DNA of 64,000 nucleotides, from NCBI RefSeq assembly GCF_003688895.1, contig NZ_REFV01000004.1, positions 124,001 to 188,000 of the forward strand. Reading direction: 5' to 3'. The DNA is from Dokdonia sinensis. GTDB lineage: Bacteria; Bacteroidota; Bacteroidia; Flavobacteriales; Flavobacteriaceae. This document shows, piece by piece, positions 1 through 64,000 of the stretch. Positions within the stretch are counted from its first letter, which is position 1. Each line of letters starts with the position of its first letter. Position numbers and translations under genes: made by a program. A model generated the notes under the pieces. It was given only the letters and a program-made list of their open reading frames with translations, did no database searches and was not told where the DNA came from.

Positions 1-1
1 G

Positions 2-40
2 GCGGTTAGCGAGATTATTGCACAGCAAAAACGTTTGTAA
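2..40 (+). CDS. C-terminal end of an upstream gene (partial)
   Basis: An open frame entering from the left edge reads AVSEIIAQQKRL and stops at a TAA. It looks like the tail of a protein but is too short to identify. The next gene begins 116 bases later. Non-coding is possible. Confidence 0.35.
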   Translation, partial: AVSEIIAQQKRL

Positions 41-156
41 CGTTAAAATAAAATAAGTAAACTGCAACCATACACGATACATACCTTGTACACTGAGCGT
101 GCGTACTTCTGTATATAATGCTATTTTTATAGTATCTAGTTCTTAGCATTTATTTT

Positions 157-1296
157 ATGAAACACCTACTCACGTTACTATGTGTACTGCTCTTGATTTC
201 TTGCGATACTGGTCCCACATTTTCTTGGAATCCTGAAATCGAAGAAACGGTTAGTGGTGATCTCACCGCTTGGCTTAAAAGCGCACCCTTTGACGGGCTC
301 TGGGATCCTAATGATAATGACCGTGGTGACGTTTACATTACCAACGCACGAGAGGTATTTCCTTTTATAGGTGAGCTTATTAATGAGGATAATAATTTAG
401 TCCTGATTAGCGAAAAAAACAGACCGTTTTACAAGGAGCAGCTTGTTGTTTTTAAAGACCCTACTTGGGGCGAAAGCGTGGTTTATGGAAGTTTACTTTA
501 CGATAGCCAAGAACTGTTTATGCGTAAGTCTTATTCAAAATCGGCAAATATTATTACAGATGGTCTGGCAAATATGAACAACCGTAATTACGCCAGCCTT
601 GGGGCGACTGAACTGATTGCTACTACAGCAGACCATAAAACAGCTGCCTATTGGGTCCAGGCAAACAATACGACCTACTTAATGGGGTTTTATCAGAAAG
701 ACCAGCTTGCCTTTCAAGTCGCTTTTCCCTGCCCGATGACTAAAAAAGAAAAAGGACTGGCACAACTTAAAAAAGTAGCAGCAACCTTACAGTTAGACAT
801 CCCAGCCTGGAAAAATGCTGCCGCTGACGACTTAGCGAGAGCAGACCGTACAGATGCTTTCTGGCAAGATCCGTACATTCCGCTGTTTTACTCTCGAGGG
901 TTAATGCCTATTATAAACATAAAACTCAAAGGCACCCTTTTTGAAAAGGAGACATTTAATAGACAGTCGCGCTCTTCAAACAAGGCAAGCATAAGCCACG
1001 TAGCTGGTGACAAAACCTACACACTGACCATAAGCAAAGAAGACACGGAGTTAAGTGCACTCGCTTTTCGCGAAAGCGAAACCAGCAAACCACTACCAGG
1101 TGCCGTAGATAAGGACCGAGAGTACATACTTGAAACTACCGAAAGTGGCGCAATGACCCAAATAAAAGCCACCACCTATTACAAAGACCATCAAGTATTT
1201 GTATTTACCTACACCTACCCCACTGCTCAAACTGATCAAGCCGCAGTACTTAACACCGTATTGCAAACCATAAAAATAAGTCGTTACACCATTTAA
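157..1296 (+). CDS. Lipoprotein of unknown function, 379 aa
   Basis: The N-terminus is a short lipoprotein signal with a lipobox ending LLISC (Cys16), so the product is probably anchored in the cell envelope. I recognise no domain in the rest, which is soluble and rich in polar residues. A copy of the dispersed palindrome, with one extra T, lies at 1062-1078 and reads LAFRESE in frame near residue 305. The next small gene follows after 10 bases, so the two are probably co-transcribed. Function unknown. Confidence 0.8.
   Translation: MKHLLTLLCVLLLISCDTGPTFSWNPEIEETVSGDLTAWLKSAPFDGLWDPNDNDRGDVYITNAREVFPFIGELINEDNNLVLISEKNRPFYKEQLVVFKDPTWGESVVYGSLLYDSQELFMRKSYSKSANIITDGLANMNNRNYASLGATELIATTADHKTAAYWVQANNTTYLMGFYQKDQLAFQVAFPCPMTKKEKGLAQLKKVAATLQLDIPAWKNAAADDLARADRTDAFWQDPYIPLFYSRGLMPIINIKLKGTLFEKETFNRQSRSSNKASISHVAGDKTYTLTISKEDTELSALAFRESETSKPLPGAVDKDREYILETTESGAMTQIKATTYYKDHQVFVFTYTYPTAQTDQAAVLNTVLQTIKISRYTI
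1062..1078. repeat. Dispersed palindrome, variant with extra T, in CDS
   Basis: CGCTTTTCGCGAAAGCG, the 16-bp core with one added T. It lies inside the lipoprotein gene and is read in frame as AFRES. Confidence 0.85.
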
Positions 1297-1306
1297 GTCG
1301 CAGGCT

Positions 1307-1630
1307 ATGTACAATCTAGAAGACATTTTTGCACTAGTACAAGCAGGTAAAAAACTGGAAGCCATAAAGCGGTTACGGCTTATGTATACTGGTTTAGGAT
1401 TAAAAGGTGCACACGATATGGTACAATCAATAGCAGATGGGTCATTGACTCGTGAAGAAGCCATAGAAAAACTAAAAAATCATACTCGCCTCACACAAGC
1501 AGTTCCTGAAAACGGAAATATAATCATCGAGAAAAGCACAAAAGACAAGGTTATAGGTTGGCTGGCGGTGATTGTACTTCTTATCTTGATGTTTATCATT
1601 ATGTATGCCGTTGGCACTTTCAATATCTAA
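1307..1630 (+). CDS. Small membrane-anchored protein with L7/L12-CTD-like segment
   Basis: 107 residues. Residues 14-40 (GKKLEAIKRLR...TGLGLKGAHDMV) closely resemble the helix-turn-helix face of the ribosomal protein L7/L12 C-terminal domain (IKxVR..TGLGLKEAKDLV). A basic linker follows, then one C-terminal membrane helix (about residues 83-103). It is not ribosomal L12: it lacks the N-terminal dimerisation domain and hinge and has a membrane tail. A paralogue of the same design lies at 22967-23308. The role is unknown; a protein-docking module facing the cytoplasm is a guess. Confidence 0.8.
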   Translation: MYNLEDIFALVQAGKKLEAIKRLRLMYTGLGLKGAHDMVQSIADGSLTREEAIEKLKNHTRLTQAVPENGNIIIEKSTKDKVIGWLAVIVLLILMFIIMYAVGTFNI

Positions 1631-1641
1631 AAACAAACACG

Positions 1642-2226
1642 ATGCACAAAGCTTTTTTAGGTTTCTGTTTCCTTGCATTAGTTGTTGCAACTGGCTGTAC
1701 AGAGCGACTTCCGACAGACCACAAATTAAATCCACTCGCCTACGAAGCGATACCTTACAAAGGCGGTGAGCAACTTATCTTTCAGTCAGATAGTCAACAA
1801 TTAGATACGATTTTTATTACGGGAACCACGACTGCGATGGTGCGTGGTGGTGACCCTTTTAGCATAAACCCAGATCGTTTTGAACACCTACGCATAGATT
1901 ATACAACCACCAGAAAACCCAGCGAGCAAGGGCTACTATACCTAAGCGGTTCTGGTGAGACGTACAACCTACGGTTTGAATTTGACGCTGGGCACTCGCG
2001 CTTGCTTTTAAATTACGACTTCTATAAAAGTGAATACGACACCATACCATCTACCCGCCTTCGTATTATGGATAGTCTCTACACAGATGTAAAAACCCTA
2101 CACACAGAACCCTATTATGAAGACAGACCAGAGCGCATTCTCAACTTTTACTGGAGCACCTCGAGCGGACTTTTAGGTTGGGATACGCCAACTGATACCT
2201 GGAGACTTATCACAATTAAAAAATAG
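1642..2226 (+). CDS. Lipoprotein of unknown function, 194 aa
   Basis: I place the start at the ATG at 1642 rather than upstream at 1558, because it gives a clean lipoprotein signal (MHKAFLGFC..., lipobox VATGC) and begins just after the preceding gene's stop. The mature part has no domain I recognise and several short beta-like stretches. It follows the L7/L12-like gene by 11 bases and probably shares its transcript. Confidence 0.75.
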   Translation: MHKAFLGFCFLALVVATGCTERLPTDHKLNPLAYEAIPYKGGEQLIFQSDSQQLDTIFITGTTTAMVRGGDPFSINPDRFEHLRIDYTTTRKPSEQGLLYLSGSGETYNLRFEFDAGHSRLLLNYDFYKSEYDTIPSTRLRIMDSLYTDVKTLHTEPYYEDRPERILNFYWSTSSGLLGWDTPTDTWRLITIKK

Positions 2227-2259
2227 AAATATCCTGTTTTATAAGATAGGCTGCTACCC

Positions 2260-2267
2260 TACCTTTG
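2260..2267 (+). promoter_or_regulatory. -7 promoter box (TAnnTTTG type)
   Basis: TACCTTTG matches the Bacteroidetes -7 consensus TAnnTTTG exactly and lies 16 bases before the ATG of the threonylcarbamoyl-AMP synthase gene. I see no clear -33 TTG. Confidence 0.5.
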
Positions 2268-2283
2268 CAGCATAATTTATATA

Positions 2284-3246
2284 ATGACCATCGTTTCAAA
2301 AGACATTGCGCACGCAGCACAATTACTAAGACAGGGAGCACAAGTTGCTATCCCAACCGAGACGGTATACGGTCTTGCGGCGAATATTTATGATACCACG
2401 GCGGTGCAAGGCATTTTTAAAATGAAGCAGCGGCCATTATTTAATCCGCTTATTGTGCATACGTTTGGGGTGGAGCAGCTGGAGCAGTTTGTAAGTTATA
2501 TTCCGCTTAAAGCGAAAAGGCTTGCGGAGGCCTTCTGGCCTGGTTCGCTCACCTTAGTTTTACCTAAAAAATCAAACGTGCCAGACATTATCACGGCCGG
2601 TAAAGACACGGTTGCTGTGCGTGTCCCTAATCACCCGCTTACACTTGATCTATTGCGTTTGCTGGACTTTCCGCTGGCGGCGCCCAGTGCAAATCCTTTT
2701 GGATCCATAAGCCCCACCACAGCGCAGCACGTAAAAAATTACTTTGACGGTACACTTAAAATGGTACTAGACGGCGGCCCGTGTCAGAATGGGATAGAAT
2801 CTACCATTGTAGGTTTTGAAGGCGATGAGCCGGTGATTTACCGCTTAGGCAGCATCTCTGTAGAGCACATTGAGGCAGTCATTGGTCCAGTGCCTGTTAA
2901 AAACAAAAAAGAAAACGCCCCACAAGCGCCAGGCATGTTATCGCGTCACTATGCACCAGATACACGCACGTTTTTAGAGGAGGATATATACGCTTTCGCG
3001 AAAGCGTATCCAGAAAAATCCATTGGCGTCATTTCATTTTCTGAAGTATTTACAGCGCCTAACATTAAGGCAATAGAAGTGCTTTCTCCCGAGGCCAACT
3101 TGCAAGAAGCGATGTCTAATCTGTACGCTGCATTGCACAGCCTAGACGCAAAAGGACTAGACATCATCGTCGCACAACGCTTTCCAGACACAGGATTAGG
3201 AAAATCTATGAACGATCGCCTAGAGCGCGCTACTAAAGGGAAATAA
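2284..3246 (+). CDS. tsaC: L-threonylcarbamoyladenylate synthase (Sua5/YrdC/YwlC family)
   Basis: Makes threonylcarbamoyl-AMP from threonine, bicarbonate and ATP, the first step of t6A37 tRNA modification, in the cytosol. The YrdC-type domain (about residues 1-200) carries the PTETVYGLAA start motif, KxRP (KMKQRP), the SLTLVLP and SAN segments. The C-terminal Sua5 domain starts with the typical PGMLSRHYAP signature (about residues 218-227). The 320-residue length fits the two-domain Sua5 form rather than short TsaC. One exact dispersed palindrome (2991-3006) is read in frame as YAFAKAYP in the Sua5 domain. Confidence 0.93.
   Translation: MTIVSKDIAHAAQLLRQGAQVAIPTETVYGLAANIYDTTAVQGIFKMKQRPLFNPLIVHTFGVEQLEQFVSYIPLKAKRLAEAFWPGSLTLVLPKKSNVPDIITAGKDTVAVRVPNHPLTLDLLRLLDFPLAAPSANPFGSISPTTAQHVKNYFDGTLKMVLDGGPCQNGIESTIVGFEGDEPVIYRLGSISVEHIEAVIGPVPVKNKKENAPQAPGMLSRHYAPDTRTFLEEDIYAFAKAYPEKSIGVISFSEVFTAPNIKAIEVLSPEANLQEAMSNLYAALHSLDAKGLDIIVAQRFPDTGLGKSMNDRLERATKGK
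2991..3006. repeat. Dispersed palindrome, exact copy, in CDS
   Basis: CGCTTTCGCGAAAGCG flanked by TA on each side, extending the symmetry to 20 bp. It is read as AFAKA within the Sua5 domain. Confidence 0.95.
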
Positions 3247-3408
3247 AATAACGGTCTACTCAAGCGCTCACGATAACCTGCTGGACGGGAACTCCTTTCA
3301 TTTGTACTCATCCCATTACAAAACCAATTAAATCAATGCTTTCGCTAGAAGAAACTCTTGTGATGACGTATTTTTATAAAAGATACGAATCGTCATAAAT
3401 AAACCCCT

Positions 3409-4116
3409 TTGTCACAACAAATAACGACCATTACGCTTTTTAAATATGCAGGACTTCGCAATAAGTTTTGGGCATTTTTAATGATGCAACGGGCGCATAC
3501 AAAACTCGCTGGCGTAAACGGACAGCAGTTCTATAAACTAATGGGCAGTGGCAAAGGAATGGGCTTTAACCCACTACCCGACTGGTCTATCTATTCCTTA
3601 TTACAAATATGGGATTGTGAAGAAGATGCAAAAGCATTTTTTAATAATGCTCCTATCATCGAATCATATAAAGAACACACCACCGAGCAATGCACGCTCT
3701 TTATGCGCAGCATTAAAGCACACGGCGAGTGGAATGGAAAAAATCCTTTTGAAAAAAGCACACAACTAGACCCAGAAAATCCTCAAGTAGCCATTATCAC
3801 ACGGGCAACTATAAAACTGAGTAAACTACACACCTTCTGGAAATACGTGCCTACCTCAGAAAAACCGCTTAAGAAAAGTAAAGGGCTTATCTATACAAAA
3901 GGTATAGGTGAAGTACCGTTAACCCAAATGGCCACCTTCAGCCTTTGGGAAACTATGGACGACGCAAAAGCATTTGCCTACAGCAGTAAAGAACATCAAG
4001 TAGCGATACAGAAAACAAGAAGTTTAGACTGGTATAAAGAAGAGTTGTTCTCTAGATTTCAGCCATATAAGGCTATAGGAACTTGGGAAGGAAAAACGCT
4101 AATTACTAGCTCTTAA
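3409..4116 (+). CDS. CrtA-like (spheroidene monooxygenase family) protein
   Basis: 235 residues beginning at a TTG. The sequence has the layout of CrtA-type carotenoid monooxygenases: an N-terminal TLFKY...R..WAF segment, a central RSxxxHGEWxGxxPF motif, then a second TRATIK...FWKYVP half and a C-terminal GTWEG. Family members oxygenate C-2 of acyclic carotenoid end groups. Context supports this, since CruF and a CrtD-like desaturase lie about 1 kb away. Its last 4 bases overlap the convergent methyltransferase gene. The exact reaction here (2-ketolation or 2-hydroxylation) is inference. Confidence 0.75.
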   Translation: MSQQITTITLFKYAGLRNKFWAFLMMQRAHTKLAGVNGQQFYKLMGSGKGMGFNPLPDWSIYSLLQIWDCEEDAKAFFNNAPIIESYKEHTTEQCTLFMRSIKAHGEWNGKNPFEKSTQLDPENPQVAIITRATIKLSKLHTFWKYVPTSEKPLKKSKGLIYTKGIGEVPLTQMATFSLWETMDDAKAFAYSSKEHQVAIQKTRSLDWYKEELFSRFQPYKAIGTWEGKTLITSS

Positions 4117-5048
4117 AGTGATATTGGAGTCGCTACAACGGTCATAATACCGAGAGATCGTGACTTTTGTTGCCACTTCTTAAAGGTAAAAGGAATCATT
4201 CCAGTAACATAACTGAAAAATTCTTCTTCCATATTTTTGTCCCAAGCAATACCTTTTTGTTCCATCGCGCTCATCCAGTATAGCACGTAAGGATCTAGTG
4301 TACCGTAGGTGAGAATCTTTGTCACTTCCCAACCGCTTTGATTAAGTAATTTATGAATCGCCTCAGCAGAAAATAAAGAAGTATGACGAGGCGTGTGCCA
4401 GCCAGCCCAGTGTTCTTTGTATTTTTCTCTACTTTCAGATTGAAAATTAGGCACTTCAAATATGAGTGTTGTTGAGTCTTTGGCTAGCTTTCTTAGTATT
4501 TTGAGATTTGCAACTGGCTCATAATCGTGCTCCAGATAATGCCACATTGTAATAACATCTGGCGAGTGGGATAACTCTAAATCTGACACCTCGCCTACTT
4601 GTAATTTTAAATTTGCAAAACGCGCTGCCTCGTCTTTCCATCCATTATTAGAAAAATCAATCCCATTTCCTTTACAACCATAAAGAGCGACTGTTTGTTC
4701 CAAAAAAGTAGGATTTCCACAGCCTACATCTAGAATTATATGCTCTGTAGAGAGCTTATGAAACTTATTAACCATAGTTGCTCTGCGCGTATCTAGTTTT
4801 TCTTGGCTTTTTAGGACCATCTTCTCATATTTTCCCCAAGCCTTTGGACCACGATACGGTAAGTAATAGTCTGTGTAATACTCCTTTAATTCAGACTCAG
4901 AAACTCTAGGATTTAAAAAAACAAGGGCACACGTTGAGCACTGATCAAAGTTAAACACCTCATCTGAGGGATGCATCTGTGCTTTCGATTTTATAAAAGA
5001 AGTAAACGTTTGTGACTTACACACGGGACAAGCCGAAAGGTGTTGCAT
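4113..5048 (-). CDS. Class I SAM methyltransferase with N-terminal zinc ribbon
   Basis: 311 residues. Cys7-X2-Cys10 and Cys37-X2-Cys40 form a likely zinc ribbon. The Rossmann SAM-binding domain follows, with DVGCGNP near residue 110 and the post-I acidic GNGIDFS. The architecture is shared by small-molecule C- and O-methyltransferases, for example of sugars. It sits between the CrtA-like gene and cruF/crtD, transcribed the same way as the latter, so a carotenoid or carotenoid-glycoside substrate is possible but unproven. A dispersed palindrome separates it from cruF. Confidence 0.75.
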   Translation of the reverse strand: MQHLSACPVCKSQTFTSFIKSKAQMHPSDEVFNFDQCSTCALVFLNPRVSESELKEYYTDYYLPYRGPKAWGKYEKMVLKSQEKLDTRRATMVNKFHKLSTEHIILDVGCGNPTFLEQTVALYGCKGNGIDFSNNGWKDEAARFANLKLQVGEVSDLELSHSPDVITMWHYLEHDYEPVANLKILRKLAKDSTTLIFEVPNFQSESREKYKEHWAGWHTPRHTSLFSAEAIHKLLNQSGWEVTKILTYGTLDPYVLYWMSAMEQKGIAWDKNMEEEFFSYVTGMIPFTFKKWQQKSRSLGIMTVVATPISL

Positions 5049-5101
5049 ACTTAAGAAAGTGGCTTATTAAAGGTAAAATAGGGTTAGTAGCAATGCGTTT
5101 A

Positions 5102-5117
5102 CGCTTTCGCGAAAGCG
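5102..5117. repeat. Dispersed palindrome, exact copy, intergenic
   Basis: CGCTTTCGCGAAAGCG in the 105-base gap between the methyltransferase and cruF; symmetry extends to ACGCT...AGCGT. Confidence 0.95.
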
Positions 5118-5153
5118 TATTAAAAAGGGTTAACCTGTAATAACTATATATTA

Positions 5154-5822
5154 CTACAGCGTATAATAGACTGCAAAATAGGTAAAAAACACAAGCTGGC
5201 ACACATACAAGTGTACAGAAAAGAACGTGTCTCCCTTAACACACATACGCTGAAAGATGAAGTGTAACACACTCGCAATCGCAAACCAAGCGATATAATT
5301 TTGGAGCGGTGCTACCCCGCCATCAAACGCCCAAAAGTCAAATATGGGAGCGGCAACTTCTATCATAAAATCAAGAAAAACCATTAAAAATGCGCCCAAA
5401 AAGACTTTGAGCCACTGGTTTATTTTAAACGTATTTGCCATCGCACCAGTAATAAAAACAAGTATCGCCCAGTTTACCCCGATAAGATAAGGTACGCCGT
5501 CTAGTTTCCAACCGAGGTTGTCACCATAAGCATAGGGACCAAAAAGAAAATCATTATGTACCCCAACCCATTCTACAAACATCCCTGCGCTAAAAAAAGT
5601 GAGCAGCAATAGCGAAGTCTTGAGCGTATTAATTTTGTAATTTAAAACTAAAAGTGCGATCGCGATGATGAGATTAAGCGGAGTTTTAGTTACAAAAAAC
5701 TCAAAATAACCAGCTGTAATCCCAATAATTGCCGAAATATGAAAAAGCCACAAGGTGCCGATAGAAAGCCACTTGGCATCTAATTTCTGCATAAAACGGG
5801 GAAGTTGTATACTCAAGCTCAT
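5154..5822 (-). CDS. cruF: Carotenoid 1,2-hydratase, CruF family membrane protein
   Basis: 222 residues with about six or seven hydrophobic helices. It carries CruF (Caroten_synth, formerly DUF422) signatures: EWVGVHNDFLFGPYAYGD near the middle and the later LDFMIEVAAPIFDFWAFDGG. CruF adds water across the 1,2 double bond of an acyclic psi end, as in myxol and saproxanthin synthesis, in the membrane. Its ATG overlaps the stop of the upstream desaturase by 4 bases, so the two are translationally coupled. Confidence 0.85.
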   Translation of the reverse strand: MSLSIQLPRFMQKLDAKWLSIGTLWLFHISAIIGITAGYFEFFVTKTPLNLIIAIALLVLNYKINTLKTSLLLLTFFSAGMFVEWVGVHNDFLFGPYAYGDNLGWKLDGVPYLIGVNWAILVFITGAMANTFKINQWLKVFLGAFLMVFLDFMIEVAAPIFDFWAFDGGVAPLQNYIAWFAIASVLHFIFQRMCVKGDTFFSVHLYVCQLVFFTYFAVYYTL

Positions 5823-7285
5823 ACGTCTGGAATTAGGTCATTCACAATCTTTGCAGATTGTAAACATAAGGGAATCCCTCCTCCAGGGTGTACTGAACCA
5901 CCACAGAAATAAAGGTTTTTCATTGTAGAAGAAAAATTAGGATGGCGCAGGAATGCTGCAAACTTTGAGTTACTGGCGGCTCCGTAAAGCGATCCTCGGT
6001 GCGAACTTGTTTTGCGCTCAATCGTAATTGGGTCAAGTACTTCTTCTACTGTAATTAGAGATTCTAAATCAACCTTAAGCATGTTATTGAGCTTTTTTAT
6101 AATGGCCGCTCTTGCTTTAGTTTTTAAAGCCTCCCAATCTTGATTAAAATTGCCAGGAGCATTAATCATAACAAACCAGTTCTCGCAGCCTGCAGGTGCA
6201 TCAGCTGCTTCTTCTTTACTGGTGATGTTTATGTAGACTGTAGGATCGTCTGACAAGGATTTCTCTTCAAAAATCTGCTTAAACTCTTCTTCATAGTTAT
6301 CACTAAAAAAAATGTTATGTAGATCTAGTTCTGGGAATTCTTTATTCACTCCCCAATAAAATATAAGCGCAGAGCTAGAACGCTCTTGTTTTAGCACTTT
6401 GACAGGCTTTTTTTCTTCCTTTAGTAAATGTTGATAGGTAGAAAATATATCCATATTTGACACAATGATGTCGCCATCGTACGTGCCTTGAGAAGTAATG
6501 ATTTGAGTTGCTTTATTACCAGCTCGCTTTATCTCTTGAACACCTTCACTTAATCTAAATATGATGCCTTGATCTAGAGCAAGTTTGTAGAGACTCTCGG
6601 TTATAGAAATCATTCCTCCTTCTGGGAAAAAGGTACCGTAATACATCTCTAAATGCGGAATCATAGACATAATCCCTGGTGTCTTATATGGCGAAGAACC
6701 ATTGTAGGTAGCGTACCGATTAAAGAGCTGGACTAAGTGTTTATTTTTGAACGCTTTTTTATTGGTGCTGTCTAAAGTCGTATTTGTATCTAACTTATAA
6801 CTCTGTACCAATGATGTTAAGGTCTCTACAGAGAAGTAGGTGCTAAATTTATGTAGTGATTTTTCTAAAAAGATAGAAGCCGTTAAGTCATACTTTTCTT
6901 TTGAAGCGTCTAAATATTTTTCAATCGCGCGAGTTGGTGTTTCAAAGGTTTCTGAAGCTTGTTTTACAAACTCCGCTTGATTTGCCACGGCGCTAAACGT
7001 TGTAGTATCTTCCCAAAAATAATTGCACAATACATCCTTACGCTTGTAGTTAAAATAAGTTTTAGGATCTATATCATATAATTCAAAAAGCTCATCTACC
7101 AGATGCGGCATTGTAAAGAGTGAAGGTCCTGCATCCCAGCGATAGCCTTCTTTTTCAATGGTAGTCAATTTTCCGCCCACATAATCATTTGCCTCAAATA
7201 CAGTCACTTCATAGCCTTTTTTGCGCAACCGCAATGCAGAGGCAATGCCTGCAATTCCAGAACCTATGATTAATGCTGTTTTCAA
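5819..7285 (-). CDS. crtD: Carotenoid desaturase, CrtI/CrtD family
   Basis: 488 residues, TTG start. An N-terminal FAD-binding GSGIAGIASALRLRKKGYEV segment with E and GGK is followed by the C-terminal CrtI-family signature NLYFCGGSVHPGGGIPL. The family includes phytoene desaturase (CrtI) and 1-hydroxycarotenoid 3,4-desaturase (CrtD). I favour CrtD because the gene is fused translationally to cruF, which makes the 1-hydroxy substrate, and no phytoene synthase is nearby. CrtI remains possible. A -7 box lies 42 bases upstream. Confidence 0.85.
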   Translation of the reverse strand: MKTALIIGSGIAGIASALRLRKKGYEVTVFEANDYVGGKLTTIEKEGYRWDAGPSLFTMPHLVDELFELYDIDPKTYFNYKRKDVLCNYFWEDTTTFSAVANQAEFVKQASETFETPTRAIEKYLDASKEKYDLTASIFLEKSLHKFSTYFSVETLTSLVQSYKLDTNTTLDSTNKKAFKNKHLVQLFNRYATYNGSSPYKTPGIMSMIPHLEMYYGTFFPEGGMISITESLYKLALDQGIIFRLSEGVQEIKRAGNKATQIITSQGTYDGDIIVSNMDIFSTYQHLLKEEKKPVKVLKQERSSSALIFYWGVNKEFPELDLHNIFFSDNYEEEFKQIFEEKSLSDDPTVYINITSKEEAADAPAGCENWFVMINAPGNFNQDWEALKTKARAAIIKKLNNMLKVDLESLITVEEVLDPITIERKTSSHRGSLYGAASNSKFAAFLRHPNFSSTMKNLYFCGGSVHPGGGIPLCLQSAKIVNDLIPDV

Positions 7286-7326
7286 TAGCCTATGCTTTGT
7301 TTGTTACAAGTCACTTCTCGTGTAAA

Positions 7327-7334
7327 CAAAGATA
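7327..7334 (-). promoter_or_regulatory. -7 promoter box for crtD-cruF, with flanking direct repeats
   Basis: On the minus strand this reads TATCTTTG, an exact TAnnTTTG match. The 9-mer TTTGTTTAC occurs here, overlapping the box, and again at 7375-7383, 53 bases upstream (about five helical turns). The spacing suggests an operator pair, but the regulator is unknown. Confidence 0.5.
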
Positions 7335-7445
7335 CATAGTTACTTTTGTAATGTTTAATGATTTTTTATTTAGAGTAAACAAAATAAATTTATTAATAAT
7401 GTTGATTAAGAATAGGTTTCAGTTATTTAAGTCAATTACAAAAAT

Positions 7446-8597
7446 TTACTTCTGCTTTCCTAGCCAGACCACATAATTCACAACCTTTTGCAGCGCCTCA
7501 TTGTTCCCATCATTAGTATCATTTATAGCAATACTACAGTTATACTTAGGGAAATGCATAAATAACGTTCCCCAAAATCCAGAGTGTGTATAGGCAACTA
7601 TGCCGCTTTGCTTACCTTGAATACTGCCAAACCCTAATCTTGCTTCTGGCAACGGTTTCCCATGTGGGTCATATTCCTTTTCCAGTAACATCACGCCAAG
7701 ACTGTCTTCATTTTCATAAATCTTTCCATTAAAAAGTGCTTGAAGAAAAATACCCAAATCTCGAGTGGTAGAAGCAAGTCCTCCACCTCCATACAAGTCT
7801 ACAGAGTTATCCCAGTCTGTAGCATCTATAGTTCCCATATATCTTTTTACAGAAGGTAGCAATCCATCGGGTCTAGGCTCTAAGGATTCTAACCAAGTCG
7901 TGCTCATTCCTAGCTCATCAAATTTTAAGAGACTTCTTAAACCTTGAGCAAGGTTTTTGTTTGTAAGTTTTTCTATGATTTCGCCTAGCAATACAAAACC
8001 AGTATCACTATAATGATACGCTTCTCCCGGTGGTCCGTGTGGTTTCCCGTGGTCCATCGCAAATTGAATTTGCTCGGTGCGCGTCCACCGTTTTGATGGA
8101 TCTTGGGAGGCGACCTCAATATATTCTGGACCACCTTCGGCGTAGTCGTACAGGCCGCTAGAATGAGTTAGGCAGTGACGTAAAGTAATCGCATCAGGAT
8201 TATAACCTCCTTTTCTGAGGATATCGATATGGGCTGGTGAAATATACATTGATATAGGATCTTCTAGCGATAGTAATCCTTCTTCGCGCAAGCGAACGAT
8301 GGCTGTTGCCACAAAGACTTTAGTGAGACTGGCAATTCTAAAAGGCTGGCTAGCGTCTAATTTAGTATTTCGCTCTAAACTGCCGTATCCCGCGGCACCA
8401 GTAAAATCAATATTCAATTCGGGTGAAATCACAGTCAATGAAAGTCCCGCTGAGTCATCTTCTCCTGTACCAATTTCTTCATCCAAAATACGCTGTAAGT
8501 TTACCGCTGGATTAGTATCGTACATTACGTTTTTTTGAGTGGTTGCACAACTGGCAAGTGCAAGGGACGCCGTGATACAAATATGTCTAAAAGTCAT
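7446..8597 (-). CDS. Beta-lactamase-fold serine hydrolase, lipoprotein
   Basis: 383 residues. It has a lipoprotein signal with lipobox LASC (Cys17), then a class C beta-lactamase/DD-peptidase fold. The SxxK nucleophile is S90-L-T-K93, the second motif is YSD (in YHYSDTGFVLLG), and HSG (THSGFWG) stands where beta-lactamases have KTG. Such proteins are typically esterases, D-aminopeptidases or PBP4*-like enzymes of the envelope; real beta-lactam resistance is unlikely. A palindrome copy lies just upstream of the start. Confidence 0.85.
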   Translation of the reverse strand: MTFRHICITASLALASCATTQKNVMYDTNPAVNLQRILDEEIGTGEDDSAGLSLTVISPELNIDFTGAAGYGSLERNTKLDASQPFRIASLTKVFVATAIVRLREEGLLSLEDPISMYISPAHIDILRKGGYNPDAITLRHCLTHSSGLYDYAEGGPEYIEVASQDPSKRWTRTEQIQFAMDHGKPHGPPGEAYHYSDTGFVLLGEIIEKLTNKNLAQGLRSLLKFDELGMSTTWLESLEPRPDGLLPSVKRYMGTIDATDWDNSVDLYGGGGLASTTRDLGIFLQALFNGKIYENEDSLGVMLLEKEYDPHGKPLPEARLGFGSIQGKQSGIVAYTHSGFWGTLFMHFPKYNCSIAINDTNDGNNEALQKVVNYVVWLGKQK

Positions 8598-8622
8598 TCT
8601 GATTAATTTTTGGTAAAGGTGA

Positions 8623-8638
8623 CGCTTTCGCGAAAGCG
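8623..8638. repeat. Dispersed palindrome, exact copy, intergenic
   Basis: CGCTTTCGCGAAAGCG in the 58-base gap between the AraC regulator stop and the start of the beta-lactamase-fold lipoprotein. Confidence 0.95.
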
Positions 8639-8655
8639 GTCATTGTAAAAATTCG

Positions 8656-9459
8656 TCATAAATAAGAAGGACGAACTTGAATAAAAGCGGGAGTATTTAA
8701 TAGTTGCGCCGGCGTGTGACTCGTATAGCGTTTTATCTCCTTAATAAAATGGGACTGATCGTAATATCCATACTTTGCTACATAATGCTGCCAGTCACTA
8801 TTACGAGTTACATACAATTCTCGCACAGCGAGTTTATAGCGCTGTAAGGATTGAAAACGCTTAGGGGTAAGCCCTGTATCTCTTTTAAAATAGCGCTCTA
8901 TCGTGCTGTACGAATAATTTGTAGCTTCCATAATCGTACGAATGTCGAAGCTCGCACTTACCTCTTGTGCCATTTCTACAACAAAACCCTCAGCCTCTTT
9001 GTTATAATGTTGGAAGAACCAATCGTCTAGCGCAGTAGCGATTTCAATGTCATCAAGCGTTCTTAAATGCGCTATAAAATGGATGATTTCGAGACCAAAG
9101 AAGTACTCGACAGGAGCTACTGCATCGCGCATTAGGCTTTTTGCATCCTTCTGTACAAAAGGCATTAAGGAAGAAAGTGCACGAGATTTAAACTTGACAA
9201 TAATGCATTTTTTGAGCGATGACAAATCGATGTGCAATTGCTCTTGTATAAAACTGAACAACATACTCTGATCCGAGCGATACGTTTTACCCAAATACGT
9301 CATTGTAAAATGACCGTCTAAAACAATAATCATATCTGGTGTAACGCCAGGATATGCGTACATTAAGGGACTATTCATCGCGGTAATAGCGGCGTGATCT
9401 AAAACCCAATAATGGTCTATATGCTTTTGTATAGCTGCTATCGCAGGCTCGAAAATCAT
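8656..9459 (-). CDS. AraC family transcriptional regulator
   Basis: 267 residues. The last ~100 residues form the paired AraC helix-turn-helix: TIMEATNYSYSTIERYFKRDTG then YDQSHFIKEIKRYTSHTPAQ. The N-terminal ~150 residues resemble the small ligand-binding domain of Bacteroidetes AraC proteins of unknown ligand. It is divergent from the radical SAM gene, and the two promoters lie about 50 bases apart, so it may regulate that gene, itself or the downstream hydrolase (inference). Confidence 0.88.
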   Translation of the reverse strand: MIFEPAIAAIQKHIDHYWVLDHAAITAMNSPLMYAYPGVTPDMIIVLDGHFTMTYLGKTYRSDQSMLFSFIQEQLHIDLSSLKKCIIVKFKSRALSSLMPFVQKDAKSLMRDAVAPVEYFFGLEIIHFIAHLRTLDDIEIATALDDWFFQHYNKEAEGFVVEMAQEVSASFDIRTIMEATNYSYSTIERYFKRDTGLTPKRFQSLQRYKLAVRELYVTRNSDWQHYVAKYGYYDQSHFIKEIKRYTSHTPAQLLNTPAFIQVRPSYL

Positions 9460-9463
9460 AAAC

Positions 9464-9471
9464 CGAAACTA
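9464..9471 (-). promoter_or_regulatory. -7 promoter box for the AraC gene
   Basis: On the minus strand this reads TAGTTTCG, 7 of 8 to TAnnTTTG, just upstream of the AraC start. Confidence 0.35.
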
Positions 9472-9523
9472 GCAATAAAAAGGAAGCTCTCAAAAGAAAT
9501 TCTTATGCAATATGAGTTTAAGG

Positions 9524-9531
9524 TATCTTTG
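9524..9531 (+). promoter_or_regulatory. -7 promoter box for the radical SAM gene
   Basis: TATCTTTG matches TAnnTTTG exactly and lies 26 bases before the TTG start at 9557. This supports that start and argues against the short overlapping frame that begins at 9412. Confidence 0.55.
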
Positions 9532-9556
9532 CTATTCGCAACCCTATTTCTAGTTT

Positions 9557-11758
9557 TTGGAAGATATTTTACTCATAACGCCGCCCTTTACACAGCTTAA
9601 CACGCCTTATCCAGCGACGGCGTACATCAAAGGTTTTTTGAATACAAAAGGAGTTCCGAGTTTCCAGATGGATTTAGGGATTGAGGTGATTCTTGAGCTA
9701 TTTACAAGTGCTACGTTTACAGCGATTTTTGACGAAATAAAAAAGTCAAACATTGAACTCTCCCACAATGCTGCACGCATACTCGCTTTAAGCAAGCAGT
9801 ATACGCAACCTCTAGATCGTGTAATTGCTTTTTTACAAGGCAAAAATCCTACGTTTGCGCGTCAAATATGCACCGCTAATTTCCTACCGCGTGCCTCTCG
9901 TTTTGAGCAGCTGGATGATTTGAATTGGGCGTTTGGCGAGATGGGAATGCAGGACAAGGCAAAACATCTGGCGACCTTATATTTAGAAGATCTTTCAGAC
10001 TTTCTTGTGGAGTGTGTAGACCCACATTTTGGGTTTAGTCGGTATGCCGAAAAGCTGGGACAGAGTGCAAATAATTTTGACGAACTGTATGAGCGTCTGC
10101 AAGATGATCTAACCTATATAGACCAGATTACGATTGCTTTGTTGGAATTACGCTTTCGCGAAAGCGTACCCGAATTAAATTCAGGACGCGCACCCAAACT
10201 CGTTTTACTCTCAGTGCCATTTCCCGGAAATCTGTATAGCGCCTTCCGTTGTGGGCAATATATAAAAACGCATTTTCCGGATGTAAAAGTTGCGATGGGC
10301 GGTGGTTTCCCAAATACCGAATTACGGTCTATCACAGATGCTCGCGTATTTGAATTTGTTGATTACATCACTCTAGACGACGGCGAGTTGCCCGTAGAAC
10401 TTTTGATAGACGCAGTTGTTAATAAAAGCCCAGAACCAACTTATAAACGTACGTTTTTACTAGAAAATGGCGAGGTGGTTTATAAAAACGACACGCTAAA
10501 ACCAGAATATAAACAAGCCCAGCTAGGCACTCCAGACTATTCTGATTTGTTACTAGAAGAGTATATATCTGTCATTGAGATTGCAAACCCAATGCACAGC
10601 TTGTGGAGCGATGGTAGATGGAACAAACTCACGATGGCGCACGGTTGTTACTGGGGCAAGTGTACATTTTGTGATATCTCGCTAGATTATATTAAAATTT
10701 ATGAGCCTATTGCCGCGACGATTCTCGTAGATCGTATGGAGCAGCTGGTAGCGCAAACTGGCGAGACTGGTTTTCACTTTGTAGATGAAGCTGCACCTCC
10801 AGCACTTATGAAAGCTGTTGCCCTAGAAATACTCAAACGTGAACTCGTCGTAACTTGGTGGACAAACATTCGGTTTGAAAAAAACTTTACCGCAGATTTA
10901 TGCGTGCTCCTTAAAGCTTCTGGGTGTATTGCTGTTTCTGGCGGTCTGGAAGTAGCGTCAGATAGATTACTTAAACTTATAGATAAAGGAGTAACTGTGG
11001 CGCAAGTCGCTCAAGTTACTCGTAATTTTACTGCTGCTGGAATTATGGTGCACGCCTATTTAATGTATGGTTATCCCACGCAAACGGTACAAGAAACGGT
11101 AGATAGTCTGGAGATGGTACGCCAGTTGTTTGAGCTTGGGATTATACAATCTGGATTTTGGCATCAGTTTGCGCTTACCGCACATAGCCCTGTAGGTTTG
11201 GAACCAGAAGCTTATGGAATTACACCACATTATAATGAGATCTCGTTTGCAAATAACGACGTTGACTTTACAGACAGCACGGGAATAGACCACAGTGCTT
11301 TTAGTTATGGACTCAAGAAATCACTTTTTAATTATATGCACGGGATTGGTTTTGACTTATCCTTGCAAGAATGGTTTGATTTTGAAATTCCAGAAGCTAC
11401 TATACAGCAACATTATATAGAAGATTGTCTCAATGTGTCTGCAGAGCTCACTGTAAAACCTACTGCCAAAATCATTTGGTTAGGAACCACGCCTATAGTC
11501 GACTCATTTACGAAGAAAAAGAGAGCGATGTCCAGGCTTACCTTTCACGAAGTAGACGACGTGTTTGAAATCGTATTAGCACAAGAACAAGCCGATTGGC
11601 TCTTGGAAATATTACCAAGCTTACAACCTTCTAGCGGTAGAACGCAAACTTTTGCCACGATTAAAAAGGATTTTGAGTCTCGCTTTGAACATTTTGAACT
11701 GTTCTGGTTCTCAAAGCCTATGGGAACATTGCGGGAAAGTGGACTTTTAATCTTATAA
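9557..11758 (+). CDS. B12-binding-type radical SAM enzyme
   Basis: 733 residues from a TTG start. The N-terminus DILLITPPF is typical of B12-binding-domain radical SAM proteins, and a cobalamin-like Rossmann segment (VAMGGGFPNTE...) lies near residues 240-290, without a visible DxHxxG. The cluster-binding motif is C364-X4-C369-X2-C372 (HGCYWGKCTFCD), one residue longer than the usual CX3CX2C. SGGLEVASDRLL follows, as in the SAM-binding region. The substrate is unknown. One palindrome (10151-10166) is read as LRFRESV. The AraC gene is divergent and frnE follows. Confidence 0.85.
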   Translation: MEDILLITPPFTQLNTPYPATAYIKGFLNTKGVPSFQMDLGIEVILELFTSATFTAIFDEIKKSNIELSHNAARILALSKQYTQPLDRVIAFLQGKNPTFARQICTANFLPRASRFEQLDDLNWAFGEMGMQDKAKHLATLYLEDLSDFLVECVDPHFGFSRYAEKLGQSANNFDELYERLQDDLTYIDQITIALLELRFRESVPELNSGRAPKLVLLSVPFPGNLYSAFRCGQYIKTHFPDVKVAMGGGFPNTELRSITDARVFEFVDYITLDDGELPVELLIDAVVNKSPEPTYKRTFLLENGEVVYKNDTLKPEYKQAQLGTPDYSDLLLEEYISVIEIANPMHSLWSDGRWNKLTMAHGCYWGKCTFCDISLDYIKIYEPIAATILVDRMEQLVAQTGETGFHFVDEAAPPALMKAVALEILKRELVVTWWTNIRFEKNFTADLCVLLKASGCIAVSGGLEVASDRLLKLIDKGVTVAQVAQVTRNFTAAGIMVHAYLMYGYPTQTVQETVDSLEMVRQLFELGIIQSGFWHQFALTAHSPVGLEPEAYGITPHYNEISFANNDVDFTDSTGIDHSAFSYGLKKSLFNYMHGIGFDLSLQEWFDFEIPEATIQQHYIEDCLNVSAELTVKPTAKIIWLGTTPIVDSFTKKKRAMSRLTFHEVDDVFEIVLAQEQADWLLEILPSLQPSSGRTQTFATIKKDFESRFEHFELFWFSKPMGTLRESGLLIL
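10151..10166. repeat. Dispersed palindrome, exact copy, in CDS
   Basis: CGCTTTCGCGAAAGCG flanked by TA on both sides, read as RFRES near residue 200 of the radical SAM protein. Confidence 0.95.
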
Positions 11759-11790
11759 TCAGTCGTACAAAAGACTTCAAAAAAAATACT

Positions 11791-12501
11791 ATGGAACTAA
11801 AGAAAATGAATAGCCCAATTAAAATAGACATCGTCTCAGATGTGGCTTGTCCGTGGTGCTATGTAGGGAAACGTAGACTAGAAAAAGCATTAGAACTTTG
11901 GGATGGCACGCCTGTAACGGTAGAGTGGCATCCGTACCAATTAGATCCTACGATGCCAGCGGCTGGAAAAACGAGAGATACCTATCTCGTAGATAAATTT
12001 GGCAGCATTGACGGAATGAAAACAATGACTGACCGACTAGAAGAAGCTGGAAAAACAGTAGGCATCGATTTTAATTTTGGTAAAGACTGGCTGGCTGTAA
12101 ATACATTACCATTGCATAAAATGCTACTCGTAGCAGGTCAAGAAGGCTTTAAAGATGCATTAAAAGAGCGTTTTCTCAAGGCATATTTTGTGACCTTAGA
12201 GCCACTAAATGACGTTAAGGTTCTAGAACATATTGGAGCAGAATTTGGTTGGGATGCTGAAAAAGTACAAACTATAATCGAAGATCAAGAACTTGCTAAA
12301 GCCGTCCAGCAAGAGATCGCCCACTATCAAAAACTAGGAGTTACAGGAGTTCCATTTTTTATACTCAATAACAAATACGGTATAAGCGGTGCGCAGCCGC
12401 CAGAAGTGCTACTCGATGCGCTAAACCAACTTTCTAAAGAAATGGAAATGGAAGACAGTCCAACTGGCGAAGCTTGCGGTATAGACGATGAAAATTGTTA
12501 A
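11791..12501 (+). CDS. DsbA family oxidoreductase, FrnE-like
   Basis: 236 residues with thioredoxin-fold DsbA/FrnE layout: DIVSDVACPWCYVGKRR with active-site C20-P-W-C23, a helical insertion, then the cis-Pro loop GVTGVPFFILNNKYGISGAQ. No signal peptide, so it is cytosolic. FrnE proteins act as disulfide isomerases or oxidoreductases. An alternative ATG lies 15 bases downstream. It sits 32 bases after the radical SAM gene and 27 before the DUF2237 gene, likely one transcript. Confidence 0.88.
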   Translation: MELKKMNSPIKIDIVSDVACPWCYVGKRRLEKALELWDGTPVTVEWHPYQLDPTMPAAGKTRDTYLVDKFGSIDGMKTMTDRLEEAGKTVGIDFNFGKDWLAVNTLPLHKMLLVAGQEGFKDALKERFLKAYFVTLEPLNDVKVLEHIGAEFGWDAEKVQTIIEDQELAKAVQQEIAHYQKLGVTGVPFFILNNKYGISGAQPPEVLLDALNQLSKEMEMEDSPTGEACGIDDENC

Positions 12502-12528
12502 TCACTTTTAAATAAAAATTTTGCCTTT

Positions 12529-12891
12529 ATGAGCGATTATAAAAATGTTTTAGGAGAACCGCTTATTGCTTGCTGCACAGATCCTATGACCGGGTATTTT
12601 AGAGATGGATTATGCAGAACGATAGACCACGACCGTGGTACGCACGTCGTATGCGCAATAATGACCGAAGCGTTTCTTACCTACACGAAGAGTAAAGGTA
12701 ATGACCTCTCTACTCCCATCCCACACTGGAACTTTCCTGGTCTTAAACCTGGTGATGGTTGGTGTCTTTGCATTTCTCGCTGGCTAGAGGCAGAAAAAGC
12801 TGGAGTTGCTCCAAAAATAAAACTCGAAGCCACTGCAGCAGAAGCACTCAAATACACGTCACTAGACTTACTAAAAAGCTACGCATTATGA
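12529..12891 (+). CDS. DUF2237 family protein
   Basis: 120 residues. It carries the conserved DUF2237 pattern: GEPLIACCTDPMTGYFRDG, a central HVVCAIMTEAFLTYTKSKGNDLSTP and PGLKPGDGWCLCISRWLEA. Several cysteines (CC, C, CLC) could bind metal. The family is cytosolic and uncharacterised. Its TGA overlaps the ATG of the next gene (ATGA), so the lipoprotein methyltransferase is translationally coupled to it. Confidence 0.85.
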   Translation: MSDYKNVLGEPLIACCTDPMTGYFRDGLCRTIDHDRGTHVVCAIMTEAFLTYTKSKGNDLSTPIPHWNFPGLKPGDGWCLCISRWLEAEKAGVAPKIKLEATAAEALKYTSLDLLKSYAL

Positions 12892-13625
12892 AAAGAAAGC
12901 TAGTATATGTGATTGCAAGTCTTACGCTTTTTATTACAGCGTCCTGCAAAGGACAAACTGAAAGCACATCGCAAACAGAAGAAGCAGTATATACCTATAA
13001 ACGTGGAGACCCTAACGGCATAGGTAAATGGTACATGGGTCGGCAAATTGCGCACGTCATGGGCTTTCAAGGAATAAACTGGCTAGAACGGTCAGAGCGT
13101 GAAGAAGAAGAAAACACAGCTACACTTCTTAAAAACATGAATATACAACCTACCGATGTCATTGCAGACATAGGCGCAGGTTCTGGTTATCACGTCTTTA
13201 AAATGGCGCCAATAGCAAGCCGAGGAACGGTCTACGCAGTAGATATTCAAGATGAAATGGTACAAACCATCGTAGATCGAAAAGCAGCTGGCGAAATCGC
13301 TAATGTAGAGGCGATTCTAAGCACAGCAAAAGACGTCAGATTACCAGAAAACAGTATAGACAAAATCTTGATGGTAGACGTTTACCACGAGTTCGAATTC
13401 CCAATGGAGATGGTCGCGTCGATGAAAAAAGCACTAAAGCCCAATGGCAAAATCTTCCTTATAGAATATCGAGGCGAAGATCCTGATGTGCCTATAAAAG
13501 AAGTTCACAAAATGACTAAAGCCCAGGCAGTAAAAGAAATGAAAGTCGCTGGATTTAAGCTAGAGGAAAAAATAGACAACTTACCGTGGCAACATTGTAT
13601 GGTGTTTGTTAAGGAATTGCTCTAA
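12888..13625 (+). CDS. Class I SAM methyltransferase with lipoprotein signal
   Basis: 245 residues. I choose the ATG at 12888 (ATGA overlap with the upstream stop) over an earlier frame opening. It gives a strong lipoprotein signal, MKRKLVYVIASLTLFITASC with Cys20 as acylation site. The rest is a complete Rossmann methyltransferase: VIADIGAGSGYH (motif I), VYAVDIQ, then MVDVYHEF and GKIFLIEYR. An envelope-anchored SAM enzyme is odd because SAM is cytosolic. It may bind another ligand or a SAM leak. Confidence 0.85.
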   Translation: MKRKLVYVIASLTLFITASCKGQTESTSQTEEAVYTYKRGDPNGIGKWYMGRQIAHVMGFQGINWLERSEREEEENTATLLKNMNIQPTDVIADIGAGSGYHVFKMAPIASRGTVYAVDIQDEMVQTIVDRKAAGEIANVEAILSTAKDVRLPENSIDKILMVDVYHEFEFPMEMVASMKKALKPNGKIFLIEYRGEDPDVPIKEVHKMTKAQAVKEMKVAGFKLEEKIDNLPWQHCMVFVKELL

Positions 13626-13744
13626 AATTCCGGTGAAAAGCTCAACGCTTAACACTGTAAATGAGGTAATAATTCAATTCACTTTCTTTATTTTTATACT
13701 CCTAGTTAAGATACACCTATTTAAGAATCTACTCATCAGCATCT

Positions 13745-15451
13745 ATGTCTCAAAAATCAACTAAAATACCTAACGGCGTAATGCTCAACGCATATCCAGA
13801 TAGCATAGGTACAAAACTAAGTGATACTGTAGCTCTATTAAAAAGACCTGAATTCAAGGATGTTTTTTCTTTGTTTTATGCGCTCCCTACGTTTTTTAAT
13901 AGCGATCTGGATCGTGGTTTTTCAATCATAGATTATGACCTAAATAAAGATCTCGTCACACCAGAGGATCTAGAGACCTTAGAGGAACTTAATGTGATGC
14001 TCAAGTTTGACATTGTACTCAATCACCTTTCTGTGGGTTCGCCGCAATTTCAAGATATGCTTACGCACGGGGATGACTCTAAGTACAAGGATTTCTTCAT
14101 TAATTGGAATCAGTTTTGGGAAGGAAATGGCACTAAAAACGAGCAGGGCATCATCGTCCCAAAAAAGGAGTATCTCGATAAGCTCTTTATGCGCAAGCCC
14201 GGCCTCCCTATTCTCAATGTACTATTTCCCGATGGCAGCGAGCGCCCGTATTGGAATACATTCTATCAGCAGGTGACCTTCCACCCTATCCAGCAAAAAG
14301 ATTTAGAAGGTATTGATATTTCAGAAGATGACCGAGCGCATACTGTATCGCTGGTAAATGATGCGATTGGAGCTGGAGAAGAACTGTCTAGTATACGCTT
14401 TCGCGAAAGCGTACGACCACACAAAAAACACATACTCACCGTCGTAAATCAGAAACGCACCTACCTGGGCCAGATGGATGTAAATGCAAATTCTGAGCTT
14501 GTTTGGGATTTTTACGATGAGACGCTTAAGAAAGTGAGCGCGTTTGGCTGTAAAATATTACGTCTGGATGCTTTTGCTTATTTGCATAAGGAAGTTGGGA
14601 AGACTAACTTTTTTAATACGCCAGGCACTTGGGATCATCTCGAACGCATCAGAAAAATTGCCGAAAAATATGAGCTTGTTTTACTTCCAGAAATACACTC
14701 AGAATACGGTTTAGGATTGCACGACGAGGTAGCGAGTAAAGGCTACCAAATCTATGATTTTTTCTTCCCAGGATTAGTCATTCATACCCTAGAAACCGCG
14801 GATGCCACTGCGCTGGTCAAGTGGGCAAATGAAATAGTGACTAAAGTTTACAAGACCGTAAATATGCTAGGCTGTCACGACGGGATTCCCGTTCTAGATC
14901 TCAAAGGCGTTGAGAAAAACGGCGAGTATCATAAAGGGTTGCTTCAAGATGCTGAGATAGAAAATATCATCAATATCATTCTGGACCGTGGTGGTCGGGT
15001 CAAGAATATTTATGATCCCGAGGGAAATAAAATTTCTTATTATCAGGTAAATGCGACATTTTATAGTGCTCTGGGTGAAAACGATGACAAGTTACTTCTT
15101 GCGCGTGCGTTACAGCTCTTTATGCCTGGAATACCACAGATATGGTATCTTGATTTGTTTGCTGGAAAAAATGACTACGTCGCTGCAGATGCTGCTGGTA
15201 CTGGCGGTCACAAAGAAATAAACCGAACGACATTATCACAAGAGGATATAGAAGCAGGTTTGCAAAAAGAAGTTGTGCTTAGACAGCTAGAAATGTTGCG
15301 TCTACGCAATACACATCCGGCATTTAACGGGAAGCTCTCGGTGACAAATATCAATAAAGACTACCTTGAAATTTCGTGGAAAAACGGGGACGAAATTGCG
15401 CTACTCAAGGCAGATCTGAGTGATATGACTTTTGAAATTACTGTCTCATAA
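13745..15451 (+). CDS. GH13 family glucosyl phosphorylase, sucrose-phosphorylase-like
   Basis: 568 residues of TIM-barrel GH13 without signal peptide. Likely catalytic residues are nucleophile D275 (LRLDAFAY), acid/base E316 (LLPEIHS) and transition-state Asp D379 (GCHDGIP). The [15 protein letters not shown] segment and overall order fit subfamily GH13_18 (sucrose, glucosylglycerol or glucosylglycerate phosphorylase), which releases glucose-1-phosphate; I cannot tell which acceptor. A palindrome (14396-14411) is read as IRFRESVRP near residue 220, in the extra domain before the nucleophile strand. Confidence 0.85.
14396..14411. repeat. Dispersed palindrome, exact copy, in CDS
   Basis: CGCTTTCGCGAAAGCG with TA flanks, read as RFRES in the GH13 phosphorylase-like gene. 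Confidence 0.95.
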
Positions 15452-15512
15452 CTCAAATTTTACCATTTTCACCACGACGTATCATCTAACCTTTAGAAAC
15501 ATCATAAATCCG

Positions 15513-15520
15513 TATCTTCA
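15513..15520 (+). promoter_or_regulatory. Possible -7 box for the dienelactone hydrolase gene
   Basis: TATCTTCA, 6 of 8 to TAnnTTTG and 23 bases before the chosen ATG at 15543. It helps decide that start over upstream in-frame codons. Confidence 0.35.
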
Positions 15521-15542
15521 TAACTCATTAAATTTTGGAGAT

Positions 15543-16436
15543 ATGAAACCGCTCAAAAAAGAAGACATTGCTCAGGAGGTATTTGACCTATACGACGATT
15601 ATGCCCACAATAAAATAGACCGTAGGATATTTATGGAGCGTCTATCAGTTTTTGCTGTTGGCGCCGTTACTCTTCCTGCCCTAATGAGTTTTATGTCTCC
15701 AGATTATAAAACGACAACAACGGTATCTCAAACAGATCCCAGGATATCAAGTGAATATATTCACTTCGATTCTCCTAAAGGCGGTGGTTCGATTAAAGGT
15801 CTTTTATCCATTCCTAGAGAAAACCCTGGGAAGTTGCCCGGTGTTATTGTCGTTCACGAGAATAGAGGTCTCAACCCTTATATAGAAGATGTAGGAAGGC
15901 GAACTGCCGTAGCCGGTTTTATTTCGCTCGCACCAGATGCGCTATCTCCATTAGGAGGTTATCCAGGTAATGATGATGATGGGCGTACAATGCAACGCAA
16001 GCGCGACCGCCTTGAGATGCTGGAGGACCTTATTGCCGCCTACCACTACGTAAAAAATCACGAACAATGCAATGGTAATGTTGGTGTGGTGGGATTCTGT
16101 TTTGGCGGTTGGATTTCAAATATGATGGCCGTGTTGTTACCAGACTTGGGTGCTGCGGTTCCTTTTTATGGGAGACAACCAGAAGAAGATCAAGCTAGGG
16201 AAATCAAAGCCCCATTATTACTGCAATATGCTGGTTTAGATGAGCGCGTTAATGCAGGTTGGCCAGCTTATGAGAAAATCTTAAAAGCCGAAGACATAAC
16301 ACATACAGCACACTTTTATGGTGGCGTAAATCACGGTTTTCATAATAATACGACACCTCGATATGATGAAGAAGCAGCAACGTTAGCTTGGGAGCGAACG
16401 ATTGCTTTCTTTAATGAACATTTGACGGATTTTTAA
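15543..16436 (+). CDS. Dienelactone hydrolase family protein with Tat-like signal
   Basis: 297 residues. The start at 15543 follows a possible promoter and a GGAG-type ribosome site. Residues 27-50 ([19 protein letters not shown]) look like a twin-arginine signal after a short helical leader. The alpha/beta hydrolase domain has the dienelactone hydrolase triad: C186 (GFCFGG), D233 (GLDERVNAG) and H264 (GVNHGFHN). The enzyme probably acts on an ester or lactone in the periplasm; the substrate is unknown. Confidence 0.88.
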
Positions 16437-16454
16437 TTAAATATTTTCTAGGTG

Positions 16455-16470
16455 CGCTTTCGCGAAAGCG
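16455..16470. repeat. Dispersed palindrome, exact copy, intergenic
   Basis: CGCTTTCGCGAAAGCG 18 bases after the stop of the dienelactone hydrolase gene. Confidence 0.95.
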
Positions 16471-16529
16471 AATAACAACGTCCGTAATTCGGTTTATTAA
16501 AACGCTCTCTTGTCAAAATAAGATCTATA

Positions 16530-16985
16530 ATGAAACATCTTCTCCTCTTAATTACTTTCTTAACGATTACTGTAACATCATTGGCCCAAACCTTCACAGG
16601 TCCCAAAGATGATATAGACCAGATTCTCAAAAATATTGAAACCTTCTCAAGTCAAGTGATGGCAGGAGATTATGTTGCTGTAACAGCAAACTATACAACT
16701 GATGCAAAAATTTTTCCTAATAATCAAGATATTCTAGAGGGAACGGAGGCCATCAAAAACTACTGGAAACCTAGAAACGACAACAAAATCATTTATCACA
16801 AGGTAACACCCAGCGAAATCAAAATACTAGGTAACGAAGCCTATGATTATGGATATTACGAGGGAACTACCCGTCTAGCAGACGGTACAGAAACATCTTG
16901 GCGCGGAAAATATGTCATTACCTGGAAGAAAGTCGATCAAGCGTGGAAAATTTATCTAGACATTTGGAATAGTATAAAATCATAG
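16530..16985 (+). CDS. Exported SnoaL/DUF4440-like protein
   Basis: 151 residues. A Sec signal peptide (about residues 1-19, ending SLAQ) precedes an NTF2-like cone fold: DIDQILKNIETFSSQVMAGDYVAVTANYTTDAKIFP is the typical DUF4440 helix-then-strand opening, with WRGKYVITWKKVDQAWKIYLDIWN at the end. Such proteins bind small molecules or act as hydrolases or isomerases; the role here is unknown. A composite palindrome follows directly after the stop. Confidence 0.82.
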   Translation: MKHLLLLITFLTITVTSLAQTFTGPKDDIDQILKNIETFSSQVMAGDYVAVTANYTTDAKIFPNNQDILEGTEAIKNYWKPRNDNKIIYHKVTPSEIKILGNEAYDYGYYEGTTRLADGTETSWRGKYVITWKKVDQAWKIYLDIWNSIKS

Positions 16986-16988
16986 TTA

Positions 16989-17024
16989 CGCTCCTGCCTG
17001 CCGGCAGGCAGGTTCGCGAAAGCG
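16989..17024. repeat. Composite palindrome: core split by a second 20-bp palindrome
   Basis: CGCT (16989-16992), then the perfect 20-bp palindrome CCTGCCTGCCGGCAGGCAGG (16993-17012), then TTCGCGAAAGCG (17013-17024). Removing the 20 bp restores the exact 16-bp dispersed core. A short ATTACC hexamer run follows at 17028-17047. Confidence 0.9.
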
Positions 17025-17093
17025 GAAACCATTACCATTACCATTACCGAAACTTAATCACCAAAGAATTTGCAACATCAAAATACCACCAAA

Positions 17094-18647
17094 ATGAAAA
17101 TCAAACACACCTACCTCCTACTTACTTGCCTACTTGCCACAACGCTCATCGCGCAACAAAAGGAAGATCCTATCATAAATGCTTTGATTGCTGAAGCAAC
17201 CCAAAATTCACAACTCGAGGAGCTTGCCCACGAAGTAACAGATGTTGTAGGCCCACGACTTGTAGGAACACCGCAAATGCAAAATGCGCACAACTGGGCT
17301 GTAGAAAAGTATAAATCTTGGGGCATTGAGGCTCGCAACGAGAAATGGGGCGAGTGGCGTGGCTGGGAACGTGGCATCTCACATATCGATATGTTAGAAC
17401 CCAGAGTTCAGAGTTTGAGAGGAACACAGCTTGCCTGGAATCCTAGTACATCAAAAAATGGTGTGACCGCATCCGTAATTACACTTCCAGAAGTTGTAAA
17501 TGCTGCAGCTTTTGAAAAATGGTTGCCCAGTGTAAAAGGAAAAATTGTACTTATCTCAAAACCTCAGATTACAGGAAGACCTGATTACAATTGGGAAGAG
17601 TTTGCCACAGAAAAGTCTTTTGAAAAAATGAAAAGACAACGTGATTCACTTTCAAATCTTTGGAATGATAATATGCAACGCACAGGTTACAATAGCAGAG
17701 AGTTACCAGAAATATTAGAAAAAGCCGGTGCAGTGGGTATTGTTACTTCAAATTGGTCTAGAGGTTTTGGAGTAAACAAAATCTTTAGTGCCCGTACAAA
17801 AAAGATTCCTACGGTAGACCTAGAACTTGAAGATTATGGAATGTTGTATCGTCTTGAACAATCTGGCCACACTCCCAAGATCAATATCACTGCTATATCA
17901 AAAGAACTAGGCGCTGTGCCAACGTTCAACACCATTGCAGAAATTAAAGGAACAGAAAAGCCAGATGAATACATTATTCTCTCAGCGCACTTTGATTCTT
18001 GGGATGGTGGTACAGGTGCGACAGATAATGGCACGGGAACCATTGTAATGATGGAAGCGATGCGCGTGCTAAAAAAAATATATCCCAATCCTAAACGTAC
18101 TATACTTGTTGGACTTTGGGGAAGTGAGGAGCAAGGATTAAATGGTTCCAGAGCATTTGTAGAAGACCATCCAGAAATCGTGGCAAAACTACAAGCCTCT
18201 TTTAATCAAGATAATGGTACGGGACGTGTCGTAAGACTTAATGGCGGCGGATTCTTAAGAAGCTATGACTACCTAACAAGATGGTTACAGCCAGTTCCTG
18301 ATGAAATAAAGGACGAGATAGAAACTACTTTTCCGGGAGCACCCGCCCGCGGAGGATCAGATTATGCTTCGTTTCAGGCTGCTGGAGCACCTGGATTTAG
18401 TTTAAGTTCGCTCAACTGGTCCTACTGGAATTATACGTGGCATACGAATCGTGACACGTATGATAAGATCATTTTTGACGATGTGCGTAATAATGTGATT
18501 CTTACAGCCATCCTTACCTATATGGCAAGTGAAGATCCAGAATTTACCTCTAGAGAACAAGCTGTATTGCCTATAGATAGAAGAACTGGAGAACCTAGAG
18601 ATTGGCCTACACCTCGTAGTCCGGTGCGTAAAGGCGGTATCGATTAA
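17094..18647 (+). CDS. Secreted M28 family zinc peptidase
   Basis: 517 residues. The ATG at 17094 gives a good Sec signal (MKIKHTYLLLTCLLATTLIAQ); the earlier TTG is unlikely. Residues ~30-280 resemble the PA-inserted N-terminal part of M28 carboxypeptidase Q-like enzymes. The M28 core carries the zinc ligands: SAHFDSW, GATDNGTG, GSEEQGLNGS, then a late Asp and HTNRDTYDKI. It probably trims peptides in the periplasm or outside the cell. Confidence 0.9.
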   Translation: MKIKHTYLLLTCLLATTLIAQQKEDPIINALIAEATQNSQLEELAHEVTDVVGPRLVGTPQMQNAHNWAVEKYKSWGIEARNEKWGEWRGWERGISHIDMLEPRVQSLRGTQLAWNPSTSKNGVTASVITLPEVVNAAAFEKWLPSVKGKIVLISKPQITGRPDYNWEEFATEKSFEKMKRQRDSLSNLWNDNMQRTGYNSRELPEILEKAGAVGIVTSNWSRGFGVNKIFSARTKKIPTVDLELEDYGMLYRLEQSGHTPKINITAISKELGAVPTFNTIAEIKGTEKPDEYIILSAHFDSWDGGTGATDNGTGTIVMMEAMRVLKKIYPNPKRTILVGLWGSEEQGLNGSRAFVEDHPEIVAKLQASFNQDNGTGRVVRLNGGGFLRSYDYLTRWLQPVPDEIKDEIETTFPGAPARGGSDYASFQAAGAPGFSLSSLNWSYWNYTWHTNRDTYDKIIFDDVRNNVILTAILTYMASEDPEFTSREQAVLPIDRRTGEPRDWPTPRSPVRKGGID

Positions 18648-18695
18648 TTATGTACTAACATATAGTCACATTGCATAAATTCAAAATACGCTCCT

Positions 18696-19172
18696 ATGGA
18701 CCATCACGGATTAATTGCCCATTTTTATCAATCCTTTGCTCAAGGCGATGCACAAGCAATGACTGATTGTTATCACGAGAATGTTATGTTTTCTGACCCT
18801 GCTTTTGGAACCTTGCACGGAGATAAAGCAAGAGCAATGTGGTTTATGCTCCTAGAGCGCAGTAAAGGAAATATTCAGATTTCCTATAGCAATATTAACG
18901 CACACGGAAATTCAGGAAGTGCAGATTGGAGTGCCAGGTATCCCTACGGTGCCAAGAAACGTCCAGTAGTAAACAACGTCGCCGCAACGTTCACCTTTAA
19001 AGATGGAAAGATTAAAGAACACCACGATAGTTTTAGCCTTTATAAATGGTCGCAACAGGCATTAGGATTATCCGGTTATCTTTTAGGGTGGTCAGGGTTT
19101 ATGAGAAGTAAAATACAAGCGCAAACCAATGGGTTACTGGAGAACTATATGAAGAAAAACTCTTTCAGTTAA
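18696..19172 (+). CDS. SnoaL/NTF2-like protein
   Basis: 158 residues without signal peptide. The opening HHGLIAHFYQSFAQGDAQAMTDCYHENVMFSDPAFGTLHG is the classic SnoaL-like pattern, followed by FTFKDGKIKEHHDSFSLYKWSQQALG. This is a cytosolic NTF2-fold protein with unknown ligand. The MFS carrier follows after 19 bases and may be co-transcribed. Confidence 0.85.
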   Translation: MDHHGLIAHFYQSFAQGDAQAMTDCYHENVMFSDPAFGTLHGDKARAMWFMLLERSKGNIQISYSNINAHGNSGSADWSARYPYGAKKRPVVNNVAATFTFKDGKIKEHHDSFSLYKWSQQALGLSGYLLGWSGFMRSKIQAQTNGLLENYMKKNSFS

Positions 19173-19191
19173 CATCACAATAAAACCATAT

Positions 19192-20457
19192 TTGAGTAAT
19201 ACAGAGAGATTTAAATCAATCCCGTACATTGTACTTCTTATCCTTGCGGGAGAGGCGGTATTTATACTTCCTTTTGTTCTCGCCAGAGTATTTAGAGCAA
19301 CCGTTTTAGATGTTTTTGAAATTAACAATACGGAAATAGGGTATTGTTTTTCTATTTATGGTCTTGTAGCACTTGCCTCTTATCTTTTTGGTGGTCCGCT
19401 GGCAGATAGATTCCCTCCTCGTAAATTAATGGGAGTTGCTTTAGTACTTACTGCCCTGGGCGGACTAGTGTATGCAAATGAACCTTCATTAAGTACATTA
19501 CAATATTTATATGGCTTCTGGGGATTTACAACTATCTTTTTGTTTTGGGCAGCGATGATAAAGGCAACCCGAGTTTGGGGTGGCACTAAAAATCAAGGGA
19601 AAGCCTTTGGATTTCTAGATGGCGGTCGCGGCCTTGTCGGGGCATTATTTGGAGTTTTAGGGGTTGCTGTATTTTCGCTTTTTGCAAATGTAGACGGGAC
19701 AGAACTCTCTTTAGCACAGCAAAAAGAAGCCTTTCAATATGTAGTATATATCTCTGCGGCGATTGTCGCATTCATTGGAGTGCTCGTCTTTTTCTTTTTA
19801 AAGAGTGATGTAGATGAGAAAGAGATTGTTGTAGATAAAATTACAAAAGAGAATATTAAAACCGTTTTGAAACTTCCGAGCGTCTGGTTACTGATGATTA
19901 TTATTCTTTGTGCCTATGTTGGCTATAAAATCACAGACATCTTCTCCTTATACGCACGGGAAGTTATGCTATATAACGAAGTAGATGCTGCCAAAACTGG
20001 AACCTTCCTCCTCTTTATTCGTCCCGTAGTGGGCGTTGTCGTAGGCTTTCTTGCAGATAGGTCACGAGCATCATTGTATTTATGTATAGGCTTTTTACTC
20101 TCGATTATTGGAGCAGTGCTATTTGCTTCTGGCATTTTACTGGAAGGCGATACCTTTTTGTTTTTCCTTACCATCATAATTACCGCATTAGGTGTTTATG
20201 CCGCACGGGTACTTTACTTTGCTGTGATGAAAGAAGGTAATATCCCACTTGTGCTTACAGGAACTGCCGTTGGTATTATCTCCTTTGTAGGGTATACTCC
20301 AGATATTTTTGCCGGACCGCTTATAGGCTATTTTCTCGACGGAATGCCAGGACGTGCGGGTCACGAAGCGGTGTTCTGGATGTTGGCTGTGTTTTCTGTG
20401 GCGGGTGGGGTTGCATCTTTTGTGTTTTATAGATTATCTGGGAAGACGGGAGATTGA
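19192..20457 (+). CDS. MFS transporter
   Basis: 421 residues with about 12 membrane helices, TTG start. The loop between helices 2 and 3 carries the MFS signature GGPLADRFPPRKLMG, and a related motif in the second half reads GFLADRSRASLY. The substrate cannot be told from sequence. The gene probably shares a transcript with the SnoaL-like gene. Confidence 0.88.
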   Translation: MSNTERFKSIPYIVLLILAGEAVFILPFVLARVFRATVLDVFEINNTEIGYCFSIYGLVALASYLFGGPLADRFPPRKLMGVALVLTALGGLVYANEPSLSTLQYLYGFWGFTTIFLFWAAMIKATRVWGGTKNQGKAFGFLDGGRGLVGALFGVLGVAVFSLFANVDGTELSLAQQKEAFQYVVYISAAIVAFIGVLVFFFLKSDVDEKEIVVDKITKENIKTVLKLPSVWLLMIIILCAYVGYKITDIFSLYAREVMLYNEVDAAKTGTFLLFIRPVVGVVVGFLADRSRASLYLCIGFLLSIIGAVLFASGILLEGDTFLFFLTIIITALGVYAARVLYFAVMKEGNIPLVLTGTAVGIISFVGYTPDIFAGPLIGYFLDGMPGRAGHEAVFWMLAVFSVAGGVASFVFYRLSGKTGD

Positions 20458-20623
20458 TTTAAATATTACTTTCGTAGTAGTAGGGTTTATTTATCTTTAT
20501 TAGATACTGATGATAAATAGCCGATGTTATCCTGTGGATTTTACTGAATATTGATAATAAAAATACTTTATAACAAGTTAGCATTAACTCCGGCAAAAAC
20601 CGCATACACAAAACAGACCGACA

Positions 20624-21718
20624 ATGAAATTGAACATATTTTCATTCTTAATTATATTAACTTTTCTATCCTCGTGCAACGGACAGAACAATTCAAAAGT
20701 CCATAGCAAAAAAGAGAATACAAGTGTAATTGACATTACAAAAGTTGAAACTACTAAGGAACTTGGAGAAAATATAATGCTTGTATATCACGATAAACAA
20801 AACAATTATTGGTTTGGAAGTTCAGAAGATGGATTATATAAGTATGACGGTAAAAAAATTCTTCATTTCACAACTAAAAACGGTTTGCCCAATAACGGAA
20901 TTGGTGAAATTAAAGAAGACCATTTAGGTAATATTTACTTTAATACAGGTGGTGGCATTATAAAATCTGACGGTGAAAATTTTAATTTATTACAGGTAAA
21001 TGATTTCGAGAGCAATTGGCAATTGAAACATAATGATTTGTGGTTTAAAGATGGTTGGGATTCAGGATATGTGTATAGATACGATGGAAGTTATTTGTAC
21101 AAACTAAAGCTACCAAAGACAAAAATTGGAGAAGATCATTTATTAAACTATCCAAACTATCCAAATCCTTATACAGTCTATAGCATATACAAAGACAATA
21201 AAGGCAATGTCTGGTTTGGAACAGGAGGATTGGGAGCGTTCCGATATAATGGAGAATCATTTGACTGGATTTTAGAAAAAGACGTTGTAGAAATTTTCAA
21301 CGAACCCAACGAAGGCTCTAATGGAGTGCGGTCAATTGTTGAAGATAAAAATGGCGATTTTTGGTTCAATACCGAATATCGTTATAGTATCTATGACAAC
21401 GCAACATTAAATAGTAATAAATTTTATTCTAGACATAAAAGTATAGGCGGGTTAGATGGTAAGAAGGATAGAGATTTGGACGAGTATCTAGCAACAGTAA
21501 GAGACGATAATAAGAATTTGTGGTTTGTAACCTATCTTAATGGCGTATGGAAATATGATGGATCGGAAATTACACATTATACTGTTCAAGATAATATAAA
21601 AGACATCACTTTATTCAGCATTTACAAAGACAACAATGGCGACCTTTGGCTTGGCACGCACGAAAACGGAGTATTTAAATTCAATGGACAAACTTTTGAA
21701 AGATTTAAACCATTCTGA
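20624..21718 (+). CDS. Beta-propeller lipoprotein (regulator-propeller-like repeats)
   Basis: 364 residues with lipobox FLSSC (Cys18), then repeated blades with the pattern DxxGNxWFGTxxxGxxxYxG, as in the sensor propellers of hybrid two-component systems, but no kinase follows. It is probably an outer-membrane or periplasmic scaffold. A close paralogue at 49789-50850 is broken by a stop codon. Both are preceded by a short GTTAGCA..AACTC sequence, about 35-50 bases before the ATG. Confidence 0.82.
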   Translation: MKLNIFSFLIILTFLSSCNGQNNSKVHSKKENTSVIDITKVETTKELGENIMLVYHDKQNNYWFGSSEDGLYKYDGKKILHFTTKNGLPNNGIGEIKEDHLGNIYFNTGGGIIKSDGENFNLLQVNDFESNWQLKHNDLWFKDGWDSGYVYRYDGSYLYKLKLPKTKIGEDHLLNYPNYPNPYTVYSIYKDNKGNVWFGTGGLGAFRYNGESFDWILEKDVVEIFNEPNEGSNGVRSIVEDKNGDFWFNTEYRYSIYDNATLNSNKFYSRHKSIGGLDGKKDRDLDEYLATVRDDNKNLWFVTYLNGVWKYDGSEITHYTVQDNIKDITLFSIYKDNNGDLWLGTHENGVFKFNGQTFERFKPF

Positions 21719-21819
21719 GCGACAGAATATAAGCTCCTAAAGTGTTGTATTAACAAAAAAAATCAATTAAAATTTTTTCAAGTCAATCTATTAAGACTTT
21801 TCTCATATACATTCTATTC

Positions 21820-21834
21820 CGCTTTCGCGAAAGC
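21820..21834. repeat. Dispersed palindrome, near-exact copy, intergenic
   Basis: CGCTTTCGCGAAAGC followed by A instead of G, in the 216-base gap before the oxidoreductase pseudogene. Otherwise the gap shows only AT-rich sequence and a C-rich stretch. Confidence 0.9.
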
Positions 21835-21934
21835 AAACCCCACAACCCCACCCTCCACGTTAAACTCATCCTAATCCTCATAAAAAACTTCCCGTCCCAG
21901 CGTTCATTTCTTAACTTTAAAAGAAAACCTAGAA

Positions 21935-22945
21935 ATGAGCAAAACAAAAACAATACTTTTAAATAAAAGACCCGAAGGGAAGCCTCAACTTTCTGATTTT
22001 AAGTTTACAGAAGAAGAAATCCCAGCGCTAGATAATGGTGAGGTTTTAATAAAGTCACTTTTTGTTTCTGTAGACCCTTATTTACGCGGGAGGATGCGCG
22101 ATGCAAAATCCTACGTTGAACCCTTTGAATTGCACAAACCCATAAGTTCTGGCGTAATAGGCGAAGTCACGGAATCTAAAAACTCCAAATTTAAAAAAGG
22201 AGATTATGTCTCTGGAATGCTGGCCTGGAAACAAGTCCAAAAATCGAATGGTTCTGGATTAAACAAAGTCTCTAAGGAAGATGCTCCGCTCCCAGCCTAT
22301 TTGGGTGCGCTGGGAATGACGGGGCTTACGGCCTATTTTGGTCTAGAGGAAATAGGAAAGTTGCAAGAAGGCGAAACCATTTTAGTCTCTGGTGCCGCTG
22401 GCGCTGTAGGAAGTGTCGTGGGTCAAATTGCAAAAACTAAAGGCTGTCGGGTCATAGGCGTCGCAGGTACCGATGAGAAGATTGAGATGCTCAAGGAGGA
22501 ATTTGGCTTTGATGATGCGTTTAATTACAACACGGAGAAGAGCTTTTCTAAGGCCATAGGAAAAACCTGTCCAGATGGTGTAGATGTATATTGGGATAAT
22601 GTAGGCGGCAGTCTTTCTGACGCGGTATTCTTCCACATCAATTAGAAAGCGCGTATTATTAATTGTGGGGCTATTTCTATTTATAATGATACCGAAGTGG
22701 CAAAAGGTGTGAGTCCGCAGCCATTTTTGATTAAAAATAGTGCCTTGATGCAAGGGTTTATAGTTTCTAATTATATGGAGCGTTTTCCGGAGGGCATCAA
22801 CTTTTTAACTAAACTGTATCAAGAAGGAAAATTGAAACACGAGGAAACGGTGGTCTATGGTTTTGACAACATCCCACAAGCGTTTATAGACCTTTTTGAT
22901 GGAAAGAACACAGGAAAAATGGTGGTCGATGTGTTACAATCCTAA
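21935..22945 (+). pseudogene. NADP-dependent MDR oxidoreductase (CurA/PTGR-like), nonsense-interrupted
   Basis: One frame runs from 21935 to 22945 with a single internal TAG at 22643-22645. Without it the protein would be 336 residues, the normal length for the CurA/prostaglandin-reductase branch of zinc-less medium-chain reductases. Residues 1-236 carry VSVDPYLRGRM and GAAGAVGSVVGQIAK (NADP-binding). After the stop the frame continues KARIINCGAIS...QGFI...GKNTGKMVV, as in CurA. The first part alone lacks the end of the cofactor domain, so it is probably inactive. A sequencing error or a suppressed stop is the alternative. Confidence 0.85.
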
Positions 22946-22966
22946 TTATAGATTAATTTTATAGCT

Positions 22967-23308
22967 ATGAATGCACAACTAGAGCACATAAAATCCTTAA
23001 GTCAAAACGGCAAGAAACTCCACGCTATAAAGGAGTTAAAAGAGCATTATAACATCGGTTTAAAACACGCCAAAGATTTAGTTGACGGACTAGAAGATAA
23101 TTCGATCCAACTGGAACACGCCGAAAAAATCATTGCCCAATACCAAAAAAGTGGTGTCGTAGAGAGGCAGGATGGTGTGGAACGCAATCAGGTAAAAAAA
23201 CAGTCTACACTCATCAAGAAACCTAAAAAGAATTATACGAAGCTTATAATACTGATCATAAGCATTTTAATTTTAGTGTATTTCTTTTTTGTAAGGCAAG
23301 AAATTTAA
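22967..23308 (+). CDS. Small membrane-anchored protein with L7/L12-CTD-like segment (paralogue)
   Basis: 113 residues. Residues 14-41 (NGKKLHAIKELKEHYNIGLKHAKDLVDGL) match the same L7/L12 C-terminal-domain-like pattern as the protein at 1307-1630, followed by a basic linker (KKQSTLIKKPKKNY) and a single C-terminal membrane helix (about residues 91-110). It lacks the N-terminal dimerisation part of real L7/L12. It starts 21 bases after the broken oxidoreductase gene and ends before a strong terminator. Function unknown. Confidence 0.8.
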   Translation: MNAQLEHIKSLSQNGKKLHAIKELKEHYNIGLKHAKDLVDGLEDNSIQLEHAEKIIAQYQKSGVVERQDGVERNQVKKQSTLIKKPKKNYTKLIILIISILILVYFFFVRQEI

Positions 23309-23317
23309 ACGCCAAAT

Positions 23318-23346
23318 AAAAAAAAAGCGCCAATTGGCGCCTTTTT
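23318..23346. terminator. Bidirectional rho-independent terminator
   Basis: Stem GCGCC-AATT-GGCGC at 23327-23340, preceded by a run of A and followed by CTTTTT. It sits between two convergent genes and can serve both. Confidence 0.9.
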
Positions 23347-23367
23347 ATACTATAGAACGGTATGAAA

Positions 23368-24012
23368 CTATGCGTTTTCCACTTGTACTTTTGTCAAAGC
23401 ATCTGCAATAATGTGCTCACCGTTTAGAATTTCAAATACCTCACGATTTGCCACATCGTCGTGCAAACTTCTTACTAATACTTGCGCAACATCACCACGA
23501 GGGATTTCTCCGTCACGAGACGATAAACTTTTCTCCAAAAAGATTTTTCCCGTTGGCGTTTCATTATTTAATGCTCCTGGCCTAACGATGGCGTAAGTTA
23601 TTCCACTATTGGCAAGATATTCATCTGCATCTCTTTTGGCTTGCAAATATTCTTTCAGCTCGCCATCATCCTGTGGATTGTCTGCTCCCAATGAGCTCAA
23701 CATTACAAATTTTTTGATTTTATGTTTTTTGGCCGCATCGGTTAATCCCATTGCTCCTTTTCTGTCTACTGCGTCTACGGCCTTTCCTCCTGAGCCCGCT
23801 GCAAAAATCACTTTGTCTATACCTTCTGTCACGTTTGATATATCTTCAGTTAGATCTCCCATAACTGTTTTTATACCTTCAGTTTCAAAATCTGAACGTT
23901 GTGATTCTTTACGAATCATTGCAACGGGCTCAAAGTATTGATCGTTCTTTAATAAATTAATAATATGTCTTCCGGTGGTGCCTGTTGCACCTGCAACTAA
24001 TATTTTTTCCAT
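23368..24012 (-). CDS. NAD(P)-binding SDR, NmrA/YwnB-like
   Basis: 214 residues from the ATG at 24012 (an upstream TTG would add five residues). The N-terminal Rossmann motif is VAGATGTTGRHI, then GDLTED, SLGAD and the IVRPGALNNE segment of atypical SDRs that lack a usable catalytic Tyr-Lys pair. Such proteins are NAD(P)H sensors or quinone/flavin reductases. Stand-alone gene. Confidence 0.85.
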   Translation of the reverse strand: MEKILVAGATGTTGRHIINLLKNDQYFEPVAMIRKESQRSDFETEGIKTVMGDLTEDISNVTEGIDKVIFAAGSGGKAVDAVDRKGAMGLTDAAKKHKIKKFVMLSSLGADNPQDDGELKEYLQAKRDADEYLANSGITYAIVRPGALNNETPTGKIFLEKSLSSRDGEIPRGDVAQVLVRSLHDDVANREVFEILNGEHIIADALTKVQVENA

Positions 24013-24127
24013 AATCTTAAGATACAACTATCGCACTCCGTTTTCAATTTTAGAACGCCGTTTAACCTAGGTTTAGGATAGTGTTAGGTTAATTTTTGAT
24101 AAGATTTTGTGGTGAATGATTACGTTA

Positions 24128-24143
24128 CTTCGACTGCGCTCAG
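24128..24143 (-). repeat. Short dispersed repeat CTGAGCGCAGTCGAAG
   Basis: CTTCGACTGCGCTCAG on the plus strand, the complement of the CTGAGCG.AGTCGAAG units seen three times at 60566-60616. It lies directly left of the composite palindrome at 24151. Confidence 0.75.
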
Positions 24144-24150
24144 TATAAAT

Positions 24151-24184
24151 TTCGCGAACCTGCCTTCCGGCTGGCAGGAGCGTA
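24151..24184. repeat. Composite palindrome: core split by a second 20-bp palindrome
   Basis: TTCGCGAA (24151-24158), then a 20-bp near-palindrome CCTGCCTTCCGGCTGGCAGG (24159-24178), then AGCGTA. On the opposite strand the insert lies between CGCT and TTCGCG, the same junction as at 16992/16993. The left arm of the core (CGCT) is missing and replaced by AAAT. Confidence 0.85.
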
Positions 24185-24222
24185 AAAAAAAAGAAACCCC
24201 AATAATTGCTTATCGGGGTTTC
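24184..24222 (-). terminator. Orphan rho-independent terminator (minus strand)
   Basis: Stem GAAACCCC (24193-24200) / GGGGTTTC (24215-24222). Read on the minus strand the hairpin is followed by nine T. No annotated minus-strand gene lies just upstream of it in that direction, so it may end a small RNA from the 24223-24656 region. Confidence 0.7.
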
Positions 24223-24656
24223 TAACCTAAACTTAACTTAACTAATTAGGGGGACATTTACTTAAACTTATTGTTTATGATATTGGATATACGCCAGGAA
24301 GTTTATCTCTGGATGTTTTGAGTTAAAATAAAATTAAAAACACCATTCAAGTTTCTAATAAACAGGTTTTTAAGTAAAAACATTTTTCGAAAATGAAATT
24401 TATTGTAAGTATTTTAATTTGGTGCTGACTGAATGGCCATAAATTATAAGCTATGCTATCACGACATAAATCTCTATTTAATCTCATCAAAATTTTCAGA
24501 AGTAGTTCTCGTAAAATCTCGCGTAACATTAGTACAAAAACAGAATGCGCAACGCATTTTCTTGCTGATTTTTATTGCGAGACTAAACTTTACAATGGCT
24601 CTAACTTTTAAAATAAAATCGCTAGAAAATCCTAGCCGCTAAAACATTATATTATT
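24223..24656. other. 434-base AT-rich stretch without a supported gene
   Basis: Part of a 644-base gene-free interval (24013-24656). Two short frames (24347-24529 minus, 24433-24642 plus) have odd composition and no convincing start signal. I see no gene. The leftmost end carries the orphan minus-strand terminator, so an unannotated RNA is possible. Confidence 0.5.
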
Positions 24657-25040
24657 ATGAAAAAATTTATTGCAGTATTTGCCCTTATCCTATCTGTTTC
24701 ATTTGCCGCACAAGCACAAGATAAAATGACAATGGATACCACCATTAAATTAGAACAAACTCCTGGAGAGTTTACACAAAAAACCCTTACAGTTCCTGCT
24801 GGAACATACACCTTTGAGATTGCAAACAATAATACTGGTGGCGATGTAGGGTTTGTTCTTGTAAAAAAAGGTGAAGATATTTCTAACCCAGCAAATCACA
24901 TTAAAACTGCTTATGTAACGGCTGTAGTACCAAATAATGAAACAGGCAATTCTAATCCTACAATCCTTGAAAAAGGGGAATATGTTTATTTCTGTCCACT
25001 TAATAAAACTGCAACAGACAACACGCTCATTGTAGAGTAA
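24657..25040 (+). CDS. Small periplasmic cupredoxin-like protein
   Basis: 127 residues: Sec signal (residues 1-20, AAQAQ) and one beta-sandwich resembling cupredoxin-fold proteins (LTVPAGTYTFEIANNNTGGDVGFVLVKKG ... GEYVYFCPLNKT). The expected copper set is incomplete: a Cys is present in YFCPL and a His in NPANHIK, but no clear His/Met pair follows the Cys. Copper binding is therefore uncertain. A terminator follows directly. Confidence 0.75.
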   Translation: MKKFIAVFALILSVSFAAQAQDKMTMDTTIKLEQTPGEFTQKTLTVPAGTYTFEIANNNTGGDVGFVLVKKGEDISNPANHIKTAYVTAVVPNNETGNSNPTILEKGEYVYFCPLNKTATDNTLIVE

Positions 25041-25064
25041 ACGATTATTGCACATAGCTTCACT

Positions 25065-25099
25065 ATCGCCCGTGGGTTTTTCCTGCGGGCGATTTTGTT
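25065..25099 (+). terminator. Rho-independent terminator
   Basis: Stem ATCGCCCG (25065-25072) / CGGGCGAT (25086-25093) followed by TTTTGTTT, 24 bases after the cupredoxin-like gene. Confidence 0.88.
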
Positions 25100-25130
25100 T
25101 ATACCTATCTTTGCTCTAAAATCTATTATA

Positions 25131-25829
25131 ATGACAAAACAACTTTTCCTCGCCATAGCTGCACTTAGTATCCTAGCTTGTAAAAATGATACAACAACGA
25201 CACAAAATACTGAAGAAGCCATAACTGCAACTCAAAAATTAGCCGAACTCACCGAAGCAGAAAAAATTGCTATGAAAAACGGTTTTGAGAACTGGAGGGA
25301 TGTAAAACAGATAGATTTTACCTTTAACGTAGACCGTGGTGGTAAGAATGTAGCCCAGCGCTCTTGGTCTTGGAAACCCCAATCTGGCGATGTTACAATG
25401 ATACAAGGAGAAGATAAGGTTACTTATAACCGTGCATCGATAGACAGCACTTCTATGCGGGCAGATCAAGGCTTTATAAATGATAAATTTTGGTTACTTG
25501 CGCCATATCAGCTGGTTTGGGATGAGGGGACGACCATAAAAGTAAGCGATACCGCTACTGCCCCACTCTCTGGAAATAAAACAAAGATGCTTACCATTAC
25601 CTACGGAAGCGACGGAGGTTACACACCTGGCGATGCATATGATTTTTATTATGATGACGATTACATAGTAGACGAGTGGGTTTTTAGAAAAGGAAATAGC
25701 GAGGAACCTTCTATGATGACCACTTTTGAGGGATATCAAGAGTTTCAAGGTCTTAATATCGCTACAGAGCACAAGGATAAAGAAGGGAATTTTAAGCTTT
25801 ATTTTACAGATATTAAAGTGACAAAGTAG
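25131..25829 (+). CDS. Lipoprotein of unknown function, 232 aa
   Basis: The ATG at 25131 gives a lipoprotein signal with lipobox ILAC (Cys17); the earlier in-frame codon lies inside the terminator. The mature part has repeated aromatic beta-like stretches (FTFNVDRGG, WSWKPQSGDVTM, FWLLAPYQLVWDEG, YDFYYDDDYIVDEWVFRKG) suggesting an outer-membrane-attached beta barrel or jelly-roll. I do not recognise a function. Confidence 0.78.
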   Translation: MTKQLFLAIAALSILACKNDTTTTQNTEEAITATQKLAELTEAEKIAMKNGFENWRDVKQIDFTFNVDRGGKNVAQRSWSWKPQSGDVTMIQGEDKVTYNRASIDSTSMRADQGFINDKFWLLAPYQLVWDEGTTIKVSDTATAPLSGNKTKMLTITYGSDGGYTPGDAYDFYYDDDYIVDEWVFRKGNSEEPSMMTTFEGYQEFQGLNIATEHKDKEGNFKLYFTDIKVTK

Positions 25830-25837
25830 TCTTCTTA

Positions 25838-26311
25838 TTACTTTACCGCAACCACTTCAATCTCAATCAGCGCTCCGGCAGCTAGTGCCTCTGCGGCAAA
25901 AGTGGTACGCGCGGGTTTTTGAGGAAAATAGGTTTTATACACTTTATTAAAAGCTTGAAAATCGTCAATATTATCTAGAATAACTAGCGCCTTCACAACA
26001 TTGCTCATATCCATATCATGCTGAGCCAGCACCGCTTTGATATTTTCTAGCGTTTGTTTCGTTTCGATGGTGATTCCTCCTTCTACTAGTACTCTCTCGG
26101 TATGATTCATTCCTATTTGTCCAGATAAGAAATACAAATTACCCACTTGGACAATGTCAGAAAAAGGTGCGTTTTCCTTTTTGGGCTCGTGTGTTTTATG
26201 GAAGGTAACTTCAGTAGGAACGGAATCCTCTTTATTAAAATGCGCTTCTGTTGCTTGGGAACAGCTGGAGAGCATAAATGACCATACAACAATGTAAAAG
26301 AGTGTTTTCAT
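25838..26311 (-). CDS. RidA/YjgF-family protein with lipoprotein signal
   Basis: 157 residues from the ATG at 26311. A lipoprotein signal (MKTLFYIVVWSFMLSSC, Cys17) precedes a RidA domain: YFLSGQIGM, TLENIKAVLAQHDMDMSNVVKALVIL, then PARTTFAAEALAAGALIEIEVVA with the conserved substrate-binding Arg and Glu. Canonical RidA is a cytosolic imine/enamine deaminase, so an envelope-anchored form is unusual and its substrate unknown. Convergent with the upstream lipoprotein gene. Confidence 0.88.
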   Translation of the reverse strand: MKTLFYIVVWSFMLSSCSQATEAHFNKEDSVPTEVTFHKTHEPKKENAPFSDIVQVGNLYFLSGQIGMNHTERVLVEGGITIETKQTLENIKAVLAQHDMDMSNVVKALVILDNIDDFQAFNKVYKTYFPQKPARTTFAAEALAAGALIEIEVVAVK

Positions 26312-26423
26312 AAGTTCTGTATTTGACACTATAAATGTAGCAGATTAATCTCTTAATTTTTTAGCGGATTGCTTATTTTTATGGCTTCACGGTTAGGCTT
26401 TGTGAAGGAAGTGTGTTTTTATG

Positions 26424-26436
26424 CGCTTTCGCGAAA
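26424..26436. repeat. Dispersed palindrome, truncated copy, intergenic
   Basis: CGCTTTCGCGAAA then TTAA instead of GCG: the right arm is lost. It lies 44 bases before the HerA-like gene. Confidence 0.8.
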
Positions 26437-26480
26437 TTAATACTGAACTCGTTTCAGTAGCGTAACCACAACAACAAGAA

Positions 26481-28019
26481 ATGGATAAGAAACAGGAATT
26501 TTTTGATTCGATAGTAAAGGGAAATACTTTTAAGGGCGATTACATCACTATGGGAGCCGCAATGCTAGATGGTGAGACCATTACAAATGCGCACGTAAAA
26601 GTGCCTCTCAAAACCTTAAACCGTCACGGCTTAATCGCAGGAGCGACGGGAACGGGAAAAACAAAAACCCTACAAGTCATTGCCGAAAACTTATCTGACA
26701 AAGGTATCCCCGTGCTCCTTATGGATATGAAAGGAGACCTTTCTGGAATTGCAAAAGCAAGCCCAGGACACCCTAAGATAGACGAGCGCCACGCCAAAAT
26801 AGGATTGCCGTTTAATGCCAAAGACTTCCCCGTAGAAATCCTGACACTATCCGATCAAAATGGTGTGCGATTAAGAGCAACTGTAAGCGAGTTTGGTCCC
26901 GTATTGTTCTCAAGAATTCTAGATGCAACCGTTGCCCAGTCCGGAATAATTTCTATACTCTTTAAATATAGCGATGATAATAAGTTACCGTTACTTGACT
27001 TAAAAGATTTCAAAAAAATCCTACAATACGCCACAGATGAAGGCAAAGAAGAAATAGAAAAAGACTACGGTCGCATCTCTGCCGCTTCTGCGGGTTCTAT
27101 TTTGAGAAAGATTGTAGAATTAGAACAACAAGGAGCCGATATCTTTTTTGGAGAAAAATCTTTTGATACAGACGACCTTTTGAGAATTACAAATGACGGT
27201 CGCGGGATGATTAATATCATACGACTTACAGATATTCAAGATAGACCAAAACTATTCTCCACCTTTATGCTAAGCCTTCTGGCTGAGATTTACTCCACGT
27301 TTCCAGAGCAAGGAGATAGCGACAGACCAGAATTAGTCATCTTTATAGATGAAGCGCACTTAATTTTTAAAGAAGCATCAAAAGCCTTACACAGCCAGAT
27401 AGAGAGTATTGTAAAACTAATACGCTCTAAAGGTGTGGGATTATACTTTGTTACCCAAAACCCTACAGACATTCCGGAAGGGGTTCTGAGTCAGCTAGGG
27501 TTAAAAGTGCAACACGCCTTACGAGCTTTTACTGCAAAGGACAGAAAGGCCATAAAACTTACGGCAGAGAATTATCCAGATTCACCTTTTTATGACACTA
27601 AGACGGTGCTCACTTCGCTAGGTATAGGAGAAGCACTTGTCTCTGCGCTAGATGAAAAAGGACGCCCTACGCCGCTTGCTGCCACAATGTTACGGGCTCC
27701 TATGTCGCGTATGGATATTCTTACAGATAAGGAGCTGGAAGAAATAAACGAAAGCTCGAAACTTGTAAAAAAATATAGTGAAGTCATAGATAGAGATAGT
27801 GCTTATGAGTTGCTCAATAAAAAAATAGAAAAAGCAAACGAACAAGAGGCAAAAGAAAAGGCTCAAGAAGAACGTAAAAAAGCTGAAAAGTCATCATCCC
27901 GTTCGCGTTCATCGGGTCGCCAGACGCAGAGCGCCACCTCAAAAGCCATTGTTAAAGTATTGACAAGTGCAACGGTAATTCGCGGCGTTTTTGGTATTCT
28001 TGGCAAACTTTTAAAATAG
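26481..28019 (+). CDS. HerA-like ATPase, DUF853/YjgR family
   Basis: 512 residues. Walker A is G54-ATGTGK-T61, Walker B is VIFIDEAHLIF (about residue 290), and the arginine-finger region GLYFVTQNPTDIPEGVLSQLG follows, as in HerA/FtsK-type translocases. A charged linker rich in K, E and S leads to a short hydrophobic C-terminus. The family's role is not settled; a DNA- or protein-translocating cytosolic hexamer is likely. Stand-alone. Confidence 0.9.
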   Translation: MDKKQEFFDSIVKGNTFKGDYITMGAAMLDGETITNAHVKVPLKTLNRHGLIAGATGTGKTKTLQVIAENLSDKGIPVLLMDMKGDLSGIAKASPGHPKIDERHAKIGLPFNAKDFPVEILTLSDQNGVRLRATVSEFGPVLFSRILDATVAQSGIISILFKYSDDNKLPLLDLKDFKKILQYATDEGKEEIEKDYGRISAASAGSILRKIVELEQQGADIFFGEKSFDTDDLLRITNDGRGMINIIRLTDIQDRPKLFSTFMLSLLAEIYSTFPEQGDSDRPELVIFIDEAHLIFKEASKALHSQIESIVKLIRSKGVGLYFVTQNPTDIPEGVLSQLGLKVQHALRAFTAKDRKAIKLTAENYPDSPFYDTKTVLTSLGIGEALVSALDEKGRPTPLAATMLRAPMSRMDILTDKELEEINESSKLVKKYSEVIDRDSAYELLNKKIEKANEQEAKEKAQEERKKAEKSSSRSRSSGRQTQSATSKAIVKVLTSATVIRGVFGILGKLLK

Positions 28020-28045
28020 TAATCACATCAAGCATCTTGACTAAA

Positions 28046-28594
28046 ATGATTAAAAAATACCTCTTATTTTTAATTTGTGTTGTACTCTTTGTAGCGTGCA
28101 CGGAGACAGATCCTTATGCAATCACAGATAATAGTATTGGTCCACTAACTAAAACCACTCAATTACGTGATTTAGAAAAAGTATTTGAAAATGATAGCGT
28201 TATCAATACAGAACGTCGATCAAAATATAAAGGAGTAGGGAGTCCAATTAATATTTTTGAAAAGAATACGGGAAAGAAACTACTCAGTATAATGCCTAGT
28301 AATAGTGCAGATACGAGTTACATAGAAAATATTCAGATTTTTGATGAACGTTACAAAACGGCTAAGGGAATAAGTTTAAAAAGTACTTTTAAGGATATTA
28401 CAAAAAATTATACCATAAAGCGTATAGATAATCTTATAGGTGCAGCCGTAATTTTTGTAAATGAGAGCGATGCCTATTTTACAATAGATAAAAAACTCTT
28501 GCCGCCAGACCTAATGTTTGACTCTGATAAGAAGATCGAGGTTAACCAAATTCCTGATGATACCCCTATCAAATACTTTATGGTGGGATGGTAA
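28046..28594 (+). CDS. Lipoprotein of unknown function, 182 aa
   Basis: ATG at 28046 gives a signal with lipobox LFVAC (Cys18); an upstream in-frame TTG is less likely. Mature residues show an alpha/beta mix with IGPLTKTTQLRDLEKVFENDSV near the start. Not recognised. The next gene (cupin) starts within its stop region, so the two are coupled. Confidence 0.75.
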   Translation: MIKKYLLFLICVVLFVACTETDPYAITDNSIGPLTKTTQLRDLEKVFENDSVINTERRSKYKGVGSPINIFEKNTGKKLLSIMPSNSADTSYIENIQIFDERYKTAKGISLKSTFKDITKNYTIKRIDNLIGAAVIFVNESDAYFTIDKKLLPPDLMFDSDKKIEVNQIPDDTPIKYFMVGW

Positions 28595-28956
28595 AGAACA
28601 AAACATATAAAATACAGGATAACCCTTTTATAGTTCCCACAGATGACGGCAAACACATCGCCGAACATTACGGACTAGCAACAGATGGAAATTCTAATAT
28701 GAGCATCGCTCATATGGTTGCACCACCTGGATGGAGCGAGCCTTTCCAAACGCCAGATTTTGACGAAATTACTTTAATCGTAAAAGGCAAAAAACAGTTT
28801 GTCATTGCAGGGGAAACAATAATACTTAAAGCTGGACAATCCATAAAAATTGATAGATACACACGAGTACAGTATAGTAACCCTTTTGACACTCCTTGCG
28901 AGTATATTTCGATTTGTACACCTGCGTTTTCGGTAGATTCCGTTCATCGTGAATAA
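28588..28956 (+). CDS. Single-domain cupin protein
   Basis: 122 residues forming one RmlC-like barrel: PGWSEPFQTPDFDEITLIVKGKKQFVIAGETIILKAGQSIKI is a cupin motif pair, with the metal set partly replaced (no HxH; Asp/Glu present). Cytosolic, unknown ligand. It overlaps the lipoprotein gene before it by 7 bases and the hydrolase gene after it by 8, so the three are one transcript. Confidence 0.82.
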   Translation: MVKNKTYKIQDNPFIVPTDDGKHIAEHYGLATDGNSNMSIAHMVAPPGWSEPFQTPDFDEITLIVKGKKQFVIAGETIILKAGQSIKIDRYTRVQYSNPFDTPCEYISICTPAFSVDSVHRE

Positions 28957-29803
28957 AATTTTTTACTTGAAGAAATACTTTAAAAAAGCGCTTCCTAAAA
29001 TAATTGGCACCGCCATAAATATTCAATCCATTTACAATCCAAAGAAAGCCGCCTTGCGCGCTTTTCTAATTTTTAGCGCTCCACGATTGGGGCGCGTTCA
29101 GGAAAATCAAATTCCTTTTTTAGAAACTGGAAAAGATAATCGTCTTAAGAGTGAAAAATTAGACATACAAGGATATGCGTGGCGTGGTAAAGGAAAAACA
29201 GTCTTGCTTATACACGGCTGGGAGAGTAACACTCATCGCTGGTTTAAGCTTGTGGAGGATCTTCAAAAACAGGATTACAATATAGTTGCCATAGATGCTC
29301 CCGCGCAGGGATATTCAAGTGGTAAAATCCTTAATGTCCCAAAATATGCTCAGGCTATAGAAATGGCCGTTCAGAACTACAATCCAGAAATTATTATAGG
29401 GCACTCACTAGGTGCGCTTTCGGTAATTTTTCACAATTATACCTACAATCCAGAACAAGTAAAAAAGTTTGTTTTATTGGGGTCTGCATCAGAACTTAAT
29501 GAGATTATGATAGATTATAAAGGCATCCTAGGACTTAACGACAAAGTAATGAGATATCTAGAAAAACTCGTGGTAGATACTTTTGGGTATAATTTTAAGG
29601 AGTTTTCTGGTGCCGCTTTCGCGAAAGCGATAAAATCCCCTACCCTTATCATACACGACAAATACGACAGCATCACACCCGTAAAAGCTTCTCAAAATAT
29701 CCATAAAAATATCGAGCATAGTACCTATGTCGAAACGGAAGGTTTTGGACATTCACTTTACCAAGATGCCATAAGAGAAAGAATACTTGAATTTATTGCT
29801 TGA
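28949..29803 (+). CDS. Alpha/beta hydrolase
   Basis: 284 residues, GTG start overlapping the cupin gene. The core has LLIHGWESN (oxyanion loop), nucleophile S153 in GHSLG, an Asp in HDKYDSITPV and His in GFGHSLYQD. The first ~60 residues are basic and helical. Substrate unknown, probably an ester. An exact palindrome (29614-29629) is read as AAFAKAIKSP just before the strand with the catalytic Asp. Confidence 0.88.
   Translation: MNKIFYLKKYFKKALPKIIGTAINIQSIYNPKKAALRAFLIFSAPRLGRVQENQIPFLETGKDNRLKSEKLDIQGYAWRGKGKTVLLIHGWESNTHRWFKLVEDLQKQDYNIVAIDAPAQGYSSGKILNVPKYAQAIEMAVQNYNPEIIIGHSLGALSVIFHNYTYNPEQVKKFVLLGSASELNEIMIDYKGILGLNDKVMRYLEKLVVDTFGYNFKEFSGAAFAKAIKSPTLIIHDKYDSITPVKASQNIHKNIEHSTYVETEGFGHSLYQDAIRERILEFIA
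29614..29629. repeat. Dispersed palindrome, exact copy, in CDS
   Basis: CGCTTTCGCGAAAGCG read as AFAKA in the alpha/beta hydrolase. Confidence 0.95.
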
Positions 29804-29841
29804 TGCCATTTAATTACTCTATTACCTAAAATATAAAAGCT

Positions 29842-31179
29842 ATGCGCCCTTTATTCTTCATTTCGTTATTTATCATATCCCTAAGTGCTAAAAGTCAGTC
29901 ACAGGATTTTAAAACTTTAGATAAGTACTTTGAGATCCTTGCCGAGAATGACAAATTTATGGGGTCGGTGGCGATACAAAGAGATAGTACGATCCTCTTT
30001 GAAAAAGCAATTGGACAACGTGATATTGATAACAACCTCGACACAAATATAAACACGGTTTTTCGGCTGGGTTCTATAAGCAAGATGTTTACGGCGACCA
30101 TGATTTTTCAGATGGTCGAAGAAGGAAACATTGGATTAAACACAACGCTAGCAGAGTATTTTCCACTTATTCAAAACGCAGAGGATATCACGATAGGTCA
30201 AATGTTGCGTCACGAGAGCGGACTTTTTGACTTTACAACCGATGTAAAATATACAAGCTATATGTTTACAGAAAAAACGCGTGACGATCTGATATCTATC
30301 ATAAGAAGAGGAGAACCCGCCTTTGCACCAAGAGAACGAGCAGATTATTGTAATACTAATTTCCTTCTTCTCAGTTATATTATCGAAGATGTAGATAAAC
30401 GTCCTTACTCAGAAAGTCTAATGGCTCGAATTACATCAAAAATGAATGCCCCAAGTATTGCCCTGGGAAAAGACGCAGTTACCGAAAATAATGAGGCCTT
30501 ATCCTATATTTATCTAGGCGACTTCTGGCAAGGTGCAGGTGAAACAAATATGAGTATTCCTATGGGAGCGGGTGCCATTGTGGCAAATGCAAAAGATGTA
30601 AATACGTTTATAACAGCATTATTGAATACTGAACACCTCATCACAGAAGCATCTAGAGAGCAAATGATAAAGACGGTAGGAGAACGCTATGCACATGGCA
30701 TTTTTAAATTACCTATGGAAGATGTCGTAGCCTACGGCCACGGTGGATCCATAGATGGTTTTAGAACACGCACAGCCTACCTCCCAGAACAGAATATCGC
30801 TATCACCATTTTGTCTAATGGTTTAAACTATGATATGACAGAAATTGCAAACATTACGCTAGATGCATCTATGGGAAAGGAAATCACCCTTCCACTTTTT
30901 GCCGATATAGACCTGTCTCTAGAGCAACTTACTATGTATCCTGGAATATATCACTCGACCGATATTCCATTAGAAATTACAATTACAACTAAAGATGACC
31001 GTGTAGTTCTACAAGCTTCTGGACAACAGGCATTTTCCCTAGATACAGAGAGCGAAACTACATTCTCTTTACTTGCTTTAGGACTCGAGATTGAGTTTAC
31101 TGAAAAGAACAATGGAAAGTATACTACGTTTGTACTGAGACAAGCTGGAGGTAGTTATACCTTTAATCGTAAGGAATAG
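29842..31179 (+). CDS. Secreted beta-lactamase-fold serine hydrolase
   Basis: 445 residues. Sec signal (residues 1-18), class C fold with SxxK = S78-I-S-K81, the YCN motif in RADYCNTNFLLL and GHGGSIDGF in place of KTG. The last ~100 residues form a beta-rich accessory domain, as in D-aminopeptidase/PBP4*-like esterases (DUF3471-like position). It differs from the lipoprotein at 7446-8597. Substrate unknown. Confidence 0.87.
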   Translation: MRPLFFISLFIISLSAKSQSQDFKTLDKYFEILAENDKFMGSVAIQRDSTILFEKAIGQRDIDNNLDTNINTVFRLGSISKMFTATMIFQMVEEGNIGLNTTLAEYFPLIQNAEDITIGQMLRHESGLFDFTTDVKYTSYMFTEKTRDDLISIIRRGEPAFAPRERADYCNTNFLLLSYIIEDVDKRPYSESLMARITSKMNAPSIALGKDAVTENNEALSYIYLGDFWQGAGETNMSIPMGAGAIVANAKDVNTFITALLNTEHLITEASREQMIKTVGERYAHGIFKLPMEDVVAYGHGGSIDGFRTRTAYLPEQNIAITILSNGLNYDMTEIANITLDASMGKEITLPLFADIDLSLEQLTMYPGIYHSTDIPLEITITTKDDRVVLQASGQQAFSLDTESETTFSLLALGLEIEFTEKNNGKYTTFVLRQAGGSYTFNRKE

Positions 31180-31316
31180 TAGTTTTCTAAAGGTCTTGTT
31201 AAGTCGCAGAGCCATATCCCAAATTATTATTAATTCCGCTTTAAACTGTTGTTAAACGGATGGTGTTGCCACGGGTGTTTCATTACATTTAGATGAAATA
31301 ACTTAACAACTATACC

Positions 31317-31514
31317 ATGATAAAAATTATAGGAACAATCGCACTACTTGCTGGAGCCATTATGCTCGTCGTTGGAGTTTTAGGGATTTTTGGAAGCCTA
31401 TCTACCGGATTGAGTCCTTGGGCCTTTGCTATACTTGGAGTTATATTCTTTTTTGCAGGTACCTCATTATTAAAAAATAGAAAAGATACGGATGCAATAA
31501 ACGCAGATAAGTAA
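31317..31514 (+). CDS. Small two-helix membrane protein
   Basis: 65 residues: two hydrophobic helices (about 4-24 and 34-51) joined by a short Gly/Ser turn, with a charged C-terminal tail KNRKDTDAINADK. I do not recognise the family. It is alone and followed by a terminator. Confidence 0.72.
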   Translation: MIKIIGTIALLAGAIMLVVGVLGIFGSLSTGLSPWAFAILGVIFFFAGTSLLKNRKDTDAINADK

Positions 31515-31540
31515 AATAAGAAATTATAAATCATCATTTA

Positions 31541-31576
31541 AAAGTGTATTTTTAATAAACCAAATACACTTTTTTT
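31541..31576 (+). terminator. Rho-independent terminator touching the next start codon
   Basis: Stem AAAGTGTATTT (31541-31551) / AAATACACTTT (31562-31572) followed by T to 31576. The ATG of the VOC gene begins at 31577. Confidence 0.82.
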
Positions 31577-31990
31577 ATGCTCAGACCTTTTCACCTTGCC
31601 GTACCCGTAACAGACCTTGAAAAAGCGCGCGTTTTTTACAGAGATATATTAAAACTTAAAGAAGGTCGCAGTAGTGACCATTGGGTAGATTTTGACTTTT
31701 TTGGCCATCAGTTCGTGATTCATTACAAAGAAGGTGGTAATTCCAATAATGACTCAAATGAAGTCGATGGTAAAGCGGTGCCAGTTCCTCATTTTGGTGT
31801 TGTTCTGGAGTGGGATGATTTTCACGCTTTCGCAAAAGCGATATCATCTCACGTTACCTTTGTAATCGAACCATACATCCGCTTTGAAGGGCAAGTGGGC
31901 GAGCAAGCCACGATGTTCTTTTATGACCCGAGCGGTAATGCATTAGAATTTAAAGCCTTTAAAGACGATAGTCAACTATTTGCTACCTAA
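31577..31990 (+). CDS. VOC superfamily (glyoxalase-fold) protein
   Basis: 137 residues with the VOC opening [21 protein letters not shown] and the closing [24 protein letters not shown]. His and Glu residues at the expected metal positions (FHLAV, NALEF) suggest a metal-dependent enzyme such as a dioxygenase or lyase. The ATG directly abuts a terminator T-tract, leaving no room for a Shine-Dalgarno site. A variant palindrome (31825-31840) is read as HAFAKAIS. Confidence 0.85.
31825..31840. repeat. Dispersed palindrome, one mismatch, in CDS
   Basis: CGCTTTCGCAAAAGCG, one G-to-A change, read as AFAKA in the VOC protein. Confidence 0.88.
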
Positions 31991-32005
31991 CTAAAAAATC
32001 CATTA

Positions 32006-33049
32006 ATGCCTAAAGACCAAGCCATATCCCCAAAACTCATACGTCAACTCTTTATTTTAGGATTGATTATCCTGCTAGGATACCTTATTTTTAAAGAGAT
32101 GGCCACCTATCTCTCTGGAGTTCTTGGAGCCATAACATTATACGTTCTTTTAAGAAAATGGCAAGGTAAACTTGTAAAACGTAAGTGGAATTCCTCTCTC
32201 GCGGCAGGTTTCCTTATGACACTTTCTTTCCTAGTAATTTTAATACCTATTGCTGGGCTCGGACTTATGCTTACCTCAAAAATTAGTAAAGCTGTAAATA
32301 ATAGCGAGAAGGTCGCAGGTATTGTCAAAGAAAAAATAGGCGAATTCGAACAGCAATATAATCTAGATATTGCAAGCTCCATGGACACAGGAGCGATTGC
32401 AGACTGGGTAAGTTCAAATCTTCAAGACCTTGCTGGAAGCACCTTTAATGTATTTATTGCTGTTGGAATTATGTACTTCCTACTCTATTATATGCTTACA
32501 AACAGGAAAGCACTACGTGAGAGCCTAATGGAGTATATTCCTTTAAGTGGTGATAACCTAAAACTTATAGGAAAAGATAGTGTTAATCTTGTAAAATCTA
32601 ATGCCATTGGTATTCCACTTGTAGCCTTACTTCAAGGAGTCGTAGCATTAATAGGTTTCCTTATTTTAGGAGTAGAAGACCCTTTCTTTTGGTTTGCAAT
32701 TGTTGCAGTAGGCTCTATGATTCCCTTTGTGGGATCTGCACTTGGAATAATTCCCGTTTGTATCATTCTTTATGCATCTGGAGACGTTTGGCAGGCAATA
32801 GTTCTCGCAATTTACGGTACTGTGGTCGTGGGAGCTACAGATAACTTATTCAGGCTTGTAATCCAGAAAAGACTTGCAGATATACATCCGCTTATTACTT
32901 TAATTGGAGTAATTGTTGGCGTTCCTATTTTTGGTTTTATTGGTCTTATTTTTGGCCCCATTTTAGTGAGTCTTTTTGTTCTAGTAGCAAAAATTTACAA
33001 GCAGGAATACGGGAAATCCATATCAGGCAAAGAGGGGGAAGTACTATAA
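32006..33049 (+). CDS. AI-2E family transporter
   Basis: 347 residues. N-terminal pair of helices, a soluble segment (about residues 95-145), then about five or six helices with the family pattern VALLQGVVALIGFLILGVEDPFFWFAIVAVGSMIPFVGSALGIIPV and DNLFRLVIQKR...HPLITLIGVIVGVPIFGFIGLIFGPIL. Members are permeases or channels of unclear substrate; the AI-2 link does not hold for all. It starts 15 bases after the VOC gene. Confidence 0.9.
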   Translation: MPKDQAISPKLIRQLFILGLIILLGYLIFKEMATYLSGVLGAITLYVLLRKWQGKLVKRKWNSSLAAGFLMTLSFLVILIPIAGLGLMLTSKISKAVNNSEKVAGIVKEKIGEFEQQYNLDIASSMDTGAIADWVSSNLQDLAGSTFNVFIAVGIMYFLLYYMLTNRKALRESLMEYIPLSGDNLKLIGKDSVNLVKSNAIGIPLVALLQGVVALIGFLILGVEDPFFWFAIVAVGSMIPFVGSALGIIPVCIILYASGDVWQAIVLAIYGTVVVGATDNLFRLVIQKRLADIHPLITLIGVIVGVPIFGFIGLIFGPILVSLFVLVAKIYKQEYGKSISGKEGEVL

Positions 33050-33085
33050 CCAGCTTTCACTTTAAATAGGTTCTATCAAATTACG

Positions 33086-33093
33086 TATCTTCG
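33086..33093 (+). promoter_or_regulatory. -7 promoter box for the glucokinase gene
   Basis: TATCTTCG, 7 of 8 to TAnnTTTG, 27 bases before the ATG at 33120. Confidence 0.4.
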
Positions 33094-33119
33094 AAACACC
33101 GAATCATCTAACATAACAT

Positions 33120-33860
33120 ATGCAAGTATTAGGTATCGATATAGGGGGCTCAGGAATTAAAGGAGCTCCAGTAGATTTAGAACGTGAAGACTATCTAGCA
33201 GAACGTTTTAGAGTAGAAACTCCGAGGCCCGCAACCCCGCAAGCAGTTGCCTTGAGCGTTCAAAGATTAGTAGACCATTTTAACTGGAAAGGCCCTATCG
33301 GCTTTGGATTTCCTACTGTAATTGTAAACGGCCAGGCAAAGGCTTACGGCAATATGCATCCAGACTGGCTCGGTGTACAAGTAGATAAACTCTTTGAAGA
33401 TCAGACAGGACTTCCTTGTACGGTAATAAACGATGCAGATGCTGCAGGATTAGGAGAAATGCGATACGGCGCCGGTCGTGATAAAAAAGGTCTCGTAGCT
33501 GTGATCACAGTAGGTACAGGAATAGGTAGCGGTCTCTTTTATAACGGAAAACTCATACCCAATTTTGAATTAGGACGTATACGCTATAAGAAAAAACCTA
33601 TCGAAAAATATGCCGCTAACTCGGTGCGTAAAAAGGAAGGTCTCACTTACAAACAATGGGCAAAACGCTTTAATTTCTTTTTAGAAAATGTCGAACTCAT
33701 GTGCACTCCAGACCACTATATCATAGGTGGTGGTATAAGCAAATATATGGATGAATTTAAGCACGTATTTACAACACAAATTCCCATAGAAGCAGCCCAA
33801 ACTAAAAACCACGCAGGAATCATAGGTGCGGCCTTTGCTGCGATGGAGCGAGAGAAATAG
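33120..33860 (+). CDS. ppgK: Polyphosphate glucokinase (ROK family)
   Basis: 246 residues. ROK/PpgK layout: phosphate motif [27 protein letters not shown], catalytic Asp in [18 protein letters not shown] and the second glycine motif [12 protein letters not shown]. The short length, the R-phrase [16 protein letters not shown] and absence of the ROK zinc cluster fit PpgK, which phosphorylates glucose with polyphosphate and/or ATP. Cytosolic. Confidence 0.88.
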
Positions 33861-33868
33861 GCTATTTA

Positions 33869-33883
33869 CGCTTTCGCGAAAGC
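33869..33883. repeat. Dispersed palindrome, near-exact copy, intergenic
   Basis: CGCTTTCGCGAAAGC followed by A, in the 31-base gap between the glucokinase and HAD genes; it fills half of that gap, close to the HAD ATG. Confidence 0.9.
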
Positions 33884-33891
33884 ATACCTTT

Positions 33892-34527
33892 ATGAAAAAA
33901 AATATTACGACTATTATATTTGACCTTGGGGGCGTTCTCATAGATTGGAGCCCTGAGTATGTGTATCTTAAAGAATTTAGAGGCGATCGAAAGAAAATGG
34001 ACTGGTTTCTAAATCACGTATGTGCCTGGGATTGGAACGTAAATCAAGATGCGGGTTACCCTATTGCCAAAGCTACACAAGAACGTATCGCTCTTTTTCC
34101 TGAATATAAAGAGCTCATAGAAATGTATTATGGGCGCTGGGAAGAAATGCTAGGATTTACGCACGAGGGTACACTCAATATTCTCAAACAACTTATAGAT
34201 AACCCAAATTATCGCGTCCTAGCCCTCACAAACTGGAGCGGAGAAACTTGGCCTAAGGCCATCGCCAAGTTTCCCTGGTTACAATGGTTCGAAGGTATTT
34301 TAGTATCTGGCGACGAAGGTATGCGCAAGCCATTTACAAAAATTTATGAACTGATGCTATCCCGCTACAATATCAATGCCGCTGAGGCGGTCTTTATAGA
34401 CGACAGTTTAAAAAATATACACGGTTGTGAAGAAGTAGGCATTACCGGAATTCACTTTAAAGATGCTCCTACCCTAGCCGCACAACTTAGAAATTTGGGT
34501 ATTTCCATAAAGCTACAAAATATTTAA
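33892..34527 (+). CDS. HAD family hydrolase
   Basis: 211 residues from the ATG at 33892 (an earlier frame opening overlaps the glucokinase gene and the palindrome). HAD motif I is IIFDLGGVLIDW, motif II ALTNWSGE, motif III the Lys in RKPFTKIYE and motif IV VFIDDSLKN. It resembles the YihX/haloacid-dehalogenase-like phosphatases. Cytosolic, substrate unknown. ArsC starts 1 base after its stop. Confidence 0.9.
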   Translation: MKKNITTIIFDLGGVLIDWSPEYVYLKEFRGDRKKMDWFLNHVCAWDWNVNQDAGYPIAKATQERIALFPEYKELIEMYYGRWEEMLGFTHEGTLNILKQLIDNPNYRVLALTNWSGETWPKAIAKFPWLQWFEGILVSGDEGMRKPFTKIYELMLSRYNINAAEAVFIDDSLKNIHGCEEVGITGIHFKDAPTLAAQLRNLGISIKLQNI

Positions 34528-34528
34528 A

Positions 34529-34870
34529 ATGATCACCATTTATCACAATCCCAGATGTAGCAAGAGCCGACAAGGACTCGGCATCCTTGAGGAATCAGGT
34601 AAGGATTTTGAGATTATAAAGTATCTCGACGATCCGCTATCTGAAAAGGATCTTGCAATCCTTATTAAAAAACTTGAAATCGCCCCCATAGATTTAGTTC
34701 GGACAAACGAAGCTATTTGGAAAGAAAAATACAAAGGAAAGCAACTTACAGATGACGAGATTATTAAAGCGATGATGAACTACCCCAAGTTAATAGAACG
34801 TCCCATAATTGTTTCAGAAAAAGGTGCCGTAATAGGAAGACCTCCAGAAAACATTCAATCCATACTATAA
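34529..34870 (+). CDS. arsC: ArsC/Spx-family reductase
   Basis: 113 residues, glutaredoxin-coupled ArsC fold. The active-site motif is YHNPRC10SKSRQ, followed by the family pattern RPIIVSEKGAVIGRPPENI with the substrate-binding Arg. Catalyses arsenate reduction or a related thiol reaction in the cytosol. No other ars gene is nearby, so arsenic resistance is not shown. Confidence 0.88.
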   Translation: MITIYHNPRCSKSRQGLGILEESGKDFEIIKYLDDPLSEKDLAILIKKLEIAPIDLVRTNEAIWKEKYKGKQLTDDEIIKAMMNYPKLIERPIIVSEKGAVIGRPPENIQSIL

Positions 34871-34873
34871 ATC

Positions 34874-35365
34874 GTGGCGTTGCTTGAATCTAAACGTATT
34901 CCAGTATACATTCAGGGTACACACCGTATTGAGATTCCAGATGACATAGGAAATACCTTTAGAGAAGCGGGTCATACTCGAGTTGCTGTGACCGCTTATT
35001 TTGAAAAAAATTCTTTTGCTTTTCACGGTAAACTCCATAAATATAAAGAGGAGTACGTCATAAGTTTTGGAAAACGCTACCAAAAAGAACTAGGCATTTT
35101 CCCGTCAGATTTCTTTGAAGTACAACTTAGAGAAGACACCTCAACTTACGGAGTAGAAGTTCCAGAAGCCTTTCAGGCGGTGCTAGACAGTGACCCAGAT
35201 GGTGCATCACTATTTGAACAACTTACAGATGGAAAAAAACGAAGTCTTATCTATTTTGTAAAACGCATAAAGAGAGAGCAAACTCAAGTAGACAAAACAC
35301 TTATTATTTTTGAGAATCTCAAAAGAGGGATTACAGATCAACGGGAGTTAGTTAAACCTTTTTAA
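34874..35365 (+). CDS. YdeI/OmpD-associated family protein with DUF1905-like domain
   Basis: 163 residues from a GTG start 3 bases after arsC. The first ~95 residues form a DUF1905-like small beta barrel (GTHRIEIPDDIG...VAVTAYFEKNSFAFHGKLHKY), and the tail (AFQAVLDSDPDGASLFEQLTDGKKRSLIYFVKRIKREQTQVDKTLIIFENLKRG) is the YdeI/OmpD helix bundle. Function unknown; likely cytosolic. Probably in one operon with the HAD and arsC genes. Confidence 0.8.
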   Translation: MALLESKRIPVYIQGTHRIEIPDDIGNTFREAGHTRVAVTAYFEKNSFAFHGKLHKYKEEYVISFGKRYQKELGIFPSDFFEVQLREDTSTYGVEVPEAFQAVLDSDPDGASLFEQLTDGKKRSLIYFVKRIKREQTQVDKTLIIFENLKRGITDQRELVKPF

Positions 35366-35450
35366 GAGCCTACATTAAGAAATTGTAAACTTCTATCCTT
35401 CCTACGCAACGTTTTTTTCCTTAGTACATCTTTAAGGAAATAAACAATTT

Positions 35451-35978
35451 ATGAAAACCATAAAACTACTTACACTATTCCTATGTTTAGGAGTATTACA
35501 GAGTTGCTGTGTAAATGGCGACTGTGACGAGGATGATTTTGTCGGAGAGCCTGGCTTTTCTGAGTCTGCTTATGAACCTATTGCACTCTCAAGAGCAGAT
35601 TTTGAAACGAGCGTGAAGTTACTTCCGCCAAAACCTATTGCCAATTCTGGTAAAATTTACGTGCTCAACGGTTTACTATTTGTAAACGAAAAAAACGAGG
35701 GTTTCCACGTATTCCAAAACGAGGACCCATCAAATCCTACGCCACTTAATTTTATCGAAGTTCCAGGATCTACAGATGTTTCCATAAGAAATGGAATCTA
35801 TTTTGTAAACCAAGCCGTAGACCTCATTGCGATTTCTTTTGAAGCACGAGTAAGCGAACTCAACGTTTCTAAACGTATTCGAAATGTATTCCCAGTAAAA
35901 ATATCGCCAGATGGATATTATCCTAATGTTGCACAGGACTCCGTCGTTGTAGGTTGGAAATTAAAAACACAAGGATAA
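35451..35978 (+). CDS. Lipoprotein of unknown function, 175 aa
   Basis: Lipobox LQSC (Cys19) after an 18-residue signal. The mature part starts acidic, followed by stretches resembling LVIVD-type blades (GKIYVLNGLLFVNEKNEGFHVFQNEDPSNPTPLNFIEVPGSTDVSI). It is probably a one- or two-blade relative of the next protein, with which it is coupled through a TAATG overlap. Confidence 0.75.
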   Translation: MKTIKLLTLFLCLGVLQSCCVNGDCDEDDFVGEPGFSESAYEPIALSRADFETSVKLLPPKPIANSGKIYVLNGLLFVNEKNEGFHVFQNEDPSNPTPLNFIEVPGSTDVSIRNGIYFVNQAVDLIAISFEARVSELNVSKRIRNVFPVKISPDGYYPNVAQDSVVVGWKLKTQG

Positions 35979-36724
35979 TGAAAAAGATTATATACATATT
36001 AATGTTAGGAGCATTACTGACTAGCTGTAGTTCTGATAGCTCAGATTCAAGTGTAAACGAGTTTGCGGGTGATAATGATGGGCAGGGAGGTTCTCTAGCA
36101 ATTTTTGCGCTTAAAGGAGAACATCTTTATGCTGTAGATGAGAGTGACTTAATTGTTTTCTCCGTAGCTACTCCATCTGATCCAGTTCAAGTGAATCGTG
36201 TAAGCATTGGTTTTAATATTGAGACTATTTTTGGATATCAGAACTATCTCTACATCGGTTCTCAAAATGGAATGTTTATATATAGCATAGACAATCCTGA
36301 GTTTCCCGAGTATTTGAGCTCTGTAGAGCACTTTACGGCTTGTGATCCCGTAGTTGCAAACGACACTACGGCATTTGTAACACTTTGGTCAGATTTGGGT
36401 TGTGGTAACAATGTCAATCAACTGGAGGTGTATGACGTTACTGAGATTACAAATCCAGTATTGCTGAGCACTCGTGAGCTCACAGGACCTAAGGGAATGG
36501 GACTTTTTGGCGATTATCTATTTGTATGTGATGATGAAATCAAAATTTTTGACGTCTCTGACCCCACAAATACGGTGCTTGTACATAATATAGATAGACT
36601 CGCTTTTGACGTAATCATTCAGGGAGATCTATTGATTGCCATAGGCGAGAATGGTGTGTATCAGTATCGTCTCGATACATCGGATATCACAAATACTACT
36701 TCGTTGAGTACGATTACGATTTAA
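35978..36724 (+). CDS. LVIVD-repeat beta-propeller lipoprotein
   Basis: 248 residues. Start at the ATG overlapping the stop of the upstream gene. Lipobox LLTSC (Cys17). The mature protein has LVIVD-type repeats: NYLYIGSQNGMFIYSIDNPEFPEYLSS, QLEVYDVTEITNPVLLST, DYLFVCDDEIKIFDVSDPTNTVLV. Such propellers are surface or periplasmic proteins of unknown role. The two lipoproteins probably work together. Confidence 0.82.
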   Translation: MKKIIYILMLGALLTSCSSDSSDSSVNEFAGDNDGQGGSLAIFALKGEHLYAVDESDLIVFSVATPSDPVQVNRVSIGFNIETIFGYQNYLYIGSQNGMFIYSIDNPEFPEYLSSVEHFTACDPVVANDTTAFVTLWSDLGCGNNVNQLEVYDVTEITNPVLLSTRELTGPKGMGLFGDYLFVCDDEIKIFDVSDPTNTVLVHNIDRLAFDVIIQGDLLIAIGENGVYQYRLDTSDITNTTSLSTITI

Positions 36725-36775
36725 AACGGTTTTTATTATTTTGCATAATGGTCCGCTTTGAGGAGGTGTTTATTA

Positions 36776-36791
36776 CGCTTTCGCGAAAGCG
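36776..36791. repeat. Dispersed palindrome, exact copy, intergenic
   Basis: CGCTTTCGCGAAAGCG between the LVIVD lipoprotein and sodC. GTCCGCTTT at 36751-36759 and AAAGCGGAC at 36785-36793 form a larger imperfect hairpin around it. Confidence 0.95.
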
Positions 36792-36900
36792 GACTTTGCA
36801 TTTTACCAGAATGGTTCTCCAGAAAAGATGGATATCGCTTATGAAAGCCCTGAAACGGTTAAAGGTTTTATAAACTTGATTCAGAATGTTAAAACAATTG

Positions 36901-36908
36901 TATCTTAG
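36901..36908 (+). promoter_or_regulatory. -7 promoter box for sodC
   Basis: TATCTTAG, 7 of 8 to TAnnTTTG, with TTG at 36876-36878 as possible -33 element, 22 bases upstream. Confidence 0.4.
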
Positions 36909-36933
36909 ATTCCTAAACCATAAAACCAACAAA

Positions 36934-37536
36934 ATGAAAAAAATAGCAAGCATAGCCTTTATGAGTCTAGCCATACTAGCAACAAGCTGTAAAAAAGATA
37001 AAAAAGAAGATAATAACGCCGAAGATAAGGTTGAAGCAACTACATCAGAAGACAACAGCTCAAATATAAGCGAAGCTGCTAAAGAAGAGAAAGTTACTTT
37101 TAAATTATCTCCCAAAAGCGGAAGCAAAGCCTCAGGAAGCGTTGTTTTTAAGGAGAATGATGGTAAAGTCACTTTTACAGCCGTAATTGGCGGTCTTGCC
37201 GAAGGTACCCACGCCATCCACATACATGAAAGTGCAGATTGCTCTTCAGAAGACGGAAAATCTACTGGCGGTCATTGGAATCCTACAGGAAAACCTCACG
37301 GAAAATGGGGCGATGCAGGAGGATATCATAAAGGTGACATCGGAAACTTTGAAGCAGATGAGAATGGAAATGGGACCATCACAATGACCACAGACGAGTG
37401 GTGTATAGGCTGTGATGATGCTAGTAAGAATGTTTTAGGAAAGGCGATTATTGTACACCAAGGAGTAGATGATTTTACGTCTCAACCTAGTGGTGATGCT
37501 GGAGCGAGAATAAGCTGTGGCGGGATTATCCAATAA
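36934..37536 (+). CDS. sodC: Cu/Zn superoxide dismutase, lipoprotein
   Basis: 200 residues from the ATG at 36934. Lipobox LATSC (Cys19), then a charged linker (residues 20-52) and the SodC fold. Metal ligands: copper H96, H98, H175 with bridging H114; zinc H122, H132, D135; catalytic Arg192; disulfide Cys in ADC103 and SC195. It dismutates superoxide in the periplasm or at the surface. A strong terminator follows. Confidence 0.95.
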   Translation: MKKIASIAFMSLAILATSCKKDKKEDNNAEDKVEATTSEDNSSNISEAAKEEKVTFKLSPKSGSKASGSVVFKENDGKVTFTAVIGGLAEGTHAIHIHESADCSSEDGKSTGGHWNPTGKPHGKWGDAGGYHKGDIGNFEADENGNGTITMTTDEWCIGCDDASKNVLGKAIIVHQGVDDFTSQPSGDAGARISCGGIIQ

Positions 37537-37554
37537 AGAAAATAGCACGAATTG

Positions 37555-37587
37555 ATGAAAGCCAGCAAAATGCTGGCTTTTTTTTTA
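37555..37587 (+). terminator. Rho-independent terminator after sodC
   Basis: Stem AAAGCCAGC / GCTGGCTTT around loop AAAAT, with a run of T. It separates sodC from the convergent type III PKS operon. Confidence 0.9.
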
Positions 37588-37624
37588 TATCTAATTTCTA
37601 TTACGGTTGTCTTTAAAGCTAAGA

Positions 37625-37873
37625 CTATTTCGTATTAATTTTAGAATCGATGACCTCTAATGCGCTGGCAACAGTATCCATTTTTTCAATCTCATCGTCT
37701 TCTATCGTGATGTCAAAATGATCTTCTACATCCAGAACCACATCTACAAGGTTTGCAGAGTTGATGTTTAATTCATTTATTAAATGACTATTAGGTGTTA
37801 TCTCATCTACAGAAACATCTTCTGGTAAATATATCTTAATGATATTCTTAAGTTCTTCGTAATGTGAATTCAT
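37625..37873 (-). CDS. Acyl carrier protein of the type III PKS operon
   Basis: 82 residues, four-helix ACP. The phosphopantetheine site is S39 in LNINSANLVDVVLDVEDHF (DSL replaced by NSA, so it is a divergent, dedicated ACP). It is the last of seven genes read leftwards, 39 bases after the ketosynthase stop. It probably carries the growing acyl chain that later primes the type III PKS (inference). Confidence 0.9.
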   Translation of the reverse strand: MNSHYEELKNIIKIYLPEDVSVDEITPNSHLINELNINSANLVDVVLDVEDHFDITIEDDEIEKMDTVASALEVIDSKINTK

Positions 37874-37912
37874 AGTATTCCTTTTTCTTCGAATTTAGGC
37901 AATTATCTGGTC

Positions 37913-39184
37913 CTAATCATATTTTTTAAAAATCATACAGCAGTTTACATCTCCAAATCCAAAACTCGCTTTTGCTAAAATCTTTAAGGATAAATCCATT
38001 GTTTTTCTAGGGATTCTGGAAGCAGAAACAATTTCTAAAATTTCTGGATGAATTTCTCCACAATTTACGTTCCCAAAAATCCAACCATTGTCTAACTCTA
38101 AAATTCCTGCTACGGTTTCTATTGAACCTGCTGCTGCCAGACAATGCCCTGTCATACTCTTGAGAGAGTTTATGTATGGGAAATCGTCTCCAGAGCGACC
38201 TAGAGCTAAGCTCCAGTTCTTAACTTCTGTTGGACACATTCCCGTAGCTGTAAGGTGTCCATTTATAGTATCTATATGTTCGGGTTTTATTCCTGATGCC
38301 CGCACAGCAGCTTGAATGCATTTTTGTACAGCCTCACTATTAGGTGCTGTCATACTTCCAGAACCGCGCTGTCCTCCACTATTTACAGCACCACCTAAAA
38401 CTTCTGCATAAATGTATGCGCTCCTGGATTGAGCACTTTCCAGACTCTCTAAAACTAAAGCTCCTGCCCCACTACCAGGTACAAATCCGCCAGCGTCTGC
38501 AGCCATTGGTCTACTACCTTTTACTGGGTCATCATTATGTTTTTTATCCAGTACCCTCATCGCATCAAATCCAGCCCAGATGTAAGGTCCAGAGTCATTA
38601 CAGCCTCCAACAATCATACGTTCTGCTTTTCCAGCTGCAATACGTTCATAACCCATTAATATACTTTCTGTACCTGTCGTACAGGCACTAGAATTTGTAG
38701 TGACTTGATTTCCAGCACCTATATACCCACCTAAGTAAGCGCTTATGCCGCTAGACATTGTTTGGATTACCACAGAGCTTCCTAGGCGCCTTACTTTGCC
38801 TTGGTCTGTCATCTCAATAGCCGTTTTGAGCTTGTCTACACCTAATGTCGATGTGCCAAAGATGATCCCAGAATCATAATCTACGGTATCTTTATCTCCG
38901 GCTTCCAAGCCCGCGTCCTGCCAGGCGTCTATTCCCGCGATCATCCCGTAATAAATTCCTGTTGCTTGTAGATCTCTAAGTTGCAAAGGCGTAAAGTATT
39001 GAGAAAGTAACTCCTCCGTTATTTCTGGTTGTCCCGCAATCTGACATCCAAAACCTAAGTCTGCAAGCTGTTGATGGAATGTAACCCCTACTACTCCATT
39101 TTTAATACTCTCCGTAAATTGTGAAAGCCCTACACCATTAGGTGCGCAAACTCCTAAACCCGTAATAACAACTCTTTTATTCAT
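37913..39184 (-). CDS. Beta-ketoacyl-ACP synthase (KAS I/II type)
   Basis: 423 residues. Thiolase-fold condensing enzyme with Cys168 (SSACTTG), His310 (NGHLTATG) and His347 (KSMTGHCLAAAG), Lys342 nearby: the Cys-His-His set of decarboxylating elongating ketosynthases. Its start overlaps the dehydratase stop by 8 bases. It is a private elongation enzyme for the operon's ACP, distinct from the housekeeping FabF that should lie elsewhere. Confidence 0.92.
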   Translation of the reverse strand: MNKRVVITGLGVCAPNGVGLSQFTESIKNGVVGVTFHQQLADLGFGCQIAGQPEITEELLSQYFTPLQLRDLQATGIYYGMIAGIDAWQDAGLEAGDKDTVDYDSGIIFGTSTLGVDKLKTAIEMTDQGKVRRLGSSVVIQTMSSGISAYLGGYIGAGNQVTTNSSACTTGTESILMGYERIAAGKAERMIVGGCNDSGPYIWAGFDAMRVLDKKHNDDPVKGSRPMAADAGGFVPGSGAGALVLESLESAQSRSAYIYAEVLGGAVNSGGQRGSGSMTAPNSEAVQKCIQAAVRASGIKPEHIDTINGHLTATGMCPTEVKNWSLALGRSGDDFPYINSLKSMTGHCLAAAGSIETVAGILELDNGWIFGNVNCGEIHPEILEIVSASRIPRKTMDLSLKILAKASFGFGDVNCCMIFKKYD

Positions 39185-39623
39185 CTCTCTTATCGTATAT
39201 CATCCCTGAAAGTTCGCCACTACAAACAATCACTCCTTGTACATTTTGCATCATCACTTTGCATTTGAGTTTACCAAAACGATAATAAAGCTTTTTACTC
39301 TGTACAACTACTTTTTCTCCGGGAAGAACAGGTTCAAAAAACTCCATTGTAGATTGTACCAGCGCAATTTTTGTCTCTAGCAATCTTGATTCATCACCTA
39401 TTAAGAATATTCCCAAACTTACTAATCCTATTTGTGCACAACATTCTGTTAGAATAACTCCTGGGGTTATAGGGTTATTCTTAAAGTGACCTTTATAAAA
39501 AAAAGAATTCTTTGGGAATGTATAGTTACCTCGCACTCCTGTGCCTTGCACCTCCTCGATTTCATCTACAAATAGAAATGGATCGTCGTAGGGAAGTATG
39601 GATATGATTTGCTCTGTATTCAT
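39177..39623 (-). CDS. FabZ-like 3-hydroxyacyl-ACP dehydratase
   Basis: 148 residues, single hot-dog domain. The FabZ signature is present: FYKGHFKNNPITPGVILTECCAQIG with the catalytic His and Glu. The start overlaps the reductase stop as ATGA. It dehydrates 3-hydroxyacyl-ACP in the operon's acyl-supply set. Confidence 0.9.
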   Translation of the reverse strand: MNTEQIISILPYDDPFLFVDEIEEVQGTGVRGNYTFPKNSFFYKGHFKNNPITPGVILTECCAQIGLVSLGIFLIGDESRLLETKIALVQSTMEFFEPVLPGEKVVVQSKKLYYRFGKLKCKVMMQNVQGVIVCSGELSGMIYDKRDE

Positions 39624-40408
39624 CGTATGTGCTCTCCTCCGTCCACAGGAATAACCGTACCATTAATCCATCGAGCTTCATCGCGACATAATAGATACAC
39701 AGCGTTTGCAACGTCTTGAGGCGTGGTTAATCTTCCATACGGATTACGCCTTAAGGTTTCGGACTTCATCATCTCACTCCCTGGAATCATTCGTAAACTT
39801 TCTGTATCCGTAACCCCTGCTTTAATACAATTTGCCTTGAGGTGTATAGGGGCAAATTCTAATGCGATGCCTCGTATGATACTTTCTAGTGCGGCTTTGG
39901 CAGCAGCGACGGCTCCGTACTGGTGCCAAGCCCGTGTACTACCCTCGCTTGTAAATGCAATGACTCTGGCGTCGTGGGTAAATAATTCCGCTTTCGCGAA
40001 AGCGGAAACCCAATCATAACAATTTATCGCCATTGCATCTATAGTTAACTTGAAATCTTCATTAGTCAGGGTTCTTTCCGTCTCGTGATATAGAGGTTTT
40101 AGGTTTCCTCTTGCAATACTGTGCACTAGTACCTTAAATGCTCCAATTCCTACATTTTTAAGTGCCTCCTGAACAACTGCCGAACGTTTTTCTGCGTTCA
40201 TCGCATCTATATTGAATTGATAAATTTTTGTACCCTGTTCCTCTAATTTTCTTGTAATACTTTCTAGGTCGCCTAAAACACTTCTCCTACTGCGATGCAC
40301 GATGAACAGGTGCATTCCCTCTTGGGCTAACTTTTGAGCCGTAGCAAGTCCCAAACCGCTACTACCGCCTAAAATTATAGCCCATTTATTTTTATATGAT
40401 TGTTCCAT
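39620..40408 (-). CDS. SDR enoyl-ACP reductase-like, FabL/FabI type
   Basis: 262 residues. Rossmann fold with GGSSGLG near the N-terminus, HSIARG (FabI-like) and a Tyr164-X6-Lys171 pair (YGAVAAAK). That spacing is typical of enoyl-ACP reductases, not of ketoreductases (YX3K). The final GTVIPVDGGEHI closes the SDR. The palindrome at 39989-40004 is read as SAFAKAELF near residue 137. Reduces enoyl-ACP (inferred). A ketoreductase is not in the operon. Confidence 0.85.
   Translation of the reverse strand: MEQSYKNKWAIILGGSSGLGLATAQKLAQEGMHLFIVHRSRRSVLGDLESITRKLEEQGTKIYQFNIDAMNAEKRSAVVQEALKNVGIGAFKVLVHSIARGNLKPLYHETERTLTNEDFKLTIDAMAINCYDWVSAFAKAELFTHDARVIAFTSEGSTRAWHQYGAVAAAKAALESIIRGIALEFAPIHLKANCIKAGVTDTESLRMIPGSEMMKSETLRRNPYGRLTTPQDVANAVYLLCRDEARWINGTVIPVDGGEHIR
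39989..40004. repeat. Dispersed palindrome, exact copy, in CDS
   Basis: CGCTTTCGCGAAAGCG with CC/GG flanks, read as AFAKA in the enoyl reductase-like protein. Confidence 0.95.
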
Positions 40409-40413
40409 TTAGA

Positions 40414-41466
40414 TTACCATTTAAGTAACACCCTTTGCGCAGAAAAACCTGGTCCAAAACTGAGCATAATTCCTAAATCTCCTTCTGGGAGCTTCCGGTC
40501 CAGAAATCGCTCTAAAACGTATAGTACTGTGGCACTACTCATATTACCGTAGAGACGTAGCACTTCTTTTGTGTCGTCTATATTTTTTCCTAATTTACCG
40601 AATAAGTCCTCCACGGTTTCAACAATCTTGCGACCACCTGGATGAAAAATAAGGTGATTTACATCCTTTATGTCATATCCATTCTCCTTAAGAAAAGGGT
40701 GTATGATGTCTGGGAATTTATCGGCGATTTGTTCGGGGACTTTCTGATCTAAAATCATCTGCAAGCCAGTATTTACCAACTTAAAACCCATCATTTCTTG
40801 GGCATCATAAAAATGATACATTGCCGTGTCTACGATTTCTGGCCCACTATCCTCCTCTTTACTAGATAGAAAAACGCAAGCTGCTCCATCCCCAAAAATA
40901 GCAGCACTTACCACATTTACCATAGAATAGTCTGTGTGTTGAAATGTTGCTGTAGGGCTTTCTATTGCAATAACGGCAGCTCGCTTGCCAGGGTTTGCCT
41001 TTAAAAATTCATTTGCATAAACCACACCGCTTACTCCGGCCGCGCAGCCCATTTCTGTGACAGGAAGTCTAATGATATCCTGTCTGAGCTTTAAGGAGTT
41101 TATTAAATAAGCATCAAGAGAAGGAATCATAATCCCTGTGCAACTTACGGTAATGATAAAATCAATAGATTGAGACTCCCAACCTGATTTTATTAACGCT
41201 TTAGAAAGTACTTGCTCCCCTAATTTTACAACTTCTCTTGTATAAATATCATTTTTATCTTGAAATGTGGTTGCCGTAAAGACTTCTTCAGGAGCCATAA
41301 TGCTGTAACGTTTATCTACAGCAGCATTCCCAAAAATCTTCTTTACCTTGCGTTTAAATCGATCTTCTTGTCCTTCAAGCCAGATATCCAGAAATGGTAA
41401 GATCTCATCAGTCGTTCTGGAATATTGAGGCAACTGTTTTGCAACAGTTGTTATTTTTACACTCAT
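40414..41466 (-). CDS. Type III polyketide synthase (chalcone/alkylresorcinol synthase-like)
   Basis: 350 residues. I choose the ATG at 41466 because it overlaps the methyltransferase stop as ATGA; the longer frame adds 14 residues. The catalytic triad Cys141 (MGCAAGV), His275 (IFHPGG) and Asn308 (LYGNMSSA) is complete, and the closing GPGFSAQRVLL loop is typical. Type III PKSs condense malonyl-CoA on an acyl starter to give resorcinols or pyrones. With a private ACP, KAS, DH and ER, the starter may be a special acyl chain. Confidence 0.93.
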   Translation of the reverse strand: MSVKITTVAKQLPQYSRTTDEILPFLDIWLEGQEDRFKRKVKKIFGNAAVDKRYSIMAPEEVFTATTFQDKNDIYTREVVKLGEQVLSKALIKSGWESQSIDFIITVSCTGIMIPSLDAYLINSLKLRQDIIRLPVTEMGCAAGVSGVVYANEFLKANPGKRAAVIAIESPTATFQHTDYSMVNVVSAAIFGDGAACVFLSSKEEDSGPEIVDTAMYHFYDAQEMMGFKLVNTGLQMILDQKVPEQIADKFPDIIHPFLKENGYDIKDVNHLIFHPGGRKIVETVEDLFGKLGKNIDDTKEVLRLYGNMSSATVLYVLERFLDRKLPEGDLGIMLSFGPGFSAQRVLLKW

Positions 41467-42173
41467 ACAGTCTTTATTATCCATAGATAGCGGAACGCCC
41501 ATTTCCAAGTTATGGAGTGATTCTTAAGATCCAACTCCCTGGCGTATGCTTCTAATTCTTTTCTCTTAAACGAACGGGCTATGGAAATACGCCCATCGTG
41601 TTTTGCAATTTTACTTTTCATAAAAATACGACTAAATACCTTAAACAACTGATAGGCAACCGCACTCCTTTCTAAATCATTTACCACAATCGCGATACCT
41701 GCAAGTTTTTGGAATTTTTGCATAAACTGAATAATTTCCTCATCATTAAAATGGTGCATCGTGAGCGTACATAGCAATATATCGCAATCATACGCTTTTT
41801 CATCTACTTCTAGAATGTTACGTTGCTCGAAACTTATGTTCGGAAACTCGGTAGATAGGTTTTTTCCTAATTGTATACTTTTTGCGTTGAGATCTACTCC
41901 GATAAGATGTAAAGCGTTAGTATGTTTCTCAAAATATCGAGCTATGCGCCGTAACATCTGTCCGTCACCACAACCAAAATCTACAATACTCCACTCTTTT
42001 TTATCTGGAAACTCCTCAAATAATTTTTCAATTGCTTTCACAGTTATTAGATTGCCATTGAGCAGTTTATTCACTTTTGTTATATCATTGAGCGCAGGAA
42101 TAAGTTCCGAGGTAGGCAGCTCTGGATTATCCATGAGCTCTGGCGCGCTGCTTCTGTGTGTTAGGTCTAACAT
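41463..42173 (-). CDS. UbiE-like SAM methyltransferase of the PKS operon
   Basis: 236 residues. SAM-binding motif VDFGCGDGQMLRR, acidic LIGVDLNAKS, then LCTLTMHHFNDEE, typical of small-molecule O/C-methyltransferases. ATGA overlap with the PKS downstream and a TAATG overlap with the flavoprotein upstream. It probably methylates the polyketide ring (inference). Confidence 0.88.
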   Translation of the reverse strand: MLDLTHRSSAPELMDNPELPTSELIPALNDITKVNKLLNGNLITVKAIEKLFEEFPDKKEWSIVDFGCGDGQMLRRIARYFEKHTNALHLIGVDLNAKSIQLGKNLSTEFPNISFEQRNILEVDEKAYDCDILLCTLTMHHFNDEEIIQFMQKFQKLAGIAIVVNDLERSAVAYQLFKVFSRIFMKSKIAKHDGRISIARSFKRKELEAYARELDLKNHSITWKWAFRYLWIIKTV

Positions 42174-43291
42174 TATATCGGAGTACCGTGAGTTGATTTA
42201 ATAACTTTGGTTAATGTTCTGGGTGAACGCCTTAAAAAATTTACCGCAAGTTTGGTAATAATAGTACTTTGTAAGCCGCGCTGTATGATGCTACCATTGC
42301 GCATTCTTGCATTGAAGGTGTGATTCCATTCTTGGGTAAAACTTGTTTCTAAGTGAGCGCGCGTTGTTTGTTCTTCAAAATGGCTTAATAGGGCTTGTGA
42401 AACTATTTTTGCACTATGTATGGCCATTGCCATCCCATTACCACATAGCGGATGAATAAGTCCTGCGCTATCTCCTACCATTAAAATATGATTTTCTACA
42501 GCGGTTTTCTTTTCAAACGATATTTGACTAATAGATAATGGCTTTTCGAAAACCATTTCAGATTCGGAAAAGAAAGATTTTAATTTGCTGTTTTGTTCTA
42601 GAACTTCTTTTTGATAGATCTCTAGCGATTTGTATTTTTTAAATGACTCATAATCTGCGAGGTAGCATACATTTATTTTATTACCTTCAACTTTAGATAA
42701 GCCACAATATCCTCCTTTAAAGTGGTGTAATCCTACCAGATGGTCTGGAAAATCTGCCTTATAATGAGCTTTAACGCCAAGCCACGGAGATTTGTGTTGG
42801 ATAAACTTTCGCGAAAGCGTAATATCAAGTCCGCTTCTCTTTCCGTAGGCTCCTATGATATAATCTGCGGTGCAAGTGCCCCATATTTTTAAGGTCAGCT
42901 CGAAGATATTGTCACTAAAAGAAACGGACGTCACTTCATCTTTAATAACATCAACTCCCAAGGCGATTGCACGATCATAAAGTAGTTTGTCAAAAGTATA
43001 CCGACTCATACCAAATCCCCCTAGTGGCAACTCTGTCTCTAAACCATTTCCATAAAATCCTGTGAAGTGGAAATGCGTAATATTTGTAGCTCCGTGAGCA
43101 AAAGGTTCAATACCCAAATGTTTCAAGTAAGGAAGCACCTCATTAGATAAATATTCTCCGCATACCTTATGTTTAGGGTAGGATTGCTTTTCTATAAGTT
43201 GCACAGCACATCCTTTACCAGCAAGATGAATTGCGGCCGTTAATCCTGCAATACCTCCGCCTATAATTATTATGCTGTCTTGTTTTTTCAC
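42173..43291 (-). CDS. FAD-dependent monooxygenase, geranylgeranyl-reductase-like family
   Basis: 372 residues from the GTG at 43291, giving VKKQDSIIIIGGGIAG; a longer frame starting at TTG 43324 would lie inside the terminator hairpin. N-terminal FAD motif GGGIAGLTAAIHLAGKG, KHKVCGEYLS and the second FAD motif VGDSAGLIHPLCGNGMAMAI. First gene of the operon; it may oxidise the resorcinol or pyrone to a quinol or quinone (inference). A left-truncated palindrome (42805-42819) is read as TLSRKF. Confidence 0.88.
   Translation of the reverse strand: MKKQDSIIIIGGGIAGLTAAIHLAGKGCAVQLIEKQSYPKHKVCGEYLSNEVLPYLKHLGIEPFAHGATNITHFHFTGFYGNGLETELPLGGFGMSRYTFDKLLYDRAIALGVDVIKDEVTSVSFSDNIFELTLKIWGTCTADYIIGAYGKRSGLDITLSRKFIQHKSPWLGVKAHYKADFPDHLVGLHHFKGGYCGLSKVEGNKINVCYLADYESFKKYKSLEIYQKEVLEQNSKLKSFFSESEMVFEKPLSISQISFEKKTAVENHILMVGDSAGLIHPLCGNGMAMAIHSAKIVSQALLSHFEEQTTRAHLETSFTQEWNHTFNARMRNGSIIQRGLQSTIITKLAVNFLRRSPRTLTKVIKSTHGTPI
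42805..42819. repeat. Dispersed palindrome, left-truncated copy, in CDS
   Basis: ACTTTCGCGAAAGCG, one end of the core lost. It is read as LSRK, the only copy in this frame in the window's genes. Confidence 0.85.
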
Positions 43292-43310
43292 GCGTCCCGA
43301 AGATAGAAAG

Positions 43311-43344
43311 AAAAAAAGCCTCAATGCAAGAGCATTGAGGCTTT
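43311..43344 (-). terminator. Rho-independent terminator for the OmpA gene
   Basis: Stem GCCTCAATGC (43318-43327) / GCATTGAGGC (43332-43341) with seven T following on the minus strand. It ends the ompA-like transcript about 20 bases before the start of the PKS operon, so that operon needs readthrough or a promoter overlapping the hairpin. Confidence 0.92.
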
Positions 43345-43365
43345 ATAAAATATTTACAATAAGTT

Positions 43366-44067
43366 TTATTGACCGTTTCCGGCTTCTTTTATTGCATCTT
43401 GCTTCATTTGCTCATTTGGAACAATTGCAAGAGCTACTCTTCTATTCTTTGCTCTACCCTCAGCAGTTGAATTATCTGCAGCTGGTTGAGTTTCTCCGTA
43501 CCAAACTGTAGTAAATCGTCCTGCAGAAAGACCATTACTTACAAAGTATCCAGTCACAGCCTCTGCTCTATTTTTAGATAATGTTAAGTTTGAAGCATCT
43601 GACCCTACACTATCCGTGTGACCAGCTACAATAACATTCGTTTGCGTATACTCTTTCATCACGGTAATTAGCTTGTTTAACAACACTTGTGACTCTGCGT
43701 TTACATTATACTTTGCGGTGTCAAAATAAACTCCTGAATTTTCATCAAAAGTTACAACTATACCATCATCTATACGCTCCACTTGAGCTCCTGGGATTTC
43801 TTGCTCTATCTTTTGAGCCTGCTTATCCATTTTGCTTCCTATAAGGACGCCAGCACCGCCTCCTACTACGCCACCTATAACGGCACCTAGTTCAGAATTA
43901 TCACCGCTTCCTACGTTGTTTCCTATTACGGCTCCAAGGATTGCGCCACCTGCAGCACCTATTACGGCACCTTTTTGTTTATTGTTTGCATTCTTTGTTG
44001 CCTCGCAACCTACAAGCATTGTAGCACTCATTGCAACTACTGCTAATGTTTTAAATATATTTTTCAT
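43366..44067 (-). CDS. OmpA-family lipoprotein with glycine zipper
   Basis: 233 residues. Lipobox MLVGC (Cys21), a glycine-zipper segment (about residues 34-77: GAVIGAAGGAILGAVIG...GGVVGGGAGVLIG) and a C-terminal OmpA-like peptidoglycan-binding domain (YFDTAKYNVNAESQVLLNKL, VAGHTDSVGSDASN, NRAEAVTGYF, GRAKNRRVALAI). It anchors the outer membrane or an envelope pore to peptidoglycan. Confidence 0.92.
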   Translation of the reverse strand: MKNIFKTLAVVAMSATMLVGCEATKNANNKQKGAVIGAAGGAILGAVIGNNVGSGDNSELGAVIGGVVGGGAGVLIGSKMDKQAQKIEQEIPGAQVERIDDGIVVTFDENSGVYFDTAKYNVNAESQVLLNKLITVMKEYTQTNVIVAGHTDSVGSDASNLTLSKNRAEAVTGYFVSNGLSAGRFTTVWYGETQPAADNSTAEGRAKNRRVALAIVPNEQMKQDAIKEAGNGQ

Positions 44068-44117
44068 TCTGTTATTTTTAAGGTTTGTTAAATCTACGGT
44101 CTAGTTTCCTATCTGGA

Positions 44118-44600
44118 TTACTCGGCGTTCTTAGAAAAGTTCATTTTAATTGTAAATGGACTCCCTTCTAATTGCACCGTTTGTCTGATTTGTAACTGAT
44201 CATCAGATAGGTAAGATAGTGCTAGTCTAAATCCAGTATTGTTCATAGTAGACTTCATTTTCTCATCTGTAGGTTTCAGCATAATATCGTAGTTAGATGC
44301 GTTATCCCCAGTATCTGGTATGGTCCATACAAAATATCTTTTTCCAGTAGGACAACTTGTATTTGAAATTTCGTAGTTCCCAAAATTGTTATTTGGGATA
44401 AAACGCCACTGGCTTCCTTCAAGACATTCGGCAGAGGTATCTTCAAATATGGTAACGTTAAAGGTTCCTGGTCTGTCATAACTTATGTCGTTAAGTGTCC
44501 AGTACCCTTTAAGTGTTTTTTTTGATTCTTGAACCGTTTTACTTGGTCCACAGGCTGTAGTAACAATTGCTGCAAAAGCAATTAATAATATCTTTTTCAT
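44118..44600 (-). CDS. Lipocalin-like lipoprotein
   Basis: 160 residues. Lipobox TTAC (Cys17); mature part opens LKGYWTLNDISYDRPGTFNVTIF and ends RLALSYLSDDQLQIRQTVQLEGSPFTIKMNFSK, a lipocalin-type barrel pattern common in Bacteroidetes. Cys pair at ECLEG and SCPTG may form a disulfide. Ligand unknown. Followed by the OmpA gene after 50 bases. Confidence 0.8.
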   Translation of the reverse strand: MKKILLIAFAAIVTTACGPSKTVQESKKTLKGYWTLNDISYDRPGTFNVTIFEDTSAECLEGSQWRFIPNNNFGNYEISNTSCPTGKRYFVWTIPDTGDNASNYDIMLKPTDEKMKSTMNNTGFRLALSYLSDDQLQIRQTVQLEGSPFTIKMNFSKNAE

Positions 44601-44670
44601 TTGTTTGATTTAAGTGATAAAAATAGAGCCTCTCAAAACTGAGAGACTCCTTAATTGTAATATTTCTATT

Positions 44671-44832
44671 TTATTTTCTAAATAATCTACTCAAAAGTGA
44701 AAGCACAAATAGAATAATAAAAATGAAGAATAAAATTTTGGCGATGCTTTCTGCGCCACTAGCGATTCCTCCGAATCCAAAGATGGCAGCGATAATTGCA
44801 ATAACGATAAAAATAATTGTCCAGCGTAACAT
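44671..44832 (-). CDS. DUF1328/UPF0391 small membrane protein (YtjA-like)
   Basis: 53 residues, easily missed because of its length. The protein starts [20 protein letters not shown] and continues [16 protein letters not shown], matching the UPF0391 pattern of two short helices with the GFGGIA turn. Stop TAA at 44671. Members are stress-linked small inner-membrane proteins of unknown mechanism. An exact -7 box precedes it. Confidence 0.9.
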
Positions 44833-44854
44833 AGTCTATTGGTTTTATTGATTA

Positions 44855-44875
44855 GTATGTCTCAAAACTACATAC
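44855..44875 (-). promoter_or_regulatory. -7 promoter box flanked by an inverted repeat
   Basis: On the minus strand TAGTTTTG (44863-44870) is an exact TAnnTTTG match. GTATGT (44855-44860) and ACATAC (44870-44875) flank it as an inverted repeat, an operator-like arrangement for the DUF1328 gene. Confidence 0.5.
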
Positions 44876-44995
44876 CCTTTCTGCTTAAGAAAGCCAGATT
44901 AATAATCTTTAACTAGCAACTGTTAATGACTTCTAAGTTTGAGGAGAAAAAGCAATTTTTAACGCAAAAAATTAACAGAATTAAATGTTAAGAAT

Positions 44996-45059
44996 GGGCT
45001 GGGTGCTGGGTGCTGGGTGCTGGGTGCTGGGTGCTGGGTGCTGGGTGCTGGGTGCTGGT
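44996..45059. repeat. Heptanucleotide tandem repeat (GGGTGCT)8
   Basis: Eight perfect units of GGGTGCT (45001-45056) with partial units at both ends. It lies between the E1 fusion gene and the DUF1328 promoter, in otherwise AT-rich sequence. Confidence 0.95.
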
Positions 45060-45098
45060 AATAAATATAATCCCAAACCTAATTCAAAAAAGAAATAA

Positions 45099-47105
45099 TT
45101 AATAGGCTAGAAGCTCCTCGAGTGTTTCGAGCAATCTAGATTTGGACAGATATTGCTTCTCGAGTTCAGCATCAAAAGGGATTGGCGTGTCTAGACTTGT
45201 CACCCGGCGTACAGGAGCGTCAAGATGTTCAAAACAATCTTCCACAACCATTGCCGAGATATCTGACATCACAGACCCAAAAGATGAGTCCTCCGTAAGC
45301 AACAAGACTTTTCCCGTTTTCCTTACCGAAGCGTATATAGCTTCTTTATCTAATGGTTGGAGCGTTCTTAAATCTAGAACATCTGCGTCGATATGTGATG
45401 CGGTTTCTAATAATTCTAAAGCCCAATGAACACCTGCGCCATAAGTGATAATGGAAACCTGATTACCTTCCCTTAAAAGCGCTGCTTTTCCTAATGGTAT
45501 GGTATAATAGTTTGTAGGTACTTCCTGACGGATACTTCGGTAGAGTGCTTTATGTTCAAAAAATAAAACTGGATTTGGGTCTTCGATGGCGGTGGCTAGT
45601 AGACCTTTAGCATCTGCTGGAAAGGCTGGATAGACCACTTTTAAACCTGGCGTGTGCGTGAACCACGCTTCGTTTGTCTGCGAGTGAAAAGGTCCCGCGG
45701 CAACTCCTGCACCGCAAGGCATACGAATAACAACAGCTGCAGGTTGTGACCATCGGTAATGTGATTTAGCCAGATAATTTACGATGGGATTAAAACCAGA
45801 GGTTGCAAAATCTGAAAATTGCATTTCCATCATTGCTTTCTTTCCGTTAATCGCAAGTCCCATTGCCGTTTCGACGATGGCACTTTCACAAATGGGAGTA
45901 TTGCGCACTCGGTCGCGCCCAAACTGCGCTACAAATCCATCTGTGATTTTAAAAACGCCTCCATATTCGGCAACATCTTGCCCCATGATAATAAGGTCGT
46001 CGTATTTTTCCATAGACTGCCTTAAGCCCTGTGAGATAGCGTCTATGAGTCGGAGTTCTTCTGTTGTGGTGCTGGGTTCGCTTTCGCGGAAGCGGAATGG
46101 CGCATACACATCTTCCATTTCGGTTTCCAAATTTGGAACAATAGCATCCTCTGCATAAGCGGCATCCAGACCTTCGTTTATTTCGGCTAGGATTTCTTCG
46201 CTATACTGAACGTTGAGCTCCTCGGTAAGGATATTTTCATCCATTAAGAATTGCTGAAAGTTAGTCACGGGATCTTTTGCTCCCCACTCGTCCATCAACT
46301 CCTGCGGAACATATTTTGTACCGCTCGCCTCCTCGTGCCCGCGCATCCTGAAGGTTTTGAACTCAATGAGCACAGGTCGTGCATTGTTGCGCATACTTTC
46401 TGTAATCTCAGAAATTTTCGTGTATACCTCGAGGATATTATTACCGTCTATTATGTGGGATTCCATCCCGTAGCCCTTAGCACGGTCTGCAAGGTGCTCG
46501 CAGTTGTATTGTTCACTCGTAGGCGTAGATAGGCCGTAGCCATTATTCTCAATACAAAATAGCACGGGAAGTTGCCAAACGGAAGCGACATTAAGCGCCT
46601 CGTGAAAATCTCCCTCACTCGTACCTCCTTCCCCAGTAAATACTGCCGTAACGGCTTTTTCATTTCTGAGTTTGTGCGCTAGCGCGATCCCATCGGCCAC
46701 GCCCAACTGTGGACCTAAATGGGAAATCATTCCTACAATCTTATATTCCTGTGTCCCGAAGTGAAAACTACGGTCACGACCTTTTGTAAAGCCACTCGCC
46801 TTGCCTTGCCATTGGGTAAACAATCGATATAACGGGATTTCTCGTGTTGTGAAAACACCTAGGTTGCGATGCATGGGGAGAATGTATTCCTCAGCTTGCA
46901 TTGCGCTCGTCACACCTACAGATATGGCCTCCTGCCCTATTCCTGCAAACCACTTAGAAACCTTGCCTTGACGTAATAATATGAGCATTTTTTCCTCTAT
47001 CATACGCGGTTTAAGCATCGCGCGATAGAGCTTCAAAAGGGTGGTATCGTCCAGAGATTTACGGTCATATGTAAAGGGTACTGTAGGATTTGTGGTAGTC
47101 GCCAT
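45099..47105 (-). CDS. Fused E1 alpha/beta subunit of a 2-oxoacid dehydrogenase complex
   Basis: 668 residues. The alpha part (about 1-335) has the TPP motif FTGEGGTSEGDFHEALNVASVWQLPVLFCIENNGYG. The beta part (about 345-668) has IIMGQDVAEYGGVFKITDG and PCGAGVAAGPFHSQ. The two subunits are normally separate genes; such fusions occur in Bacteroidetes for branched-chain or pyruvate-type complexes. A variant palindrome (46079-46094) encodes FRFRESE exactly in the linker. E2 and E3 are not in the window. Confidence 0.92.
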   Translation of the reverse strand: MATTTNPTVPFTYDRKSLDDTTLLKLYRAMLKPRMIEEKMLILLRQGKVSKWFAGIGQEAISVGVTSAMQAEEYILPMHRNLGVFTTREIPLYRLFTQWQGKASGFTKGRDRSFHFGTQEYKIVGMISHLGPQLGVADGIALAHKLRNEKAVTAVFTGEGGTSEGDFHEALNVASVWQLPVLFCIENNGYGLSTPTSEQYNCEHLADRAKGYGMESHIIDGNNILEVYTKISEITESMRNNARPVLIEFKTFRMRGHEEASGTKYVPQELMDEWGAKDPVTNFQQFLMDENILTEELNVQYSEEILAEINEGLDAAYAEDAIVPNLETEMEDVYAPFRFRESEPSTTTEELRLIDAISQGLRQSMEKYDDLIIMGQDVAEYGGVFKITDGFVAQFGRDRVRNTPICESAIVETAMGLAINGKKAMMEMQFSDFATSGFNPIVNYLAKSHYRWSQPAAVVIRMPCGAGVAAGPFHSQTNEAWFTHTPGLKVVYPAFPADAKGLLATAIEDPNPVLFFEHKALYRSIRQEVPTNYYTIPLGKAALLREGNQVSIITYGAGVHWALELLETASHIDADVLDLRTLQPLDKEAIYASVRKTGKVLLLTEDSSFGSVMSDISAMVVEDCFEHLDAPVRRVTSLDTPIPFDAELEKQYLSKSRLLETLEELLAY
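46079..46094. repeat. Dispersed palindrome, one mismatch, in CDS linker
   Basis: CGCTTTCGCGGAAGCG, one A-to-G change; read as RFRES in the linker between the E1 alpha and beta parts. Confidence 0.88.
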
Positions 47106-47125
47106 TAGGTATGTTTCTGTAATAT

Positions 47126-47133
47126 CAAATGTA
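47126..47133 (-). promoter_or_regulatory. -7 promoter box for the E1 fusion gene
   Basis: On the minus strand TACATTTG matches TAnnTTTG exactly, about 20 bases before the ATG. Confidence 0.5.
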
Positions 47134-47245
47134 GGGAATTATTGGAAAGTGATTAGGACTGTTAGATGAGAATTACGCCTATAAATTTATTGTACCTTAC
47201 GATAGAGAATAATGACCAACTGAACTAATCCCAACCAATAATCAT

Positions 47246-48406
47246 ATGAATAAGTCTATTTTTTTTGCAATCCTTTTTACTCTTATAGTATGTAGCTGCA
47301 AAAATGAATCTGCTCCCATTGCTGGGGCACAAGCCAGTCATCAAGATTGGGCATTTACCAATTTTACAAAAATGGATAGTATTAATCCCATTTTAAAACC
47401 AACGGTCACCCAAGCCTTTACTTGTCCTATCACAAAAACACAAAGTAATTGGGAAGCTAGAAACGTGCTGAACCCATCTGCGATTGTACATAATGATACG
47501 GTGTATTTGTTTTACAGAGCACAAGATGATATGGGGACGTCACGCATAGGGCTAGCTACAAGCATAGACGGTCTAAATTTTGCAAAAGAAAAAACGCCAG
47601 TTTTCTATCCAGATAATGATGCGATGAAAGTGTACGAATGGAATTACAAGAAACTAAATACAGATGAGCTTCTCGAAGAGTGTAAGACGTGCTATTTTGA
47701 CGGTGTAGAGGACCCTCGTATTATCGAGAGTGAAGAAGGTAAGTATATAATGACCTACACAGCCTATGACGGAAAAACAGCTCGTCTTGCCATTGCCTCC
47801 TCTACAGACCTGCGCACGTGGACCAAGCACGGCCTTGTATTACAAGGAGAAAAGTATGAAAACTACTGGTCAAAATCTGGAGCTATTGTGATTCAAGTGG
47901 AAGATTCTAAAAATGTTGCAAAAAAAATAAATGGAAAATACTGGATGTATTTTGGCGATACAAATCTATTTATAGCTACCTCAGATGATCTTATACATTG
48001 GGAAGTATCTGAAGATGCAGAAAATCAAAAAATAATCTCTGTGCTCCATCCTCGTAGAGGGTATTTTGACAGTCGTTTGGTAGAGCCAGGACCTTATGCA
48101 ATGTATAAAGAGGAAGGTATATTATTAATCTATAACGGGAGCAATGCGGCAAACTATAATGATACAAGCCTACCCAAGTTTACCTATGCGGCTGGTCAGG
48201 CGTTATTTGAAAAAAACGAACCTTTTAAACTCATTGACAGAACGGATCAATACTTTATTCATCCAGATAAGGATTATGAAAAAGTAGGCGAAGTAAACGA
48301 AGTGTGTTTTGTCGAAGGTTTAGTCCAATTTAAAAACAAATGGTTCTTATACTATGGCACCGCCGACTCTAAAATTGCGGTTGCCGTACACGACGTAGAA
48401 AACTAA
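47246..48406 (+). CDS. GH130-family lipoprotein (mannoside phosphorylase-like)
   Basis: 386 residues. Signal with lipobox VCSC (Cys18). Five-bladed propeller of GH130: ARNVLNPSAIVHNDTVYLFYRAQDDMG, then DGVEDPRIIESEEGKYIMTYTAYDG with the expected Asp, and HPRRGYFDSRLVEPGP. GH130 enzymes cleave beta-mannosides by phosphorolysis or hydrolysis; an extracytoplasmic member is more likely a hydrolase (inference). Stand-alone gene. Confidence 0.87.
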   Translation: MNKSIFFAILFTLIVCSCKNESAPIAGAQASHQDWAFTNFTKMDSINPILKPTVTQAFTCPITKTQSNWEARNVLNPSAIVHNDTVYLFYRAQDDMGTSRIGLATSIDGLNFAKEKTPVFYPDNDAMKVYEWNYKKLNTDELLEECKTCYFDGVEDPRIIESEEGKYIMTYTAYDGKTARLAIASSTDLRTWTKHGLVLQGEKYENYWSKSGAIVIQVEDSKNVAKKINGKYWMYFGDTNLFIATSDDLIHWEVSEDAENQKIISVLHPRRGYFDSRLVEPGPYAMYKEEGILLIYNGSNAANYNDTSLPKFTYAAGQALFEKNEPFKLIDRTDQYFIHPDKDYEKVGEVNEVCFVEGLVQFKNKWFLYYGTADSKIAVAVHDVEN

Positions 48407-48424
48407 GGATGTACCAAGCACTGT

Positions 48425-49510
48425 TTAGAATGCCAGAGTCGCTTCCTTGTGCGCAAGTACCCACAGCTCCACTTCCTCAGAGCCTCGCCAGTGTTGCTCG
48501 CGTTTAGTTTTATCAGAAGCATTTTTAACTCTTTTCTTGTAGCAGCGTTCTAACTGGAACCTATCGCTATGTGCTAGTTCGGCCTCTATGGGATGCTCTT
48601 TTGTGACATTTGTGATACGTGCAATGTTAGAAAATAAAAGAACGAGTTTTCCATCTGGTAATAAGAGTTCTTTCGCTTTCGCGAAAAATTCAGGAAACAT
48701 TTGTTCATCATAATACATTGCATCATCCACATCTTTAAGACTTTCTGAAACTGGCAACCACGGGGGATTGAAAACAATAAGCTCCGTGGGTTTGTCAAAT
48801 TTTCCAAAAAATGGTGCGTGGTCCAACTCAATCTTACGCGAGAGTTTGGTTACCCCCATAGATTCCATTAAACCGAAAATAGCATTAGGATTTGTGTCTG
48901 TACCAAATACTTTTTGAAAACCGTGTTGTACCAATTGCAAGGCGAGAACGCCGCTACCTATTCCCACATCTACGGCAGTCTTTTTAGGACCCTCATATCG
49001 CTTTAACCAATTATCAAATACCTCCAAATGCTCAAAACGCGTAGGAAAATATATTCCATAAAAAGGATGTACTTTATTACGCAGGACTGGTATTACGATT
49101 CCATTTTTATACCATTGCCAGGAGCTGTTCATTCCTTGTGCTTTTGGGAATGGCAAGTAAAACTCTTCGTGCTCAGGATAGAGTTTTTTTAGCCAACCTA
49201 TCGCTGGTGCTTTTTTAACTATTAATTTATGGTCTATAACTTGGATAACAATGAGGTTAGACAGCCTATAATACTCAGCACGGTGCGCATATTGCTCTCT
49301 AAATGTGTCATTAGGCATCTTCTTATCCAGATAGTCCTTAACCGCCTTGAGTAATTGTAAGCCGTCGCTATAAAATCCCGAAATCAAAACTTCTTTCCCT
49401 CTTTCTAATGTCCTAAGCGTACGGCTTACGTCTGTCTCGCGCTCAAAAGTTGCAAATGGCTTTTCAAAAAAGATAGGTGATGGTCTGTTAATCTGAGGGG
49501 TAATCGTCAT
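48425..49510 (-). CDS. N5-glutamine-like / HemK-type methyltransferase
   Basis: 361 residues. N-terminal ~140 residues of unknown fold, then a class I SAM domain with VDVGIGSGVLALQLVQHG and the NPPW motif (ELIVFNPPWLPVSES), which marks methyltransferases acting on amide or amino nitrogen. The target may be a protein, rRNA or DNA. A right-truncated palindrome (48674-48686) is read as FFAKAKEL. Convergent with the GH130 gene. Confidence 0.82.
   Translation of the reverse strand: MTITPQINRPSPIFFEKPFATFERETDVSRTLRTLERGKEVLISGFYSDGLQLLKAVKDYLDKKMPNDTFREQYAHRAEYYRLSNLIVIQVIDHKLIVKKAPAIGWLKKLYPEHEEFYLPFPKAQGMNSSWQWYKNGIVIPVLRNKVHPFYGIYFPTRFEHLEVFDNWLKRYEGPKKTAVDVGIGSGVLALQLVQHGFQKVFGTDTNPNAIFGLMESMGVTKLSRKIELDHAPFFGKFDKPTELIVFNPPWLPVSESLKDVDDAMYYDEQMFPEFFAKAKELLLPDGKLVLLFSNIARITNVTKEHPIEAELAHSDRFQLERCYKKRVKNASDKTKREQHWRGSEEVELWVLAHKEATLAF
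48674..48686. repeat. Dispersed palindrome, truncated copy, in CDS
   Basis: CGCTTTCGCGAAA with the last GCG lost; read as FAKAK in the methyltransferase. Confidence 0.8.
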
Positions 49511-49532
49511 TCTTTTATTTTTTAGGGATGCC

Positions 49533-49575
49533 CCTGTGATTTTGTAAGGTAAGTCAACTATCTGCCAATCACAGG
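49533..49575. promoter_or_regulatory. Inverted repeat upstream of the methyltransferase
   Basis: CCTGTGATT (49533-49541) and AATCACAGG (49567-49575) are perfect inverted repeats in the 278-base gap between divergent genes. Could be an operator or RNA hairpin. The rest of the gap is AT-rich and without visible features. Confidence 0.4.
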
Positions 49576-49788
49576 AAATACCATAAAAGACTTCTATTTA
49601 ATTTTAATAGATAGATTTCCTAATTTCTTTTTGTAGTTTACAGGAATGATATATCATAGAATAATTTTACAGCATATCGACAACCATAAATAGACACAAT
49701 ACATAGAATTTTACGGTATACCGACGATAAAAGTTGTTACATAATTGGTTAGCAACAACTCAAAGACTACCAAAAAGTCATAAAACAG

Positions 49789-50850
49789 ATGAAAGTAAAA
49801 TTGAACTTATTCATTTTTTTTAACGCATTGATTTTATTGGCATCCTGTAATGGACAGACTTCCGTTAAACTAAATAAACAAGCTAAGGCTCAAAACATTC
49901 TTAAGGGTGATACCGTGCCAGTAATTGGTAATAACGTAATGGTAATTTTTCAGGACAGTAGGAACGATTATTGGTTTGGTAGTTGGGAAGCTGGAGTATA
50001 TAAATACGATGGACAAACAATAGTTAATTACAACATAGAACACGGTTTGTTAGATAACAGGGTAGATGAAATAAAGGAAGACGAATTTGGTAATATCTAT
50101 TTTTCCAGCGCAAACGCAATATCTGAAATATCAAAATTTAACGGAAAGACATTTACAACCTTAAAGGCCATTCCAAGTGAAAATTGGAAACTTAACTCTG
50201 GTGACATTTGGTTTAAATCTTCTTATGAAGATACGGGAAAAGTATATCGTTATGATAGTAGTACTTTGTTCGAATTACAGTTACCACATCCACCACACCT
50301 CACAAATCCATTTGCTGTTTACAGTATCTACAGAGACAAAGAAGATAATATTTGATTTGGAACTAATCCTGTAGGAGTTTGTCGATATGACGGAAAATCA
50401 TTTCAATGGATAACGGATGAAGATGTAACAGAGTTTCGTAACGAGGGAGCAAACGGCGTACGTTCCATTACAGAAGACAAAAATGGCGACTTTTGGTTCA
50501 ATACAGAATATAGATATAGTGTTTACGACAGTGCTACAGTAAAAGGCAACAAATTTTACACAAGACGCAAAAGTATAGGCGGTTTAGACGGAAAAAAGGA
50601 TAGTAATTTAGATGAATATTTATCAACAATAAGAGATAACAATAATAATTTGTGGTTTGCAACTTACCGTGATGGTGTTTGGAAATATGATGGAATAAAA
50701 ATCACGCAATATTCAATAAAAGAGAAATCCAAACAAATTGCTTTATTCAGCATTTATAAAGACAACAAAGGAGACCTTTGGCTTGGGACTCACGAAAATG
50801 GAGCGTATAAATTCAATGGAACAACATTTGAAAAATTTAAAAATAATTAA
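49789..50850 (+). pseudogene. Beta-propeller lipoprotein, broken by a Trp-to-stop change
   Basis: Paralogue of the gene at 20624-21718. The frame runs 353 codons with one internal TGA at 50353-50355. The intact paralogue has Trp (TGG) at the aligned place, in the blade motif NVWFGT; here it reads NI-stop-FGT. Both halves otherwise keep blade after blade of DxxGDxWFxT patterns and near-identical stretches such as VRSI.EDKNGDFWFNTEYRYS. Lipobox LASC. A recent nonsense mutation is likely; a sequencing error is possible. Confidence 0.88.
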
Positions 50851-50893
50851 TCAAAAAAAAGAGCTACAACAAACACATCATAAAAACAATAAA

Positions 50894-51994
50894 ATGAAAA
50901 GCCTATATCTCTCCCTATTTCTGGCGCTATACGTTATGTTATCGTGCAATGCCGTGATAGCTCAATGTGATAATGTCTCTGTTGATGACCTTATAAATCC
51001 AGGTCCGTTTCAAGTAGCTACACTTACTGAGGCAGATGGATTACGCAATGGCCCAGAATATAATGGTGCAACGGTTTACTATCCTACAGATGGTATACCC
51101 CCTTACGTAAGTATTGCAATTGTACCTGGATTTACAGCGCTACCGTCTAGTGTACAAGAGTGGGGACCGTTTTATGCGTCTCACGGTATTGTTACCATTA
51201 TAATAGGAACAAACTCTCTGGTTGATTTTCCTGAGGAGCGAGCCATCGCCTTGCTAGATGCCTTAGAAACCATAAGACAAGAAAATGAGAGGGAAGACTC
51301 ACCTTTAGTTGGTGATTTAAATTTAGATCGGCTCGCCGTGAGTGGGTGGTCTATGGGCGGTGGTGGTGCGCAGCGCGCAGCGGTATTGGACAATACGATT
51401 GCTGGGGTAATTGCTTTATGCCCATTTTTAAGTAACCCACAACTTGAACATTCAAGTCCTATACTCATCTTAAGTGGCGAAAATGACCCCACAGCTCCAC
51501 CCGCCCAACACGCAGATGTGCACTATAATGCCACACCAATAACGACAGATAAACTCTTATTTGAGATTGCAAATGGTAATCACTCCGTTGCAAATACACC
51601 TAACGGTGGAGACGGTGCCACAGGACAATTAGCACTATCGTGGCTTAAACTTTATGTAGAGGGTAATGAGTGTTACTGTTCCATACTTGAAGATGACCTT
51701 TTAGATAATCCTACCGCAGCATCTAAGGTAGAGCAGGATTTTTTATGCAGCTCACTTGGTCTAAATAGATTACAAAAGGTAAGTGAAGCCTATCCTAATC
51801 CTGCAAAAGATATGATCAATATTCCCGGTAATGGTAAAGTTCAATATCAATTCATTTCAGCTCTAGGGCAGGTGATGCTTAATGGAGAGCTTACAGGCAA
51901 TGATAAACAGATAGATATATCAGAATATCCTGAAGGTTTGTACTACTTAATCATAAATGGCAAAACTTTTAAGATTCTTAAGGAAAATAGATAA
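50894..51994 (+). CDS. PETase/cutinase-like polyester hydrolase with T9SS sorting domain
   Basis: 366 residues from the ATG at 50894; Sec signal about residues 1-23. The alpha/beta hydrolase aligns in order with bacterial PET hydrolases: VPGF80TALPSS (oxyanion residue, Phe for Tyr), W152-S153-M154 in GWSMGGGG, D198 in GENDPTAPP and H230 in NGNHSVAN. PETase Trp185 is Phe178 here. Residues ~296-366 form a T9SS type A domain (AYPNPAKDMINI...GLYYLIINGKTFKI), so the enzyme is secreted or surface-bound. Polyester or natural cutin-like substrates are plausible. Confidence 0.88.
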   Translation: MKSLYLSLFLALYVMLSCNAVIAQCDNVSVDDLINPGPFQVATLTEADGLRNGPEYNGATVYYPTDGIPPYVSIAIVPGFTALPSSVQEWGPFYASHGIVTIIIGTNSLVDFPEERAIALLDALETIRQENEREDSPLVGDLNLDRLAVSGWSMGGGGAQRAAVLDNTIAGVIALCPFLSNPQLEHSSPILILSGENDPTAPPAQHADVHYNATPITTDKLLFEIANGNHSVANTPNGGDGATGQLALSWLKLYVEGNECYCSILEDDLLDNPTAASKVEQDFLCSSLGLNRLQKVSEAYPNPAKDMINIPGNGKVQYQFISALGQVMLNGELTGNDKQIDISEYPEGLYYLIINGKTFKILKENR

Positions 51995-52029
51995 AGTATA
52001 ATTTTATCTAAGAAGATTTATTTTTAATA

Positions 52030-52842
52030 TCATAACACAAACTCCGCAACCGCCAGCGCGACCGCATCCTCCTTGTTTGTAAAAGGGCTTACGTAGTTTG
52101 CAATATCTTTAACGTTTTTAGTTCCATTTGCCACTGCAACGCCCCAACCAGAACGACGTAACAACTCTACATCGTTATGGTTATCGCCAAAGGATATTAC
52201 ATTTTCTATATCAAAATCAAACTCAGCAGCAAGCAAGAATTCTAGCGCTTTTGCTTTGTCTATGTTTTTAGGAGTAATCTCCACATAGGTATCTTTAGAA
52301 CGGTAAAAATGAACAGTATCAGAAAAATCTGCTTCTAAAAATGTTATGATTTCGTCTATTTCGGCAACGGCACCCATACACATCAATTTGTGGATGCCTA
52401 AATTTTCAGATTCCAAAAAACGGAGACTTTCGGTTACTGATTGATATTTAGGGTGGACTCGCGTGTTATTTATTTCGCGTAAGCTCCACGCGTCCTCCTT
52501 GTCTGTAAACCAATGGTTGTGACTGTAAATGCTCAAATTATAACCGCGGCTCTTGTGATGTGGAATGAGTCTTTCTAATACTTCGGTGGAGAAGTTATTG
52601 CTTTGTAGCTGCTTTCCTCCTTTACCTAATATGAGTCCGCCATTGTAGGCTATTAATGCTTCTCCTTTTATACCGAGACCATCTTGTAAATAGCCCATCG
52701 CATTAGGCATTCTCGCCGAGGCGAAGATGATGGGTAAGTCCGCTTTCGCGAAAGCGGAAACAGTAAGCTTACTTAGCCATCTCTCAGCATTGAGTAACGT
52801 TCCGTCTATGTCTGTGCAGAAAGCTTTTATCTCATTCTTCAT
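52030..52842 (-). CDS. Cof-type HAD phosphatase
   Basis: 270 residues. HAD motif I AFCTDIDGTLLN, motif II SARMP, motif III Lys in IDKAKALEFLL and motif IV VISFGDNHNDVELL; the C2 cap lies between. Cof proteins dephosphorylate sugar phosphates, pyridoxal-P or flavins. An exact palindrome (52741-52756) is read as SAFAKADLP in the first helix after motif I, where relatives have a longer, different helix. Confidence 0.9.
   Translation of the reverse strand: MKNEIKAFCTDIDGTLLNAERWLSKLTVSAFAKADLPIIFASARMPNAMGYLQDGLGIKGEALIAYNGGLILGKGGKQLQSNNFSTEVLERLIPHHKSRGYNLSIYSHNHWFTDKEDAWSLREINNTRVHPKYQSVTESLRFLESENLGIHKLMCMGAVAEIDEIITFLEADFSDTVHFYRSKDTYVEITPKNIDKAKALEFLLAAEFDFDIENVISFGDNHNDVELLRRSGWGVAVANGTKNVKDIANYVSPFTNKEDAVALAVAEFVL
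52741..52756. repeat. Dispersed palindrome, exact copy, in CDS
   Basis: CGCTTTCGCGAAAGCG read as AFAKA between HAD motifs I and II of the Cof phosphatase. Confidence 0.95.
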
Positions 52843-52868
52843 ACAACAAAGATAAGGAGAGCATGTAG

Positions 52869-52930
52869 ATGAGGGATGAGGGATGAGGGATTAGGGATGA
52901 GATTTGAGATTTGAGATTTGAGATTTGAGA
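52869..52930. repeat. Two adjacent heptanucleotide tandem repeats
   Basis: About five units of GATGAGG (one GATTAGG) followed by four units of GATTTGA. Period 7 as in the (GGGTGCT)8 tract at 45001. It lies between the Cof phosphatase and the typA terminator. Confidence 0.85.
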
Positions 52931-52934
52931 CAAA

Positions 52935-52970
52935 ATCAAAAATCCCCACCGTTGCCGATGAGGATTTGTA
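52935..52970 (-). terminator. Probable typA transcript terminator
   Basis: On the minus strand AAATCCTCA / TGGGGATTT pair with one mismatch, followed by TTTTTGATTTTG. It closes the structured region after typA. Confidence 0.55.
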
Positions 52971-52975
52971 ATTAT

Positions 52976-53062
52976 GATTCGATAGTTGTCTAAAAACCCT
53001 TTGACTCCGCTAAGGGTTCGGTAATTGCTATCGATTCTCAAGAAGTAGAGCGCGTCTACTTC
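52976..53062 (-). ncRNA. Structured region downstream of typA (nested hairpins)
   Basis: GATTCGATAG (52976-52985) pairs with CTATCGATTC (53028-53037), 9 of 10. Inside it AACCCTT (52995-53001) pairs with AAGGGTT (53012-53018). A third stem, GAAGTAGA/TCTACTTC (53042-53062), lies between it and the typA stop. With the terminator at 52935 this looks like a folded 3' UTR or a small RNA; no known family recognised. Confidence 0.45.
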
Positions 53063-53074
53063 AGAATTCTTAAC

Positions 53075-54871
53075 TTAAGTAATTTTGTTACGCTTACGAT
53101 CTACCTCTTTTAAGTATACTTTACGTAATCTTAAATGATTAGGTGTAACCTCTACATATTCATCCTTTTGGATATATTCCAAAGCTTCCTCTAAAGAGAA
53201 TTTAATTGCAGGAACAATCTTAGCCTTATCATCTGCTCCAGAAGAACGTACGTTAGACAGTTTTTTGGTTTTTGTAATATTTACAGTCATATCATCCTGA
53301 CGAGAATTCTCACCGATAACCTGTCCTTCATAAATATCCTCTCCTGGATCAACAAAGAATTTTCCGCGATCCTGAAGCTTATCGATGGAGTAAGGAATCG
53401 CATTTCCGTTTTCCATAGATACAAGCGACCCGTTTATTCTTCCTGGAATATCTCCTTTAAGCGGTTGATATTCTTTAAATCGGTGTGCCATAATTGCCTC
53501 TCCAGCTGTAGCAGTAAGCAACTGATTACGTAATCCTATGATACCACGTGATGGAATCATAAATTCTATAATCATACGCTCACCTTTTGCCTCCATAGAG
53601 AGTAATTCTCCTTTACGCATTGTTACAAACTCCACGGCACGTCCAGAAACAGTCTCAGGAAGGTCAATTGTAAGTTCCTCTATAGGCTCACACTTTAATC
53701 CATCTATTTCCTTTATAATTACTTGAGGCTGACCGATTTGTAATTCATAACCCTCACGGCGCATTGTTTCTATTAATACGGAGAGGTGCATTACACCACG
53801 TCCATACACTAAAAACTTATCTGCACTATCTGTATCATTTACACGAAGAGCAAGGTTCTTTTCTAGCTCCTTTGCTAGACGATCCTTAATATGACGTGAC
53901 GTTACAAATTTTCCGTCTTTACCAAAAAATGGCGAATCGTTAATTGAGAATAACATACTCATCGTAGGCTCATCTATTGCAATAGTTGCGAGACCTTCTG
54001 GGTTTTCAAAATCGGCTACGGTATCACCTATCTCAAAACCTTCTAGTCCTACAATCGCACAGATATCTCCTGCTTGTACGCTCTCAACTTTTATACGACC
54101 TAAACCGTCAAAAATATGTAACTCTTTAATTCTAGTCTTTTTGATAGTCCCATCGCGCTTTACTAGGGCAACAGGCATATTTTCTTTAAGCTCACCACGG
54201 TTAAGACGACCTATAGCGATACGTCCTGTAAATGAAGAAAAATCGAGTGATGTAATTAACATTTGAGTAGAACCTTCTTCAATTTCTGGCGCAGGGATAT
54301 GCTCCATCACCATCTCAAGTAAAGGCTCGATGCTGTCTGTAGGCTTCTGCCAGTCGTCAGACATCCAGTTATTTTTTGCACTACCGTACACAGTTGGGAA
54401 GTCTAGCTGCCACTCCTCTGCTCCAAGCTCAAACATTAGGTCAAAAACCTTCTCGTGTACTTCTTCTGGCGTACAGTTTTCCTTATCTACTTTATTTACA
54501 ACCACACAAGGCTTTAACCCAAGATCAAGTGCCTTTTGCAACACAAAACGCGTTTGTGGCATCGGTCCTTCAAAGGCATCTACAAGAAGACACACACCAT
54601 CTGCCATATTTAGAACACGCTCTACCTCTCCACCAAAATCGGCGTGACCAGGCGTATCTATAATATTAATTTTTGTGCCTTTGTACATTACCGAAACGTT
54701 CTTAGACGTAATGGTAATCCCACGCTCACGCTCTAGGTCGTTATTGTCCAGAATAAGCTCACCCTTAGACTCGTTCTCTCGGAAAAGTTCACAGTGATAC
54801 ATAATCTTATCAACCAGCGTCGTCTTACCGTGGTCTACGTGTGCAATAATTGCGATGTTTCTAATATCCAT
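53075..54871 (-). CDS. typA: Ribosome-associated GTPase TypA/BipA
   Basis: 598 residues. G domain: G1 AHVDHGKTT, G2 RGITI, G3 DTPGHAD, G4 NKVDK, G5 in the GSAK region. Domain II, EF-G-like III and V and the TypA-specific C-terminal domain follow (RGIIGLRNQLLTATAGEAIMAHRF...). It binds the 70S ribosome under stress and cold and helps 50S assembly. Full family length. Confidence 0.97.
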   Translation of the reverse strand: MDIRNIAIIAHVDHGKTTLVDKIMYHCELFRENESKGELILDNNDLERERGITITSKNVSVMYKGTKINIIDTPGHADFGGEVERVLNMADGVCLLVDAFEGPMPQTRFVLQKALDLGLKPCVVVNKVDKENCTPEEVHEKVFDLMFELGAEEWQLDFPTVYGSAKNNWMSDDWQKPTDSIEPLLEMVMEHIPAPEIEEGSTQMLITSLDFSSFTGRIAIGRLNRGELKENMPVALVKRDGTIKKTRIKELHIFDGLGRIKVESVQAGDICAIVGLEGFEIGDTVADFENPEGLATIAIDEPTMSMLFSINDSPFFGKDGKFVTSRHIKDRLAKELEKNLALRVNDTDSADKFLVYGRGVMHLSVLIETMRREGYELQIGQPQVIIKEIDGLKCEPIEELTIDLPETVSGRAVEFVTMRKGELLSMEAKGERMIIEFMIPSRGIIGLRNQLLTATAGEAIMAHRFKEYQPLKGDIPGRINGSLVSMENGNAIPYSIDKLQDRGKFFVDPGEDIYEGQVIGENSRQDDMTVNITKTKKLSNVRSSGADDKAKIVPAIKFSLEEALEYIQKDEYVEVTPNHLRLRKVYLKEVDRKRNKIT

Positions 54872-54882
54872 ACAAATGCCCG

Positions 54883-54932
54883 CCTAGGCGGAATCTTTAA
54901 ATTAATACCTCAAAACACCTGTGCATCAGGTG
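54883..54932 (-). promoter_or_regulatory. typA 5' leader with two hairpins
   Basis: The leader between the -7 box at 54948 and the typA ATG holds two perfect stems: CCGCCTAGGCGG (54883-54894, palindromic) and CACCTG/CAGGTG (54916-54932). A structured leader would suit a cold-regulated gene, but the link is inference. Confidence 0.4.
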
Positions 54933-54947
54933 CCTATTTTGGCGGTG

Positions 54948-54955
54948 CAAAAGTA
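54948..54955 (-). promoter_or_regulatory. -7 promoter box for typA
   Basis: On the minus strand TACTTTTG, exact TAnnTTTG, about 77 bases before the typA ATG. Confidence 0.5.
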
Positions 54956-55023
54956 CTACATATTAACGAGATAAAATCCTAATAGATGAGAATAAGAAAA
55001 TAGTAACAATTTAGTAATATGAC

Positions 55024-55160
55024 TTGGGCATTCCCTACGGTCAGGCTATCCGCTCATACTCCTCCTCATTATGGACGTTTCGATACATCCCGACTTGACG
55101 TCGGGACACTCAACCACCTCCATTCGTGCGGGGTAACCGCTGCTATCCTTAACGCGGGGA
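55024..55160. repeat. Structured Bacteroidetes-type intergenic repeat
   Basis: The sequence starts TTGGGCATTCCCTACGG, has GTCAGGCTATCCGC and ends CCGCTGCTATCCTTAACGCG. I recall closely similar intergenic repeats in many Bacteroidetes genomes. A perfect inner hairpin, TCCCGAC/GTCGGGA, lies at 55088-55106. It fills most of the 317-base gap between typA and the zinc-ribbon gene. Its mobility mechanism is unknown to me. Confidence 0.65.
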
Positions 55161-55188
55161 GTTCACACGATTCAAAATTCAGAAATGG

Positions 55189-55707
55189 TTATTTAATAAC
55201 AAGGCCACAATCAATGCAATGTGCTTCTTTTTTAGAGAAAGCACTCCCACAAGCAGGACAACAATCGCTTACTATAATTTCAGAAGGAGGTAAAATAGAT
55301 TTAAATTGATTAATAATCTCTGGTCGTACTTCTTCTTTTAATTCCAATCGACTCTTATTAAAAGGAAAAAACAAAACAGACGCTTTCCCAATGAGCCAAA
55401 AGAACCGATGTTCTTCCGTCTTTGAATCCAAAGTTTCGACAAATTCATATCGAGTAGCTTCAAGCGACCATCGTATAAACAAAGACTCCAATTCAAAAGG
55501 TGCATTTTTTAATTCCCCAGCCGAAAGTACTCGATGCGTCAAGTATCGCTGGTGAGTTTCTTCTAATATCGTAAACCGTTCTGCAGGTGATATGGAATCA
55601 CCCAAAACAATATTCTTAAAAACATATTTCATCAGAAAGTACCAAACAAAAATAATAGCAAGCGCAATTCCAATGATACTTAATAAAAGAATTCCGTTGT
55701 CGACCAT
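55189..55707 (-). CDS. Membrane protein with C-terminal zinc ribbon, unknown
   Basis: 172 residues. One N-terminal membrane helix (about residues 6-27), a soluble middle with many aromatic and charged residues, and a C-terminal zinc ribbon CC-PAC (about 150-153) and CIDC (about 164-167). I do not recognise the family. It lies between the repeat and a divergent T9SS protein. Confidence 0.75.
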   Translation of the reverse strand: MVDNGILLLSIIGIALAIIFVWYFLMKYVFKNIVLGDSISPAERFTILEETHQRYLTHRVLSAGELKNAPFELESLFIRWSLEATRYEFVETLDSKTEEHRFFWLIGKASVLFFPFNKSRLELKEEVRPEIINQFKSILPPSEIIVSDCCPACGSAFSKKEAHCIDCGLVIK

Positions 55708-55769
55708 TTGAAAGATGAAGTCTGATAGAAGATTAGAATTTGTATATTTCTGACATCAATAACAAAATA

Positions 55770-56642
55770 ATGAAATTAAGCTTTTTCTTACTAGTACTTG
55801 GATTCATTTTATCAATGCACAGTCAGACCAATACTATTCAAATAAGACTCATTGACCAAAATATCGGTTACCCAGCTGGAGACGCTGTCGATACTGGTTA
55901 TATTCCTGAGTCTAATGACGATGGTCTTAATCAAATATTTATTGAAAACGGTGCTACCGCATATTATCCTGGACAACATTATGTTCAAGAATTAGGGCCA
56001 AGAGTTCATTTTGTAGAGTGCAATTGTGACACGGGCAATTTTGCCCAAGAGCTAAATGATTATTTAAGTGTTGTAGAAATAGCAACTATCAGCCCTGAGA
56101 ATGGAGCATACACTGATCTTATGGAATATCAACTTTTAGACGAATTCGATGGCGATTTGACAGGAAATACTACCGCAAATGGAAACCTCATTACCACAAA
56201 CGACCGATTAAACGAAATTTTTGAAGAATATTCTGTTTACTTCTCAGAGCAATTTTTTGCGACATCACAGCAGTCACATTTAAGGAGAATATATGATGCA
56301 GCTTGTAATTGTAATGTTGTAGATCTAAAAGCTGCACTAGATGCAGAACCCGATATTATTGAAAGTACACAATTTATATATTTTGGAATCTTAGGGCTAA
56401 ATGACATCACAAATTTAGATTTCAAATTTTATCCAAATCCAGTTGAAAATAATATTGAGATAACAACCACAGAGAAAATTGAAACATTTACCCTAATGAA
56501 TAGTTTAGGTCAAACAGTTTCCAAATCCAAAAATATCAATAACCTAAATCAGGTATTAATTACCTTAGAAACTGGAATGTATTTGCTCAAAATCACTACA
56601 ACCAATCAGAAAGAGGGCAATTATCGATTGGTAAAAAAATAG
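55770..56642 (+). CDS. T9SS-exported protein of unknown function
   Basis: 290 residues from the ATG at 55770 (Sec signal MKLSFFLLVLGFILSMHSQ). Residues ~210-290 are a T9SS type A sorting domain: FKFYPNPVENNIEITT, TFTLMNSLGQTVS and TGMYLLKITTTNQKEGNYRLVKK. The middle part has two short Cys-containing stretches (CNCDTG, CNCNVV) and no domain I recognise. Secreted or surface protein. Confidence 0.82.
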   Translation: MKLSFFLLVLGFILSMHSQTNTIQIRLIDQNIGYPAGDAVDTGYIPESNDDGLNQIFIENGATAYYPGQHYVQELGPRVHFVECNCDTGNFAQELNDYLSVVEIATISPENGAYTDLMEYQLLDEFDGDLTGNTTANGNLITTNDRLNEIFEEYSVYFSEQFFATSQQSHLRRIYDAACNCNVVDLKAALDAEPDIIESTQFIYFGILGLNDITNLDFKFYPNPVENNIEITTTEKIETFTLMNSLGQTVSKSKNINNLNQVLITLETGMYLLKITTTNQKEGNYRLVKK

Positions 56643-56655
56643 TTATTCAATAACC

Positions 56656-58431
56656 CTACATCCGCTCCGGCATCTCAATCCCCAGCAATCCAAAGCCACT
56701 TTCTAAAACCTGAGCAACTTTCCCACTCAAGGCTACGCGAAAAGCCTTTGCATCCATATCGTCAGTTCCTAAAATGGTAATCTGCTGGTAGAACGAGTTG
56801 AACTCTTTGGCAAGGTCGTAGGAATAATTTGCAATTATGGCAGGGCTATGATTTTCGGCAGCTAGGGCAATGGTTGCAGGATATTCCTGTAATAGTTTGA
56901 GCAACTCTTTTTCCTTCGCCTCGAGCGTATCATAAGAAAAATCTGTGGCTACCTTCACCTCCTTAGCCGTTCTTAATATAGATTGAATCCTAGCAAATGT
57001 ATATTGAATAAACGGTCCCGTGTTTCCCTGGAACTCCACAGACTCGGCTGGATTAAAGAGGATGCGCTTTTGTGGATCTACTTTCAGAATATAATATTTT
57101 AAAGCTGCTAGACCTATCATTTTATGTGTCCTGGCTTTGTCTTCATCTGAGAGACCTTCCAGCTTTCCTTGCTCCTCGCATATTGCTCGGGCGGTATCTG
57201 TCATTTCCTGCATCAAATCATCTGCATCTACCACCGTTCCTTCTCTGGATTTCATTTTTCCTGAAGGCAGATCTACCATACCATAGCTAAGGTGGTACAG
57301 ATTTTTTGCCCAATCATACCCAAGTTTTTTAAGAATCAAGAACAACACTTTAAAATGATAATCCTGCTCATTTCCTACGGTATAAATCATACCGCCTACA
57401 TCTGGATGATCCTTTACCCGCTGTATCGCCGTCCCAATATCTTGGGTCATATATACGGCTGTTCCGTCAGAACGTAGTACAAGCTTCTCGTCCAGACCAT
57501 CATCTGTAAGGTCACACCATACAGAGCCGTCTTCCTTCTTGTAGAAAACGCCTTTTTCCAGTCCTTCCTCAATATTATCTTTTCCTAATAAATAGGTATT
57601 GCTCTCGTAATAATAGCTATCAAAGTCTACGCCCAGATTTTTATAAGTGACCTCAAAACCTTTGTACACCCAACCATTCATCTTCTTCCAGAGTGCAACG
57701 GTTTCAGGATCGCCAGCCTCCCATTTTAAGAGCATATCTTGCGCCTCAAGTAATAACGGTGCTTGTTTTTTTGCCTCCTCTTCGGTTTTACCTTGAGCGA
57801 TTAACGTGGCGATTTCTTTTTTGTATTCTTGGTCAAACTTTACGTAATAATTCCCAACTAGTTTATCCCCTTTCAAACCTGTAGACTCCGGAGTTTCTCC
57901 ATCTCCATAACGTTCCCAAGCCAGCATAGACTTACAGATGTGAATCCCGCGATCGTTTATGATTTGCGTTTTGTACACTTTCTTGCCCGAGGCTTTGATA
58001 ATTTCAGATACTGAATATCCTAAAAGGTTGTTACGTATGTGTCCTAAGTGAAGCGGTTTGTTCGTATTTGGTGACGAATATTCTACCATTACTGCTTTTC
58101 CCTCTGGAGCGCTGGTTCCAAAGTTTTCATCGCCCTTTACACTCTTAAAAAAGTCTAAGTAATGTGCATCTGCAATAAGCAGATTCAAGAAACCTTTGAC
58201 AACATTAAATGCTGTTATTTCGTCCACGTTTTCGACCAGATATTCGCCTATTTGGGTTCCTATCTGTACGGGATTTCCCTTTACCACGCGCAACATTGGG
58301 AAAACGACTACCGTGATATCTCCTTCAAACTCCTTACGCGTAGCTTGGAATTCTACAGACCCCAATTCTGCATTAAAGATGGATTGAACGGCATTTTTTA
58401 CGTGTTCTGTTATGGTTGCTTGTAAGGACAT
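56656..58431 (-). CDS. argS: Arginyl-tRNA synthetase
   Basis: 591 residues, class I synthetase. N-terminal ArgRS-specific domain, HIGH-type motif HLGHIRNNLLG, class I MSK-like loop GKMKSREGTVVD, then the C-terminal anticodon-binding domain (YTFARIQSILRT). Normal family length. Start ATG at 58431; last codon RM. Charges tRNA-Arg. Confidence 0.97.
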   Translation of the reverse strand: MSLQATITEHVKNAVQSIFNAELGSVEFQATRKEFEGDITVVVFPMLRVVKGNPVQIGTQIGEYLVENVDEITAFNVVKGFLNLLIADAHYLDFFKSVKGDENFGTSAPEGKAVMVEYSSPNTNKPLHLGHIRNNLLGYSVSEIIKASGKKVYKTQIINDRGIHICKSMLAWERYGDGETPESTGLKGDKLVGNYYVKFDQEYKKEIATLIAQGKTEEEAKKQAPLLLEAQDMLLKWEAGDPETVALWKKMNGWVYKGFEVTYKNLGVDFDSYYYESNTYLLGKDNIEEGLEKGVFYKKEDGSVWCDLTDDGLDEKLVLRSDGTAVYMTQDIGTAIQRVKDHPDVGGMIYTVGNEQDYHFKVLFLILKKLGYDWAKNLYHLSYGMVDLPSGKMKSREGTVVDADDLMQEMTDTARAICEEQGKLEGLSDEDKARTHKMIGLAALKYYILKVDPQKRILFNPAESVEFQGNTGPFIQYTFARIQSILRTAKEVKVATDFSYDTLEAKEKELLKLLQEYPATIALAAENHSPAIIANYSYDLAKEFNSFYQQITILGTDDMDAKAFRVALSGKVAQVLESGFGLLGIEMPERM

Positions 58432-58467
58432 AATGATTGCTATGAATGCTTTTGATTTTTGAGATTA

Positions 58468-58505
58468 CGCTCTGAAATCACTTCAGAGTAAATTTCGCGA
58501 AAGCG
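58468..58505. repeat. Composite palindrome: core split by a 22-bp hairpin insert
   Basis: CGCT (58468-58471), a 22-bp insert (58472-58493) built as stem CTGAA-loop-TTCAG plus AGTAAAT, then TTCGCGAAAGCG (58494-58505). The insertion junction is the same as in the composites at 16993 and 24159, but with another insert. Confidence 0.88.
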
Positions 58506-58543
58506 TACTAAACCCCAAAAAATACTTCTATTTTAAAAACGAG

Positions 58544-58567
58544 ATATCCGCCTGCGCGGATATTTTT
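58544..58567 (+). terminator. Hairpin with T-run before the SDR operon
   Basis: Stem ATATCCGC (58544-58551) / GCGGATAT (58556-58563) followed by TTTT. No plus-strand gene ends just before it, so it may instead be a repeat-like hairpin or terminate antisense RNA. Confidence 0.5.
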
Positions 58568-58627
58568 ATGAAATACAAAGATATGCCAAAATTCAAACCT
58601 AGCCTTCCTATAAAGCACCTAAACCCG

Positions 58628-58635
58628 TATCTTTA
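58628..58635 (+). promoter_or_regulatory. -7 promoter box for the 58646 operon
   Basis: TATCTTTA, 7 of 8 to TAnnTTTG, 10 bases before the ATG. Confidence 0.4.
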
Positions 58636-58645
58636 AAAGAAAAAA

Positions 58646-59077
58646 ATGTTACTGAATGTTTCTTACAACAACCCAGAAATACGCCGAAAGATAGATAAGG
58701 AAGTTGGTCCTGCCTTTGGCTTGCGAGAAAGGATAAAACAACGGGGTATTGGCTTAGGACACCTCATCATTACGGACTCGAGTATCCAAGTACAAAATTT
58801 GCTAGCGCTGGATAAGTACACAAATAAGTGCAATATAGAATTGCGCCCTAATGGGATTATTGTGGGTTTCCGTGCATTGCTGGATTCCTACGGGCTCATT
58901 ATTCCGTACTGGAAATTAAACCTTTATAAAGGTCGTGCAGAGGAATACAGCATTTATCGCGACAACTATTTCATTAAAATAGAGGCTAAAGCTAAAGACA
59001 AAAAAGTCCACAATTTTATGAAGCGCATCCTTGAGGCAAAAGCCTCTCAAGCACCCACAAATATAGAAGACTTATGA
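58646..59077 (+). CDS. Hypothetical cytosolic protein, 143 aa
   Basis: No signal or membrane helix. The sequence has a basic N-terminus and a central GLGHLIITDSSIQVQNLLALDKYTNKCNIELRPNGIIVGFRALLDSYGLIIPYWKL. I do not recognise the family. The TGA overlaps the ATG of the SDR gene, so the two are coupled and probably functionally linked. Confidence 0.75.
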   Translation: MLLNVSYNNPEIRRKIDKEVGPAFGLRERIKQRGIGLGHLIITDSSIQVQNLLALDKYTNKCNIELRPNGIIVGFRALLDSYGLIIPYWKLNLYKGRAEEYSIYRDNYFIKIEAKAKDKKVHNFMKRILEAKASQAPTNIEDL

Positions 59078-60507
59078 AAGTCCTCATCACTGGAGCAAAC
59101 GGATATATAGGAATGCGGTTACTACCGCTATTGCTAGAGGAAGGTCACGAGATTATTTGTACTGTCCGAGACGCTGGGCGACTTTCGGTGTCAAAATCTG
59201 TGCGCAAGCAAATTACCATTATCGAGATAGATTTTTTAAAAGAGCCGGACTTATCGCTTTTACCCAAAGACCTTGATGTGGCGTACTACCTCATACACTC
59301 GATGAGTAGTTCGACTCGGGATTTTGATGAAAAAGAAGAGACATCTGCGCTCAATTTTAATACCTATATCAATGCCACAGATTGTAAGCAAGTTATCTAC
59401 CTAAGTGGCATTGTAAATGAGGAGAATCTTAGTCGGCACCTGTGGTCACGTAAGAACGTAGAGGATACGCTGTATAAAGGAAACGCCTCGCTTACCGTCT
59501 TAAGGGCAGGAATAATCGTGGGTTCGGGCAGTTCGTCCTTTGAAATCATTCGGGATTTATGCGAGAAGTTGCCCGTAATGATTACGCCTAAGTGGGTAAA
59601 AACCCGTTGCCAGCCCATCGCCATACGCAATGTTATACAATACTTAATGGGCGTATTGGGGCGAGAGGACTGCTACAATGACTCCTTCGACATCGGTGGA
59701 CCAGACATCTTGACCTATCGAGAGATGATGAAGGGCTACGCAAAAGTACGCGGACTCACCCTGCACATCCTCACCGTTCCCGTGATGTCACCTAAGCTTT
59801 CCTCCTACTGGCTTTATTTTATCACCTCGACCTCCTACAAACTTGCGCTCAATCTAGTGGATAGTATGAAAATTGAGGTCATCACCAGAGACAAGCGTCT
59901 ACAGGAAATGCTGGACATAGACCCAATTCCGTATGAGGAAGCGATTAGACTGGCTTTCGCCAAAATTGAACAAAATCAAGTTGCCTCCAGCTGGAAAGAC
60001 AGCCTCGTGAGCGGTCGTATCAAAGTAAATCTGGACGATTATATCCAGGTTCCAAAGTTTGGTTGCCTGCGGGATAAACAAACACGTAAACTTAAAGACA
60101 GAGACCTCGCTCTCGAAAACATATGGGCCATAGGCGGAAATCGCGGATGGTACTACGGCAACTGGATGTGGAAAATACGCGGATATTTTGATAAGCTCAT
60201 AGGTGGCGTTGGATTGCGTCGTGGGCGCACCCATCCCGATAAAATTTATAGCGGGGACGTGCTGGATTTTTGGCGCGTGTTACTTGCAAATAAGGAAGAA
60301 CCCAGACTTCTACTTTTTGCCGAAATGCGCGTTCCAGGAGAAGCTTGGCTGGAATTTTATATAGATGACGATGACGTACTCCACCAAACAGCTACTTTCA
60401 GGCCTAAAGGTTTATGGGGTCGCTTATATTGGTACTCGATGATACCCTTTCACTATTTTATTTTTGATGGTATGATATCGAGGATTGCAAATAGGAAATA
60501 CTCGTGA
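59074..60507 (+). CDS. SDR/NmrA-like oxidoreductase fused to DUF2867
   Basis: 477 residues. Atypical SDR domain (1-~300) with VLITGANGYIGMRLLPLLLEEGHE, YLSGIVNEE and GSGSSSFEIIRDLCEKLPVMITPKW, then a C-terminal DUF2867 domain (about 330-475: WAIGGNRGWYYGNWMWKIRG...GEAWLEFYIDDDDVLHQTATFRPKGLWGRLYWY). The fusion is common in Bacteroidetes; the role is unknown. Its stop lies inside a degenerate palindrome composite at 60504. Confidence 0.88.
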   Translation: MKVLITGANGYIGMRLLPLLLEEGHEIICTVRDAGRLSVSKSVRKQITIIEIDFLKEPDLSLLPKDLDVAYYLIHSMSSSTRDFDEKEETSALNFNTYINATDCKQVIYLSGIVNEENLSRHLWSRKNVEDTLYKGNASLTVLRAGIIVGSGSSSFEIIRDLCEKLPVMITPKWVKTRCQPIAIRNVIQYLMGVLGREDCYNDSFDIGGPDILTYREMMKGYAKVRGLTLHILTVPVMSPKLSSYWLYFITSTSYKLALNLVDSMKIEVITRDKRLQEMLDIDPIPYEEAIRLAFAKIEQNQVASSWKDSLVSGRIKVNLDDYIQVPKFGCLRDKQTRKLKDRDLALENIWAIGGNRGWYYGNWMWKIRGYFDKLIGGVGLRRGRTHPDKIYSGDVLDFWRVLLANKEEPRLLLFAEMRVPGEAWLEFYIDDDDVLHQTATFRPKGLWGRLYWYSMIPFHYFIFDGMISRIANRKYS

Positions 60508-60534
60508 AATTTACTCTGAATACATTTCAGAGCG
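60504..60534. repeat. Degenerate composite palindrome, inverted copy of the 58468 element
   Basis: A decayed TTCGCGAA-like arm (TCGTGAA) joined to a 22-bp insert (60509-60530), then AGCG. The insert is the reverse complement of that at 58472-58493 except for its 4-base loop (TACA against GTGA). The two composites thus flank the SDR operon as inverted repeats. Confidence 0.8.
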
Positions 60535-60565
60535 AAAAATCAAATAAAAAATCTCCTAGCCGAAC

Positions 60566-60616
60566 CCTGAGCGTAGTCGAAGAGTGAGCACAGTCGAAGG
60601 GTTAGCGTAGTCGAAG
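60566..60616. repeat. 17-bp tandem units ending AGTCGAAG
   Basis: Three imperfect 17-base units (ends at 60582, 60599, 60616) related to CTGAGCG.AGTCGAAG; one further copy is at 24128-24143 on the opposite strand. Confidence 0.82.
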
Positions 60617-60628
60617 GGTGACCTCTCC

Positions 60629-61864
60629 CTACTCAAACCGTATCGCCTTAACCGGACTAATCTTCGTAATGAGGTAAGAAGGAATAAGCAACACCACTGC
60701 ACAAAGCGTAAATACTCCTAGATTAAGTAGTAAAATATACACCCAGTCTATGTAAACTGGCGCTTCCTTCACATAATAGGTCGCAGGATCAAGAGTGACC
60801 ACCCCAAAATAATGCTGGATAAAAATAATACCTAGCCCGATGAGATTTCCCCAGAAAAGCCCGAGCCCAATAAGGTACATCGCATTATAAATAAAAATCT
60901 TGCGCACACTCCAATCTGAACTTCCTAAGGCTTTTAAGACACCTATCATTCGGGTACGTTCCAAAATAAGAACAAGCAAAGCTACGATGATGTTAATGCC
61001 TGCGATAAGAATCATCACAGCCATTATCAAGTACGTATTAAAGTCAAACAATTTAATCCACTCAAAAATCTGGTAATTGCGCTCGCCTATAGTAATTGAA
61101 CGCAGGAAAGAACCAGAGTTTTCGTAAACGTCATTATTTATTTCCTGCACACGGTCAAAATCGGTTACGAACACCTCGAAAGCACCCACCTCATCCTTTT
61201 CCCAGCGATTAATTCGGATGATGTGGCGTATATCTGCCATCAGATAGACCTTGTCAAATTCTTGATAAGCACTCTCATAAATTCCCACAATGTCCAGTCG
61301 CAAGGGTTTTACATCCTGCTCTTCCTCTCGAACAAAATAAACCAACACTTTATCTCCCAGCTTAAATCCCAGCCTATTGGCCAGATATTTACTAATGAGC
61401 GTCTCGCCATTTAATTTTTGCTGGGTAAAATCTGGTTTTCTCCCCTCAATGATATAATCTTCTATGCGCGACCAGTCATAGTCGGCGCCGAGGCCTTTTA
61501 CGAGGACGCCTTCAAAGTCTGTCGGGGTTCTAATGATACCGCCCTTTACGGCTACACCTTGGATATGTGCTACTTCTGGAACGGCTGTAAATGCTGGATA
61601 AAAGTCTTGTTTTGTACTTACGGGATTTATGGTTTCGGCGCTGTTGTTTCCGTCAAAATTTGAAATGAGAATATCACCTCCAAAAGCAGATACCTTCTCA
61701 CGAATAGTCTTTTGTAACCCGATGCTTGTCGCCACAGAAACCAGCATCATCACCATCCCGAGGGCAATGGCAACAATGGCAATTTTAATAATCGTCGAAG
61801 ATGCACTACTTTTATACGATGCGGTGCTACTCAGGCGTTTTGCTATAAAATATTCCAGATTCAA
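60629..61864 (-). CDS. ABC transporter permease, FtsX/LolC-E type
   Basis: 411 residues, TTG start. Four membrane helices with one after residue ~22, a large periplasmic domain (about 45-265, MacB-like), and a C-terminal FtsX block (ILERTRMIGVLKALGSSDWSVRKIFIYNAMYLIGLGLFWGNLIG). Resembles lipoprotein-releasing LolC/E permeases; the ATPase is not adjacent. The start codon abuts that of the divergent NamZ gene. Confidence 0.87.
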   Translation of the reverse strand: MNLEYFIAKRLSSTASYKSSASSTIIKIAIVAIALGMVMMLVSVATSIGLQKTIREKVSAFGGDILISNFDGNNSAETINPVSTKQDFYPAFTAVPEVAHIQGVAVKGGIIRTPTDFEGVLVKGLGADYDWSRIEDYIIEGRKPDFTQQKLNGETLISKYLANRLGFKLGDKVLVYFVREEEQDVKPLRLDIVGIYESAYQEFDKVYLMADIRHIIRINRWEKDEVGAFEVFVTDFDRVQEINNDVYENSGSFLRSITIGERNYQIFEWIKLFDFNTYLIMAVMILIAGINIIVALLVLILERTRMIGVLKALGSSDWSVRKIFIYNAMYLIGLGLFWGNLIGLGIIFIQHYFGVVTLDPATYYVKEAPVYIDWVYILLLNLGVFTLCAVVLLIPSYLITKISPVKAIRFE

Positions 61865-63142
61865 ATGCTCAATCTTTTGCTCAAAAATACCTTTTTTTTA
61901 ATGCTCCCGCTCCTTATTTCTTGTGGAAATAATGTGGGTGGTAGTGATAACGCTTTCGCGAAAGCGGACTCATTCCCACAAAATTCAAAATTAAAAATTC
62001 AAGATTCAAAAATTGCTGATTCTTCTATTATCGTAGGAGCAAATAGAATTGACGAATATCTGCCACTTCTCCAAAATAAAAAAGTAGGAATCGTCACAAA
62101 CCAGAGCGGACTTATTTTCAAATCCTATCCTCACAACAAGGAAAATGCTACTCATATTGTAGACTCCCTTATTGCACGTGATATTGAGGTTATAAAGATT
62201 TTCTCGCCAGAACACGGTTTTCGCGGTGACGGAGATGCGGGTGAAAAAATAAAAGATGGAAAAGACCCGAAGACAGGACTTCCCATCATCTCCCTGCACG
62301 GAAAAAACAGAAAACCGAGCCAAGAGCAACTGGATGGATTAGACATCATCGTTTTTGATATTCAAGATGTGGGCGTTCGGTTTTATACTTACATTTCTAC
62401 ACTCACCCACGTAATGGAAGCGACAGCAGAAAAAGGAGTTCCCGTCATTGTGCTCGATAGACCAAACCCAAATGCCCATTATATAGATGGTCCTACTTTA
62501 CAAAAGCAACATTCTAGTTTCCTAGGAATGCACGAGATCCCGCTCGTTTACGGGATGACGATAGGAGAATATGCCCGTATGGTAAATGGTGAAGGCTGGC
62601 TCAAAGACAAGATGCAATGCGAGCTTACCGTAATCCCGCTTGAGAACTGGAGCTATCAATCTAAATATTCACTCCCCACGAGACCTTCCCCGAATCTTCC
62701 GAATGATAAATCTATAAACTTGTATCCCAGTCTCGGCTTTTTTGAAGGAACGACTATAAATGCTGGTCGCGGTACCGAAATGCAATTTCAAGTTTTTGGT
62801 TCACCACATTTACCTAAAGAATATTATCCGTTTACGTATACGCCAGAGCCTAATTTTGGCTCTAAAGACCCCAAAGAAAAAGGAAACCTTTGCTACGGTT
62901 TAGACCTAAGAAATGAACCGTACCTAAAACGTGTCAACCTAGAATGGCTGGTAGAAGCCTACAACGCAAGCAATGACAAAGTAAACTTCTTTAAAACAGA
63001 CGGTTTTACCCTACATGCAGGAACAACCGAATTAGAAAAACAAATTAAGGAAGGATACACTTTTAGAGAAATTAGAAAAGGCTGGTTTAAAGATATTGAG
63101 AGCTTTAAGAAAACAAGAGCAAAGTATCTTATATATGAATAA
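61865..63142 (+). CDS. namZ: DUF1343 lipoprotein, exo-beta-N-acetylmuramidase NamZ-like
   Basis: 425 residues. Signal with lipobox LLISC (Cys20). The DUF1343 domain has VGIVTNQSG, IFSPEHGFRGDGDAGEKI, GLPIISLHG, DIQDVGVRFYTYISTL, DRPNPN and GMTIGEYARMVNGEGWL, as in NamZ, which removes terminal MurNAc from peptidoglycan fragments. An exact palindrome (61951-61966) sits just after the lipobox as NAFAKADS. It overlaps the next gene by 8 bases. Confidence 0.92.
   Translation: MLNLLLKNTFFLMLPLLISCGNNVGGSDNAFAKADSFPQNSKLKIQDSKIADSSIIVGANRIDEYLPLLQNKKVGIVTNQSGLIFKSYPHNKENATHIVDSLIARDIEVIKIFSPEHGFRGDGDAGEKIKDGKDPKTGLPIISLHGKNRKPSQEQLDGLDIIVFDIQDVGVRFYTYISTLTHVMEATAEKGVPVIVLDRPNPNAHYIDGPTLQKQHSSFLGMHEIPLVYGMTIGEYARMVNGEGWLKDKMQCELTVIPLENWSYQSKYSLPTRPSPNLPNDKSINLYPSLGFFEGTTINAGRGTEMQFQVFGSPHLPKEYYPFTYTPEPNFGSKDPKEKGNLCYGLDLRNEPYLKRVNLEWLVEAYNASNDKVNFFKTDGFTLHAGTTELEKQIKEGYTFREIRKGWFKDIESFKKTRAKYLIYE
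61951..61966. repeat. Dispersed palindrome, exact copy, in CDS
   Basis: CGCTTTCGCGAAAGCG read as AFAKA in the flexible linker right after the lipobox of the NamZ-like protein. Confidence 0.95.
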
Positions 63143-63818
63143 GGAGCAGAAAGAAGATTTTTACCGCCGATTATCAGCTTTATTCTCTAAATATGAATCC
63201 ATACTTACAAGTCCAGAACAACTCGAAATACTGAAAAAGGGTTTTGCATTTTCTGATATAGATTATAACGCAGATGTACTGATTATGGGGATGAACCCCT
63301 CACTGCGCACGAATTTCCTTTCTGAAGATGGTTATTCCTATGACTACCCATTGCAATCTCAAGATATGTACTTTAAGAAATTCTATAAATTATTAGAGCC
63401 ATATTCTGAACATAAAATATCCTACACAGACCTATTTTACCAAAAACACTCAGAACAAGTAAAACTCAAATATTTCTTAAAAGACAAAAACGGAAGAGAA
63501 TTTCTACAAGAACAACTCGAGCTCACCAAAGCACAAATCATTAAAACACAACCCAAACTTATATTACTATTCAACAAGCAGGGTGCAGATTTCTTTAGAA
63601 CGCCTTGGCTTCCCGTACAAATCGAAAGCGTAGAGAACACTCCTATTCCAGAACTAAAAAGCATAAATTTTTACGCTTCCGACGGAAGCTCAATATGTAA
63701 GCTTCTAGCCTATTTTTCGACCTATTTAGGGTATCGTACCTCAAAGAAAGCACTTGAAAAAGTGCATCGAGAAATTCCTGAAATCTTTAAGTATCTTAGC
63801 AATTACATTCAAAATTGA
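63135..63818 (+). CDS. Uncharacterised protein, possibly uracil-DNA-glycosylase fold
   Basis: 227 residues from the ATG at 63135, overlapping the NamZ stop. DVLIMGMNPSLRTNF near residue 50 resembles the motif A strand-loop of the UDG superfamily, and QPKLILLFNKQGADFF then IPELKSINFYASDGSSICKLLAYF could supply later motifs, but the key catalytic residues are not clear. Annotate as unknown. Cytosolic. Confidence 0.7.
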   Translation: MNKEQKEDFYRRLSALFSKYESILTSPEQLEILKKGFAFSDIDYNADVLIMGMNPSLRTNFLSEDGYSYDYPLQSQDMYFKKFYKLLEPYSEHKISYTDLFYQKHSEQVKLKYFLKDKNGREFLQEQLELTKAQIIKTQPKLILLFNKQGADFFRTPWLPVQIESVENTPIPELKSINFYASDGSSICKLLAYFSTYLGYRTSKKALEKVHREIPEIFKYLSNYIQN

Positions 63819-63826
63819 CTTTTTTG

Positions 63827-63842
63827 CGCTTTCGCGAAAGCG
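63827..63842. repeat. Dispersed palindrome, exact copy, intergenic
   Basis: CGCTTTCGCGAAAGCG 8 bases after the stop of the preceding gene. Confidence 0.95.
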
Positions 63843-63886
63843 TAAACACCCTAAAATCCATAAATTCACGTTATCCATAAAAAACT

Positions 63887-64000
63887 ATGACAATGAATAT
63901 AAAAGCCCTACTAATCCTACTACTCTCTGTTCTTACCTTTTCTTCTTGTACAACAGATATAGATGATGAAATAAGAATCTCTTCTGCTACAGAAATTTCG
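63887..64000 (+). CDS. Lipoprotein N-terminus, cut by the window edge
   Basis: ATG at 63887 (or 63893). The frame stays open to the edge and reads a lipoprotein signal MTMNIKALLILLLSVLTFSSC (Cys21), then TTDIDDEIRISSATEIS. The product is unknown. Confidence 0.75.
   Translation, partial: MTMNIKALLILLLSVLTFSSCTTDIDDEIRISSATEIS

Follow-up and report, generated by a model that had tools for sequence, protein, structure and literature searches.

A 16-letter palindrome evenly spaced along Dokdonia chromosomes: putative docking sites of a clade-specific DNA-binding protein

The window analyzed here, a stretch of 64,000 nucleotides from Dokdonia sinensis (contig NZ_REFV01000004.1, positions 124,001 to 188,000), carries, among its genes and the gaps between them, 21 sites of a 16-letter palindrome, CGCTTTCGCGAAAGCG. 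These sites, 12 of them exact and nine with one to three mismatches, comprise all matches with at most two mismatches together with the copies that have an intact TTTCGCGAAA core. A preliminary description of this DNA had counted 12 exact copies, all of which were recovered at their positions, and eight near-exact or truncated ones, a number close to the nine degenerate copies found here. Its claim that chance recurrence should be next to nil agrees with the 17 window matches with up to two mismatches, compared with 0.01 expected from 100 dinucleotide-preserving shuffles. Our gene calls place 12 sites in genes and nine in gaps (seven and five, respectively, of the 12 exact copies); the preliminary description had likewise seen copies in both settings. 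The class of the gap sites at 33869 and 36776 hinges on the choice of gene start because longer mechanical open reading frames enclose both. The sites, none of which is assigned a strand, are the following:

1063..1078, degenerate copy; TTTCGCGAAA core and right arm intact, left arm altered, 3 mismatches; genic
2991..3006, exact copy; within a Sua5-type threonylcarbamoyl-AMP synthase gene
5102..5117, exact copy; intergenic
8623..8638, exact copy; intergenic
10151..10166, exact copy; within a radical-SAM gene
14396..14411, exact copy; genic, the gene being a weak alpha-amylase match under the curated cut-off
16455..16470, exact copy; intergenic
21820..21835, 1-mismatch copy; outermost base differs; intergenic
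26424..26439, one-arm copy; right arm, with 3 mismatches; intergenic
29614..29629, exact copy; within an alpha/beta-hydrolase gene
31825..31840, 1-mismatch copy; core base differs; within a glyoxalase-family gene
33869..33884, 1-mismatch copy; outermost base differs; outside the called genes but within the longer mechanical ORF 33826-34527
36776..36791, exact copy; outside the called genes but within the minus-strand mechanical ORF 36714-37223
39989..40004, exact copy; within a short-chain dehydrogenase gene; orthologous in six other aligned Dokdonia
42804..42819, 2-mismatch copy; left arm; within an FAD-binding monooxygenase-like gene
46079..46094, 1-mismatch copy; core base differs; within a dehydrogenase E1/transketolase-like gene
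48674..48689, one-arm copy; right arm, with 3 mismatches; genic
52741..52756, exact copy; within a HAD-hydrolase gene
58490..58505, one-arm copy; left arm, with 3 mismatches; intergenic
61951..61966, exact copy; within a NamZ-type exo-muramidase gene
63827..63842, exact copy; intergenic

The genome-wide count that the preliminary description had proposed as a check yields 630 exact copies in the genome from which the window derives (G000) and none of the reversed control, and extrapolation from sampled density brings the total, exact and degenerate, to about 1,000. A short exact palindrome is thus present genome-wide far above Markov expectation, as in HIP1-type repeats. About half of the copies fall in predicted genes (49 of 109, 37 of 64 and 27 of 61 in three sampled sets), and the density in tandem, convergent and divergent gaps is 0.6 to 1.9 copies per kb of gap, without a consistent ranking of the types. 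Because copies occur in genes and in all types of gap, their role is not bound to any one type of transcription border; placement is independent of gene direction chromosome-wide, as judged from sampled stretches rather than whole chromosomes.

The copies are evenly spaced. The mean gap in the window is 3.1 kb, with a coefficient of variation (CV) of 0.37, and the overall density is about one copy per 3.3 kb. The gap CV was 0.43 in G000 compared with 1.02 in class-matched simulation; the respective values were 0.71 and 1.03 in another Dokdonia genome, G298, and 0.81 and 1.06 in G301, both less even than G000. For Nonlabens, the CV was 0.49 against 0.90 simulated, in a small sample of 19 gaps in which the lowest simulated CV was 0.50 and the fractions of short and long gaps lay inside the simulated range. 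Short and long gaps were both less frequent than the simulated mean, and gaps under 1.5 kb were 3 to 6 times rarer than in matched simulations. A hard exclusion at 1.5 kb, considered on a first subset, was softened to strong depletion with exceptions in a larger set, where 30 of 220 gaps in G298 were shorter than this. Among 7- and 8-mers of like abundance, equal regularity was found in none of 837, none of 657 and one of 905, the last being the inner 8-mer of the palindrome itself. For copies with a single mismatch, located in the core (10 and 4 copies), the median distance to the closest strong copy is 2.1-2.3 kb, compared with 0.8 kb for random points; those with two or three mismatches, the core being mutated, lie at 0.9-1.3 kb, little above random.

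The signal extends beyond the 16 letters. Each arm has its own C-poor 5' flank (correspondingly, G-poor 3'), such that the 5' flanks are GT-rich on both strands and the 3' flank is A/C-rich. At 66 sites that have lost one arm, the C frequency over 5'-flank bases 1-15 is 0.12-0.145 on the lost side compared with 0.065-0.09 on the intact side, and at bases 16-25 the flanks of lost and intact arms are alike (0.142 and 0.158). Beyond the 16 bp, the sides are no more complementary than re-paired flanks in most tests; at the innermost flank base, the excess of complementary pairs has a z of 2.7 in G298, 1.0 in G000 and -0.7 in Nonlabens. The two sides vary independently, which means that the conserved feature is not a hairpin. 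A flank model with hidden orientation gained 96.5 in G298, above all 15 null sets (largest, 94.1), and did not beat its 15 null sets in the other two genome sets. Isolated half-sites number 12-46 per Mb compared with about 21 per Mb under the Markov model, that is, about chance.

Conservation was assessed in 143 site comparisons, which cover the sites with aligned flanks. Where local identity is 90-99%, 45 of 51 comparisons are exact, with control 16-mers at about 50%; where it is 65-75%, 27 of 44 are still exact, compared with 1-2% of control 16-mers. The palindrome is kept by selection. Orthologous copies differ by substitutions and seldom by indels (three gapped cases and two alignment breaks among the 143), and because they change in this way and stay exact in diverged DNA, the palindrome is not behaving as a mobile element. 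The term "miniature palindromic element" in the preliminary description, taken in the mobile sense, is not supported, given this mode of change and the lack of any match to the REP-type transposase family Y1_Tnp in G298. That description had held against its own reading the case of a site fixed at one position in all relatives and free of polymorphism. The six other Dokdonia that align at 39989 do have the site at the orthologous position, exact in five and with one substitution in G313, but other orthologous sites have lost or gained bases through substitution.

The palindrome was found in all 18 Dokdonia genomes searched, at 138-711 copies each, some of these genomes being incomplete (704 copies in G298), as well as in two presumed Nonlabens genomes and in one genome from a further genus; G190 contains 153 copies. 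A scan of 40 kb from each of ten other genera turned up no palindromic 12-mer or 14-mer with more than two occurrences; the genomes scanned were not a random draw but were taken from those with 1-4 copies of the 16-mer and known long contigs. In a tree of E1-dehydrogenase proteins from 25 genomes (26 were searched, and G014 was left out because only paralogues were found there), all motif-rich genomes fall on one side of a branch with support of 46/87, and Dokdonia groups with G190 at 96/91. BipA was dropped as a marker, being too conserved. The distribution in Dokdonia, Nonlabens and the further genus is compatible with one origin. With an extended 32-mer as the query, no flavobacterial phage or plasmid record was matched, the matches at E 3-9 being at chance level. 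The designation "signal sequence of high copy number" is backed by the genome-wide count together with strong conservation, even spacing and restriction to this clade within the sample.

From these features we infer a protein, its dimeric form and an architectural role. At slightly less than even odds (roughly 0.45), CGCTTTCGCGAAAGCG and its flanks are the sites of a putative clade-specific protein that evenly marks the chromosome, most likely for nucleoid organization. Under this scenario, the palindrome and its arm-specific flanks, up to about 25 bp per side, would be read by one sequence-specific DNA-binding protein, probably dimeric, that is used chromosome-wide in the clade of Dokdonia, Nonlabens and at least one further genus. 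Occupied copies would then form evenly spaced marks, about one per 3.3 kb, that most likely would serve anchoring or the spacing of loops or domains. parS, the Noc-binding site, the SlmA site and the matS site of MatP are likewise palindromes of similar length with dimeric readers that act on the chromosome. Those sites, however, number from a few to tens and occupy limited or biased regions, whereas here there are 630 exact and, by extrapolation, about 1,000 copies that are evenly spaced and have a different base pattern. A narrower version, which we put forward more tentatively, is a chromosomal ruler, in which the putative clade protein would read the extended palindrome every ~3.3 kb and selection would act against neighbors closer than ~1.5 kb and gaps longer than ~6 kb.

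Even spacing and coverage would also suit uptake or recombination signals. A signal for uptake of self DNA, such that fragments with the palindrome are preferentially imported and recombined and copies accumulate and persist, is possible although we consider it somewhat doubtful. Like the USS and DUS of Pasteurellaceae and Neisseriaceae, the palindrome is common to a whole clade of related genera, chromosome-wide, present in genes and gaps, and flanked by biased sequence; its core is missing from two Nonlabens phages (one 30 kb piece each, 0 cores compared with ~8.6 expected per piece), and ComEC, searched for separately, is present in 12 of 12 genomes. Along G301, a mosaic genome, identity to G298 switches between 92% or more, in tracts of 0.7-8.3 kb, and 70-85% in the DNA between them. 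This points to heavy interspecies recombination, and 14 of 18 such tracts contain a site compared with 10.8 expected. Counted per site, however, enrichment is not apparent: 16 of 74 sites are in recombined tracts against 21.6 expected, a value inflated because one 14.2 kb tract spans unaligned sequence. The PilB-type pilus ATPase (PF00437), the only pilus component included in the search, passed the cut-off in two of 12 genomes (G241 and G214) and not in the Dokdonia genomes G000 and G298, nor in G010 and G190. Unlike USS and DUS, moreover, the palindrome is perfect and longer, and it avoids close pairs, whereas 23% of USS10 in Haemophilus influenzae lie within 100 bp of another, a figure given in PMC7811141. 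An older claim of significant even spacing for uptake sequences is cited in PMC1939737, and passages of PMC7965970 describe Riemerella columbina, placed in Flavobacteriaceae, as preferring its own DNA, the signal not being established there.

A bidirectional Chi-like site that controls an AddAB-type end-resection nuclease and starts recombination appears improbable. The density of one site per 3-5 kb and the GT-rich 5' flanks on both strands resemble Chi, which in Escherichia coli is surrounded by GT-rich islands, and GAAAGCG resembles the Chi of Staphylococcus aureus. The absence of the core from the phage pieces also fits, and G000 and G298 each encode two PDDEXK_1 nuclease ORFs of AddB/AddA size (~900 and 1050 codons), ~5 kb apart. 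However, PDDEXK_1 was found in all 12 genomes tested and therefore does not follow the distribution of the motif. Chi itself is a short, directional sequence recognized on a single strand, and half of the present site would be sufficient on such a reading, whereas the sequence here is a palindrome whose isolated halves are at about chance. Where one arm has been lost, what relaxes is the flank bias 5' of the intact arm, contrary to a RecA-loading reading. The chances are slimmer for an iterated palindrome linked to methylation, made and maintained through the action of a solitary methyltransferase together with mismatch repair, an origin proposed for HIP1 in a model outlined in PMC4390886. The present palindrome has a GC-rich center and, like the cyanobacterial HIP1, GCGATCGC, is a clade-restricted exact palindrome of unsettled function, iterated very many times in genes and gaps; HIP1 is 8 bp long, compared with a 16 bp core plus arm-specific flanks and measured even spacing here, in another phylum. 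Biased repair predicts no even spacing, and no methyltransferase target that we know of is as long as 16 bp together with flanks specific to each arm. An RNA or DNA hairpin, acting as a terminator, RNA-stability element or cruciform, is very unlikely, despite a fold of -7.3 kcal/mol for the 22-mer (z -2.4), the pairing excess at the first flank base in G298 and the sole G190 site with a change in each arm, which is compensatory. In G298 and G000 together, one of five sites with one change per arm is compensatory, and single-arm changes are far commoner (51 compared with two in G298); there is no steady preference for convergent gaps, with about half of the copies genic, little co-variation outside the 16 bp and no T-run, the 3' flank being A/C-rich. 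Substitution-type polymorphism, neutrality to gap type and the lack of arm co-variation together disfavor the terminator, hairpin and transposon readings. REP-like or other transposed miniature elements, also high-copy and palindromic, are scarcely credible here: REP/BIME repeats with RAYT are essentially extragenic, polymorphism of the palindrome is by substitution in nearly all aligned cases with hardly any insertion, precise empty sites are absent from the related pairs compared, and Y1_Tnp (PF01797) had no match in G298 or G190, with one match in G000, six in G010 and two in G241.

Within open-licence PMC papers, the 16-mer was not found, its inner 10-mer occurred only in papers that, judged by listing, concern other subjects, and none joined "highly iterated palindrome" with "Flavobacter"; Dokdonia or Nonlabens together with palindromes returned other subjects only, and Dokdonia with natural transformation nothing related. 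Highly iterated motifs such as HIP1 have lacked a consensus function since the 1990s. The present palindrome is longer, sharper and evenly spaced, and it is confined, in the sample, to a clade with non-bearing relatives, which renders the question of function testable: its putative protein can be fished for with the site as bait, and the range of 138 to 711 exact copies among genomes, not all of which are complete, amounts to a natural dose series. Should the architectural reading hold, it would mean that the DNA sequence of a bacterium can specify a chromosome scaffold of even pitch, and the ruler, if real, would be such a scaffold of the nucleoid; to our knowledge, none has been described in bacteria. 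Metal-efflux islands suggest that the palindrome might also help to trace DNA exported from these genera.

All 12 exact copies of the 16-bp palindrome listed in the preliminary description are present in the window, where the total comes to 21 sites, including two core-mutated copies. Matches with at most two mismatches number 17 versus 0.01 in shuffled sequence, and TTTCGCGAAA occurs 19 times versus 0.10 expected under an order-3 Markov model. The high copy number proposed there extends to the whole Dokdonia sinensis assembly (3.65 Mb, 43 contigs), which contains 630 exact copies versus 0 of the reversed control. Sampled sites occur once per 3.2-3.5 kb in D. sinensis, in two other Dokdonia genomes (G298 and G301) and in G241; they are denser in three further Dokdonia genomes, G313, G300 and G303 (one per 2.6-2.9 kb), and sparser in G010 and in G190, a member of a further genus (one per 4.2-5.0 kb). 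Extrapolation from this density suggests perhaps about 1,000 copies per genome, exact and degenerate.

Exact copies were found in all 18 genomes of the genus, which is taken to be Dokdonia, at 138-711 apiece, five of these genomes being less than 90% complete. In the family sample, 37 of 298 genomes hold any copy, and only D. sinensis (630), G010 (495), G241 (579) and G190 (153) are motif-rich, with 1-13 copies in the remaining 33. Sequence comparison at one locus (L223), where G241 has 75-80% identity to Nonlabens sequence and 67% to Dokdonia sequence, is the basis for treating G010 and G241 as Nonlabens. Among the matches listed (at least 80 genome-contig loci), 67 are labeled Dokdonia, Nonlabens or Flavobacteria bacterium BBFL7, and the other 13 are scattered. 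No comparable palindrome was detected in 40 kb from each of ten other genera, which are not a random draw. A tree built from one protein of 25 genomes groups Dokdonia with G190 (support 96/91) and places the motif-rich genomes on one side of a branch supported at 46/87 (45% of bootstrap trees), so that a single origin of the motif would be only compatible with this topology.

The palindrome is retained where its surroundings diverge. Sites with aligned flanks were compared across nine genome pairs and binned by local identity, the comparisons not being independent because sites recur between pairs. At 65-75% identity, 27 of 44 copies are exact and 11 carry one substitution; at 75-82%, 82-90% and 90-99%, 19/35, 10/13 and 45/51 are exact, versus 1-2%, 3-7%, 13-18% and ~50% of control 16-mers, coding and intergenic, in the four rising bins. 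Gaps affect 3 of 143 site comparisons and alignment breaks 2 of 143. One-mismatch copies are mostly changed at the outermost base (26/36 in G298, 13/16 in D. sinensis, 5/8 in Nonlabens). Flank bases diverge at the background level whereas the 16-mer does not, indicating that the composition of the flank is kept and its sequence is not.

On both strands, bases 4-19 of the 5' flank are T/G-rich, with 4-10% C versus 12-21% at 50-60 bases; this bias fades by ~30 bases, is present in genes and gaps of Dokdonia and Nonlabens, and is weak in G190. In intergenic gaps, the triplet preceding the 16-mer is preferentially TTA in Dokdonia and TTC or TTT in Nonlabens. Among 66 copies with a single arm, the C fraction in the first 15 flank bases is 0.12-0.145 on the lost-arm side and 0.065-0.09 on the intact side, and the sides are alike at bases 16-25 (0.142 and 0.158). 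Because the bias relaxes only beside the lost arm, each arm forms one module with its near flank, the arrangement that a dimer making extended contacts would require. Beyond the 16-mer, the left and right flanks are no more complementary than expected, which counts against a hairpin; in G298, and not in the other genomes, they are less so (z -4.1 at bases 3-5, -2.7 at 6-10), except that complementary pairs are in excess at the innermost position (z 2.7).

The strongest new result of the analysis is the even spacing of the copies. The 20 gaps in the window average 3,138 nucleotides with a CV of 0.37, an evenness not reached in any of 20,000 uniform draws. For all intact-core copies, the observed and simulated CVs are 0.43 and 1.02 in D. 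sinensis (52 gaps), 0.71 and 1.03 in G298 (108 gaps), 0.81 and 1.06 in G301 (97 gaps), and 0.49 and 0.90 in Nonlabens (19 gaps); G298 and G301 cover one part of the chromosome and have orthologous sites in common. Exact copies less than 1 kb apart number 3 in G298, 2 in D. sinensis and 2 in Nonlabens versus 21.1, 11.2 and 12.0 in class-matched placements. Inter-copy gaps shorter than 1.5 kb account for 6-11% versus 35-39% simulated, and those longer than 6 kb for 5-11% versus 16-18%, the Nonlabens fractions, taken by themselves, falling inside the simulated range in both cases. No 7- or 8-mer of like abundance is equally regular in G298 (0/837) or D. sinensis (0/657), and the only one in Nonlabens (1/905) is the inner 8-mer of the motif itself. 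A rule of one copy per gene or gap was rejected as the cause, since it predicts 29.1 pairs within 1.5 kb in G298, where 7 were observed. For one-mismatch core-mutated copies (10 + 4), the median distance to the closest strong one is 2.1-2.3 kb, versus 0.8 kb for random points, indicating that some weak copies substitute for strong ones; for those with two or three mismatches, the distance is 0.9-1.3 kb (7 and 21 copies, both genomes).

Genes, as predicted by our own script, make up 89-91% of the DNA yet contain about half of the copies (49/109 in G298, 37/64 in D. sinensis, 27/61 in Nonlabens), so that intergenic gaps are ~7-12 times denser in copies. Tandem, divergent and convergent gaps carry, from small numbers, 1.3, 1.1 and 1.35 copies per kb in G298, 1.15, 0.6 and 1.2 in D. 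sinensis, and 1.1, 1.15 and 1.85 in Nonlabens. The favored frame of in-gene copies in Dokdonia encodes Ala-Phe-Ala-Lys-Ala (30/49 in G298, 26/37 in D. sinensis). Twenty 20 kb stretches of the single G298 contig have 1-7 exact copies each; within ~282-321 kb of G298 there is no exact copy and two degenerate ones. Two neighboring giant open reading frames fill most of that stretch (G298 ~288-320 kb):
L269:6426-19721, giant ORF, ~13 kb
L270:3125-18283, giant ORF, ~15 kb

The site is constrained, evenly pitched, palindromic, dimer-like and indifferent to gene direction. These properties and the copy number (630 exact, perhaps 1,000 in all) are best explained by one putative clade-specific protein that would act across the whole chromosome through the palindrome, and nucleoid organization fits the even spacing best. 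If the copies were uptake or recombination signals, chromosome-wide coverage would fit, but the avoidance of near neighbors would not. According to PMC7811141, 23% of Haemophilus influenzae USS10 sites lie within 100 bp of another, a clustering unlike the avoidance of close pairs seen here; PMC1939737 argues that uptake sequences are less even than compaction sites should be and also cites earlier work claiming significantly even spacing for them.

Across 12 genomes, the presence of the motif is not tracked by Y1_Tnp (5/12, with no match in G298 or G190), T2SSE/PilB ATPase (over the cut-off in G241 and G214 only, and in none of D. sinensis, G298 and G010), ComEC (12/12) or PDDEXK_1 nuclease (12/12). 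The ATPase of G241 is:
G241:C8:126205-127296 (L277), PilB-type ATPase

G301 is a mosaic of tracts mostly 94-98% identical to G298/G313, interleaved with 70-85% ones, which indicates heavy interspecies homologous recombination. Segments close to one or the other of two species groups meet at sharp boundaries a few kb apart (L184, L185, L256-L260 and L294-L303 compared with G298, G313, G300 and G303). Tracts of at least 92% identity number 18 (median 2.4 kb); they include 16 of 74 sites versus 21.6 expected, and 14 of 18 have at least one site versus 10.8 expected, one 14.2 kb tract over unaligned sequence inflating the tract fraction. These counts point neither toward nor away from a role in uptake. 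The core is absent from 30 kb pieces of the 35.7 kb records of Nonlabens phages P12024S and P12024L, close relatives and hence not independent, where host density predicts 8.6 in each; running counter to this absence, 41 IMG/VR stretches, candidate phage contigs of varied G+C, have a copy.

The sparse copies of several motif-poor genera sit at recurrent positions with flanks in common (L150-L160). The two annotated stretches encode RND efflux, outer-membrane channel and heavy-metal P-type ATPase proteins, L150 additionally having multicopper oxidase, ArsP permease and CusB-like genes:
L150:3641-19998, metal-efflux island with palindrome copies
L158:3500-18112, metal-efflux island with palindrome copies
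This island apparently derives from motif-bearing hosts, with the copies retained.

The window also contains tandem arrays of 7-base units, possibly slippage-prone switches:
44998-45058, perfect array of 8.7 copies in the gap adjoining gene 45099-47105
52868-52930, array
61979-62011, array
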